This document shows, piece after piece, positions 1 to 64,000 of a stretch of DNA of 64,000 nt (positions are counted from its first letter, which is position 1; each line of letters opens with the position of its first letter). The stretch covers positions 4,581,338 to 4,645,337 of the forward strand of contig NC_088302.1 of NCBI RefSeq assembly GCF_032854445.1, read 5' to 3'. The translations under genes were made by a program, and so were the position numbers. The DNA comes from Liolophura sinensis (taxonomy: Eukaryota; Mollusca; Polyplacophora; Chitonida; Chitonidae). A model generated the notes under the pieces. The model was not told where the DNA came from. It ran no database searches and saw nothing but the letters and a program-made list of their open reading frames with translations.

Positions 1-110
1 GGGGGTGGGTAAATGAGAGCTTGAGCGTGCGCCACAAACCGTTTCACAAACACGGACTTTCCACACCCCGTTGGTCAGCTCACGATACAGGTAAACGGAT
101 GCTCGCATTG
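1..110 (-). pseudogene. P-loop ATPase fragment, start of a Polinton-like packaging ATPase (tentative)
   Basis: Read on the minus strand from about 110 down to the window edge, one frame gives HPFTCIVS, a TGA stop, then PTGCGKSVFVKRF. PTGCGKS, with the residue before it replaced by the stop, is a Walker A nucleotide-binding loop, and the preceding hydrophobic strand fits a P-loop fold. N-termini of this kind occur in A32-like/FtsK-HerA-type packaging ATPases of Polinton/Maverick elements; that assignment rests on memory of the family and on the broken integrase 2.6 kb away on the same strand. The rest of the gene is beyond the left edge. The stop next to Walker A says the copy is dead. It could instead be some other P-loop ATPase of a mobile element. 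Confidence 0.5.
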
Positions 111-179
111 AGTATCCATAGATGTAGAAGCTGCGTGAATCAGTTCGGCTGGTCGTACGGATGAGGGTGAGGTACAATA

Positions 180-400
180 CCGCCGTCACCGTGGGCGGGA
201 AGGGTGAGGTAAACCGACTGCTACTGCGACTACTGCTGCTGGTCGCCGCGAGAGAGGAGGCGAGGTAGACGGAATGCTAATGCCGCTGCTGTTGCGGCTG
301 CTGGTGGTCCCCGCGGGTGGGGAGGACGTGGTAGACGGACTGCTACTCCCGCTGCTACTGCTGCAGCTGCTGCCGCACCGCGCCTTGTTGGATAAAGAAT
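180..400. repeat. GC-rich, CTG/GCT-rich imperfect trinucleotide stretch
   Basis: Runs such as CTGCTACTGCGACTACTGCTGCTG recur with GGTAGACGGA-type spacers, giving roughly 60-70 bp imperfect repeats. On the minus strand it would encode Ser/Gln/Arg-rich low-complexity peptide interrupted by stops. It lies upstream of the P-loop fragment and could be a decayed N-terminal extension or a spacer of the same element. Confidence 0.5.
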
Positions 401-483
401 AGTGATTGATACCGAAGTGTTGTTAGGGAGCGATCGTCGGTGACGCCGGCGGAGTTAGAGTGAACTGGGAAATCCCGTAAACT

Positions 484-690
484 TCAACCGGGGGTGAAGG
501 CTTGGTCCGTGGACGCGTCCTGCTGGGCGGTAAACGCCGTGGTGGGTAGCGGGTTGGAGGTCAGGTCCTCGCCCGGAACAGTGCTGTCAAGCCGACTCGC
601 GATGTCACTCAGCGATGACGGTGGTGATGATGGTGGTGATGGCGGTGGCGGCGGGGACAAACACCTCCCGGACCAACGGAAGAGAATCTT
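484..690 (-). other. Open minus-strand frame, Pro/Ser-rich then acidic (remnant, unknown)
   Basis: A minus-strand frame runs from about 690 to a TGA at 484-486. It begins with a Pro/Ser tract and continues with SSLSDIASRLDS and a Thr/Ala/Gln-rich tail ending FTPG. No start codon or family was recognised. The strand matches the ATPase and integrase remnants, so it may be the C-terminus of another gene of that element, cut by the retroelement that begins near here. The plus-strand frames over the same bases look like shadows. Confidence 0.25.
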
Positions 691-2120
691 GGCTTGAGAT
701 TGTAAAAAAGAAGGTTAGTTCAGCTATACACCGTCTAGACATTTATGCTCCACCTAAAGTTAAACAGGTTCTGAAGGAACACTCGCTTACCTTCATAGTA
801 AATTTGTCATCGCTGTTGCAGACAAGGCTCCTAATAGTGTCATTTTTCTTTGCAAGAATTATTATTATCAAATTCTTGTTCAAGAGGTATGTACATCTAC
901 AACGACATCCACGTATTCTGCTACTACATGTACTCTGGAGGAACTATTTAACAACCACAAAACCTTTCTTAAAGAAAGGCGCATAAATATACCTACCCGT
1001 CATAGAGAAATACCACAACTTTACTGGATTCCTAAAATGCATAAATCCCATACAAGGCTCGATTTATTGCGGGTTCAAGGAGTTGTAACACCAAAGTCTT
1101 GTCAACCCTACCTACGAGAGCCTTACAAGAAGTAAAGTCATATTGGAATAAGTATTGTTGTGCCATAACAAAAAATTCGGGTGTCAACTGCATGTGGATT
1201 CTTAACAACTCCAAACGTCTTACAGAAGAGCTTAATGCTTACATGCATATACCTTACAAAGGCGTATCCACATGGGATTTCTCTACTGTCTATACTACGA
1301 TTCCTCACAAAGATCTTATTGAAAGAATATTGTCGTTAATTGTCTCGGTATTTAATAAAACAGGTCACCGTTACATTAACGTCAGAAGCAATAAGGCTTT
1401 CTTTAGTTCTGCTATTTATAAAGGTTACCACTAATGGGGTGTTACATTATTTATTGAATTACTTGAATTTCTCATTAATAACATCTATGTGAAATTCGGG
1501 GATACCATATACCAACAGTGCATAGGTATTCCAATGGGTACCAATTGTGCGCCTCTTTGGCAGACCTACACCTGTTTTCATATGAATACGACTAAATGCA
1601 GATATTACTAAAAAGTAATATCTTTAAAGCTCAATCATTTTCATTTACCAAGCGGTATACTGATGATTTTCCGGCGTTAGATAACCCCATATTGCTGAAG
1701 CGGTGAAGGAAATCTATCCGCCTTCACTGGATTTATAGGAGACAACAGATAGTCCTGATGGTACATCTTATTGGGCTCTATATCTGTACAACGTCGAACA
1801 AGGTCTCCTTTCACGCCGCCTTTACGACAAAAGGGATAATTTCAATTTGGATATTGTAAATTATCCTTATTTGGATAGCAATATACCAAAGGGTCCTGCA
1901 TATGGCCTATACATATCTCGCCTTGTAGCATTTGTCAGATCTTGCGTAAACTGTGATGACTTTAATCTGCGTCACAAGGTGTTAGTTCAAAAACTAGTTT
2001 GTCAAGGATACTCCATCAAACGCCTTCATTCTAAGTTTCTCAAATTTTACAATGTGTATAACACTCTCGTTGGCAGGTATGGACAGAGCGCTCAGATTCT
2101 ATGGCGATCTGCATTGTGAT
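690..2120 (+). pseudogene. Decayed reverse transcriptase, probably Penelope-like retroelement
   Basis: A reverse transcriptase spread over all three plus frames. Visible blocks in order: PPKVKQVLKEHS (about 749-785); a stretch with KNSGVNCMWILNNSKRL (about 1170-1220); DFSTVYTTIPH (1276-1308), the motif A region; GIPMGTNCAPL (about 1525-1557), the motif B region, followed by a one-base frameshift; YTDDF (1656-1670), the catalytic Asp pair; and a C-terminal block with NYPYLDSNIPKGPAYGLYIS (about 1857-1918) ending in TGA at 2117-2119. The TTIPH and GIPMGTNCAPL signatures are shared by invertebrate Penelope-like elements as I remember them; no GIY-YIG endonuclease was identified. At least four frame breaks make it a pseudogene. 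Confidence 0.7.
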
Positions 2121-2700
2121 CAACCACAAAGACGGCGCTGTTATCCTCATGTACATATCTATCGCATACATGGTATTTAACAACACAGATGGCGCTGGTT
2201 GCCGAGTGTAACCGTTTATCTTGTAGACAGCTTTTATACAGACCAGTATGTAATGTGTAACATCACAGAGGGCGCCTCCTGTAGTATGAGATCCTTATAT
2301 ATTACAGGGAAAGATGTAATCGTCCGTTACTTTTGAATTACAGTCTGTTCGCTTAAGGTCTGTAACGCTCGTCATATTCGAACTATATCTAATACCGCTT
2401 AACCTGGGGCTAGGGGCCGTAAAGGTAGCCATGCTCATTACATCAGCATGATGTCTTTATGAACAGTTGCAATCAAAGCGCGACTGAGATACTTGTTTAA
2501 TTCTTATTTGACCTGGAACTCATTCACGGACTACGAATTTGAACTTTGATATGGAATTCATATTGCACGCTCAGTTCCGCGGCCAATCCACCCACTAAAA
2601 CTCCCATATACAAGAGAACTGCGAGCACGGCTGCCACCCTCCCTTTATTCTCGCACAAACCTTGTATTCACTGGTCCATCCCTTGAGGTAGGTCGATAGG
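2120..2700. other. Non-coding stretch between RT remnant and integrase remnant
   Basis: No gene recognised. The left part repeats short phrases such as ACAACACAGATGGCGC and TAACATCACAGAGGGCGC and is probably the 3' part of the retroelement. On the minus strand a short hydrophobic frame (about 2683-2524, with AVLAVLLYMGVLVGGLAA) could be a remnant membrane segment, but no start codon or relative was identified. Confidence 0.35.
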
Positions 2701-3701
2701 GAGTGATAGTCACCCCCATCATCCTTGGGGGTTAAATACGTTTTTAAGATTTCCGTGCTCTAATTCGGGAGGTACGATTTTTCGAATTTCCCTTTCACAT
2801 TACTTATACGCACGAGATCGCCGGCGCAATAACGGTACATAGATCGCTTGGACGTGGGTGGACCGTACAAGGCTTGACGCACTTTTTTCTGGTTCTGGGT
2901 GTTGACTTCGATGGGGCCCCGCCGTAGACTCTATATTGTAGCCGCGAACCAGCGTCGGTAAGGGGTCCAGGTACCGCCGAGTGTTGTCAGCGGTGAAATA
3001 TTTGTATATGCGTCCTTTCAAAGTACCGTTAAACCGTTCCACCACGGACGCTTTGGTCTCGTTAAACGTGTGAAAGAAAAACACTCCGTTGTCCTTTTAA
3101 AATGCCTCGAACGGTCTGTTGAGAAACTCTTTGCCCTCTTTCAAGACAGCGGTCGACGTCCCGTCTTGAAAATGCGTGGAAGCGCCTCGATCAGACGAGC
3201 ACCGGTTTTGGTGCGCAGTGGAACCTCCCAAGCGTACTTGGAGAGGACATCGATGCAGGTAAGTAGGTAACGGTTGTCGTCGTTCTCTTTGCCAAACGCT
3301 GCCATGTCGACCAGGTCCGCCTACCACTAACTGTCTATACACCCAACTACAGCGTGTACGTGTCCTGCTGGGCCAGGCAGCTGACACGCGGGCCCAACTC
3401 ACTTTGAGTCCATGTTGCGGGGCTGCCTTGAGCAAGGGCTGAACGCAGCCGTAAGCCGCTGAATTATCGGGGTCGTAGTACAATGCATGGAGAGCGGTAT
3501 CTGAGTCTCTGCTCTGGCGAGACGGCCGACGCGGTGGCTGACGAGGTGGCTGGCGGCTGGTGCGAGGCATAGCCCGGTGTCCGTGTACTGTCTGGTGGAA
3601 TGCGCCGACCAGAGTGAGTTTTTTTTAAACAAGCCAGCGACTAGGTGTAGCAGCGCGGACCTCAGCGAAACCTTCTCGCTCATGATCCCCTCAACCGTCA
3701 T
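2700..3701 (-). pseudogene. Broken integrase of Polinton / F54H12.3 type
   Basis: Minus-strand pieces in more than one frame line up with an RNase-H-fold integrase. An N-terminal piece contains ALHALYYDPDNSAAYG (near 3480). A core piece contains FQDG and FLNRPFEAF (around 3097-3160). The next frame has NETKASVVERFNGTLK, with the catalytic-domain ERFN motif, and RYLDPLPTLVRGYN (about 2930-3070). The C-terminal DNA-binding part reads GDLVRISNVKGKFEKSYLPN (about 2764-2827). Together these match the integrases annotated as transposon-derived F54H12.3-like, which Polinton/Maverick elements carry. Several frameshifts and the lack of one continuous frame make it a pseudogene. The first ATG is placed near 3701, directly below the promoter-like cluster. 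Confidence 0.7.
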
Positions 3702-3711
3702 TGTATTGTCT

Positions 3712-3874
3712 GGTCAGTTTTGGCGCGAAATGGAGCTCACCCATGGGTCAGTTTTGGCGCGAAATGGAGCTGAAGGGGCTGCTCTCGGGCGTAACGCCAC
3801 GCGCCTGCTAAAGTAGCTGCGCTTATTGGTCCGTTGGCGCGCCTCGCCTGACGTGTGACGTCACGCGCATGCGC
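3712..3874. promoter_or_regulatory. Promoter-like cluster: two E2F-like sites, inverted CCAAT, CRE, NRF-1
   Basis: Two exact 26-bp direct copies (3712-3737 and 3746-3771) each contain TTTTGGCGCGAAA, a perfect E2F-type site. ATTGG (inverted CCAAT) is at 3825-3829, another TTGGCGCG follows near 3834, a perfect CRE TGACGTCA is at 3856-3863 and a perfect NRF-1 palindrome GCGCATGCGC is at 3865-3874. The cluster starts 11 bp upstream of the integrase's probable start codon on the minus strand. Site identities are consensus matches; promoter activity is inferred. It resembles promoters of DNA viruses and S-phase genes and may be the element's own. Confidence 0.55.
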
Positions 3875-3964
3875 CTAGCACATGGGACGTAACGACACAC
3901 CTCCACCACCGCACTCACCACCGCAGTGCGAGACGAAAGCTCCCTACTATACTACTCACGAAGC

Positions 3965-6390
3965 CTTTCGGCAGAAGAAGTTGTTTCGTTCGATGAAAAG
4001 TGAAGTAATTTCACTTACATACAAAGAGAAAGGTGATAAAATTCACTGAAAAACTGCCATCCAATTAAGTTTACTTCATGTAGATTGTAGGATAATATCG
4101 GGTTTTATTGCAAACAGAATGAAGAATGTAGTCTCATCTATAATCGATACCGGCCCTGATAGCACAGTTGGTAGAGCGTCCGCTTCGAGAGCGGTAGATC
4201 CAGATCCTGGGTCGAGTCACACCTAACACTTTAAATAAGGAAGTTGTAACTTGGTACAACGGACTGGTTGACCCGTATCAGTATAATGGCTCGGGTGGGG
4301 CGCCTTATTTGCCTTCGTCAAGGAGGCACATTACATACACACCCTAAGGATTCCTCCGTCGTCATTTCATGTGACTGAAAAATTGTTGAGTACGACGTTA
4401 AACCCCAAGCACTTACTAACTTACTCTATAATATATAAGCGTCAGTCATGTTGTATTCCTGGTAAAGATGTTGCTGACACAATTTGTAGCCTGCTTCGTA
4501 TTATTTCGGGAAGAATAAAACTGAAACGTATTTCCTAAAATCAGATGAGGGGAAAGATGATACAACATCAACTCTTGATGATAGAGGATCTTTTAAAGCT
4601 GTTCTAAATTTTTGTTAATGTGTACCGTAGAGCTTCCAATGTTAAACTGAAAGTTGATAAATGTGAGATCCATGTAATTTCTGTTGACACTCTGCCTGAG
4701 AAAATTGAAGGTGCTTCAGAAAACAAGGACTCTCTTTGTCTATTGGGAGTATATAGGAGTAGATAGGACGCAACAAAGTTCAATGTATCGAAATGAACTG
4801 CAAAGATGAATTTCTGAAAATAAAATCCGTTATTAAGGGATGGTGGCAAAAACTCCTATTACTATGTGGTCAAGTGACAGTGGTCAACAGTTTACTGTCT
4901 ACTCTGTTGTGCTATGGAATGCCAGTACTTGATGTACCCAGTCTTTATCTATGTAAATGCTCTGAAAAACGTGTCGATTTTGTTTGGGTAAACACGAAAC
5001 ATCTTGTTGCATACAACACTTTATCCGCAGCCACAAGATCTGGAGGACTGAGTCTGCCGGACATAAATTGTAAACTCAAGGCTCTTTGGCGAAATGTAAT
5101 AAGACACAGTTTCAAGACATCGTTCGAAGCAATATGGAAATGTATTTTTAAAGGCTTTTTTATCAAGAAGCTTTGATCTTGAATTATGCAATGAGTTTTT
5201 CTATAGAATTATACCGAATAGCATATTGGAAAGCGTCCCACCGGTTTATAGAGAGGTACTAATGGCTTGGAATGACCTACAAAATTGTACTTATTTTCCT
5301 ATCTCTGACAAAAGCAAGTGTTATATCAGCCCATATTTTTCAATCACCGAATAGTGGTGAAGGGTAAAACCCTATACTCTGATCTGTTTGTAAAGTCTGG
5401 TTTGTTTTGTCTGAGAGACTTTTTGTACGAAGTAATTCCGGGATTTTTGCCGCATTCGGCTGATAGAGATTTGTCACCGATGTTTTTCCGGAGGCGGATA
5501 TAAATCGTATTGAACTGTTGTATGAAATGATCAAAACATGTGTACCAAACGAATGGTCAGCTTTTCTGGATAAAAATGAAGTTAGTAATATAGCCACCGA
5601 CGAGCCCAGGGTATATTGTGAATGTGAAGAAGGGCTTATTTGCTCCTTCAAGACACTCGCCCCCTGTAGAACACAGAGGGAAACGATTACCCGGGCACCA
5701 GATTCGATGGATGTCATTGTTTTCGAACATAGACATAACCAAGTCTTGGGAATGGTTTACAATCCAGAGGAATCCAGATTCAACAGATCTGGAATTTAAA
5801 TTACTGCATAATGTTATCTTTACTAATAAGAGGATGGTAAAATGTGGATTACAGACCTGTGTGAAATATGCTCGGAAGGACCTGAAGACAGTTCATCTAT
5901 TTTTAAGCAAAAGACGTTATTTAAGTCTGCATCTGTCATGACTGTGAATGATTTAATTTTGCAGCACTTCTTATGTTTCAACTAGCGTATAAGAAAGACA
6001 ACATTAGCTTTTTTTTTGTATGTGGTGTCGCACGGCTTGCCATATACAAATCTAACGACGAACTATGCTTATGTACCACGGAAAACACATTAACATTGTT
6101 TCTCTCTCCAAAGCTACGGTAGAGCCAGAAGTGAAAATGGCCCACTTGTATTTTACACACCCATGGGATCTGTTCTTTGGATGATATATTAAGTTTAATC
6201 ATTTTGTCAGTATAAATGACAACGGCAATTTCAGGATTGTGTTGGAATATTTGTTATTTTGTGAATATAATGTACTGGTAGTTTGCATCTAGCCCTTTTC
6301 TAGTTTTAACATGTAAACGATGCAGTAACCTTTGTATGTAATGAACTCTGGGGGAATTAGTATACTTTCAAAACCAAAAGAAAAAAAAGC
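3965..6390 (+). pseudogene. Decayed LINE (L1/Tx1-like) open reading frame 2, interrupted by a SINE
   Basis: Plus-strand blocks resemble a LINE reverse transcriptase and its C-terminal region. Around 3990-4144 comes the start of the palm (SLTYKEKGDK, then a CRIISGFIANRMKNV block). A SINE at 4145-4424 interrupts it; the frame resumes at 4433 with PGKDVADTICSLL. The segment with the catalytic YxDD is missing, apparently deleted. From 4618 comes RASNVKLKVDKCEIHVI, then 4793-5176 the thumb (VTVVNSLLS, VDFVWVN, GGLSLPDI), 5318-5503 (IVVKGKTLYSDLFVKSGL) and 5770-5940 (DLEFKLLHNVIFTNKRM, followed by a Cys-rich end). An A-rich tail at about 6372-6388 marks the 3' end. Stops and frameshifts throughout. 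Clade assignment is by resemblance only. Confidence 0.7.
4145..4424 (+). mobile_element. tRNA-derived SINE (family 1), inserted in the LINE
   Basis: Starts with a tRNA-like head containing TAGCACAGTTGGTAGAGC (box A-like) and GGGTCGAGTC (box B-like), followed by the family body and a tail ending CCCCAAGCACTTACTAACTTAC. An 8-bp target-site duplication, TCTATAAT, lies at 4137-4144 and 4425-4432. Removing the SINE and one copy restores an uninterrupted LINE frame across the junction, so the LINE is the older element. Compared with the copy at 51464 part of the body is missing. Confidence 0.85.
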
Positions 6391-6490
6391 GTCCGGCCGA
6401 GGGCGGTAGATCCAGGGTCAATCCTTACTTGGGTTACACCTGAGACCTTTGGCGTTCAGCATTAAGGGGATAGTGCAACGACTGGTTCAG
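6390..6490 (+). mobile_element. SINE family 1 fragment
   Basis: GCGTCCGGCCGAGGGCGGTAGATCC and AAGGGGATAGTGCAACGACTGGTT match the tRNA head and body of family 1, joined directly to the LINE's A-rich 3' end and lacking the tail. Confidence 0.7.
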
Positions 6491-6529
6491 TATAATATGT
6501 CAATAAGTTTCACAGGATAATCCTAATTA

Positions 6530-6857
6530 AAGTCAGTGAGTGAGTGCTTGGGGTTTAACGTCGTACTTAACAATTTTTCAGTCATATGACGACGAAGGAA
6601 TCCTTAGGGTGCATGTACGTGTAATGTGCCTCTTTGTTGCAGGACGGATTTCCACCGCTCTTTATCTAGTGCTGCTTCACTGAGACGACTTACCGAAGGC
6701 AAGTAAGCTGCCCCGCTCGAGCCATTATACTGATGCTGAACGCCAAGCAAGGCAGCTACAACTTCCTCCTTTAAAGTCTGACCCGACCCAGGATTGACCC
6801 TGGATCTACCGTTCCCGAAGCGGACGCTTTACTAACCATGCTATCGGGGCCCGGTAG
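6530..6857 (-). mobile_element. tRNA-derived SINE (family 1)
   Basis: Nearly full-length minus-strand copy, tail (GTGAGTGAGTGCTTGGGG) at the left and tRNA-like head at the right. Flanked by CCTAATTA at 6522-6529 and 6858-6865, an 8-bp target-site duplication. With the fragment at 6390-6490 it forms a tail-to-tail pair. Confidence 0.85.
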
Positions 6858-7068
6858 CCTAATTAGAAGAAAAATTTTACCAAGTTTATTGTCCCAAAGG
6901 ATGAAACACTTAACAGTTTGAAAGACCTTTTCATAGAATTTAAAATGTCATCCCCAATATTTGTTCGTAACTTTTTTTTTATACATAGAGGCCTAATTTG
7001 ACTTCAAAACATCCTAAAAGAAATATGGTAGGGGTAAATTTGGTTCCCTTCTCAATTTTTATTTAGCT

Positions 7069-7205
7069 ATTGATTTATTTGATTGATATTTTACGCCATA
7101 CTCAAGAATATTTTGGTTGCTGAAAGTCCTTCCCATGGCCGGCCCACATGCGCATTGGTGAGAGGCTGCTGGGTCATTGCGCCGCGCTGGAAAGCTAACA
7201 ACCTC
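7069..7205 (-). mobile_element. SINE family 2, internally deleted
   Basis: The tail motif TTTTACGCCATACTCAAGAATATTT is followed after a deletion by the head-proximal part (GCATTGGTGAGAGGCTGCTGGGTCATTGCGCC). Confidence 0.75.
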
Positions 7206-8519
7206 GATCACTGTGCGATCGTTTTTCAGCATTTCGATATAATCTTTGTCCCCAAAAACATGTTTAGCATCAGAAAGAATCGGAAGTCAGTAAAGAAAAG
7301 TGTTCATTATCGGTATCTGGGTAGTGTAATATAACCAGTATGATAAAACTTCGAACTGACACTGATTCTATACATCTTGAAGTGAGTAAACACATTTGAA
7401 CATGTGTATCCAAAATGTTGCGGTTAAATCCCCGATATTGTCCTGTAATAAATTATTTTCTGAGGATATTACAAAGAGTTTCAGCATGAATACCAATTTA
7501 TTCTGGAAATAAAGCCCTACAAAAGCTTGAAGCTGCACCATGATATATGGTACACGATCCATTCAAGTGAATACCAGGTATCCCTTTAACAAGATATATC
7601 ATTGTTCGTTTTGACACATTACTTAGATGGCTTATGTAAAGGTCTAAGAATAGCGCTTTATATATATTAATATAAACATCTAATTTTATTTAATATATTG
7701 AATTTTTAGACAGCTTTTTCCGTCCTTTTAAGTTTTGACCTCTGAAAAAATTGTTTTGGATTTATGACATATTTCATATATATATGATGAAAGATTGTGC
7801 ATTTGATTTTCATTGTTCTTTATATTTATAGCCATGCCTTCGTGGGTCGTGACTATGTAGAGGTATCGATAACAAATGATGGCAATTACTACATATCATT
7901 TAAATACTTTTTACTAAACTTTTATTAGTGGGATGTGTGTTATAGGGGGCGCAGTCCAGATTGTTTTAGCATGAATCATCACGTGATTAGCTATAAGTAT
8001 AATTTATTTACGCGACACTTGGTTTATTTAACATTGTTATACGACTGGCAGTCCAACCACGCATATTATCCTGGGTACTTTTAATATTAATTAAAGCGTT
8101 GATAATCAAGGTCCCCTTTTCAGGGACTTATTTTAATTATTTATACATTCGTTTGATTCTACATCTGAACAGTAGCGATAAACAGTTACCTTATCTTGAA
8201 CTGCATGGACAACATATAGTCATACAGAAAATTTCCTTGAAATTCTAAAAACGCTGGCACAATTCACTAGCGAGTCTCGATATTTACGCGGGGATACCTT
8301 GTTATTTGGCTACTAGTATGTTTATTAGGATGGCAGCCTACCAGCTGACTGATCCATTTGTGTAAGTGATTGTCAGTTCTTCTTATAGGCTGCGTCGTGT
8401 AAACATGCATATATGGCAGAATGTGACCAGCTTTATTTTTTTTCTTTACAAACTTAAATTTTATTCATTTTTACGAAATACAATATTGTTTGATCATCTA
8501 CTTGGAATCTTTTCGTCAT
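7206..8519. other. Intergenic AT-rich sequence
   Basis: No gene, exon or recognisable repeat seen. Short open frames lack family resemblance and splice context. Confidence 0.5.
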
Positions 8520-9335
8520 CTACTATGTCAGAAACTATCTGGGAAAAACCTTACACTGTTTATGTTTATGCAGGACCGCCTTGATGATAATGGATTGTGA
8601 GGCAGCCATACGCAGGGAACCATACACTGCATATGTATATATGGAGTACCACCTTGATGATAATGGATTGTGAGGAAGCTATATGGAGGAAACCATACAC
8701 TGTATATGTATATATGCAAGGCATCCTTGATGATAACAGATTGTGAAGAAGCTATATATGGAGGGAATCACACACTGTATACGTATATATGCAAGACCGC
8801 CTTACTGATAACAGATTGTAAGGAAGCTATATGGAGGAAACCATGCAGTGTATACGTATATATGGAGGACCGCCTTGATGATAACAGATTGTGAGGAAGC
8901 TATATGGAGGAAACCATACACTGTGTACTTATATATGGAGGATCGCCTTCATGATAATGGATTGTGATGAAGCTATATGTAGGAAACCATGCACTCTATA
9001 TGGAGGACCGCCTTCATGATTATGGATTGTGAGAAAGCTATATGAAGGAAACCATACTCTATGTATGTACATATGGAGGACAGCCTTCATGATAACGGAT
9101 TGTGAGGAAACTATATGGAGGAAACCATACACTGCATATGTATATATGGACAACCGCTTTGGTGATAATGGATTGTGAGAAAGGTATATGGAGGAAACCA
9201 TACACTGTATGTATATGGAGGACCGCCTTCATGGTAATGGATTGTGAGGAAGCTATATGGAGGAAATCATACACTGAATATGTATGTATGGACGACCGCT
9301 TTGATGATAATGGATTGTGAGGAATCTATATGTAG
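8520..9335. repeat. 73-bp minisatellite, 11 copies
   Basis: The phrase GGATTGTGAGGAAGCTATATGG recurs at 8592, 8665, 8738, 8813, 8886, 8959, 9024, 9097, 9170, 9239 and 9312; spacing is 73 bp except for units of 65, 69 and 75 bp. Each unit also contains CATACACTGTATATGTATATATGGAGGACCGCC. Open frames here (60-90 codons) are repeat by-products. Confidence 0.95.
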
Positions 9336-9716
9336 GGGAGAGACGCTGGCACCTCGATCCTCTCGGTATTGCTGACGTGTGTGGAGGCCATCAGACTCGT
9401 CACCTAAGAACACTTAAGAGGAGAGATGCGGATCGATGTGTTATTTGTAACTGATGCATTTACATCAAGATCTTACATCGCATAAATATTCATATATGGT
9501 ATGCATAGAAATTAGGATTATCCGTTGTTACATTGGAGGAACTTTGTTACGGAATTTGACTGGTAACAAGTGTACAGGCGAGGCCTATTTGTTGAAAACT
9601 AATTATTTGGGCTATTCTGAATTAACAGAACAATTCTTTCTTCTTATTTGTTGTCCAAACTCTCTGCAACATTCTCTTTCAGCAGATTCATATGCGTTCA
9701 GTTATTCTATATACTT

Positions 9717-9950
9717 TTTTAATTGGTGTTTTAGGCCATACTCAAGAATATTTCGACATCCGCACACACTATGATGGGAAGAAACTGGACAGAGCCCGAA
9801 GGCAAGCCACGGCCATTCGCAGGTTGCTGCTAGACATTTCCGCATTCGGCCGTTAAGGAAGCCATCATAAGCTGGACGTTACCATCGACCGCATTGGTGA
9901 GTGGCCTCCGAGTCACTGCGCTCCTCTAGCCACCGAGGCGCATCCCTACT
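9717..9950 (-). mobile_element. SINE family 2
   Basis: Minus-strand copy running from TTGGTGTTTTAGGCCATACTCAAG to GCCACCGAGGCGC, diverged but with tail, body and tRNA-like head recognisable. Confidence 0.8.
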
Positions 9951-10437
9951 CAGATACTGACTACTAAGGTAGATAGTGTTTATGTAAACATTGCAGTGTA
10001 CTGACAGTCTTATGTAGTGACTGCCGATTTCACAAACTGTGCTTTCTTCTTAAGTCGTACATACTGATGTATTTACAATCACAGTAGCATTTTACATCTG
10101 CATTAGTACAAATTAATGCACTTTAAAAAAAAATGGTGCCCAGCCCTAGTCATCGATGCCTAATAGTTATAAGTGTATATATAACCAGTCCTGTCTTTAC
10201 TAATCCCTGGTATGTAATATGTTATGTAACTCTTCCTGTTTCTATTACTGATTCACTGGGGCTGTATCACATATGGCCTTTTATCCAAGATTGTAGAATT
10301 GTATAATGACTTTCAAATCGATTCGAGAAGATACTGGCCATCGCGGTAGATCCAGCTATAAACGTAACAATATTTTGATGTGTAAGAAAACTCAGTATCT
10401 GAAGCATTTTGCACGTTAAACGCTCTTATGCGCCGTG
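9951..10437. other. Intergenic, nothing recognised
   Basis: AT-rich unique sequence without coding signal. Confidence 0.5.
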
Positions 10438-10575
10438 TACTGTACACGTGTCCACAACGTTATCAGTGAGCTCCTTTTACACGTGTCCATCACCTAATCA
10501 ATGAGCTCCCTTTTACACGTGTCCATCACGTAATCAGTGAGCACGCTTTACAAGTGTTCACCCATAAACAGAGGT
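10438..10575. repeat. Short tandem repeat, about 45 bp, three to four copies
   Basis: TTTTACACGTGTCCATCACGTAATCAGTGAGC-type units repeat three to four times with divergence. Each unit carries an ACACGTGT palindrome or a derivative of it. Confidence 0.7.
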
Positions 10576-10689
10576 CTCCCTATTTATGTTAATCCATGTG
10601 ATCAATATGGCAAATGTTACGTTGGCAATGTCTACACACGTGATAATGGCACACGTGTATAGGTATGGATGGGTAGACATTTATATGTA

Positions 10690-11012
10690 AGTGAGTGAGG
10701 GCTTGAGGTTTAACGTCGTACTTAACAGTTTTTTCAGTCATATAACGACGAAGGAATCCTTAGGGTGCATGTAATGTGCCTCCTCTTTGCAGGACAGATT
10801 TCCACCGCTCTATTATCTAGTGCTGCTTCACCGAGACGCCATACCGAAGGCAAGTAAGGCGTCCCGCCCGAGCCATTATACTGATACGGGTCAACCAGTC
10901 GTTGCACCACCCCCTTCATGCTGAACGCCAAGCGAGGACGTTACAACTTCCTCTTTTAAGGTCTTAGGTTTGACGACCCAGGATTGAAACTGGATCTACC
11001 GCTCCCGAAGCG
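10690..11012 (-). mobile_element. SINE family 1, truncated in the tRNA head
   Basis: Tail GTGAGTGAGGGCTTGAGG at the left; the copy ends inside the tRNA-like head at GCTCCCGAAGCG. A 12-bp target-site duplication, CATTTATATGTA, lies at 10678-10689 and 11013-11024, so truncation happened at insertion. Confidence 0.9.
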
Positions 11013-11159
11013 CATTTATATGTAGAGTGACTAAATACAACAGCAATTGCCACAGCCTCTTCGCCACAATATTTCAAACACAGCAAAATGAATCATTTTC
11101 CCCTTTCCGTTCTATATGACATTTATTTATTCTATATAACTTTGTATATATTGTGTAAA

Positions 11160-11161
<2 letters not shown>

Positions 11162-11226
<65 letters not shown>
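11162..11226. repeat. (TA)n microsatellite
   Basis: About 30 uninterrupted TA dinucleotides. Confidence 0.98.
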
Positions 11227-11236
<10 letters not shown>

Positions 11237-11307
11237 GGATGTTCAGCTTGATGGTTTAATTGGAGCAGACCGGGAATATCAACAGCTATCCTGTCGCAAA
11301 GCAGAAA

Positions 11308-11453
11308 CTGACATTTATTTATTTGATTGGTGTTTTACGCCGTACTAAGAATATTTCCCTTGTACAACGTCGGCCAGGTCAGAAATATAGTGGGAGGAAA
11401 CCGTTGAGCCCGGGGGAAACCCTCAACCATCCGAGGGTTGCTGCAAGACCTTA
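11308..11453 (-). mobile_element. SINE family 2, 5'-truncated
   Basis: Tail and middle (TGGTGTTTTACGCCGTACTAAGAATATTTC to CATCCGAGGGTTGCTGCAAGACC) without the tRNA head. Confidence 0.8.
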
Positions 11454-11463
11454 ACATGAACAG

Positions 11464-11584
11464 GGCCCAGTTTCATGATAATCGCACATATAAGACAATT
11501 GTAAAGTAATGGTGATGCACAAGATATCATACGACAAATGTACGATAAGAAATGTCGTACGCCGCTTTGTGAAACTGGGCACAG
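11464..11584. mobile_element. Short fold-back element (MITE-like)
   Basis: CCCAGTTTCA near the left end (about 11467) is matched by TGAAACTGGG near the right end (about 11570), and the interior has related stretches (CATACGACAAATGTACGA, AAATGTCGTACG). The whole can fold back. Small palindromic elements with these end motifs are, from memory, common in molluscs; no transposase or target duplication was confirmed. Confidence 0.5.
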
Positions 11585-11766
11585 GAACTTAGAGTAGTAA
11601 ATATAGTACAAGGAGACTTTTGCTCAGAGAAATGGGCGAGGATTAGAAAGTATTTTAGAATAGAGAAGCTTTCCTGAAAATAAAGTCCATTTAATGCAGG
11701 CCCATAACGTGTGTTGTCTATTGTTTAAATCTGACGTTGCGAAAAAGTCTTGTGGACAAACTGTTA

Positions 11767-12037
11767 AATTTATTTTATTTATTTGATTGGTGTTTTACGC
11801 CGTACTCAAGAATATTTCACTTATACAACGGAGACCAGCATTATGGTGGGTGGAAACCGGGCGGGGCCCGGGGGGAAACCCACGACCATCCGCAGGTTGC
11901 TGACAGACCTTCCCAAGTACGGCCGGAAAGGAAGCCAGCATAAGCTGGACTTGAACTCACAGCGACCGCATTGGTGAGAGACTCCTGGGTCTTTAAGCTG
12001 CGCTGGCGCGCTAACCAACTGAGCCACGGAGGCCCCT
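11767..12037 (-). mobile_element. tRNA-derived SINE (family 2), full length
   Basis: From TTTATTTGATTGGTGTTTTACGCC to the head end GAGCCACGGAGGCCCC. A 10-bp target-site duplication, CAAACTGTTA, lies at 11757-11766 and 12038-12047. Best-preserved copy of the family here. Confidence 0.9.
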
Positions 12038-12104
12038 CAAACTGTTACAGTACTACAAAAGAACAATAGTGAATTCAGAATTCGTAGGAAAAGGTACTTG
12101 GAAT

Positions 12105-12490
12105 ATTCCAAAGTGGAATGAGCGTTGGCCTGTTGTACTGATCAGCGAAGAGCACAAGACAATAACGAGACTGATAAACTGGAATGAGTATTTCGTTATT
12201 GTACTGATCAGTGAAGAGCATTAGCCAATACACGTATGCCCAACTGGAATGAGAATGGCTTTATTGTACTGAACAGTGAAGAGCATTCGCCAATGCCCGT
12301 CTGCCCAACTGGAATGGGCATTGCTTTATTGTACTGAGCAGTGAAGAGCATTAGCCAATACACGTCTGCCAAACTGGTATGAGCATTGGTCCGTTGTATA
12401 GATCAGTGAAGAACTCTAGCTGATACACGACTGCCAAACTTGCACGAGCATTACTCTACGGTACTGTTCAGTACGGCAGTACACATGCCA
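12105..12490. repeat. About 65-bp minisatellite, six copies
   Basis: AACTGGAATGAGCATTG, TATTGTACTGATCAGTGAAGAGC and TAGCCAATACACGTCTGCC recur in order every 63-68 bp. Confidence 0.9.
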
Positions 12491-13497
12491 CAGCCTAGTG
12501 CGTGTATGGTTAGGTAGCTATACTGTGTGGGACAATGCCTGCATTTGATCATAGATGTTGCGTAAACGTTTTTGCAAGGCGATGAATGGGTTGTCAAGGG
12601 GTTGACTTAAATCTTCCGCTTAAGGCTTAGGAAACCTTTGTATTGCAGCCACGCAGGTAACTAGGCCACAGTAAAGAGCGATGCGTTTGAGTAAACGCTT
12701 CTCAGTTTTCATGATCCACATGCCAATCTAGCTTTGGGGAATTTGGATCGATAATTTACAGATTGCAGAAGCCCGAGCTTTAAAGCATGTCGATCTGTGA
12801 TCTGTTTCTAAAGCTGACTACTGCTTGTCGTGTATGCATTCACCCATGCATCGTCAAATAGGCAGAAAAGTGGTGAAAAATGAACAGGAAAGAGGTGAGA
12901 GATAAAACTGAGTGGAGCCCTGAGAAATGAATGGCCGCAACAAGCTGTCCAAACACGGTATATACATGTATACATACAAGTATTTGTGTGTACACTCTAC
13001 AGAGATAACGGTTGAAAACTTACATAAACCTGAAGAAGGCAAGTCACTGAAACACATGAAAGATAGTTGACTACTGAGAACCCCGCTCTAACGGAAGATA
13101 CACTACAAGCGGGCGTTCCCAACTCGCACGGATACCTAGATCTCACACCATCACCTGATATATATAACAGGTCAACATTGGGGAATTTCACCGTCTCAGT
13201 TCACTTTAAAGCGGCTTGTATAAGTTTTAAATGACAAAGTTGCTTCACCTGCACAAAATTCGCTATACCGGTACGCAATTATATCCATAACTGCAATGTG
13301 TGTGACAAACGATGTGCGGAATTCTGGTCTGTATTCCATATCTCAGTCGAGCAACCTCTGCGTGCATATATATATATAGATATATTGTTTATTAAAAGGA
13401 TCATTCTGTATCTAGAGTTAGTAACGCCAGTAAATATTTGTGTTGATGTACGAATAAACAAGATTTCTGCGAATATTTCTTGAGAAATTCCTGAATT
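12491..13497. other. Intergenic, nothing recognised
   Basis: No gene or known repeat seen; a short TA-rich run lies near 13365. Confidence 0.5.
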
Positions 13498-13568
13498 TCT
13501 ATTTATTGGTGTTTTACGCCGTACTCAAAAATATTTCACTTACACAACGGCGGCCAGCATTATCGTGG
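13498..13568 (-). mobile_element. SINE family 2 tail fragment
   Basis: TTGGTGTTTTACGCCGTACTCAAAAATATTTCAC to GGCCAGCATTATCGTGGGAGG; only the 3' part. Confidence 0.8.
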
Positions 13569-14009
13569 GAGGATCTCAGTTTGAACTGTGAATGGTGTAC
13601 AGGGTGCCTATTGTGTTATGCTGAATGACTGCATGTGAAACATGCACCAGTTGAAGTACCGGTACGTTGTTTTCTCACATCAGTAATTTGGTGAAACTTT
13701 TACTTCTGCGTCATTCAAAATCCATTAATAATTTAGTAATTTGTTATTTATCCCTCTGTCCCCATATTTTGACATTGACAGGAGTTTAGACTCTTCAGCT
13801 GTGACATTCCGCTTAACAACCTCGACAAGTAAGCCTATCCAGTCGGAAATAACATGGCTAGTTCACTAGTCACTCATAAACAGAGATATTTGAAAGGCTG
13901 AAAAAATAACCATCACATTTCTCTGACAAATTAATGCAGCTGTTTTAACGCATACTTATGGAACGAAAATTATACTCTCAAAATACTTTAGGGCTGGTGG
14001 ATCGAGTAA

Positions 14010-14260
14010 CCACACTTTGAAAGGGTTCTATGCAACGCACACTTTGAAGTGTTCTGTGCAGCGGTTTTAGATGTGTATTGCGAGATGTTTTGAAAAGTGT
14101 TTATGCAATGCTTTGAAAAGTGTTCTAGGCAGCACTTTGAAAAGTGTTCTAGGCAGCACTTTGAAAAGTGTTCAAAGCAATGCTTTGAAAAGTGTTCTGA
14201 GCACCTCTTGTAAGCGTTATATGCAACAGTTGTAAGTGTTCCATGCCACACTGAAGTGTC
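14010..14260. repeat. 24-27-bp minisatellite
   Basis: Units such as CTTTGAAAAGTGTTCTAGGCAGCA repeat about nine times with length changes. An 87-codon minus-strand frame across it is a by-product. Confidence 0.85.
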
Positions 14261-14691
14261 GTGCCAGTTGAAAACTGTTCATGACTAAGCTTTAAAGACT
14301 ACATGAGCGCACCGATTTTCCTCCATGTTTATGTAGAAAATTCGTCAGCTTCAAGCTCAAAATTATGTACCCGTATCCCCTAACCATGCCATACAACCAC
14401 ATCCAGCTTGCAATGGAGGTGCTATGTGTACATATGCCAGTTAGAAGGGCTCCTGGACTAGAAAGATCCAGATTTTGACGGATCATCACATGTAGATTTT
14501 ATGTCTGCTTTCCTTGACTTCGGATAAACTAGTAGACAGTAATGCTTATTACTCATAAAAAATTAGGGGCTACATAGAGCCTTAGACGTTATCATTCTTG
14601 CTTCTTGAAAACATATGTGGTAGTGAAATGATTGTAATGTGAATCCGAAGTGTGGATGACCGTTATCTAGAATGTATGTCTGTACTTTATT

Positions 14692-14938
14692 TGTTTATTT
14701 GATTAGTGTTTAACAATATTAGTGTATATCCAATATTACTGATGTGACGTGCACGCTTGTATGCAATATTACTGATGTGTCGTGCAGATTTGTATGCAAT
14801 ATTACTGACGTGACGTGCAGGCTTGTATGCAATATTACTAACATGACGTGCAGACTTGCTTGCAATATTACTGACGTGATGTGCAGACTTGTATGCAATA
14901 TTACTGATGTGACTTGCAGGCTTGTATGCAGTATGGTA
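14692..14938. repeat. 33-bp minisatellite adjoining a SINE-2 tail
   Basis: GCTTGTATGCAATATTACTGATGTGACGTGCAG repeats six to seven times. The left edge (about 14692-14712) is TTTATTTGATTAGTGTTTA, the tail of SINE family 2, so the array abuts or arose within a SINE. The unit is a multiple of three, which opens frames on both strands. Confidence 0.9.
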
Positions 14939-14970
14939 CTGTTTCATCAAGACAAGTGGTCTTCAAATAA

Positions 14971-15066
14971 AGTATTTATTTATTTGCTTGATGTTTTACT
15001 GAAGAATATTTCACGTATACGTTGTTAGCCAGCATTACGGTGGGCAGAAACCGGGAAGAGCCGACC
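14971..15066 (-). mobile_element. SINE family 2 tail fragment
   Basis: TTTATTTGCTTGATGTTTTACTGAAGAATATTTCACG followed by GCCAGCATTACGGTGGGCAGAAACCGGG. Confidence 0.75.
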
Positions 15067-15640
15067 TGAACAGGCTGCATGATTAACACCACATTCCAGA
15101 ATACGGATAATTATGCCTTGACGCCAGCTGAAATAATTATCAGAAAGACTTTAAATGAATAATAAAGATAATTCATCTCCGTAACTGGCGCAGTTCACGT
15201 CTGTACAAGGAAGACACATGATGAGATGACAAATGGCAAGAAATTGGCAATAGCTGTCAGATGACAAGGCCATCTATGAGGCTCTACATGATTTACTGTG
15301 AACATTAGCATAGGCATGTCACACGCATTAATCAGCATGAAGCTTAATGGATTCTACCTGAAGGGGTGGATTACACAATCGTGACGTAAAATCTACACTA
15401 CACATCAATTAATACCCACAGTAACATGAGCTTATGAATATTTTATACGTGTTTTGCGATATATAATGAGGCATTGTCATCTAACTACTTAGTTAAGTGA
15501 GTCACATACACCTTCAAGACTCACATTTTGACCTTTTAACAGACAAGCAGAAAGTCATTTCATCGTAACAAAAGGCGAATGTTTAACTGAAACAAGCAGG
15601 GAAGTGTGTAAAGCTCATCCACGCCTTCTTCATTTAATTC
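15067..15640. other. Intergenic, nothing recognised
   Basis: Unique AT-rich sequence, no coding signal. Confidence 0.5.
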
Positions 15641-16255
15641 AAGCTAGCGATGTCCAATATCATCTGTAATTGCGATGCGTTTATCGCAGAATCACAAGCT
15701 GGCGATGTCCAATATCATCTGTAATCGCGACGCGTATATCGCAGAATCACAAGCTAGCGATGTCCAATATCAACTGTGATTGCGATGCGAATATCGCAGG
15801 ATCACAAGCTAGCGATGTCCAATATCATCTTTAATTGCCACGCGTATATCGCAGAATCACAAGCTAGCAATGTCCAATATCATCTGTAATTGCCACGCGT
15901 ATATCCCCAGAATCATAGGCTAGCGATGTCCAATATCATCTGTAATTGTAACGCGTATATCACAGTATCACAAGCTAGCGATGTCCAATATCATCTGTAA
16001 ATGCGACGCGTATATCGCAGAATCACAAGCTAGCGATGTCCAATATCATCTGTAATTGCCATGCGTATATCGCAGAATCACAAGCTAGTGATGTCCAATA
16101 TCATCTGTAATTGCGACGCGTATATCGCAGAATCGCAAGCTAGCGATGTCCAATATCATCTATAATTGCCACTCGTATATCCCCAGAATCACAGGCTAGC
16201 GATGTCCAATATCATCTGTAATTGCGACGCGTATATCGCAGAATCAAAGCTATTG
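15641..16255. repeat. 55-bp minisatellite, 11 copies
   Basis: Units contain AGCTAGCGATGTCCAATATCATCTGTAATTGCGACGCGTATATCGCAGAATCAC, starting near 15644, 15700, 15754, 15809, 15863, 15919, 15973, 16028, 16083, 16139 and 16195. Each carries the palindromes GCTAGC and, usually, ACGCGT. Confidence 0.95.
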
Positions 16256-17330
16256 ACAGGCAGATCATCCACCAGACATTCTCCGAAAAGCAGACTCCTA
16301 CATCAATGAGCATTTCATACATACATACAACGCTGAGCAAAACGTTAAGTAAATTTTAGTTCATTCATGAACTTTCTCGCTCATACATTAGTTCAGAAAA
16401 CAAACAATTGGGGACCTGGTTGCTGTTGACTATGTACGCTTGGGGTTTTAAGTAATACTTGACAAGTTTTCAGTCATATGACAGCGAGGAATTATGTTAG
16501 GTGTGTGTGTTGTCAGCATGTCAACTTAATGCGTTACCTGAGAAGTATCAAAACTTTTTAAATATTTTGGCCCCTTAAAAATTCTCAATGATCTAATTCT
16601 CCCTCAGCCTGTCAAGCCACAGAGAGAGCCATCTTTGGCTGATGAGGGTTTGGCGTGATACATTTGTCATGCCTAAAGTTGCAGTTCATGTGTGTTTTGT
16701 TGTACAATATGTTTTAAGATTTAAAATGCACTTAACTGTATATTTGTTTCTGAAAACACAAATGTGATGTAATAGAAAGGAAATAATGACTTTTTAACTC
16801 ATCTCACATTTCTAGGGTTGCTGCAATTGGTCTATATATGAAAACAGTACACAAAATAGAGACAGATGCACGCTGAAAGATCTTGTGGGGGGTATAAAAA
16901 CCCATAATCTTTTGTTCATTAAATAGAACTGAAAGCACTTAACAGACATCTACCAATAAACAATGGCACATGCCAGCAACACGAATAATTACAATACAGT
17001 TTCTGCATTGCATTCTGAAGTATTAAGTATTGATAAGAAGTGCCAGTAATTATATTACATAATCTGTGATCTATATGTTAGTCACGCTTGCACCCATTGT
17101 CTTCAGCAGCTGTAGACCCACAGGATGCTGTCAACCACATCATCCTATGGGTCAGTTTATGTTTCTCAAACCCATATAGATCAGCGGGAATTTGACACAT
17201 GAACATGCTGATAAGCCATTTATCATAATGTCAGTCCACCTCAGTTTTAACTCGCTGCATGGGAACTAACCTACCCACTTGTTCTTTAGCAGAGAAAATG
17301 CTTAAAAGCACCATGTTTTCAGGTAATAAC
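16256..17330. other. Region downstream of COMMD5
   Basis: A degenerate SINE-1 tail (minus) is visible at about 16435-16505 (CTTGGGGTTTTAAGTAATACTTG, TTTTCAGTCATATGAC). No gene recognised. Confidence 0.5.
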
Positions 17331-18520
17331 TTTATTACGACTTACGCCTCATTTACCTTGTAGGACGATGGCAGAGAGACAAATATAAAGCTCATACGAA
17401 TTTCTGTGCATGTAAATATATTGCTGTGTGTACAGTGCACAACTAACTTTATTTCTACTTTGGAATCTTGTTACACCTACATTACATGGTGCATAAGTGT
17501 TACTTACAATCAACATGCACTTAAATGATAAAATTTCTTTCAAAAATGTCCCATATTCGTAAAAGCGCATGAATTCTAATTTATATGAAGGTGCAATTTG
17601 GTTCACGTCAAGAAATCAGCCCAAGGCTGCAAAGTTTCACAGGTGTTTAGTTAACACCTGGGACTTTTGAAATAATCTGTGAAGTGGCCAGGAAGTCCTT
17701 TATGACACAACACCGTCGCCTCAATTTTTTTCCATTAAGGAGCTGATTAAATCTGCTTAAATGATTATTCATGTACATGTATGTTAGCTGTAACCAGTGC
17801 CTTTGATGAGTCCAGAATTCCTTGCACTCTTCCCTTCTTGAACAAGACAGACAAGATACTCAAAGATGTCTCCAAATGTTGCCCTGTGCATATCTTGTGG
17901 AAATAACTTAGTTATGGATAAATTTCACTCTTAAGGACTGATCCAAACATACATGTAAGAGATGACCTACTGTCTTTCTCAGCAATCTCAGCATAAAACA
18001 GATCATGATCCTACTGCCTTTGACAACAAAGTTTGTCATCAATTCAATTAAACATATTTAGTCTGACCTTACTGCCTTTGTGGACATAATTCTAAAACAA
18101 CAAGTTTTACTGCTTTTGTGGACACATTCCTATAAATATAACTGAATTTACTCCCTTTGTTGCCATAACCCTAACATTACTGATTTTACTGCCTTCTTGA
18201 TGCCAACATTCCTGGATCTATCCACCTTGAATCTGTAACCTTTAAGAAAAGGCAACAGTATGAAATTAGATCATAATATATATTCTTTATAGTGTTATAT
18301 AAACATGTTGATAAAATGATATTTAATATAATGCTGGAGCAGTTTACAGAAGTTTCTGCGTTAGCGGTTTCACTTTGTCCTATCCTGTCAATGCAGATAT
18401 ACCTCCAAAACCCAACTCTCTGGCTGGGCCTATAATGCATTATCTTTTCCGGTTTACATCCAATAGTGAAGGAGTATAGAGTCGCTGTAGACATCTGATG
18501 ATTTGTCAGAGATTCTCTGA
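17331..18520 (-). other. COMMD5: Candidate COMMD5 3' untranslated region
   Basis: After the COMMD5 stop no canonical AATAAA is apparent until TTTATT (AATAAA on the minus strand) at 17448-17453 and 17331-17336, which would give a 1.1-1.2 kb 3' UTR. Within it, about 18010-18200, a weak 40-56-bp repetition of TTTACTGCCTTTGTGG is seen. A non-canonical signal nearer the stop cannot be excluded. Confidence 0.35.
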
Positions 18521-18622
18521 TCAATCTTGTATCTTTAGGATACTTCTCTTCTCTAACTCCTCCATTTCCTTCAGGACAAACGCCACGCTGTACCTCAACT
18601 CATGGAATCTAGCCACCGAGAC
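18521..18622 (-). CDS. COMMD5: COMMD5 terminal coding exon
   Basis: Acceptor CAG precedes 18622 on the minus strand. The 102-nt coding part begins in phase 0 with VSVARFHELRYSVAFVLKEM, continues EELEKR and ends KIQD with TGA at 18523-18521. It completes the Glu codon ending at 56157 (MFE then VSVARFHE), matching the end of COMM domain 5 in other animals. It lies 37.5 kb from the preceding exon. Confidence 0.9.
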   Translation of the reverse strand, partial: VSVARFHELRYSVAFVLKEMEELEKRSILKIQD

Positions 18623-21600
18623 CTGAAATAACATTCACAGCATTTACATACAAGACTAAATATCGATCTAGCTTGTATTCAAAATTGATCTGTGAGGCCA
18701 CACAAAGAGTCTGCAGAGAATTTTTTTTTTTTCATAATCTGACTATTTGAAGAGGTTGTTGTACAGATTCAAGGATATTGTTAAACAAGTGTGCTTACGC
18801 ACGAATCTGACTTGTCTTGGAACGATCTCAGGTTCCACAAGATTAACCTTCCCCCCCCAAAATGTTAAGAAATTCTGACAAGACTAGTATTTGGAACACT
18901 TACTGCATGGAAACAAATGACCAATCAGATTCCTAAAATTCATTACACCTAAATAGGCAAAACTACAGAACAGGCTGGCTTGCAAATTTGATCAAAGGTT
19001 TTACAGAATGAATCTGCACACCAAATTTTAACGCAGGCAATATTTGTGTTACTGCACAGAAAGCAAAGAGTGATAAAAAGTGTCAAATGAATAAATTAAT
19101 AAAAATCCACACAATCAGGCACCAGAAACCCATTAGCAGTTCAAGTCATTCAGGGTTGAAACTTAATTGTTTTTTGTTTCATAGATTATTATTCTCCAAA
19201 ATTTTGCACCGAATCCCAACCAAACTATTATAGCACTGCTTCTGAAACTTTGCCATCTTATATTACACAATAATAAGTGATGCACTGGTGAAAAAAAACT
19301 GGGGGTTACAGGTCACATGACCTGGCAGCCAAACTGGATTAGTTACAATTTCTTCAGAAAACTTCTCCAAAACAACTGCTTCAACAGGCTTCATCCTAAC
19401 ATAGAATGGTTTCCCAAGACTTTCTGTTGATCTTATGTTTATTTTCATTTTGATTTTTATATAAACCAGTCTCCTGTGGCCATGTTTAATTGGCCAGGTG
19501 AGTCATATATCAGTTATGTTCCATTTTCACATAAGTGCAGTTAATTCCAAATATGGCAATACATTTGATTGAAAGGTTTAACATTTACCCGAAGTCGGAA
19601 AAGAAACTGAAAATTATCATAAAACATTTCTATATGTAATTTACCATGCCACGTTCAATGGTGCGTATCCCATTTCTGTAAACTACACAGCAGTCGAGCC
19701 AGACTGAATATCGTTTCAAGGCTGGTGAGCACAGCGAATGATACTCAGTCTAGCCTCCTGACAGCTTCAACCGATGAATGAAAAGGGCGATGAGCAAAGA
19801 GGTGAAGGCGATATAGTAAATCATGTAAACTGAGTGAGACATTATCTCGTTCATATCATGCAAACGTATACATCGATTGAATACATACCTGATGAAATAT
19901 GCATGTCTGGCTCAATTTTGTCAGCAGACAATTATGACATGATTAAAGTGTATTGTATGTGATATAAAACAAATGTTTCAAGGATTATCAAAGACGAAAG
20001 AAAACATGTCAGGACAATATTTGTTTCTTTGTTTCAATTTATTTACAGAATTTATCTTCTAGTTTTGTAGCGCCATTACTAGAGTGTGCAGCAAATGAGG
20101 TGCAGTGTGATTTGTAGCATTCAGGTCTTGAAGGTAACGAGGCAATCAACTGTGGAAATTCTGCATGTAACTCGTGTTCAAACTGCACGTGAAATATCAC
20201 ATTTGCTGCAGGTTGGTATTCAGTGGTACAATAGTGGTGACAAACAGTGAATGTGCAATATTCTTGTTTTACATCACAAATAATTGCTCATTTATTTGAA
20301 GGCAGCTCTTTTATGTGTAAATATTCGCTGTATTGCCACAAATAACATTTTTTCCTCTGAAATTTCCCAGGAATCTATGGTGTGGGTTAATGTCTCATAA
20401 GACCAGCCACATGTACAAAGCCTTGGGCTTGATTACTGCTTGACAATGGCCACAGGTTTAGAGAATGCAGTCACGCTGACTGATGTCGTTACGTAAAACC
20501 TCACCCAGGGCTTAGCTCATTCGCCATTCTACACACACTGCTTCCTGTACATGTACGTCACTTCAACACCAAGGGCAACAATGTATTTTGAGAGACATAA
20601 ATATTTCCCACATATCACCACAACATATGTCTAATCTACAGTAGCGTTTTAATATAACCACAATTACACGAGTGTGCTTCGAGACAAAGAATTCTAGAAA
20701 CACCCCAAGTAATTAATTTCGTGATAATAAAAACTGTAGGTTGATGAAGACCTCCTTCTGTCATAACTGTGTCAAAATCACATCACACGTAGTGCAGACA
20801 ACTCCAAATTTACAAACTTAAAAATTAGCTTTATCGGGTTAATTAAATTTTCAGACATATAACAAATATGGACTTTGTACATTTCACAAATTTCTCACAT
20901 AATATCATTAATTACAATCATTAAATTTTAAATATATATACTGAGTTTAATTAAATCTATTTCGAAAGTTATGTTTTCAAGTTGAGGTATATATGGAAGG
21001 AGTTAATAGCCGTGTGACTGAATGCATGGGTCAAGGGTGCATACATTCTGTGGGTTTCATAACATAATAACAAAGGTTATGTACTACTAAATAAGGCATC
21101 ATTAAGTTTTTATGTGTGTATTTTTCACATGTTATAACATGCATGAACTCATCGTATGCTTTCCTATCATTGGTTTATGGCCCATAAAAAATGGATGAGA
21201 TATCATAAAGTCAGAGGGAGTGGATATCAGACTGTCAGAGTGAGGGGATATCAGACTGTCAGAGTGAGGGGATATCAAACTGTCAGAGTGAGGGGATGTC
21301 AGACTATCAGAGTGAGGGGATATCAGACTATCAGAGTGAGGGGATATCAGACTGTCAGAGTGAGGGGATGTCAGACTATCAGAGTGAGGGAATATCAGAC
21401 TATCAGACTGAGGGAATATCAGATTGTCAGAGTGAGGGGATGTCAGACCAGAGTGAGGGGATGTCAGACCAGAGTGAGGGGATGTCAGACCAGAGTGAGG
21501 GGATATCAGACTATCAAAGTGAGGGGATATCAGACTATCAGAGTGAGGGGATATCAGACTATCAGAGTGAGGGGATGTCAGACTATCAGAGTGAGGGGAT

Positions 21601-24600
21601 ATCAGACTGTCAGAGTGAGGGGATGTCAGACCAGAGTGAGGGGATGTCAGTGAGGGGATATCAGACTATCAGAGTGAGGGTATATCAGACTATCAGAGTG
21701 AGGGGATATCAGATTATCAGAGTGAGGGGATATCAGATTATCAGAGTGAGGGGATGCCATACTGTCAGAGTGAGGGGATATCAGACTCTCAGAGTGAGGG
21801 GATGTCAGACCATCAGAGTGAAGGATGTCACACTGTCAGAGTGAGGGGATGCCACACTGTCAGAGTGAGGGGTTGTCATACTGTCAGAGTGAGGGGATAT
21901 CAGACTATCAGAGTGAGGGGATGCCATACTGTCAGAGTGAGGGGATATCAGACTATCAGAGTGAGGGGATGCCATACTGTCAGAGTGAGGGGTTGTCATA
22001 CTGTCAGAGTGAGGGGATATCAGACTGTCAGAGTGAGGGGATGCCATACTGTCAGAGTGAGGGGATATCAGACTGTCAGAGTGAGGGGATGTCAGACTAT
22101 CAGAGTGAAGGGATACCACACTGTCAGAGTGAAGGGATGCCACACTGTCAGAGTGAAGGGATGCCACACTGTCAGAGTGAGGGGATATCAGACTATCAGA
22201 GTGAGGGGATGCCATACTGTCAGAGTGAAGGGATGTCACACTGTCAGAGTGAAGGGATGCCACACTGTCAGAGTGAGGGGATGCCACACTGTCATAGTGA
22301 GGGGTTGCCATACTGTCAGAGTGAGGGCATATCAGACTGTCAGAGTGAGGGGATGCCATACTGTCAGAGTGAGGGGATATCAGACTGTCAGAGTGAGGGG
22401 ATGACAGACCATCAGAGTGAAGGGATGTCACACTGTCAGAGTGAGGGGATGCCATACTGTCAGAGTGAGGGGTTGCCATACTGTCAGAGTGAGGGCATAT
22501 CAGACTGTCAGAGTGAGGGCATATCAGACTATCAGAGTGAGGGGATGCCATACTGTCAGAGTGAGAAGATATCAGACTGTCAGAGTGAGGGGATGACAGA
22601 CCATCAGAGTGAAGGGATGTCACACTGTTAGAGTGAAGGGATGCCACACTGTCAGGGTGAGGGGATGCCATACTGTCAGAGTGAGGGGTTGCCATACTGT
22701 CAGAGTGAGGGCATATTAGACTGTCAGAGTGAGGGCATATCAGACTGTCAGAGTGAGGGCATATCACAGTCAGGGAGAGAGGATAATAAAGTTAGAAAGA
22801 GGGATATCATAAGATCAGAGTGAGAGGATATCAGACATAGTGAGGGTATATCACAGAGTGGGGGTATATCACAGAGTGAGGGAATATCATAATGTCAGAG
22901 TGAGGGGATATCAGTCAGAATGAGGGAATACTAGTCAGAGTGAGGAGATATCAGTCAAAATGGGTGAATACCAGTCAGAGTTAGGGAATATCATAATGTC
23001 AGAGTGAGGGGATATCAGACAGAATGAGAAAATACTAGTCAGAGTGAGGAGATATCAGTCAAAATGAGTGAATACCAGTCAGAGTTAGGGAATATCATAA
23101 TGTCAGAATGAGGGGATATCAATCAGAGTGAGAGGATCTCATAGTCAGGCTGAGGGGATATCACAGTCAGAATAAGGCAATACCAGTGAAAGTGTGGGGA
23201 TCTCATAGTCAGTGTGAGGGGATATCTTAGTCAGATAGAAGGAATATCATAGTCACAGCAAGGGGATATCATAAAGTCAGAAATAAGGGATATCACATAC
23301 AGTGAGGGGATATCAGACTGTGAAAGAGAGGGTATGTCAGTCATTCAAAGTAAGGGATATGATCGTCAGTGGGGATATCATAATCAGAAATATGACAGTC
23401 AGAGCACAGGGATATCAAATCCATAGAGGTTCAGTCAGAAGGCCAATTGGGTCCTGCAAAGGTGGTTCCAGTTCAGCTCTTATTCTTAGGTTAAGGCTAA
23501 AAGTTACAAATCTGGGGCCAATTCCTCAAAGCCATTTGTGACAAATGCAAAAAAATTTGAAAAAGCGCATTTTTCCACTTCAGAAATTTAAATTTTTGTC
23601 CACCTCATCCATATTATTTTAAGAGAAATGTGTCCAAATTTCAAATACTACAAACTAACAGCTGTGAAGAGATTTTAAAATTTGACTTAAGTAAGAAATG
23701 GCTTTGTGGAATCGGTCCCTGGAACTTGTGGAGAACAGCACTGGCTTCCCATTTAACCTTTCTTAGCCTTACTGGAACAACATAAAATAATTGCCACATA
23801 AATTAAAAGGTACTCAGGTACACACAAATAAGTTTACAAAGCCATGACAGCACAAGAGCAGAACCTGTATGTCATTGTTATAACCTGTCATCTGAGAGGC
23901 CTTACATAACCTAATGTCACACGTTTACATAACTTCACCAGGATGCTTATTCTTGTATTATTTTAAATCTGTCCTCAACAGAAAACGAATGCCAGGTCAT
24001 TTGATATAGGGTTTTAAATAATTACATTTTGGTCACTAGAATAATTGTTCTAATTACCTCCTCTACACGACAGAGGACTGTCCAACAAATACAACAATTG
24101 TCATATTATTCATTAGAAATGATGAGAGAACACACACATACATGTACATCTGTTTTTGTCTTTTACCACAAATTAGACTTTATTCCCAATTGATAAAAAC
24201 TATTGCAATAACCCATTAGTATAACAATATCTAGTGGTGCACTAATCTTGTACAGCACTGCTCTGTGTGAAGGCCGCATTGCATGCATTGTCCTGTAGAT
24301 ACAGTGTGCTGGTGCAGCTGGATCACACAGAGCCTGTGCTGACAGAGCTCAACATGATGTCTGATCATGCAGAGCCCCTGCTGATAGAGCTCAACATGAT
24401 GTCTGATCATACAGAGCCCCTGCTAATAGAGCTCAACATGATGTCTGATCATACAGAGCCCCTGCTGATAGAGCTCAACATGATGTCTGATCATGCATAG
24501 CCCCTGCTGATAGAGCTCAACATGATGTCTGATCATACAGAGCCCCTGCTGATAGAGCTCAACATGATGTCTGATCATGCAGAGCCCCTGCTGATAGAGC

Positions 24601-27600
24601 TCAAAATGATGTCTGATCATACAGAGCCCCTGCTGATAGAGCTCAACATGATGTCTGATTATACAGAGCCCCTGCTGATAGGGTTCAACATGAAGTCTGA
24701 TCACACAGAGCCCCTGCTGATAGGGTTCAACATGAAGTCTGATCATACAGAGCCCCTGCTAATAGGGCTGAACACAATATCTGATCATGCAGAGCCCCTA
24801 CTGATAGGGTTCAACATGATGTCTGATCATACAGAGCCCCTGCTGATAGAGCTCAACATGATGTCTGATTATACAGAGCCCCTACTGATAGGGTTCAACA
24901 TGAAGTCTGATCATACAGAGCCTCTGCTGATAGGGCTGAACACAATATCTGATCATCTCCTGCTGATAGAGCTCAAAATGATGTCTGATCATACAGAGCC
25001 CCTGCTGATAGAGCTCAACATGATGTCTGATTATACAGAGCCCCTACTGATAGGGTTCAACATGATGTCTGATTATACAGAGCCCCTGCTGATAGGGCTG
25101 AACACAATATCTGATCATCTCCTGCTGATAGGGTTCAACATGATGTCTGATCATAGACAGCCCCTGATGATAGGGTTCACCACAATATCTGATCATGCAG
25201 AGCCCCTGCTGAGAGGGTTCAACATGATGTCTGATCATGCAGAGCCCCTGCTGATAAGGCTCAACACGATGTCAGGTCATATGGAGCCCCTGCTGATAGG
25301 GTTCAACATGATGTCTGATCATACAGAGCCCCTGCTGATAGGGTTCAACATAAAGTCTAATCATACAGAGCCCCTGCTGATAGGGTTCACCACAATATCT
25401 GATCATGCAGAGCCCCTGCTGATAGGGTTCAACATGATGTCTGATCATACAGAGCCTCAACACGATGTCTCCCATACTTCTGTTATGCATTGATCGCTTA
25501 TGATGCCGACAACCTTATCTGGATGACAGTCCCTTGCAAGGGCAACCAGATTATAACACACATTCCTTTTACTAGAACATATGCATCAACTAACCTTACA
25601 GAACATCAATATCCTAGGAGCCCAGGAGCCCAGGAGCACAAAGTTGCCTTGGACTTAAGTCTGACTTAGTTTTTATTTGTTCTGTTATTCATGAACGAAA
25701 ACTGAAATAAAAACACTAATTTTCATTTTTATGATGAAAGTCTCAGCCAAATCTTTGTATTAACAAAAAAAAATTTTAAAACTGGTCACAATTTTAGTAC
25801 AGTTAAATGTTCTGACTTAAGTGAAAGACAGTTTCGTGATTGACAATGACAGCCCTAAAGATTGTAAAAGCCAGAATGTTGTCCAGTAAGTGCCTAAGCA
25901 TTCAGAGACCAATAGTACACCTTAACAGAACATGAATTTTCTTCAGCTGTACTAGTGGTGTTACTATCCATACATGTATAACACATTTTGAAAAGTGTGC
26001 GTAGTCTGAAAAAAATCATACTGCAGTCTTTAAAGAAGCTATTAAACTGCTCAACGTACATGTACATTAAATGCCGTTATGACTTAGTGCTTAAAGTGCA
26101 AGTGCAGCATATTGACTCAGGATTAAGCCTCTCACTAATGCGATCACGGTGAGTTCAGCTCGTGCCGGCGTCCTCCCTGCTCACACATGGGAAGATTTGG
26201 CATCAACCTGCAGATGGTTGTGGGTTTCCCACGTGCTCTGCCTGCTTTCCTCCTCATGTAATGCTGGCCACAGTTGTATAAATGAAGTATTCCTGAGTAC
26301 GGCTACACCCATGAAATGAATAAATCAATACATTAAATGTCATCTTTTTATGAGATCCTGTAACCCTCTACAAGAACATAATCAGAACTATGAATTGGTA
26401 GCGCATGATATTAAACACATCAGTTTTGTTATTAGTATGTTTTAATTTTGTGTTAAATTTCAACAATGTGATTAGATTTATAACACTTATATTAATACAT
26501 AACCCACAGCAATTCCATGTGCATGTACCATGTTAATGTTCAAGTGTTCAGGCTTTTGCATATAGTTTATATTGCTGACTTGGTGTTTCTCCTGGGTTTT
26601 AACTTCTTCTCTGATTCACTGTGATGACAAGCATGTTTATGTGTTCTATAAAACACAGAGATAAGGTACAAGTTTATACAGGACATATAGTACACTGTCA
26701 CTAGACACCTTTTTGTGTGTAACCAGGGCTGGGTAGCTGATCCTTCAAGCATGAAAACCACAGTAAAACAATCTACTCATTCTAGTATCCCTTGGTTGTT
26801 GATCATTTTTATGTGTAAATTCCTGAAGGTGATATCACCTTTGTATGCCAGGCTGACTGAAGCAGTTTTGAATTCAGCATGCCCATAGATCAAGGCATGC
26901 ACTGTTGCTCTTTCTTTGAAAAAGAGATTTCGTAACTCCAACAGATCATACGATTTACTCCTCCCTGAGGAAAACGGGGTAAGTAGTGGCAGTAAATGAT
27001 AAAACTGCATGATTAAGTATGAACAAAGGCAATAATGCATCTTTATAAATAACAGTTAAAATCCCCCCCCCCCCAATACACAAACACACAAATGCATTGT
27101 TAATGGCATATAGAAATCATAAAAAATAACTTTTAGTGCGGACATGTACATATTTCCAAGAATATTTTACTTTCAAACAGATATCAAACACTTTTTTCAG
27201 GACTCTCAGAATCAGGCAAAATGAGTAACTTTATATTTATATATTCAAACGACACCAACTGTATTTTGTGTTTTAAGGATGGGGCGACATTAAAAATCCA
27301 AACTTGGCATAAAACAAAAGTGAAAATCCACCTTTATATTTTGTCTTATGTTCATGCTTTTAAAAATTTCCTGTTTTCCCAAGGCTTTCCGATCACGTAA
27401 ATGTTTCTTAAACAGGAAATATTTCTGGGTTAATCCATATTTTCCACCATTTCAAAGATTTTCAGGTTTTATTTTAATATCATCCTTTGATACTGAAAAC
27501 AGATTTTTTTTCTAACATTCAAGCTTTAAAGTCAGATAGAGAAGCTTGTTAAAATTGCAAAAAACTTCCTTCCTGATAGCTACACCAGTACACCAAATGT

Positions 27601-30600
27601 TCAGAAATTGATTTGGCCAGCTGCATGGACAGCGCCACAGAGATTCCAGCTCAATTTCACCTTCCCGATGTCAGTTTGTAAGAGAAACTAACAAACATGC
27701 AGGTGTAGCACATGTGATCAGCTCAGCAGCTGCAGTGATTGGCTACTTTGGCATGCCCTGGTGATGAGACCTAATATCTGATTGGTCAGAGCTGTAGTTC
27801 ATTCATGTACCAGCCGCGAGACTGTGTCAGCAGCAGCCCTGATTGCATCAAGGCCCAGAGAGATCAGCTGATCAGGCGGGTTTCGTAAGCTTGCCAGCTT
27901 GTATAAGTGACCTCCCTAGAGAAATAACAGCTTTTGCCCAGGGTGGTTACAACAATGTGTAATCTTAAAAGCTCCAGATAAATTCCAAGGCCTCGAAGCA
28001 GTTAATACAGACATACCATGTACTTGTATAGTGAGGTTGTACCATGCATGAAGCTTCAGTTAAGTCAAAAAAAAAAAAAAATTTCTGATTTATATAACGT
28101 CTGGAAAAGAAAGGTGTCAGCATCTGACACCTACATGTATTGTTGTACTAACTAAAATAAATCCATCATCAGTAAGTACAACACAGTGACACGCGCCACA
28201 CACATTCCTACATAATTTACAACTACAAGTCTACTGCTTCAAAACCCTTAGCCAAGTGTAATCAGGGCACAGACAGGTATGAAAGGGCACATGATAAGTT
28301 AGAGATTGTGGACATTTGCTGACCCATGTCACGTCTTTTCCACACAGATTTATATATAACCACTTCAGCATCACATGTATGTACATGTGTGTATGTATGC
28401 AGGTGGACATTGTGTCAAAACACACAGTGATGTAAACATGGCATAATATTGATTCTCGGTGTGAAATACTTCAGAAAATTTACTGGGCAAAATAAGAGAG
28501 AGCAGATAATAGTCCATTTTACATGCACAACTGTGTGAAGCTAACACATGGTGCATCTGACATCTGACATTGCATAACTAAGTATGGCACATCTAATGCA
28601 GGGCACACATCTAGCGCATAGTACATGACACACTCATACCTAAACACATGCTACATCTGGCACATTGCATATCTAAACACATGCTACATCTGACACACAG
28701 CATATCAAACACATGATACATCTGACACACTGCATATCAAACACATGATACATCTGACACACTGAATCCCTAAGGCTTGCTACATGTAACACACTGCACA
28801 TCAAACACATGCTACATCTGACAAACTGCATACCTAACACATGGTACATCTGACACACTGCACACCTAACACATGCTACATCTGACACACTGTATATCAA
28901 ACACATGCTACATCTGACACACTGCATATCAAACACATGGTACATCTAACACACTGCTTACCTAAAACATGCTACATCTGACACACTGTATATCAAACAC
29001 ATGCTACATCTGACACACTGCATACCTAACACATGGTACATCTAACACACTGCTTACCTAAAACATGCTACATCTAACACACTGCTTACCTAACACATGC
29101 TACATCTGCCACACTGTATATCAAACACATGCTACATCTGACATACTGCATACCTAACACATGCTACATCTAACACACTGCTTACCTAACACATGCTACA
29201 TCTGACACACTGTATATCAAACACATGCTACATCTGACACACTGCATACCTAACACATGGTACATCTAACAAACTGCATACCTAACACATGCTACATCTA
29301 ACACACTGTATATCAAACACATGCTACATCTAACACACTGCATACCTAACACATGCTACATCTGACACACTGTATATTAAACACATGCTACATCTAACAC
29401 ACTGTATATCAAACACATGCTACATCTGACACACTGCATACCTAACACATGGTGCATCTAACACACTGCTTACTAAAACATGCTACATCTAACACACTGC
29501 TTACCTAACACATGCTACATCTGACACAGTGTATATCAAACACATGCTACATCTGACACACTGCATACCTAACACATGGTACATCTAACACACTGCATAC
29601 CTAACACATGGTACATCTAACACACTGCTTACCTAACACATGCTACATCTGACACACTGCTTACCTAACACATGCTACATCTAACACACTGCTTACCTAA
29701 CACATGCTACATCTGACACACTGTATATCAAACACATGCTACATCTAACACACTGTATATCAAACACATGCTACATCTGACACACTGCATACCTAACACA
29801 TGCTACATCTAACACACTGCATACCTAAAACATGCTACATCTAACACACTGCTTACCTAACACATGCTACATCTGACACACTGCTTACCTAACACATGCT
29901 ACATCTAACACACTGCTCACCTAACACATGCTACATCTGACACACTGTATATCAAACACATGCTACATCTGACACACTGCATACCTAACACATGGTACAT
30001 CTAACACACTGCATACCTAAAACATGGTACATCTAACACACTGCTTACCTAACACATGCTACATCTGACACACTGCATACCTATACACATGGTACATCTG
30101 ACACACTGCATATCAAATACATGGTACATCTGACAAACTGCATACCTAAACACATTTTACATCTAACACACTGCATATTAAACACATGGTACATCTAACA
30201 CACTGCATACCTGACAAATGCTACATCTGACACACTGCATACCTATACACATGGTACATCTAACACACTGATGTGTCACTGACGTATGCAATCATACTCT
30301 TTATCAGATAAGCTATTCAGAGGCAACGTAGTGCAATGAGTTACTCTCTATCTGCACAATGTTTAGGTCTTATGAAACATGTCAGAGATGTCAGTGCAGG
30401 ACACTGAATTCAAATTTACAGACGGACACAGACCCCCATTACAACTTCCGTTTTTCAGTAGGGACGATTGTAGTTCTGTGTATTTTAGGGTGTAAAGTCT
30501 TTTTTTGCTGCCAGCCTGCCGTTTTTGGTGTACAGGTGCATGCTTGGTATCAAAATGATGGAAATTGTCTAAGCTTTGGGCAGGTATGAGTTTTAACGGT

Positions 30601-33600
30601 GAAAAAAACGCTCTAAAACGCTCTGTGGTCAAGGGTAGTACAGGAGTATAAACAGGCTGGAACAAACACAGACAACGTTTCATTGTTCCTGGTTTTTAAA
30701 ATGTCTCTTTTGGGGCTGACATTTGATAAATAATGCAAAATTTGAGTGCTGCGAGTGAAATTGGAGTATGTGGCTGATAGATAGGGTGGTGTGATTAAGG
30801 ATGGTCAATAAGGCCTTGTATCACATATAAGGGCCCAGCCTCACACAGGTGGATAAAAACACATCAGCAGATTAATTTACTTGGCTAGAGTAGTAGAGAG
30901 GGCCAGTGTGCATTTAATTTACAAACCAAGTCAGGTTCCTCCCATGTGTGCCACCACACACTAGGTAAATGTGCTTCAAATCATCCTGCAGGTCACAAAA
31001 CATTAAAAACAGGCATCTCTGCTGCAACACTGTCTGCTGTTTTGGGCATAGACTTGAAGTGGACAAGGTAAATTTTCCTCTTTAAACTTAAAAATAAACC
31101 ACTGTAGGCATGTAGTTTTCATTGCATGTGTATATTCATTCCTCTGACAAGTTACATGTGCACTCACACAGTATGTGTGGCGTTGGAACAAAAATGATCA
31201 ATTTCAAGTTTCTAGCATACATGTAAGTGTGATCTGTTGGAATATTGCCCTTGTGAAAATGAGTCTCTGCCCCACCAGGTGTCTGTTTCTCCACCAGAAC
31301 ATAGTACGCTGTTCTTGCGACATCTCAAGGAGTTTTTGTTTTAGTATCTGGCCCAGTGTGGCATCCACCTCCCTGGGCAACTGGGATTTTTTTTATGTTT
31401 CCAATGTCCTCACACACAAGTTAGAAAATAGACAGCTACATACGGCTTTCACATCCTAGTTTAATACCTAATGAGCTTTCGTCTTGGTTTCCCTCTTTAG
31501 ATCTTGTCTCCCAAACATGGCGTCAGTCAACTTTGCCTGGTTTATGCATATATTGAACTGGGATCTACCTAGGTGAGTGGGGTCTGCTAGCCGTTCAGCT
31601 TCCTCAAAGGCCTGACCATTCGGATGCAGTCTTCCACTCCCTTGGCTGACCTAGAATCCCCGTCAATGGTCCGGTACTACACCATGACACATACCCCTCC
31701 AGCCCCCCCCCCCCCCACCACCACCAACCGGGGAAACGTCACAGGTTTCTCATATATGTACGGACAGTTTGAATGTCCATTCCTCATGCCCACCCAGGAA
31801 CACCCAGTGTGGAACCTGATTACGGATGTAATTTCTCACTGATTATTTGAGGATTTCTGTGTTGTTACAGGTTAAGAAGTATAGCTTTTCCCCTCTTCTT
31901 GGGTCCCTTCAACATGTCTTGGGAGGGTTGCCTTGCTGACTGTCTGAATGACCAATGTGCATGTACTGTGTGGCTTTATTTTTGTAAGTGGCAAATTCAT
32001 ATTTCTCCCCTCTACGTATCTCTTGTAGATGCCAGTGTCACACTTTGGTGTTTGTTATGTGGAAAGTACTAATTTAGTCTGAGGCAACAACACAGGTGGT
32101 GGGATTCTTTGCACTGTGAGTTGAGGTAAGCAGCCAACCAATGGCAGCCATGTGGGAGACGGGAAAGGGGGGTAGTGGGGGGGGGGGGGGGGGGGTAGTG
32201 GGTGATCTTTTAAAGGGTTTTGTCATGTGAATCACTATGTAAAAGGGATACTAGTCTTTTCTTTAGCCTTATCCATGGAAACTGTGCCTATGAGCATTTC
32301 TATATCAATTTGGATGCATATGTTTACTTTGATGGTGATGAAAATGTACTTTTCTGGAATTTTGAAACTCTGCTTTGCTACCCACCTGTATCACTTTAAG
32401 TCAAATTTTGCACAAAGTTGCTAAAAGGTATGTCCTATATTTTGTAAGTGAATTGTCAGATAAATTACCTGTCTTTTGATATATATTTTGACACTTTTGG
32501 CTTTTAAGTATTTTCTTAACACTGCTGTAAACAAGAAAATCTACATGAAAATCCATAATTTTCTAAATGTTTGTCAATGGAAAATGTAAAATACTTTGTC
32601 ATTGGAATTTTTTCATTTTTCTTGCAGATATACATACCAGCTTTCCAAAACATTTGACCTGGTTGAGATATTTTGAACGGTATGTGCACTACAGAGCTTT
32701 GAACTTCGTGCTTGAGGACGGACAAACAGACACATTTCCAAGATAGGGGTACCCCAAGTTAAATTCCTCCTACTCAAAAGTTTTTGCATGTATCAAGCTG
32801 TAACTTTATGTGTGAGGTTTAGAGGTAGTAAGCATTATGTGGTGCAAAAATTATTGATTTTGAAAAAAGTTGGCTGGTGTGATAGGACACAGACCCCCAT
32901 TACAACTTCCGTTTTTCAGTAGGGACGACTGTAGTTCTGTGTATTTTAGGGTGTACAGTCTTTTTTTGCTGCCAGCCAGCCGTTTTTGGTGTACAGGTGC
33001 ATGCTTGGTATCAAAATGATGGAAATTGTCTAAGCTTTGGGCAGGTATGAGTTTTAAAGGTGAAAGTTTGAAATGCTGGGCGAGAGGACACAAGGAGACA
33101 GGTGGTGATGAGGCTGCGAGTGACGTCCCCTTGGCGTTGCTAGGCACCCCTCCCAGCTGCCGGCATGGAAAGGTCCAGATTTTGACGGTCAACCTATGTC
33201 AAGATTTTTACAGCTTCTTTCTCACAGGCTGGGCCAGGTATGTACCAAAGCTTATTGGCCTCGGAATGTTTGGAACTGAGCTACAGCGCTAAACGTTAAC
33301 ATTGTCGCTTATGGAAAACTAATGGGGGTCTGTGGCCAGACCACTAAGTGTCTCAAGGGAGATAACTTTGTAAATATTGCAGAGAATGGCCTGACAGGTC
33401 TATCTATGAATAAGTTCAGGTCACTTGGGTCTCATGTTTGCTTTCAGACAACAGCCGAGCTATTTGTAAAGCAGTCAGTCTGTGCATGGCAGGTCGTGGA
33501 TTCATATGTGGAAGAATGAACTTGCTCTTATATGGGCCATGTTTTTTTGTGTTATTTCTTACATAAACCATGCTAAGCCTGAGAAGGGATCGCTGTTTCT

Positions 33601-36600
33601 CATTGTGCATAGCGCAGCATCATCAAGCTCGCATCTCTACAAAACTACATCTCTGGTCACTTTGATCTGCATTACACAGACTTGGTGAAGTTGTGTGGAC
33701 AAAATCACATCTCTAGGCACCTTGATCTGTATTTTACAGACCTGGTGAAGTTGTTTGGACAAAAACACATCTGTAGTCACCTTGATCTGCATTACACAGA
33801 CTTGGTGAAGTTGTATGGACAAAATCACACATCTAGGCACCTTGATATGTATTTTACAGACCTGGTGAAGTTGTTTGGACAAAATCACATCTGTAGTCAC
33901 CTTGATCTGTATTTTATATACCTTGGTGAAATTGTTTGGACAAAATCACATCTGTAGTCTCCTTGATCTGTATTTTACAGACCTGGTGAAGTTGTTTGGA
34001 CAAAATCACATCTGTAGTCACCTTGACCTGCATTACACAGACCTGGTGAAGTTGTATGGACAAAAATCACATATCTAGGCACCTTGATCTGTATTTTACA
34101 GACCTGGTGAAGTTGTGGGACAAAATCACATCTGTAGTCACCTTGACCTGCATTACACAGACCTGGTGAAGTTGTATGGACAAAAAATCACATATCTAGG
34201 CACCTTGATCTGTATTTTACAGACCTGGTGAAGTTGTGTGGACAAAATCACATCTGTAGTCACCTTGATCTGCATTACACAGACTTGGTGAAGTTGTATG
34301 GACAAAATCACATATCTAGGCACCATGATCTGTATTTTACAGACCTGGTGAAGGTTGTGTGGACAAAATCACATCTGTAGTCACCTTGATCTGCATTACA
34401 CAGACTTGGTGAAGTTGTATGGACAAAATCACATCTCTAGGCACCTTGATCTGTATTTTACAGACCTGGTGAAGTTGTGTGGACCAAATCACATCTGCAG
34501 TCACCTTGACCTGCATTACACAGACCTGGTGAAGTTGTATGGACAAAAATCACATATCTAGGCACCTTGATCTGTATTTTACAGACCTGGTGAAGTTGTG
34601 TGGACAAAATCACATCTGTAGTCACCTTGATCTGCATTACACAGACTTGGTGAAGTTGTATGGACAAAATCACATATCTAGGCACCATGATCTGTATTTT
34701 ACAGACCTGGTGAAGTTGTGTGGACAAAATCACATCTGTAGTCACCTTGATCTGCATTACACAGACCTTGGTGAAGTTGTATGGACAAAATCACATATCT
34801 AGGCACCATGATCTGTATTTTACAGACCTGGTGAAGTTGTGTGGACAAAATCACATCTCTAGGCACCTTGATCTGTATTTTACAGACCTGGTGAAGTTGT
34901 TGGACAAAATCACATCTGTAGTCACCTTGATCTGCATACACAGACCTGGTGAAGTTGTATGGACAAAATCACATCTCTAGGCACCTTGATCTGTATTTTA
35001 CAGACCTGGTGAAGTTGTGTGGACAAAATCACATCTGTAGTCACCTTGATCTGCATTACACAGACTTGGTGAAGTTGTATGGACAAAATCACATATCCAG
35101 GCAAGTTGATCTGTATTTTACAGACCTGGTGAAGTTGTGTGGACAAAATCACATCTGTAGTCACCTTGATCTGCATTTTACCGACTTGGTGAAGTTGTAT
35201 GGACAAAAATCATATCTTAGTCACCTAGGTCATATCTCCATGACATCAGACGATGACGTGACCTACATATGTCATATCTCTATGACATCAGGCAATGATG
35301 TGACCTACATGTAGGTCATATCTCCATGACATCATGCGATGACGTGACCTACATCTAGGTAACATCTTCAGACATCACGCGATGACGTGACCTACATCTA
35401 GGTCACATCTTCATGACATCCCGGAACGATGTGCCGGGTGTGATGATTTCAAAAATCATTCTGAATGAAACATTCAAATTTAGCCTTTCAACGCGAACAA
35501 TTCACCTCACAACTCATTTGCTGGTTTTACTAACCATTATGCAACCTGCGGATGGTCGTGGATTCTCACAGGCTCTGCTCGGTTTCCTCCCACCATAAAG
35601 CGACCCTTGTTGTCAAGTATACACTGACCATATGTTGTACATAATCATGACTTTACACTACTAACACTCAGTATCCCTGATGAGAACGGAAAGTTCTACT
35701 GCATAAACAATGGCTTAACACAATTACCTCCAATTTCAAAATAAATCTAAAGTGAAGATAACACAACATGCTAACACTGTCATTACTGTAGTTTGGTAAT
35801 GTCTGTTTTACAGGAAGTGTAAAATTTGTATAACAAACCTTCTCAAGCCCTACCACTTGCTTCACTCCTGCTAAAACCCCACACAACATGGTGGGCTGGT
35901 AGAAATCAACTTAGCTAAATTACATTCACAAGTCAAGAGGATCATAAAATGAACATGTACGAAAAGGTAGTGTTGGATATCACTGTTGGTGGGCTTTCCA
36001 ATGACTTCATTTACTTTCTTTTTTCTTGACTTTAAGGCAGATAAAGTGTATATGTGTAACAAATGTAAATTTCACCGATGGAAAAGGTATGAAGAATCAC
36101 AACTGCCTAGTATGTCTTAAACAATAACATTATCTGAGATAGACATTGCTTTCAAAAGCTAGCATGACAAAAAACAATGCATGTCACTCTTAAAAATAAC
36201 AACATGGCTTTGAGATTAATGATTTCACCGCAACCACAGAGCTACATGTAGATAGAGTAAAAAAAAGTTGTTATTGTAATCAGCAAACACTGTGTCCTTG
36301 TCCGTTCTAAAGGTGATAAATGACAGTGCACACATACATGTTGTGCTCAAGGAACGTTTGAAGCAGATTATAACCGCACTGTTACAAGCGACAGCCAGTA
36401 GCAGTATGGCAGTTAATGATGACAAAAAAGAAACATTTTGTTTTCTGACGTTCCAATCTGAGCTCAGTGGAATGGCGTCATAATAACAAGCTCAGTCAAC
36501 TTTAACATCCCTACTTCATGCAACAAGGTGCGACTTTCCACTATATACAAAAGTCTGTAAAGACCCATTAGCTAAGAACATTGCTTAGAGGAGATACCCA

Positions 36601-39600
36601 ACAACTTGATTTTCACACTAAATGTTCCCTAGACACATATTTATGCTACGTTAGTCTGTGAACAGTATTTTAAAAAAATGTCAATTAGTTCCATTGACAA
36701 AAAAACTCCACTAAAGTTGGGCCTTTCGTCTATCTTGTCGACCAGGTGCCCTGGTCGTGTATTATGTATTGTCAAGCCCAGCAAAACACTGCCGAATCCA
36801 TGCATTAGGCCACTGTGTAATTTTCCAGAAGCCATTGTATGACTTATCTATAACTAGCCTTACATTTACATCTCTTAATTAGCACGCTGAAAATGATATA
36901 AGTAAAACAGTTTTACAGCAAATATTTGAAAAATAGACTACCAGAGTTGTATTAGATCCTGGAAAAGCATGTACTGTATAGCGGCTGGGCGATACGATGA
37001 CCGATTTTGACTCATATACTGGCTACGGTTTTAAAGTCCATAGAACTCTTCTTTTAGCCAAGTCAAGCGATAACGGCTGTGACATGAGGATCCATGCACT
37101 CTGGCCAACGGATTGTGAGGTGCAGTGACAACAACAATATGTCACTCAACACAGGTGAAATCAACAATGGAGCTTATCTTTTTATGTTTTAAAAAGCATG
37201 ATCGGCAAAAATCGATAAGATTTGAACTATACAGAATGGAAACAGTTATTGGTAACACATAAAAATGCCAATTTAAATTTTGTATGAGTTCATGTTATAG
37301 GCTTCAAGGAGCGGCATGCTGTGGTGTGTCACACACGCAGCAGCCTGTAGGAGAGGTGTGAACTGAGCTGGAGGGCCGGGCTGTAGCCTTGTGGCCACTG
37401 TAAGGCAAATGGAGGGCCGGGCTGTAGCCTTGTGGCCACTGTAAGGCAAATGGAGGGCCGGGCTGTAGCCTTGTGGCCACTGTAAGGCAAATGGAGGGCC
37501 GGGCTGTAGCCTTGTGGCCACTGTAAGGCAAATGGAGGGCCGGGCTGTAGCCTTGTGGCCACTGTAAGGCAAAGACTTTACACACTTCATCATGTCAAAA
37601 CTTTCTGCTTCAAACAAGCACGCAGCTAAACAACTTCTGCATTCAGCATTCTGCATTCTGCATTCAATTTCTGTGGCATTTTTAGGCCATGCCTGTAACT
37701 TTAAAGTATCCTGTGTTGTGTTATTGGAGTTGCAAGCCAGACAGGGCGTAGAATAATCTCAAAATTAGCTGTAAAATTATAGCAGTTGTCTCCTGTTTTC
37801 TGAATTGTATACACAGAGAAGCCTCAGTTGCCTGTAGCGCATGTACCACTGTGACGTCACAAAGTCAACGGTGGCTTGATGGTAGCGGAATAGATCATCT
37901 GAAGTTTGATCACCAACTTTTTACGTTTTACTTCCGTTTTTGATGTTTTAAGTAATTGGAATCCATTCAGGGGACATCAAACCATCTTTCTGGAAGGCGC
38001 AGCAAATTGTGCAAAAACTCTACAAAAACAAATCAAACCATATTCATGGACAGTGTTTTGGTCTTTTATTTGACATATACATGTAATTCACATGACTGTT
38101 TTCTCTGCCTTTAAAGGGGATTTGCATGTGATTATAGGGTAATATCCTCACCGTCAGAAAAGTGTTAGTTTTAGTCTTCGAGTGTATTTAAGCTAAGTCT
38201 TGCATCATTCAGTACATCTTTCCAGTTTATTTTTATCGCAGTCATTCTTAGAAAAATAAGAATAATAAGGTGTAGAGAAATAATTTGCACTGTTTTCTGA
38301 AGCTTGCATCTTTAAAACAAGAAACAGAAACAAGTCATTTTTAGCATCATTTGCAAAATAATTGTATGAAGAAATTTCACAGAAAGAAGTGCTTTGGTGG
38401 TAGAAAAAGTTGAAGATTTACAAAAATTGGTGTCCAGATCAAGCTAATTAGACGTTAGAGAAGTGGCCACCCAGCTGTTTTATCTCTGGTCCTTACTGGG
38501 GCTGTAAAAGCCTCACTCTAAAGATCAGGAAACAATCTTCTATGAGCCTTCAGACACATGTATCACCTATAGTTGGGAAATTAATATAAACAGAGCATCA
38601 CCCATGGAACATCCACCTTGTGCCATTTTGCTTTATATGCACATAAAACTTCCGGTCAATACATGTTGTACTTTTGGAGATACTACTCTTATTTTTGTTT
38701 AACACTGAGTCTAATACACAAGACACTAAGTCAGGAATTCGGTAATTTATGGTATTTAATATATACACACCGTATCAACGATGGGACATCCCCCTCGTGC
38801 TGTTGCGCTTTACATGTGTGCAAATCCTGAGCTCAATAAATGCAGTCCTTTTTCAGATACCACCCTTAACATTTTGTTTAACACTGCTTTCCCTGTTATT
38901 AGACTCCGATGCTAAGGGTACGACACACGCTAAACAACACAAGCTAAAAATGCATTTTCAGAAGTCCATACAGGCCTGTAAATGACACGCTTGATGCCCA
39001 CACTTAGGTCTTCCTGACAAGGAATTAATCAAACTTCACCAACACCAAATAAGTGGCCATATAAAGATAGAGGAATCAGTCAGAATCAAACAAAGTGTGC
39101 CACTTGACAAAAGCTTCATTTTTAAGGGTGAAATGCAATAGTGTTCAGATGGTTTTCTGGAGCATCTTCACAGGGACAGTCTGTATTATGAGTTAACTTA
39201 AAAGATACATGAAACACTTAGTTATTACTGCCTCATACAGGTTGTACGGTGTGGCCTGACAGTCACGGATACATGAAACACTTGGTTATTACTGCCTGAT
39301 ACAGATTGTATGGTGTGGCCTGACAGTCATGGATACATGAAACACTTGGTTATTACTGCTTCATACAGACTGTACGGTGTGGCCTGACAGTCATGGATAC
39401 ATGAAACACTTGGTTATTACTGCCTCATACAGATTGTATGGTGTGGCCTGACAGTCATGGACACATGAAACACTTGGTTATTACTGCCTCGTACAGCATG
39501 TACAGTGTGGTCTGACAGTCACGGATACATGCAAGACTTGGTTATTACTGCCTCATACAGATTGTATGGTGTGGACTGACAGTCACGGATACATAGAACA

Positions 39601-42600
39601 CTTGGTTATTACTGCCTGATACAGACTGTACGGTGTGGACTGACAGTCGCGGATACATGAAACACTTGGTTATTACTGCCTGATACAGATTGTGCGGTGT
39701 AGCCTGACAGTCACAGATACATGAAACACTTGGTTTATTACTGCCTGATACAGACTGTACGGTGTGGCCTGACAGTCACGGATACATGAAACACTTGGTT
39801 ATTACTGCCTAATACAGACTGCACGGTGTGGCCTGACAGTCACGGATACATGAAACACTTGGTTTATTACTGCCTGATACAGACTGTACGGTGTGGCCTG
39901 ACAGTCACGGATACATAAAACACTTGGTTATTACTGCCTCGTACAGCATGTACAGTGTGGCCTGACAGTCGCGGATACATGAAATACTTGGTTATTACTG
40001 CCTCGTACAGCATGTACAGTGTGGCCTGACAGTCGCGGATACATAAAACACTTGGTTATTACTGCCTGATACAGATTGTACGGTGTGGACTGACAGTCGC
40101 GGATACATGAAACACTTGGTTATTACTGCCTGATACAGATTGTACGGTGTTGCCTAACAGTTATGGATACATGAAACACTTGGTTATTACTGCTTCATAC
40201 AGATTGTATGATGTGGCCTAACAGTCACGGATGCCCCCAGTCTGGACATTATGCCCCTTCTCGGTTTTCCCTAGTGGTATTTTATACTTTTATACATAGT
40301 AGAACCGGTCACTGCATCACTGTTACCAGCATAGTGCCTGCTGAAAATAATTAATATCGGCCACAGAATATAAATGGCAGTGCACTTTCTTGGTCCTTAG
40401 CAATTCACAAGTGTGAAGTTCATCGGATGAAGAGTTGTGGAGAAAATTGGAAGTACAGCCATACATACATGTGTACGTATAACATATATGTACAGAGATT
40501 ATCCTGTTCTAGCTACATGCACAGGACATTACGACATTCTCATCAATAATGTCCTTTAAATGCTAAATATCTTTAACGCACTTTTGATTTTAATTTACCT
40601 GTTCTTGTCAGATCTCGCAAAAAAAGACTGGGATCAGAAAGCAATACTGACCCCTTTGGTACCCTAATGGTCAAAAGCTGGATACACATATGCACGTATA
40701 AAATAGATAGTTCACCTGACTTTCACAGCTGACATGCAGCATGTTCGTAAACATTTTGAGGTCGAATGCAGCAAATATTTCTTCTAGCTACATGTACTAT
40801 CATTCAAAGGAAGAAAAATCTTTATGTTAGAGATCTAGAATAGATATATGTTTCACATACCTGTACGTATACCTGAAGATGTATCAGTGTTGATTGCAGA
40901 GTAAATGTACTTTGTGTTAGAGATCTGGAATTGATCCGCGTCTCACATACCTGTATGTATACCTGTGCATGTATCAGTGTTGATTGCAGAGTAAATGTAC
41001 TTTGTGTTAGAGATCTGGAATAGATCCGCGTCTCACATACCTGTACGTATACCTGAGCATGTATCAGTGTTGATTGCAGAGTAAATGTACTTTGTGTTAG
41101 AGATCTGGAATAGATCCGCGTCTCACATACCTGTATGTATACCTGTGCATGTATCAGTGTTGATTGCAGAGTAAATGTACTTTGTGTTAGAGATCTGGAA
41201 TAGATCCGCGTCTCACATACCTGTATGAATACCTGTGCATGTATCAGTGTTGATTGCAGAGTAAATGTACTTTGTGTTAGAGATCTGGAATAGATGCACG
41301 TATAAAATAGATAGTTCACCTGACTTTCACAGCTGACATGCAGCATGTTCGTAAACATTTTGAGGTCGAATGCAGCAAATATTTCTTCAAGCTACATGTA
41401 CTATCATTCAAAGGAAGAAAAATCTCTATGTTAGAGATCTAGAATAGATATATGTTTCACATACCTGTATGTATACCTGAAGATGTATCAGTGTTGATTG
41501 CAGAGTAAATGTACTTTATGTTAGAGATCTGGAATAGATCCACGTCTCACATACCTGTATGTATACCTGTGCATGTATCAGTGTTGATTGCAGAGTAAAT
41601 GTACTTTGTGTTAGAGATCTGGAATAGATCCACGTCTCACACACCTGTATGTATACCTGTGCATGTATCAGTGTTGATTGCAGAGTAAATGTACTTTGTG
41701 TTAGAGATCTGGAATAGATCCGCGTCTCACATACCTGTATGTATACCTGTGCATGTATCAGTGTTGATCACAGAGTTAATGTGCTCTGCGTTAGAGATCT
41801 ACAATTGATCTGCGTCTCATGTACCTGTATATATACCTGTACATATATCAGTGCTGATGGTAGAGTAAATGTACCTCCATTTCAGAAGAGTGACTACTTG
41901 ATACGCCAACTCCTCCAATCGTACAGCATCTGCTGTTCACATTTAACTACAATGGAACAACAAGAAACTTTTCGCTAAAAACCCCACTGGATGTAAATGA
42001 GGAAGAAGGTGTTGATTCAACATCTACTGGCTCTACCCACACATTCATCCCAGTATGAGCGTGGCTTGTCTTTGATGAAAATAAAGGAAACATGAGTGGA
42101 GAGCCTTTCTATCTACAGACAGCCTTCACCAATTATATTTATTACAATGTATTCCAAAACTTCAGAGACTGATTACAATACGGACTGAACGGTAAGAACT
42201 GTGGTGGGCAGGTGGTAAGCTAAGAAGTAGGCCTAGTACTGCAGCAGATGGGCCCAGAAAAAGAAAGTCTGAGCAGCGAATGGTGTTTGATAGTGTTACC
42301 GATTCCTCTTCTGATAGCCTGATGTATAACAATTTGTCTGAATAATCAGTAATGCATGCTGTGGACTTGGAATAAATGGATACACAGTATGCATGTCACA
42401 GTTTTTTACAAGTATATGAAGCCTTGCCGGTTCGCCATTTACGTCAGAACTTCTCAGTTTACCAGGTGGCCTGTCTCAGACTACAGTCAATGTGGTTGTT
42501 GATTTGAACACCACACAACAACACACATGTTTCTTCTATGTAGTTCTTAAGGAAGAAGTAAGGCCTCATGGATTTGAACACAGTAAGGAGACAATTAGCT

Positions 42601-45600
42601 CAATTGCACGTGTGTGAGTTTTCTGCAACAAATGGGAGTGATGTATGCTAATGATCCATGTTTATTCTGTACACTGTTACAAAACGCCGTATTATTTAGC
42701 TTTTATTTCAAGCTGTCACAACACAAAAATTTGATTGGCTAGTAGCTGATGTCAGTGAACTAAGAAAATCTGTTTTTATTGCGAAAGTTTGATGTTTTGC
42801 CCTTATCTGTTTGAAAAGACACGCACTATGAATTATGGGCTTACAATAGGGTCAGTTTTGTTCGAAGATGAAAGGTGTGGTATAATACTGTGCACCTACT
42901 TGGCATACAGGTGTGCTAAATATGAAAGCATGATAAAGCATGTCAACAATCTAAGAAGACTTGATTATCACATGTGGTTTACATGAATAAACCGGACAGC
43001 AATGATCAACAAGCGGAAACCAGGAACTGGACATGCTAATTATCAGCTCTGAGAGACAAGTAAACAAAATCAACGAGCATTCGACATATATATTAAGTCT
43101 CCATTCTTTGTTGAAAAGGCAATAACTCTTTGTTCCAAAAAATCAATACCATGCATCTAAAGTAGCACATGCACATCCTCAATTGCCTATGTTCTGTCAG
43201 GCCTTGGTAAAACTTTCATATCTTTTTCAATCATACCTGCAGGAGGAGATGTGTAGTGACAGACTCACTATCTACAATTCCTCAATCTATACAAAAAGGG
43301 AAGTAACTCTGGAAATAATTGATGAAGTGCAACCCATATAGCACATGCACATCCTAACATGGTCTCACACATTCCTCAAGTTCTTGAAAATCCAGTCACT
43401 GTTGTAGAAGGATATGCACTGACAAGCTAATTACCTGATTAGCAGATTACCTGTAATTACAGGTTACCTGATCACTATATATACCTCAAATTATATTCTG
43501 GCGGAATAATGATTTGATGCATCTCTCATTTATCAAAGTACATAAAGAAACATACATTAAATAACATGTTTATACCTTAGTTAGATTACACAAGCTTACT
43601 AGATTGCAATAGGATTCGCTTGAACTGATATAAATGGGACAGGCTAAAGGGCATGCTTTAATAGGTGGCTTTAATGAGAATGGATTCATGGATGCAAAAA
43701 CAAGTAATTAATAAATTAATACAGATGTTAAGACAGATCCTGGCAACGTGGTCACTGTTAGTTAAAGTCCAGCTGATGCTGGCTCCCTCTTTGAATGTGC
43801 GAGAGATGGTCTGTTACCAACCTGCAGATGGTCATGGACCCCCGGGCTCTGCCTGGATTCTGCTTACCAGTATGCTGGCTGCTGTCGAATAAGTATGAAT
43901 ATGGTGTGAAACTCAATAAATAACATATGACTGTGAGTCTAAAGCAGTATATAATTCACCTGTTATTTACTTATATACATGAGTGAAGTTAACTGCCACA
44001 CTACAGAACTTTACCTATGTATGATGTTAGCCAAGTTTACTGGACAAGAAAAGGTGAATGCCAACAATGAACCACAACCCTTAACTACATGTAGCTACCT
44101 GACCCAATGTGACCAAGTCCTAGTCCCACCAGCGAAAGCATGGAGCCTATGATCTCACTGGTATGGAAGTACATGATGCATACTTAGACAAGGTGAAAAG
44201 GCTCTGTACATACTCAAGGTGAAAAGGCTCCGTATATACTCAAGGTGAAAAGGCTCTGTACATACTCAAGGTGAAAAGGCTCCGTATATACTCAAGGTGA
44301 AAAGGCTCCGTACATACTCAAGGTGAAAAGGCTCCGTATATACTCAAGGTGAAAAGGCTCCGTACATACTCAAGGTGAAAAGGCTCTGTACATACTCAAG
44401 GTGAAAAGGCTCCGTACATACTCAAGGTGAAAAGGCTCCGTACATACTCAAGGTGAAAAGGCTCCGTACATACTCAAGGTGAAAATGCTCCGTATATACT
44501 CAAGGTGAAAAGGCTCCGTACATACTCAAGGTGAAAAGGCTCTGTACATACACAGGGTGGAAAGGCTCTGTGCATATACAAGTTGGAAGGGCTCCGTACA
44601 TACATAGGGTAACAAGAGGAAACCACCCACCTTTGACAAGTACTGGGTAAACTTCTTCACTTGAAACCAATGAGATTGATTTTAACACGATGTCAATGGT
44701 GAAGGCCCTGCAGTCGTCGAAGCCAGCGTTTATTGAACAGTTTAACCACATTAACCATCAGAGTCAGCAGTCGTCGAAGCCAGCGTTTATTGAACAGTTT
44801 AACCACGTTAACCATCAGAGTCAGCAGTCGTCGAAGCCAGCGTTTATTGAACAGTTTAACCATGTTAACCATCAGAGTCAGCAGTCGTCGAAGCCAGCGT
44901 TTATTGAACAGTTTAACCAGGTTAACCATCAGAGTCAGCGATGCCCATATTAGTGAACCACATGCAAAGTTACAGAAATGTAGACAAACTGAATTGTCAG
45001 GAATTCTCAAAATGTATAGCAAACTTTCTAAGTTAGTGAAGTTTTAAAGTGGTTTTCAATTTTTGTCCAGGAAGAATTCAGACCTATCTCCGAATGGAGA
45101 CTGGAACTGTTGGGACTAAACTCGTGATTTATATTTAAGATTTCCTGCTTTCAGATCATTAGTTTTTCTTCATTTCCCTGAAGTCCTTAAAACCAGTACA
45201 CAATGTAAATTTACGCCAGTCTGTCACTCATTTTTCAACAAATACATCAGGCTAAACAGTCCACGTCTGAAGATATATTCCAAAAGGAAAATGACTTTTT
45301 CCCCAAAAAATTCATTTTTTAGTGAGATGTTTCTTATGAAATGACTTATCCTTACATGTACTTTGGGTGGTTTTCTTTCAGATTTACATACCACACAGCT
45401 AAATTTACTTTTACCTTTTGATACTTATTCTTTATAGTCTCCGTGGGAAAAATATTTCCTACATAAAAGTTCTATGATTCAGATTGGGCAAAATATGGTC
45501 TGAGAAAATTTGGTTTTCGTGACAGTATTTTTGAATCCTTTCTTCAGCTGTTCTAAATATACTCCAAATATGAAAAAAACCAAAAACATTTTAAAAAACA

Positions 45601-48600
45601 GAAAATTAAAACACAAGTTAACAATTCATGAGGTGAGACATTTTAAAAACATAAAGTAAAAAGCTTTTTATAGAGGAAAATCATACAGTTTATTAAAATG
45701 TTCCACAGCAAAAATGGTCACAATACCTGTAGTTATTGTAATGATACTATCTGTTAAATTTACCTATAATTAGCTCATCATGATTATTAAAACAGTGCTC
45801 TGTCCTAAAAGTACTTCTATCTATAGAAACAAAAGTCCATTTTTAACCATAGTTTACGATGGTATCTATAAGATCAATCTTCTCATTTTAATATTTTACT
45901 GCCTTAATTGTCTTAAGGCTAGACATTATGTAAGGCATGATGTCCTCACTGATATGAGCCACAACGAAACTGACACTTGCTCAAATTTTATCTTACCTCT
46001 ATTAACTGATATCCTGGGTTTATTTGATCAGCTACATGTACGCTACGGTCAGGATTCTATACAGTTACAGACTGCATGACCTCTATAAAAACAGACAAAT
46101 CTGATTTTTTTCTCAGCATATGGAAATTAATACGTCTGCATGCATTCATTTAACTTAATTAGTACTAATTTTTTCATATGGAAAGTTTTTTATGAATATA
46201 TGTGCAGGAGGAATGCATGCACCTTGCATCCATGTTGAACAATTAAAGTACGGCTGATTAAAAAATTTTGTGAAACATTTTGAATAAGAGGCTATACTGG
46301 AGATAACTCCATATTCAGGTTTTCTCTATTTACCAAGAACAGCTAATATTATTACTTTCCAGGGAATATCAAACTTGTGCTGGTAATATTGATAGTGTTA
46401 AAATGATTGTTAAGTTTGAAAAAGTTATAAAGACAGTCTCACTGTATATTTGAACAGTAACACATGTACACATATTAAGTGCAAGTATACAGTTGTCAAA
46501 AATCTCCCTCTCTCCCAGCAGTTAATAATGGCTCAGTAAATTAAGGCAGATGATGTTGGACATTGCTACCTTGATTAAATGAAGATAGTACATACATGAA
46601 AAAGCATACTACACCAAGTGTCATCTACGATGTATCTGTTACCTAACTCTGGTGAAAATAAAGAAAATAAGTTTAAATCATAGGAAAGATGTACCAGGGT
46701 ACAATAAATTTCATACAAATCTGCGCTCTAGGACAAAATCAGTTCTGTAGACTTCCAAGTGCCTTAAGGGGAGCCATGGTGTATTGATGTAAGTCGTACA
46801 AAAAAATTATGCTTGCAAAAATTAAAAGCACTTTAAAATTGTTTTTCTTACATAAGCTCAAAATATTGCTTGATAACATAAGTTTTTGGAAGTTCTTGTT
46901 AAGCAAATTTCAGCTAAATTAATGAAAAGACACCTGAAAAATTTAATGACTTAAATTTTGACTTAAGTCTAAGATCGCTTTGTGATCCTGTGGCTTGGGA
47001 AAAATACATACACAAATTTTCATGGAAATCAAGAGTAATATTTCTGAAGTTGGATGGGCAAAATCATGTCTGCAGGGCCAAGCTGGTTGATTCTTAGCTG
47101 AGGGGCAGGTTTGGGTCGGATCCGGTTGGGTTGAATGGAGCATAATAACACGAACTTTAGCAGAACGAGCTAGAGCAAATCAGTGCCACATTCTACAACA
47201 TTCCCATGCAGTACAGCCCAGAAATAGCTGGACATCCAACAGGCATAAAACAGAATAAAATTAGTCGTTTTTTCAGCTATTCTGCTGTCTGTGTACATCA
47301 AACTGCGATGACTTTGCGACTACAGAATAGTGTTATAGCATTCATGTTTTCAGCATGTGCACAAGCGCATTTATTTTCTCAGTGCCCTGTTGTCTAGACT
47401 GTGCAGTGTCAGATTCACCATCAAATAAAAGCGTTGATAAATGATCGTATAATGTAGCAAGGCATTCAGAGAACACCAGTAGCTCACCTGCAATAATGTG
47501 CGGGTCAGGTGACACGTTCAAATAATAGAACATGTGTTTACTACAGAAAACAAAGTGCAGTTCATCGAACTGGTAACTTTTTACATTAAGAGTCTATCAA
47601 TCAAAATGACTAGCAACATTCACAAAGCCAATAAAACTAAAACGAATAAAAAAGTTTAACCTTCCATCAGTGGGCTCAATGTAGATGTACACACCATCCA
47701 TGAAAACAGTATCAAAGACAACAGCATAACTTTCTATCACTGTATGTTGGAGCTAAGAAAAGCTTAACCTTCAATTCATAAATGAGTGCCCATTATACAG
47801 ACCTGAGCTAAAAAAAAACTTAACCTTCAATCCATGTGTGAGAGCCCAATATACCGGAGCTAAAAAAAATTTAACCTTCAATCCATGTAAGAGAGCCCAA
47901 TACACAGGAGCTAAAAAAAAAGCTTAACCTTCAATACATGTATGAGAACCCAATATACAGGAGCTAAAAAAAAAGCTTAACCTTCAATCCATGTATGAGA
48001 GCCCAATACACAGGAGCTAAAAAAAAGCTTAACCTTCAATCCATGTATGAGAACCCAATATACAGGAGCTAAACAAAAAGCTTAACCTTCAATCCCTGTA
48101 TGAGGGTCCAATATACAGGAGCTAAAAAAAAAAGCTTAACCTTCAATCCATGTACGAGAGCCCAATACACAGGAGCTAAAAAAAAGCTTAACCTTCAATC
48201 CATGTATGAGAACCCAATATACAGGAGCTAAAAAAAAAAAGCTTAACCTTCAATCCCTGTATGAGGGCCCAATATACAGGAGCTAAAAGCTTCACCTTTC
48301 ATCTCAGTAGTATACATTTACACACCATACAATGTACATGCACTTCAAACCAGGGAGCTAAACAACCAAAAAGCTTAACCTTCAATCCCTGTACATGTAT
48401 AAGAGCCATGAAGTGCCACATTGTTCATCGTCCACTGTGGGAGTGCCACATTGTCCATCATCCACTATGTGGGAGTGCCACATTGTTCATCGTCCACTAT
48501 GAGGAAGTGCCACATTGTCCATTGTCCACTATGAGGGAGTGCCACATTGTCCATTGTCCACTATGAGGGAGTGCCACATTGTTCACTGTCCATGTGGGAG

Positions 48601-51600
48601 TGCCACATTGTTCATCGTCCACTATGTGGGAGTGCCACATTGTTCATCGTCCACTATGAGGAAGTGCCACATTGTCCATCGTCCACTATGATGAAGTGCC
48701 CCATTGTTCATCGTCCACTAAGATGAAGTGCCCCATTGTTCATCGTCCACTATGATGGAATGCCTCATTGTTCATTACTATTTACTGCTCATGCTGCTGG
48801 GTCTTATAATTATTCACATCAACAGAAAAGTAGCCGTGGTCTACTGGTCTTAAGGTGCTTGCCTTTCAAATGTAAAAGACATGAGGTGCTGGTTCAAACC
48901 CAATCTTGGAGACAGACTTCTCCCATTCTTGCGGAGCCTTCATGACAACAGGGGGTGAAGTCTAACGTCTGGTCTGAAGATCACTTATCTTTTCCACGAA
49001 TGCAGCATTCATATCTATGCATTTTCTATGCAAATAGCAAATTTCGCTCATAACTTGAAAGGCCAGTGGTTTACCCCCCTCACTCAGGATTCCTCCACCC
49101 ACAAGACTGACTGCCACTGTATAAGTGAACAATTCTGGAGTAAGTCATTAAACATCAATCAAATAAAAAAATAATGACATTTATTCACAATGGTAAGTCA
49201 GATTTAAATCACAGCACCTCTTAAATGTCTGTTTTCTCTGACATTTGACCATTAAATATCATGCACATTTGAGAACATTTTCTCTCTACTTGAAACCTTT
49301 AATATTTTTGTAAAACCCTAAAGTCATACATCTCTGCACATGAGATAATCTATTTGCTTTCGTACTAACAAAAAAAAATTGGAGGTATTTATACCTAGAA
49401 GAAAACGCCACAGTTGCACAAAAACTGTATACTTAACGAGCCCACATGTACAGGTATGGTATATGTTTGCAACGTGTTTATTTAAGCATATTCCGAAGAC
49501 ACTACCCTAATTCCTCAGCCTACTTCAGATGTGAAAGGTTGAGCAATTAGGGTTATATGAAACTACTACTTTTCAGTAGTATATAATCCTACTATCCAAC
49601 AAATCTTAAAACACCTTTCTAAGATCGACAGAGTTCTCAAAATTTGGAACACAGATTTCGTAGCAAAGACACATCAATGCAAAACTGCAGCTAAATACAT
49701 GAAGTACTGAAATCGTAAATTTGGTAACTTACAGTAATTAATACACAACACACTAAGTCATGAATTCAGTACTTTATAGTATTTAATATGTACACACTGA
49801 ATCAACAATGGAATATCCCCCTTGTGCTATTGTGCTTTGTATGTGTGCAAACCCTGATCCCTGCAGTGCCATTTGAGATACCACCCCCAACATTTTGTTT
49901 AACATTGCATTCCCTGTCATTGGACGCCTGAATCTAATGCTCAGGCTACGACATCAGCTATGTTCATGTTTTGTACGTGCAAGCCAAAAATGTACACCAA
50001 GTTATGGGTGAAATTTTAAGTCATTCACAGTACACTGTAGTTATATGTCTCATGAATGTACCCACATCACCCACACTCCACATTCACAACTTTCAGAAGT
50101 TTTACAGAACAGTACTTCAGCATCACACCCATGACAGATGAAACTGGACCGCCTAATCCAATCAACCTTTAACTTGTTCTTGTCAAGGAATTCATCACTT
50201 GATTTTTTTCCATTTCTTTCCAAAAATGTTCTAATAGTCGTGACAAAGCCTCTGTCATAACTTTTTACCTCCACTGAATCTCCACAACTTACAGACTTGT
50301 ACCACGACAAGGATAAAGTCTGGCTCAAGTACATGTATTTTTTTTAATCAGATGTCATCAAAGAGTGAAAAAAAATCTATTTAAAACTAGTTGGCATTTA
50401 CATTTATTGTTTTCAAGGATGTAATCAGCTACGTCTCAAATTAACCTGTGCTGGTCATAAAACTTTACTGTTACAAGGGAAAGACAGCATAAACATAGTT
50501 TTAAGTATAAGAAGAAAGATCATTAAAACTGTATCTAAAAATACCTTCATTCATTTTTTTAGATTTTTCCACTGAATTAAATGCACTCAATGTTTTGGAT
50601 TGTAAGGTGAGCTGTATGGATCACACTGATTCTCCCTGCTGCCAAGTGAGGGCCGTATGCAAATATACACTTATATTAGGAGGAGAGGGATCGTTTAAAC
50701 ATTGAGTATGTCACACAAAATCTGGTATATATACCTCTCCGAATGATATCCTGTCATGCTGTTTATCTGTGCAAAAAAAAATAAAGGGTTGGAGCTTTCA
50801 GATTTGCTTTTATTATTTGTATAAAGGTCAAATATCACGATTTCCTTCGGTTTCAAAAGCATGATTTCACACAGTTTATAGATATTTTGCTGCTGTGTAT
50901 TCTTGAAGTTTGACTGGGTACAAAACAAAGTCCATCGGTATCTGGTTACACAATAAACACCAAGACAAAGGTGTTAGAACCAATAATGTCACATCCACTT
51001 ACCCGTTCTCTGGTTCTAAAAAAGGTATTTAATGTGAGATTTGGTATGAGATTGCCAGAGGGTAATTTCATTCATAATACCAGGTGTTCAGATAAAAGTC
51101 CATGGACTCTGCTTATGCTTTAATCACCACTCACACGCAAATTATTCTGATGATTTAGCGATAAACAATTCAACGCAAGCATAAACACAGCAGTTAAATT
51201 TCACAACTCTCAGCCCTGAACAAGTATGTATCCCTAAACAGAACCACAGTGCTTCAATTTGCTTATATTCCAACTGGCAAAGTTATCTTAAGAAAAACAT
51301 CTCACAAAGAAAGTACCGTGCATTCATGGTACAAACTAAGGTGACATACACCCTTAAGACAAGACAAATCTCACAAAAATTTTGTACAAAACTTGCTTAG
51401 TCCCATTTTTACTCTGGAATGTTGATGTGGCACATTTTGATAAAAACTGACAACATGGTTTTGAGTGAGTGAGTGAGTGAGTGCTTGGGGTTTAACATTG
51501 TACTCAACAATTTTTCAGTCATATGACGACGGAGGAATCCTTAGGGTGCATGTATGTGTAATGTGTCTCCTTGTTGCACGACAGATTTCCACCGCTCTTT

Positions 51601-54600
51601 TTATTTAGTGCTGCTTCACTGAGACGACTTACAGAAGGCAAGTAAGCCGCCCCGCCCAAGCCATTATACTGATACGGGTCAACCAGTCGTTGCACTATCC
51701 CCTTCATGCTGAACGCCAAGCGAGGAAGTTACAACTTCCTCTTTTAAACTCTTAGGTGTGACTCGATCAAGGATTGATCCTGGATCTACCGGTCCCGATG
51801 CAGATGCTCTACCAACTGTGCTATCCAGGCCGGTCACAACATGGTTTTGGAAAGCTACAAATGTCTAGAAGTAAGCAACTCGTATAAAAACGCATTGTTG
51901 GTGTGCTAAACAGGTATGATTATTTAAGTGCCTTTGTACCAACAAGGTAGTACTCCGTTCCTATACTTTTCTATGAAAGGAGGTAATGAGGTCGTCTGGA
52001 TTGGACATGTCGTACCATTTGTCTCCCAACAATGAACGATTATTCCAAACTTTGAGCCATTCACCACAGGCCGTGTGCATGTACATGTAATAACAAAAAT
52101 AATCAGCACAGAACATCACTGTGAGTTCAAGTCCAGCTCATGCTGGCTTCCTCTCTGGCTGTATGTGGGAAGGCTCTGCCTGGTTTCTTCCCACCATAAT
52201 GCTGGCTGCCATTGTGTAAGAGAAAATATTCTTGAGTACGGCGTAAAACACCAATCAAATATATAAATAAATAAATTAAGACAGAACATTACATTTCACA
52301 ATACCTCAAATCGTAATTAAAGCAATGTTTGATTTCCTAAAACATCTGAACCTGCAGAATTATAGTGTGCTTAAGGTTGGTCCAACGGTACAAACTGAAC
52401 TGTCGGAAACAGTAACTGGAGAAGTGTGGAGTAAAAGCTTTGAGGACTTTATGTAATCATTCAACCTTTTCAGGGTGTACTTTTATCATTCATTATGATA
52501 CAGTTCTGATAATTTTATAAATCCGACATCCTGGTTTTATTTAGATAATAATTTTATGAATAAAAATTTCAATGAGAAATTTTCTTCAGGCTTAAAGGGT
52601 TGAACAATTACAGCAGTTATTGGGTAAAACAGCATTAGAAAAAAATTAATATATAAATGATTTGATGTTACCCATGGAGATAAGCTATCATAACCTTTCA
52701 TTAATCAACTTTTTCATTTTAGGAACAAATGTCGCAAACACGATCAGAGCACTTGAAAAAAAGAAACAGAGCAGAGGTAAGAGTTCTAATCTCACTATTT
52801 TTACTTCACATTTATTTCACCTCTTGAGAACAGTTGCACTGTATCTGCTCATCAAGCTATACATAGCAGACACAAAAAAGGCGTGCTCCAGACGTATCTA
52901 TTTTACTGCCTGTAAAAATAAACCCAGAATTATCTGTGACATTTTATATTATGGCCCAACAAATTTCTTATTCTTGATGCATGGAGATATCTGCTATAAA
53001 TGATAGCAGTTATTTGCCTTGCTCATCAATCATGAGAAAAGTGTTGAGAAAGCATAGACTTTCTTGCATAAACATGTCAGAAAATTTGGGAATGGCAGAA
53101 AGATATACTACACAAAGGAAAATAATAACAAAAACATAGAGATAAAATACAAATGCAAGTATATAAAAACTCTAGATAAATCAGCAATGTGAAAAGTATA
53201 TGTTCTTATTAAAAAAATTACTAAACTACATGTAATTTACAATTTTTACTCCTTGATGAACAGTGGCAGCTTTGTCCTTGTGTTGATCTGACAGTTTTCA
53301 AGTCCCTACACAACAAACTACTCTAATTTCTTCTAATTTTTGGGACACCTGCTCTGCTCATAATGGAATATTTAGTGCCTTTTTCCTCACATGGTTAGAC
53401 CATCTAAAGAACAACACACTCATATCTTTACTTTTACAAACAGTTGAGAAAGAAATAATATTCTGCTTTCAGCACTGCTGTTAGACGACCAACAATTCCA
53501 TATATCCATGTAACACATGTCCATGTCCATAGCTGTAGAGCCATCACTTACTTAAACTGCCTACAGTTAAGGTTTACCTCAATGACACATATATCAAATT
53601 CTAAAATTAGAGATAAACTAGTTAACAGCGAATTTCTACATGTACCCTTTGTGTGTTCTAACATTCTGAATGACGGACATTTAGGTACTGTTCCAAAATT
53701 TTTGTGATCTATCACCGAACCTTATCCTCTAACGGTGATAAATTTAAGGCATCATAACCTCAAGTACTTGAATTTATCAGTGGACTTTATTGAGCTTTGT
53801 GACAGTTGAGCAGCAATTTTTCCATAAAATGTTTCTGCAGCAATCAAAAGACTACATCAACAATCAGAAAACTTTACGCCTTTGCTAACACCACCACGTT
53901 ATGTATTACCCATTCAGTTGTTAAAAGACAGGTATCAAGAGAGGTGTGATTGACTTACTGATATTCATTCACTTTGTTTAATGCCGTACACAAGTTATTT
54001 TCACTTGTATAACAGCAGTCAGTTTTGGGTGTAGGAAATTGGAGAGCCTGGAGCAATTCACCGACCTTCGTCAGTTTAATACCCGACATACTTTTTGACT
54101 TTCTCTGATGACGTCTTAATAATGTCCCATACCATTTTCCACATTAAAGACCATATGACATACAATTTTACCAAATAATGTGCATTCTTAGAGGCATTTC
54201 TCATATCAATTCCATTATTCGGATAATAGAACTCAAAAATACTTACTAACTCATCCTTACATACCCCTTATTGCCCCCACCCCCCAAAACACACACACTT
54301 AAGTATTAAGTCTCAATTCAGATTTACACTATCTGCGTCATTTATGTCTATGTTCTATCATATAGCTTCAACCTACTTATTCGTTTTTTTTTAAATCTAG
54401 CTGAAACAAATAGGAACCAGAAAAATCCATAAAACTGATGGATGTCCCTTACAACTGATGGATGCCCTTTTCAACTGATGAATGCTTCTTACAACTAATG
54501 GATGCCCTTTACAACTGATGGATGTGCCTTACAACTGATGGATTCCCCTTACAACTGATGAATGCCCCTTACAACTGATGGATTCCCATTACAACTGATG

Positions 54601-57600
54601 AATGCCCCTTACAACTTGGATAAACAACTAAAGAACACCATATATTAAAACTGACCGTAGCACATATCAGAGTTGGCTTACGACCACAGAAACGCACATC
54701 CCTGAACACTGACAGTAGGAATGGCATCCAAAACTCTTTGCTAAAGTCCCACTTAATCACAAGATCTTTACAAACCTGAGTGACTCAGTACTCCCACTTG
54801 ACAGTTTTTCAGTAATTTAATTAATCTGACGTGTTAATCCTAAGTGGAAAGTTACCACACAAGCAAAATACCAACAAAGGCAAAGGTGTTGTAAGTGATG
54901 TCAAATTTATATAATGATGTCATATATACAGGTATATATGTATAGGTATAGATCTTCAAAAGTTCTGCTCTGAAAATTGGCCCGGTAATAAATAATTATA
55001 ATTCAAGAATGAATTCTACAGTTAATAACCTTGGATGATATAACCCAATACCTTGGACAAACTGACAACCTTTCTTGGACGATTTGACTCGTATTCTTAC
55101 ACACAGGGTTCAAAACATATAAACCCCCTCAAACTCCATACAGTCCATGAAAGTTGCTAGGGAATAATCACACAAGGCTAACTGTAAAAAAAAAACTCTG
55201 TAATGTTTGGTATCTCTGGTGTATACATGTATTTATAAACACATGTAACCATCAACACCTAGATGGTTCCTGTCAGTCCAGGCTACAGAAGGGAGACAAC
55301 TTTTACCTATGATTCACATGCAGACAGTTATCTTCCCTGAATATACAGTAACTTCAGGTGTCACAAATCAATGCATCAGAAATTTGACCCTATATTTATC
55401 AAGCCTCAGGTCAGATTCCAAATTCTGATTTTAAATATGAATATTGCACAGTCCGTTGGGAGTATGGCATCTGATAATCTGAAATAAATCCACTGAATTC
55501 CAATTACAAATTGCAACCCTTACTGAAGCAAATCAAATACTGAGTTTTCCTAAAATTCTCAACCAACTGATACCATTCCATTGCGTTCACTCTATAACAA
55601 TCATTTGGTGTACACAAACACACAATGTGAGTCATATTTCTGTGAAATCTCAACACTTAGTCAGAACATTTAATCATAATGTGCAACATAAAATATTCTT
55701 TGATTCATGTAAGATAATTAGCATTAAAAGACATCTATAAGATGAAGATTACAATTTTGAATGAGCAGTTTATGTAGTGACACTGACAAATAGGCTGATC
55801 AGTAAGCACAATTTTAACCATTATTACAAAAAAACAGTGTCACAGTGGTGCACTGTCATGCTTAGAATGAAAAAAGAAAAACGGCACCATCACCTTCTGC
55901 CTTAGGCCACGATATTTGAATTTTGGAAATATTTTAACCAGTCCCTCGGAACACGTCCATTTATTTATGACTCCAGCTGATGTATGTAGTGTTGTCTTAC
56001 TGACAATTTTCATGTTTTACAAAATGGAATCGTACTGTTTCTGTTTATTCATGTATGTTATAGAGGGCTCCTGTGAAGAGCAAATTGTACAATTTGACAG
56101 AGATGCTCTCTTTAAATAAAGGTTTCATTCATTCATAGACTGCTATAGCAACTTACCTCAAACATGTGAATCTTGCCATCACTGAGGGTCATTTGCATCA
56201 TAACACTTGGCTCCAACACTCTATTTAAAGCACTGTTGACAAAAAGTTTAAATATCAGAATTACATCTACAATGATAAAATTATCTAGTTTTGAAGAAAC
56301 CACTCCTTTCAGGCAGAGCCAAAAATATATTATTCTCAGATATGTTGTTGCTGTCTGCAATAAAAATTGTTTTCATATATATGCATACTTATTGCACATA
56401 AAAGTCAATATACAAGTATGTCCAAATAAGAGCAGATACAGCACAATGTGCAGAACTCACTCAACTAGTGTAATTTTAATACAATTACAAAGGCCATGAG
56501 ACATCTTGAAGTAAAAATGTAATAGCACTAGTAATATCAGCACTAGTAATATCTGTCCCAAAAATCAGAACAATTAGGGTAATAAACAAAATACATGTAA
56601 TAAATACAAGTGCCTTAAAACATGGCAAAATGTAACCACTGTATCATGGATAAACACATTCACCGTTATTACAGATTTCTATGATGCCAATCACATTGCA
56701 ACGCATATGTGAGAATATAAAGGTCATTTTACCTGGTTGAGATGCCAACATCTACTCTCCAGCTGAAGTTCTCCAGCTTTGGCAATCTAGGTCTGTTATG
56801 CAAGGAGTAGTCCTCAATTTTGGAGCGTCTGTACAATTCATGAGAACATGTCACAAATATTAAACTGATGACATACATTTCTGCTTGTGTCAACATCTGC
56901 TTTCTTAACATCATACTGATGTTTGCACCAACACTTAGAAAATGGTCCATGATTGTACTCTATCTAAGCAGAGCATTGAAACACTATGACACAGCAGGCC
57001 TGTTACAGTAAGACCGCTCTGGTTTATCTATCTCCAACCATTGTTCATTTACTTACTTGGTAATTCATTTTGTACATGTACACCAATAGCGTTTTACTAT
57101 TGTTTGGAGAACATACGATTTCACAGTTTCAAGAATCACCATCAAAACTGTATCTATTAGTGATCTTTTCTTTAATCTATGTCCTCTGGTCAAAAAATTA
57201 TTACATCATATGTGATGTATTCAAATCCACATATTAGCTTTTAGACGTATATATGCCTCAGACAGGCAACATATGAATTTGAATACAAAACTAATATGAG
57301 AAGAAGGCAGCTGTCATCACCTGGCTCCAAACACAGCACTGGCTATATCAGCAATGAAATCTTCAGGAATGCTGCAAAGCAAAAGAAAACTTGGAATAAG
57401 TATGTTTAGGGAGATGAAAACTTATCTCTCATGATTCATGTCTTATGAAGATTTCACGTATATTTCACTTACCCAGTACCTATCAGGATTAAGGAGAAAA
57501 AAACCTACTCAAGGACTTGATGAGCATCCTGACAAGAACCTGCCCCCCTACCTGGCCACACCAGGACTTGAACCAACCACCTCAATGGTCCAGGGTTATT

Positions 57601-59512
57601 GTGTTAGAAAATGACATGCTGTATGTCAAGTTTTAAAGCCTTTCCACCTGATACATTTTGCTTCGTTCTGAATGATTCATCTACCTTATTGGACCACTTT
57701 AGTGTTTTCTTATCAGAAAAACTTAATTGTCGGCATTAAATGTATCATTCTAAAGTCTCCAATGTGCCTCTAAAAATTCATTTTTACGTTCCAAACTTTA
57801 CATAAACACAATATTACATGTCAATAACATTAGAAGACAAATGAATAAAATCCTAAGCAGAACCATTTAGCACATGGCAGGGCAAATATCCCTAGAAATA
57901 TTCATCAGTAATAATACAATACTACAGGGAGCATTTCCAGCCCAGCATTTTCTGACAAAGCTGTGTAGTACATTAATCCTAACCTGGTGTAGTTCTTATT
58001 TTTGGTGTTGCAATATTGTTACTTTGTTCAAGAACACTGATCACCCCAATCAATCGGGATATCAATCAACACTAGGCAGAATTAAGTGTATCTTAAACTA
58101 GACATTACACAACACAATTTACTTACCGTAGTTCTTTTAAATCTTCAGCAAACACCTGTGACAAAAATAATTTAAAAAATAAAAATAAGGGTTAATTTAA
58201 TAACACCACTCGACTCAAAGTGATTTCAACTAAGTGGAGGTATGCATAGAAAGAGGAACAACTCAGGCTCTTTCAAAGTGTTCAATATACCAAACTGACA
58301 AAGAAGGAGTCAGGCTTTGTTTTAACAGGGGATTAGCCTGTAGGCCTTGTGGCAGGTCTTCCCAAATGTGCTATCCAGACGGTAGGAACTTTTGACGCCT
58401 GGATTAAAAGTTAAGCAGAATGAGCCCACATGGCAGAGAAACATGCATGACCACTTCAGTTTTTAACTGATTTTTACCACCGAATAGTGGGGTCTAAAAC
58501 TGACGTCTATGAATCCCTGATATACCTCCATGGTTACTTTCCGTCTAGAATTCAGAAGCAACTGTGTCTTGGTACAAATTTATCCCACATCAATGAATTA
58601 GTCTGTAGCCAACTGATGAATGTGATGTGTAAAATAAGGTCATGTACAAAGTCTTTTGTTTCATGATTTTCGTGGATTCCAAATATACTGCAATATTCTA
58701 AACCACTAATAGTTGTTCAGCTTACTTTAGGATATGACAAAAATAATAATTAAGCAACTGTTCCAATTTAGATCTCTCAGCAAAAATAGTAATTAAGGCA
58801 ATTTTATGATACACAAGTAATAAGCAACTGTTACAATTTAACTTTGCCTTTGAGATATATGGTTGGCCTTACATCACTTTTCAGAGAAGTTTGGGGCTGG
58901 CGTAGTGCCTGTTCCACTAAGGTGTAGAGGCCAGTGTATATCATAGTTAACGTTTCCTCTGTCAGCTTGTCATTCTGGAGATCTTTAAACTGTTTGGCAC
59001 CTATGTCATTTCCTTCCATGGCTGCAACAATCACTAAAAAGCAAACAAATAACAGAGTGATAATGTTCATATATACAGGCAAATAATTCATATGTTCCAC
59101 TTCATTGACTGAAGTAAAACCAATTTAGACATCATAATGTTCAGGCTATTTCAGAATTAACAGTTGATTTATTTTACATGTATATGTCCATTCTCAGTTG
59201 AACACAGCATGTTTTCATCAAGCAACTCTTACCTTCTTTTTATTTCGGCTTCTGGTTCACACAGAAGCATATAATTATTGATTTCAAGTCTAAAGGAAGT
59301 GGAGGATAACAAATGCTAGCTCTATTATTGAACTGAGACCATTCAAGGAGTACACACGTACTTTGTAAAAGCTTTCTGAATGTTGCCTTGTCCAAGTTTG
59401 TTAGTGGCTTTGACATGGCTTTGATTTCCCTTGGTATCCTGGGGCCTACAAACAATGTACGGTCAGCAGCTATGCCCCCACCACTTCCTCCTGTCACATG
59501 TACAATCGACAT
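18521..59512 (-). CDS. COMMD5: COMM domain-containing protein 5, seven coding exons
   Basis: COMMD proteins form the ring of the Commander (CCC-retriever) complex, which recycles membrane proteins from endosomes. Coding exons on the minus strand: 59512-59362, 59033-58873, 58155-58127, 57371-57320, 56828-56733, 56232-56157 and 18622-18521; all junctions are GT-AG. The product is about 221 residues (human about 224). Conserved blocks: LDKATFRKLLQ (exon 1), YTLVEQALRQPQTSLKSD (exon 2), then the COMM domain with FSWRVDVGISTS, RVLEPSVMMQMTLSDGK and RFHELRYSVAFVLKEMEELEK. The ATG at 59512-59510 is chosen because an in-frame TGA lies four codons upstream. Junction phases agree throughout except exon 4, which has one base too many. 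The last intron is about 37.5 kb. Family assignment is firm; transcript joining over the long intron rests on sequence and phase. Confidence 0.9.
18623..21199. other. COMMD5 last intron, 3' part
   Basis: AT-rich intronic sequence. No nested gene, SINE or tandem array was recognised. Confidence 0.6.
21200..23430. repeat. 24-bp minisatellite array with degenerate right flank
   Basis: GTCAGAGTGAGGGGATATCAGACT-type units repeat about 65 times from 21210 to 22790, with 21-bp variants (GTCAGACCAGAGTGAGGGGAT) and subtypes reading GATATC, GATGCC or GATGTC. From 22790 to 23430 the units decay. Because the unit is eight codons long, three plus frames and one minus frame (320 codons, PHSDS-type repeats) stay open. 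Confidence 0.97.
24330..25470. repeat. 42-bp minisatellite, about 27 copies
   Basis: Units run AACATGATGTCTGATCATACAGAGCCCCTGCTGATAGAGCTC, with subtypes GAGCTC, GGGTTC and GGGCTG and a few units shortened at CATCTC. The 14-codon period opens a 323-codon plus frame (MMSDHTEPLLIELN repeats) and minus frames. No upstream exon or Kozak context was seen, so no protein is called. Confidence 0.97.
25471..28600. other. Intronic sequence with a SINE-2 copy
   Basis: A SINE-2 copy lies at 26098-26325. Poly-C (27063-27074) and poly-A (28068-28082) runs are present. A GC-richer part at 27690-27900 has two inverted CCAAT motifs (ATTGG at 27738 and 27781). No exon recognised. Confidence 0.5.
26098..26325 (+). 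mobile_element. SINE family 2, diverged
   Basis: CACTAATGCGATCACGGTGAGTTCAGCTC, CCTGCAGATGGTTGTGGGTTTCCC and the tail AAGTATTCCTGAGTACGGC are in family order. Confidence 0.8.
28610..30270. repeat. 31-32-bp minisatellite, about 50 copies
   Basis: CACATGCTACATCTGACACACTGCATACCTAA units with three recurrent variants (TGTATATCAAA, TGCATACCTAA, TGCTTACCTAA) that often appear in the same order, suggesting higher-order duplication of several units at a time. Confidence 0.97.
30271..33630. other. Intronic sequence with an internal 181-bp duplication
   Basis: Contains two copies of a 181-bp sequence (30424-30604 and 32885-33065), a C-run followed by CCACCACCACCA near 31700, and a G-run at 32173-32195. 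Small open frames are not supported as exons. Confidence 0.55.
32885..33065. repeat. Second copy of 181-bp dispersed repeat
   Basis: Nearly identical to 30424-30604, from GGACACAGACCCCCATTACA to CAGGTATGAGTTTTAA and GGTGAAA. Flanks differ, so it is a repeat or an insertion, not a large duplication. Confidence 0.85.
33640..35215. repeat. 60-bp minisatellite organised as 120-bp dimers
   Basis: Two monomer types alternate: one with CTGTAGTCACCTTGATCTGCATTACACAGAC then TTGTATGGACAAAATCACAT, the other with CTCTAGGCACCTTGATCTGTATTTTACAGAC then TTGTGTGGACAAAATCACAT. About 26 monomers. Period is a multiple of three, giving open frames on both strands. Confidence 0.97.
35221..35430. repeat. 42-44-bp repeat with palindromic AGGTCA sites
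   Basis: Four units of TGACATCA...GATGACGTGACCTACAT...AGGTCATATCTCCA. An exact 18-bp palindrome TGACCTACATGTAGGTCA lies at 35301-35318 and a near copy with both AGGTCA half-sites at 35388-35405. Each is an everted repeat with 6-bp spacing (ER6) of the nuclear-receptor half-site. GACGTGA, CRE-like, recurs beside them. Confidence 0.85.
35431..37367. other. Intronic sequence
   Basis: A SINE-2 fragment (plus) is recognisable at about 35530-35600 (CAACCTGCGGATGGTCGTGG, CTCGGTTTCCTCCCACCATAA). Otherwise unique AT-rich sequence. Confidence 0.5.
37368..37574. repeat. 41-bp minisatellite, five near-identical copies
   Basis: GGAGGGCCGGGCTGTAGCCTTGTGGCCACTGTAAGGCAAAT repeated five times almost without change, GC-rich compared with its surroundings. 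The 41-bp period cycles through all three frames, hence three overlapping minus-strand frames. Confidence 0.97.
37575..39200. other. Intronic sequence with an unidentified dispersed repeat
   Basis: 38590-38940 contains two partial tandem copies of a sequence (CTAATACACAAGACACTAAGTCA, CATCCCCCTCGTGCTGTTG, AACATTTTGTTTAACA) that recurs at 49735-49960. Confidence 0.6.
39205..40232. repeat. 64-bp minisatellite, 16 copies
   Basis: GGATACATGAAACACTTGGTTATTACTGCCTCATACAGATTGTACGGTGTGGCCTGACAGTCAC repeats with few indels. Confidence 0.97.
40690..41870. repeat. 90-bp minisatellite in a duplicated higher-order block
   Basis: Block 1 (about 40690-41292) has a roughly 150-bp unique leader (GCACGTATAAAATAGATAG to AAGGAAGAAAAATC) followed by 90-bp units starting AGATCTGGAATAGATCCGCG. 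Block 2 (about 41293-41870) repeats the leader and another run of 90-bp units. The 30-codon unit opens a 178-codon minus frame. Confidence 0.95.
41880..44185. other. Intronic sequence
   Basis: A SINE-2 fragment lies at 43760-43925. A 50-codon plus frame near 42197-42346 (basic RKRKSEQR then acidic/Ser-rich, ending TAA) looks composition-wise like a coding C-terminus but is isolated. Confidence 0.45.
43760..43925 (+). mobile_element. SINE family 2, 3' part
   Basis: AAAGTCCAGCTGATGCTGGCTCCC, CAACCTGCAGATGGTCATGG and a degenerate tail ending in AATAAATAA. Confidence 0.75.
44190..44620. repeat. 26-bp minisatellite, about 16 copies
   Basis: CTCAAGGTGAAAAGGCTCCGTACATA units, C/T and C/T variants (CCGTATATA, CTGTACATA) interspersed; last two or three units degenerate. 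Confidence 0.97.
44711..44938. repeat. 57-bp minisatellite, four copies
   Basis: CAGTCGTCGAAGCCAGCGTTTATTGAACAGTTTAACCACGTTAACCATCAGAGTCAG repeats at 44714, 44771, 44828 and 44885. The 19-codon period opens frames on both strands. Confidence 0.97.
44939..47744. other. Intronic sequence
   Basis: Unique AT-rich DNA. The 99-codon frame at 45780-46079 shows no recognised family or splice context. Confidence 0.5.
47745..48410. repeat. 51-58-bp minisatellite, about 12 copies
   Basis: CAGGAGCTAAAAAAAAGCTTAACCTTCAATCCATGTATGAGAGCCCAATATA units; length varies mainly through the A-run (6-11 A), typical of slippage. Confidence 0.95.
48412..48772. repeat. 33-36-bp minisatellite, about 11 copies
   Basis: GTGCCACATTGTTCATCGTCCACTATGAGGGA units directly follow the previous array. 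Confidence 0.95.
48832..49170 (+). mobile_element. Third tRNA-derived SINE-like element
   Basis: GTAGCCGTGGTCTACTGGTCTTAAGGTGC (box A-like) and GGTTCAAACCC (box B-like) begin the element. Its end (about 49075-49165) has CAGGATTCCTCCACCCAC and AACATCAATCAAATAAA, related to the SINE-2 tail. Boundaries approximate. Confidence 0.6.
49171..51463. other. Intronic sequence
   Basis: 49735-49960 is the partner of the repeat at 38590-38940. A 94-codon minus frame (50334-50050) with CHGCDAEVLFC and CECG is not supported by splice sites or recognised relatives. Confidence 0.5.
51464..51835 (-). mobile_element. tRNA-derived SINE (family 1), full length and young
   Basis: Runs from the tail (GTGAGTGAGTGAGTGCTTGGGG) to the complete tRNA-like head ending GCTATCCAGGCCGGTC. 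A perfect 14-bp target-site duplication, ACAACATGGTTTTG, lies at 51450-51463 and 51836-51849. Best reference copy of the family here, about 370 bp. Confidence 0.95.
52115..52275 (+). mobile_element. SINE family 2, deleted in the middle
   Basis: GTGAGTTCAAGTCCAGCTCATGCTGGCTTCC, GCTCTGCCTGGTTTCTTCCCACCATAATGCTGGC and the tail TTCTTGAGTACGGCGTAAAACACCAATCAAAT. Confidence 0.85.
53960..54080 (-). mobile_element. SINE family 2, diverged fragment
   Basis: TTGTTTAATGCCGTACACAAG, TTTTCACTTGTATAACAGCAG and GGAGAGCCTGGAGCAATTCACCGACC follow the family order. Confidence 0.6.
54432..54615. repeat. 20-bp minisatellite, nine copies
   Basis: ACTGATGGATGCCCCTTACA units in exact 20-bp register. Confidence 0.95.
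57320..57371 (-). CDS. COMMD5: COMMD5 exon 4, one base too long
   Basis: Flanked by a good acceptor (TTTGCAG) and a GT donor. Neighbouring exon phases require a length of 3n; 52 nt is 3n+1. Reading from the left gives IPE, and only after dropping one base does the conserved DFIADIASAVFGA follow. The extra base lies in the stretch CCTGAAGGATTTC (minus strand, about 57357-57365). This is either an assembly error, an allele or a disabling mutation. Confidence 0.8.
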
Positions 59513-60117
59513 CTTCACAATTCAGCTAAACAACTTGGGATTGGCTAACTTCTGTTTTCTTGCTTTCATCGGGTTAAATAGTCATTTTGCATCTATGATT
59601 CTATGGTAATGGCAGCATCATGTTTTATCAGCTAGAAGAATGAAGTAATACACTTTTCTCTTCTTAAAAAGATCACTCCTTAGTATGCAGACGTTCACGG
59701 TTTTGACAGGAAAAGCAGACGACAGAAATCCAGTTAGAAGAGAAACAATTGGGACGAAAATTAATTATCTTAGAATTTGTTCAGATCTCTCTCATTCAAC
59801 AGCACTTTTCACATAAAAGCAACCAGAATGCGTCCACTAAGCAGGTCTTTGAGAGCATAACACGACACAAATATCAACAAAACCGAATGTAGTCTTTTCG
59901 GGTTGACGGATCACATGTCCGCCCACAATCGCAACCGGAAGTTACCAAATTAAGTACCACGCAGAATTTAATAATTGTTCATATAAAGGTATTAAAAATA
60001 CTCTTATATTTTACTTACTTACAAATATACCGTATAACGAAGAAAAAACGTAAAATAAAAAAATTATTTCACCCAATAAATGACCTGTTTTTCGATTTGA
60101 CACAACTCACGTGCAAC
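59513..60117. promoter_or_regulatory. Shared bidirectional promoter of COMMD5 and VMA21
   Basis: Only about 605 bp separate the divergent start codons. ACCGGAAGT, a strong ETS/GABP-type site, is at 59934-59942; the E-box CACGTG is at 60108-60113; CAACATGGCGGAC (60114-60126), overlapping the VMA21 ATG, fits the YY1 consensus. No TATA box was assigned. Site matches are direct; promoter use is inferred from gene arrangement. Confidence 0.6.
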
Positions 60118-63100
60118 ATGGCGGACTTCAACGCACAAAGGTTCGATATCTTTGTCCGCTTTTTTGTTTATATGTTGTTATTTTTAAAATAATACGTGTT
60201 GTGTTTGAGGAATGTGACGTAAATAAAACGGAGCAAATATACGACGGCATGTCAGATTCTTGGGGGTGTAAAACATTAAGACAGTCAGTCAAAGTGTCAC
60301 TTGGCTAGGCTGGCTGATTCGCCTGTCTTCATTATTATTATTAGCTTGTATTTATTTACATGTCATGTGTCATGGGGAAGTCCTTGTCATGTGTAGAGCC
60401 TAAGTTGATGCCTTTGTTTCTGAAAAGCTGGTTTCTCAATGAATGAGCCCAAACAGGATTTAAAGCCGTCAAAGTGTTTCAATTAAATTAGACGTTAGGG
60501 TCTAATATTTGAGGCAGGTAAATCTCAGAAATTGTTAAAAATAGACCTCAGCGTTTAATTTAATTGAACTAGCCGTCAGGGTTGGCCGTCTTTTAGGGTC
60601 TCCACTATTAGTTTGCTCAAATGGTTTTGAAAATTCATAGAAACCACAACAAACTATAACTTTTTGGAAAGGTCAATGTATGTGTATTTCAAAAATACAT
60701 TACTTATAATTCGGCTAGGAGACGAAATCGCATGCGACCACCCTGAATGCAGGTGCCCAATAAAACGTAATTTTCTGAAAATAGCAAAAAATAACCTCAC
60801 TTTTTGGGAGGTCAAAACAAAGCGTGAAATATCCCATTAATTTTTTTCTGGGAAGTATATAGACACAATTTTACTGTAAGAAGAATTATAGTATTTAAGA
60901 ATTAATGATAAATTTAGAGGTACAAATTAAATGTAAAAATTGCAGAAGTTTGGCTGTTTGGGTAACCCATTTTGATTTTACAGAAGCCAATTCCACAAAT
61001 ATCTTTCTGCTTTGTTTAAAATATAACAAATAAAAATTAATTACTAATAAAGTATTTGGAAGTTTTTATTTTTAACTTAGAATTAAGTCATTCTTTTGTG
61101 AAATGCACCCTGTGAATATTTGCCCTAAAATAAAGTACTATTTGTGTCATATTTATTGATTATTTTACCTCAATATTAATAATTATTTCTTTTGTAATGT
61201 CACATTACAGTGTCTTGGCAAATGTGATAATGTCTTAACATATAATCAGCTGTCAAGTATTTATTAAGAGCTCAACTGATTCTATAGGCATATAAATTCC
61301 ATCCTTTACCATTCAGATTTATTTTATTCATTTAATCAGGCATTTACTTATATCACACACCTGCCCTGCTATCACAGTTGGATAGAGCATCCGCTTTGGA
61401 AACGGTAGATCCAGGGTTAATCCTGGGTCAAGTCACACCTAAGACCTAAAAAGAGGAAGTTGCAGATTTCTCGCTTGGTGTTCAGCATGAAGGGAATAGT
61501 GCAACAAGTGGTTGCAGTATAATGGCTCAGGCAGGGCGGCTTACTTACCTTTGGTAAGGCGTCTCAGTGAAGCAGCACTAGATAAAAGAGCAGTGCAAAT
61601 CCGTCCTGCGAAAAGGAGGTACATTACATGCATTCTAAGGATTCCTTCATTGTCATATGACTGAAAAATTGTTAAATACAACTTTAAACCCTAAGCACTC
61701 AATCACTCATTCACTCACTTAGATCTCATAATTCAGTTTTGAAATAAGCTGATTATGTGGTCCAATCACAGTTAGTATGCCATTGTGAATTTAGAACTGA
61801 ACACCACACAGTCACTGAGCAATATTGTGGGCACTGTGCCCCATTGTAAACAAATGCTTTCAGCGCATGCATGCTTAGGATTTTGTTACTTCCTACTGTC
61901 GAACCCCAACCATCAAAATCAGCTCTAAAATCACTCTGGTCCTCGCTTAAAACCCCAAAAGAAGTGGGTCATTGTTAATCAATAAGTTTGTCTTTTGTTT
62001 TAAACTATTGTCAGATGTGTAATACGCATAAAATCAACATTTGTATTCATGTGAAGTCTTTATCACAGACTTTAGGACTCGTGGCTTTGTCGTCACCATT
62101 TCCCGCTGTAAAAATTACTAGTATACAACCTCTAATACCCTGTTCCTTGATCTCCACTATATATTGGGTGCTGTTGGGATGTACTAATACAGAAAAATAT
62201 GGTGCAAAAGGGTTCCTCCGACTGGGGATCTTGCGGTTAGCTTTCAGCTATTTAACAAAACAAACTGGTGGCGCCCTCTGACGAGCTTTGGGAAGGCTAC
62301 CACTATGGGAAGATCATGCACATTTAGGTGATGCTGCACCCTGAGCTTTAAATCTCCGAAAATTTCGACAGACCATTATTGTTACATTTTTTTAGGTAGG
62401 CCCTCGTAGTTTCAAAGACTAACGGCTCTGGAGGTGACAGACTTTTTTGCCTCATTTCCAAGTGGGTGCAGCCTGCCCAGTTTCGACTAGGCCTAATACC
62501 CACCAAATCACACTGGTAATAAACTTTCAGAACTTGATGTGCAAAATGATACCCACCAAAGAGCTAAAAAATTTTGTATTTTAGTTTCTTGCAGGGCAGC
62601 AAAACTTACTTGCATCATACTCAACACAAAAGCAAAGGCCGCAGCAGTCTACCTTATAGTTTATAACTGCTTGAATGCAGAAGCCCTGTAGTCACATATC
62701 CTACCCTATAACATATACATGTATTAAGAAGTGAAAGGTACTTAGGCACAGCACCCGCATGATACTGCCCATTTAGTGCAGTTAATCTTTACTCGGGGCC
62801 TCCGTGACTGAGAGGGCTAGCATGCCAGCACGGCGCAATGACCAAGGAGCCTCCCACCAAAGCAGTCGCTGTGAGTTGAAGTCCAGCACATGCTGGCTTT
62901 CTCTCAGGCCATTCATGAGAATGTCTTCCACAACCTGCAGATGATCGTGGGTTTCCCCCAGTCTCTGCATGTTTTCCTCCCACAATAATGCTGGCTGCCG
63001 TCATGTAAGTGAAATATTCTTGAGTACAGTGTAAAACACCAATCAGATAAATAAATTAATCTTTACTGTGCAGCTGCTGAATGTCAGCATGCTGCTTAAT

Positions 63101-63497
63101 AAATGATGATGTATATTATAATTCAGAGGGAATGTGGTTTCCACTTCTTACCAGTTTGTGGTAACTAGCTGTAGGTTCAATATTAGCCAGTTGAGAATCA
63201 GTTTTTTAGGTCTAGCTGATCTGATTGATGGCACAAATCGTCTTTGTTTACTGTTCATTAGGGCCCAGTGCCTTACTTGCCATGTAGAGCTACTTAGTAA
63301 GAGCATGGCAGACCAACATGAGACTGTCAACTATTGTCTTGTCACTTTGCTATAAATTTTATTTCCTCATTTCAGATTGGCCATGATGGAGTCTAGGAAA
63401 AACTCAGGTGTGGCAACTACTATGGTCATCTTCAGTTTTGCCATGTTGATTCTGCCTGTATCTTCTTATTTCCTGAGCAAAGTATGGGTATTTGAAG
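60118..63497 (+). CDS. VMA21: V-ATPase assembly factor VMA21, 5' part (partial)
   Basis: VMA21 is a small two-helix membrane protein that helps assemble the V0 sector of the proton-pumping V-ATPase in the ER. Exon 2 (63376-63497) has a clear acceptor (TTTCAG) and donor (GAAG then GTAAGT) and encodes a basic/polar N-terminal stretch, then a first membrane helix (TTMVIFSFAMLILPVSSYFL) ending SKVWVFEG, which matches the family's first helix and FEG motif. Probable exon 1 (60118-60140) encodes MADFNAQ plus two bases and joins in frame; its donor (AAAG then GTTCGA) is weak, so the start could be the ATGATG inside exon 2. The remaining exon or exons with helix 2 lie beyond the right edge. Confidence 0.8.
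61364..61720 (+). mobile_element. tRNA-derived SINE (family 1), full length, older
   Basis: tRNA-like head CTATCACAGTTGGATAGAGC, full body, and tail ending CAATCACTCATTCACTCAC. Many substitutions and no clear target duplication. Confidence 0.85.
62794..63055 (+). mobile_element. tRNA-derived SINE (family 2), full length
   Basis: Head CGGGGCCTCCGTGACTGAGAGG, tail TATTCTTGAGTACAGTGTAAAACACC. A 12-bp target-site duplication, TTAATCTTTACT, lies at 62782-62793 and 63056-63067. Confidence 0.9.
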
Positions 63498-63552
63498 GTA
63501 AGTTGATACATGATCCATCTTATTTGATTTGATCAAAAAGCAAGATTTCATG

Positions 63553-63953
63553 CATGCTGGTGGCACCAAAGATTATCTAGTGAGCAGACTTCTTCCATGC
63601 TGGTGGCACCAAAGATTATCTAGTGAGCAGACTTCTTCCATGCTGGTGGCACGAAAGATTATCTAGTGGGCAGACTTCTTCCATGCTGGTGGCACCAAAG
63701 ATTATCTAGTGGGCAGACTTCTTCCATGCTGGTGGCACCAAAGATTATCTAGTGGGCAGACTTCTTCCATGCTGGTGGCACCAAAGATTATCTAGTGGGC
63801 AGACTTCTTCCATGCTGGTGGCACCAAAGATTATCTAGTGGGCAGACTTCTTCCATGCTGGTGGCACCAAAGATTATCTAGTGGGCAGACTTCTTCCATG
63901 CTGGTGGCACCAAAGATTATCTAGTGAGCAGACTTCACCCCTGCTGTGGCACC
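63553..63953. repeat. 43-bp minisatellite, about nine copies
   Basis: CATGCTGGTGGCACCAAAGATTATCTAGTGGGCAGACTTCTTC repeats nearly unchanged within VMA21 intron 2; the last unit is degenerate. Confidence 0.97.
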
Positions 63954-64000
63954 AAAGATTCATTGTATCAGCAACCATGGGTATTATGAAAAGCTTGTAA

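Follow-up and report, generated by a model that had tools for sequence, protein, structure and literature searches.

Minisatellite arrays in a long COMMD5 intron of the chiton Liolophura sinensis and their probable local birth

The last intron of the housekeeping gene COMMD5 in Liolophura sinensis is unusually long and rich in minisatellite arrays. The reading that we favor, and to which we give high credence, is that the intron is long and belongs to a genome bearing minisatellites in many places and probably still making them, with the arrays born where they now lie. Since minisatellite arrays are common in this genome, the intron is rich in them and not exceptional.

The COMMD5 gene and its last intron

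COMMD5 lies on the minus strand of the window (the whole stretch of 64,000 nucleotides that was analyzed) and comprises seven exons, with GT-AG boundaries at six of six introns and 666 nt, or 221 aa, when the exons are joined. Exon 1, in its coding part from the ATG (59362-59512), was placed by the gene model and the match to the human COMMD5 protein, and exons 2 (58873-59033), 5 (56733-56828), and 6 (56157-56232, with donor GTAAGT) by the gene model and genome tblastn. The short exons 3 (58127-58155, 29 nt) and 4 (57321-57371, 51 nt) follow from frame and GT-AG, while exon 7 (18521-18622, with acceptor TTTCAG), which holds the last 33 codons and the stop, is supported by the gene model, the human match, and genome tblastn. 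Human COMMD5 chains align with residues 15-221 of the chiton protein, last exon included (E = 2e-56); all four PDB sequences matched by this protein are COMMD5 by name, and Pfam identifies COMM_domain (E = 2.4e-16) and COMM_HN (E = 1.2e-7) in it. A tblastn search of the 609-Mb assembly returned five COMMD5 matches, all inside the window, collinear, and on a single strand, and no match to exon 7 outside the window. The intron between exons 6 and 7 (intron 6, 18623-56156, minus strand) is real in the sequence, and its splicing is predicted.

The preliminary description had put the terminal exon 37.5 kb from the previous one and all earlier introns below 1.7 kb, and both statements hold: exons 6 and 7 are 37,534 bp apart, and the other five introns measure 328 to 755 bp. 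Compared with the chaperonin genes, in which 39 of 39 exon gaps are at most 10,043 bp, such a length is unusual. A Pfam scan for nested genes, covering 28 of the 65 intronic open frames of at least 65 aa outside arrays and two inside, gave nothing over the curated cutoffs (the best score, E = 0.0063, came from a frame inside an array), and neither Rfam at the gathering score nor ARAGORN produced a match across the window.

Tandem arrays and their genomic background

Within intron 6, Tandem Repeats Finder (TRF) reports 14 arrays of at least 184 bp, with percent matches from 82 to 100, belonging to 13 unit families of 20 to 90 bp, in agreement with the earlier count of at least thirteen arrays of unrelated 20- to 90-bp units. 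They have the properties of minisatellites, namely, tandem units of about 10 to 100 bp in arrays above chance: the tandem-repeat share was 0.05 to 0.07% in three sequences generated by an order-1 Markov model with matching composition, compared with 28% here. The claim that the intron is built largely of minisatellites is an overstatement, because tandem repeats cover only 28.3 to 28.4% of it (10,647 of 37,534 bp). They are concentrated in positions 21199-48775 (38%), leaving 1.8% in the remainder, and no array comes within 1.5 kb of exon 6 or exon 7 or duplicates a splice boundary. Those matched in the window only are the 24-bp array (21199-23315, 83% match, its right end organized in a 104-bp higher-order unit), the 42-bp array (24321-25456, 27 units, 86%), the first 32-bp array (28626-30270, 51 units, 87%), the 60-bp array (33639-35226, 26 units, with a 241-bp higher-order unit), the 64-bp array (39204-40232, 16 units, 91%), a 32-bp array of a second family (48408-48775, 11.5 units), and the 20-bp array (54433-54616, 9 units).

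How unusual this content is was judged against the tandem-repeat share of 21 genome cuts of 10 kb each, which averaged 12.2% (bootstrap 95%, 7.4 to 17.5%). The earlier suggestion that such density is unusual for one intron thereby gains mild support: intron 6, at about 28%, is some 2.3 times denser than the sample mean, but two of the 21 cuts are denser still (41.9% and 34.0%). The mean of four sampled cuts reached the density of intron 6 in 0.8% of resamples, a figure that ignores genomic clustering, and the 15 array rows of the intron, against 5.9 expected, correspond to a P of 0.001 under a Poisson model and of 0.014 to 0.058 with overdispersion. Given this excess in both density and array rows, some local enrichment may be real. 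One could go further and see the interval as a fragile site, or as a special hotspot in which something acting locally, for instance replication stress or a recombination hot spot, promotes the birth of arrays; that the arrays differ in unit identity and that one block has been duplicated, all within 27 kb, would fit this view. We nevertheless consider such a special cause unlikely: in addition to the two denser cuts, array counts in the genome sample are themselves mildly clustered (variance/mean, 1.75), and the locus, at 4.6 Mb on a scaffold of 58.4 Mb, is not terminal. In the published repeat catalogue of the assembly, simple repeats, microsatellites, and RNA together amount to 0.08% (PMC11068029, Table 6), a lumped category that leaves the minisatellite share unnamed; this share may be within the 14% of unclassified repeats (PMC11068029).

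Evidence for array birth within the intron

Local birth of the arrays is supported by two observations, both drawn from genome searches, and the preliminary description's proposal of repeated local birth thus finds backing. First, 12 of the 13 units had no array elsewhere in searches of limited sensitivity. This privacy comes mainly from two unit searches in which all candidates were scored (11 of 11 and 3 of 3); these missed diverged single units of 41 and 90 bp that were later seen via their flanks, so that diverged relatives of other units may have been missed too. Likewise, the window together with 15 of the genome cuts (21 in all) yielded 53 array rows of at least 150 bp, and no unit was common to different loci. 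One relative of the first 32-bp array, a 15-bp array (C3) without clear shared flanks, was not counted as shared.

Second, for three arrays the host is a dispersed element, and examined copies of it elsewhere carry one unit. The 41-bp array (37369-37573) consists of exactly five identical units, without an extra matching base at either end, and is therefore probably young or recently homogenized. Much of the stretch around it (36950-37900) is matched by other copies of the element, and in a search with the best 40 of 366 candidates scored, 14 of 14 examined copies held one unit; ten had been chosen because left and right matches already met there, and the other four for good flank matches. One copy, L053, has about 25 extra bp beside the unit, 13 of them unit-like (12/13), perhaps a partial second copy of it. 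The 44-bp array (35225-35420, 4.5 units) similarly has one unit in the three other copies of its element. For the 90-bp array, flank-anchored alignment and spacing indicate one unit in five of seven other copies, two being uninformative; when the 90-bp consensus served as the only blastn query, no unit was detected in these seven. This array occurs in two successive blocks with a lag of 604 bp (40690-41874), each consisting of a 128-bp leader and a 90-bp array (40820-41295, 95% match; 41429-41874, 90% match). The leaders are identical at 127 of 128 positions, and the 604-bp duplication took in both leader and array.

The surroundings of the remaining arrays are less uniform. Searches for host elements covered the arrays of 41, 44, 90, 53, 64, 42, 26, and 57 bp and the first 32-bp array. 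They placed the 41-, 44-, 90-, and 53-bp arrays within dispersed elements, whereas the 64-, 42-, and first 32-bp arrays had dispersed DNA on one flank only. Matches to the dispersed left flank of the 64-bp array end before the array begins (best 40 candidates scored). No dispersed host element was found for the region of the 26-bp (44189-44603, 16 units, 93% match) and 57-bp (44710-44939, 4 units, 98% match) arrays, which gave a single match in the genome search. For the 53-, 41-, 64-, and first 32-bp arrays, the best 40 candidates were scored in each flank or unit search, and since there were more candidates than that, the copy numbers are lower bounds. The genome searches of the assembly revealed no second haplotype of the locus. 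A pair elsewhere in the genome, C39 and C1 at 86.01 Mb, was considered as haplotypes (98.3% over 951 bp) but dropped, as the alignment extended over no more than about 2.1 of 10 kb.

Alternatively, transposable elements (TEs) with satellite-like subrepeats could have brought the arrays into the intron. This most likely holds for the 53-bp array (47749-48288, about 10 units), which appears to have arrived with an element already carrying subrepeats: its unit recurs on many chromosomes in variable number (at least, with the best 40 candidates scored), and the upstream flank is common to five of 16 examined copies. The one-unit state in other copies that marks a TE-derived minisatellite was found for the 41-, 44-, and 90-bp arrays and not for this one. 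As a general account, however, import by TEs is highly improbable, given that the searches showed no array of the other 12 unit families elsewhere and that, for three of the 13, it is contradicted by the single units in the examined element copies. Least credible of all is a misassembly or a wrong last exon, with noncontiguous gene parts or a true terminal exon near 56 kb: although the exon 6-exon 7 join is predicted from sequence and HiFi depth is modest (14X; PMC11068029), the window contains no N and intron 6 thus no scaffold gap, HiFi reads average 8.3 kb (PMC11068029), more than the 2.1 kb of the longest array, and the human COMMD5 match is carried to its last residue by exon 7, which is matched nowhere else.

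Proposed origin and comparison with known systems

For local birth, we infer the following course. Segments of 20 to 90 bp within intron 6, either single-copy DNA or old dispersed elements, would have served as starting material and been tandemly duplicated in place; the arrays would then have grown by gains of whole units, through slippage or unequal exchange, and the units diverged. The arrays would need no function, and they would be removed on splicing. Microhomology at array births showed no excess, the leftover unit fraction being at most 10 bp in 10 of 28 well-preserved arrays, with 9.3 expected. It is possible, if rather doubtful, that de novo minisatellite birth proceeds at an unusually high rate across chiton genomes, with about one-tenth of the Liolophura genome in locus-private arrays that began by near-blunt tandem duplication in the absence of long homology at the start. 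If true, the one-unit "before" state kept in dispersed element copies would make births datable and countable genome-wide. For COMMD5 itself there is little consequence, the intron being long with apparently neutral repeats; the main use of the locus is that, in a genome where arrays are abundant, element copies at other sites display the state of several arrays before their birth.

In the name CgHINE, Cg refers to an oyster. The 53-bp array resembles TE-carried satellites such as the CgHINE Helentron elements, a likeness that concerns variable subrepeat number, not element class or terminal features (PMC9659126). As in the amphioxus "mirages," for which unequal exchange has been proposed as the cause of length change, minisatellites occupy introns of an invertebrate; unlike these, the chiton arrays keep at least 1.5 kb from exons and leave splice boundaries unduplicated (PMC3087553). 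Another chiton, Acanthochiton rubrolineatus, has a Tandem Repeats Finder cover of 9.21% of the genome (Table 4 of PMC11545220), a total only, which is near our all-period sample value of 12.3%.

Taken together, intron 6 illustrates a known process well, in a genome rich in minisatellites. In the passages of Ahmed and Liang (2012) considered here, 23% of human minisatellites and satellites are TE-derived, and postulated mechanisms account for only 6% of these cases (PMC3389668). As there, internal element segments became tandem arrays with later local growth; unlike in the human case as those passages present it, the chiton has three such arrays in one intron and a sampled tandem-repeat share of about 12%, and other element copies in its genome show the one-unit state. 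The chiton genome may therefore supply many examples of how the first tandem duplication starts (cf. the same passages of PMC3389668).

Tandem arrays and their one-unit counterparts

Intron 6 of COMMD5 (18623 to 56156, between exons 6 and 7 of this minus-strand gene) holds 14 arrays of at least 184 bp as detected by Tandem Repeats Finder (TRF), which fall into 13 unit families with 82 to 100% match and units of 20, 24, 26, 32, 32, 41, 42, 44, 53, 57, 60, 64, and 90 bp, the last of these present twice. This agrees with the preliminary description, which had counted at least 13 arrays with units of 20 to 90 bp, but not with its statement that the intron is built largely of minisatellites: tandem repeats cover only 28.4% of it (10,647 of 37,534 bp, two tiny rows included), with 38% in 21199-48775 and 1.8% in the remainder. 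Three Markov control sequences contained 0.05 to 0.07%.

These arrays, the 53-bp array apart, were very probably born in place, within a minisatellite-rich genome. A local segment would first have been tandemly duplicated and would then have grown by whole units, which would explain both the arrays facing one-unit copies elsewhere and the several divergence states of the arrays. The earlier suggestion of local array birth is favored by sequence comparison, with single-unit copies for the 41-, 44-, and 90-bp arrays and no close outside array found for 12 of the 13 unit families. The 41-bp array sits inside a dispersed element, and alignment to flank, one unit, and flank placed one unit of 37 to 43 bp in all 14 other copies fetched, 10 of which had been chosen since the element search already suggested one unit. 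By blastn, 13 of these copies have one unit and the 14th has none; in the alignment, the latter is identical at 30 of 41 positions. One copy (L053) carries about 25 additional bp beside the unit, partly unit-like (13 bp match the unit at 12 of 13 positions), perhaps a partial duplication that arose independently at the equivalent place. Because the intron 6 array has five units, all identical, whereas on the left-hand side other element copies mostly match at 73 to 82% (40 of 366 candidates scored), expansion or homogenization of this array is, judged by these identities, far more recent than its host element.

The 44-bp unit is single in all three outside matches; its array is comparable on the right flank only, common over 63 to 128 bp, because the left side adjoins the 60-bp array in the window. 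As for the element around the 90-bp arrays, five of seven fetched copies cover both flanks, with 68 to 99 bp between them (one unit being 90 bp), one covers the right side only, and one the left side only; the consensus unit by itself had no blastn match in these seven. In the window, this region repeats itself at a lag of 604 bp (95% over 581 bp), giving two blocks that both comprise a 128-bp leader and an array. Given that the leaders are identical at 127 of 128 positions and the array parts only about 94%, the block was likely duplicated, and array turnover may have followed. The DNA around the 26- and 57-bp arrays was found nowhere else in the genome (1 of 1 candidate), and the 64-, 42-, and 32-bp arrays each have one dispersed flank, whose matches end before the array.

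Short repeats at array ends were not in excess among 28 well-preserved arrays, and the ends of the 41-bp array have none; duplication by end joining or template switching would fit as the starting step. No open frame above cutoff was found by Pfam among the 30 scanned in the intron, nor any Rfam or tRNA match in the window, and the arrays need no function to be explained.

Unit privacy and the genomic background

Doubled consensus units from 53 array rows of at least 150 bp (the window and 15 of 21 sampled 10-kb genome cuts) matched same-locus neighbors only. Searching the genome with eight units (24, 42, 32, 44, 41, 26, 20, and the second 32 bp) yielded 107 matches, 104 of them in the window (11 of 11 candidates scored); the other three were single, 42 to 47 bp long, and all to the 44-bp unit. 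For the 60-, 64-, 90-, and 57-bp units, all 41 matches lay inside the window (3 of 3 candidates scored). Since these searches missed diverged single 41- and 90-bp units, revealed later by flank searches, such privacy means that no close relative was found. One array resembling the 32-bp array turned up on another contig (C3), but its unit measures 15 bp and its flanks are not clearly shared; it was not taken as a shared array.

The background was sampled, with TRF settings unchanged, in 21 cuts spread over the 13 chromosome-size contigs, with one to three per contig, at positions chosen by hand without a random generator and mixing genes and intergenic DNA. Their tandem repeat content averaged 12.2% (bootstrap 95%, 7.4 to 17.5%; median, 7.9%; range, 0 to 41.9%). 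The array density previously called unusual is above the sample mean, yet two of the 21 cuts are denser. Rows of at least 150 bp occur at 4.0 per 10 kb in the intron (15 rows) versus 1.6 per 10 kb in the 210 kb sampled (33 rows), and 0.8% of four-cut resamples reached the intron's density, a figure that takes no account of correlation along the chromosome. When overdispersion is allowed for, the number of arrays has a P value of 0.014 to 0.058. The intron may be enriched to some degree; that the interval is a special hotspot of array birth or a fragile site is improbable. A heavy tandem-repeat load is not peculiar to L. sinensis, as TRF covers 9.21% of the genome of the chiton Acanthochiton rubrolineatus (PMC11545220, Table 4). 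The published repeat catalogue lists 0.08% for simple repeats, microsatellites, and RNA together and 14% as unclassified (PMC11068029); the sampled cuts stand near 12% against that 0.08% entry.

Further arrays lie outside the intron, at 8546-9336, 12104-12472, 15640-16252, and elsewhere in 1-18520, a stretch with about 13% tandem repeat, near the sample mean. Upstream of COMMD5, a 43-bp array occupies 63553-63960 (9.5 units, 97% match).

The COMMD5 gene model

A mis-assembly or a wrong last exon is very unlikely. The seven coding exons, on the minus strand and bordered by GT-AG, add up to 666 nt (221 amino acids), residues 15 to 221 match human COMMD5 chains (E = 2e-56), the COMM and HN domains score above the Pfam cutoff, all five tblastn matches in the whole assembly (632 contigs, 609.46 Mb) fall in the window in order, the window has no N, and the longest intron 6 array (2.1 kb) is shorter than the mean HiFi read of 8,347 bp (PMC11068029). 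The assembly was first published as Liolophura japonica (PMC11068029), a name later corrected to L. sinensis (PMC12441733). The 37.5-kb last intron noted initially is borne out in the sequence at 37,534 bp, the other five measuring 328, 717, 755, 492, and 500 bp. Compared with a housekeeping gene family of this genome it is long, as 39 gaps between neighboring Cpn60_TCP1 matches at 10 loci (49 of 50 matches, a solitary one being omitted) span only 171 to 10,043 bp (median, 1,131), a small one-family comparison whose largest gaps run across exons missed by the search.

Dispersed elements and known minisatellites

The 53-bp array belongs to a dispersed element (47528-48288), and its unit alone was seen on many chromosomes among the matches listed (40 of 316 candidates scored). 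Sixteen fetched copies have 3 to 12 unit matches that vary in completeness, and five (L022, L028, L032, L033, and L036) have 134 to 221 bp of upstream flank in common with the window copy; most likely, the subrepeats were already there when the element spread. Several copies have a common tail past the last unit, which is unclear in the window copy.

An element of about 2.9 kb at 30424-33340 has same-strand end repeats (181 bp in common, 97.8% alike). Its end sequence is identical over 77 to 79 bp in 27 of 38 listed genome matches, and ten pairs on the same strand are spaced by about 2.9 kb. A copy on contig C6 is 98.0% identical over 2,678 bp and has no open frame above 115 amino acids; the element looks like a recent non-autonomous repeat. 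A plus-strand stretch at about 55930-56138, which ends in AATAAAGGTTTCATTCATTCAT some 20 bp away from the donor of exon 6, resembles by eye the 3' end of a LINE-like element, carrying a short tandem tail.

Our literature search, covering titles and the starts of abstracts of mostly non-subscription papers, found no work devoted to minisatellites in chitons; for one chiton, a TRF total is available (PMC11545220). Minisatellites arising in dispersed elements are already known (PMC3389668, PMC9659126), as are intronic minisatellites (PMC3087553).
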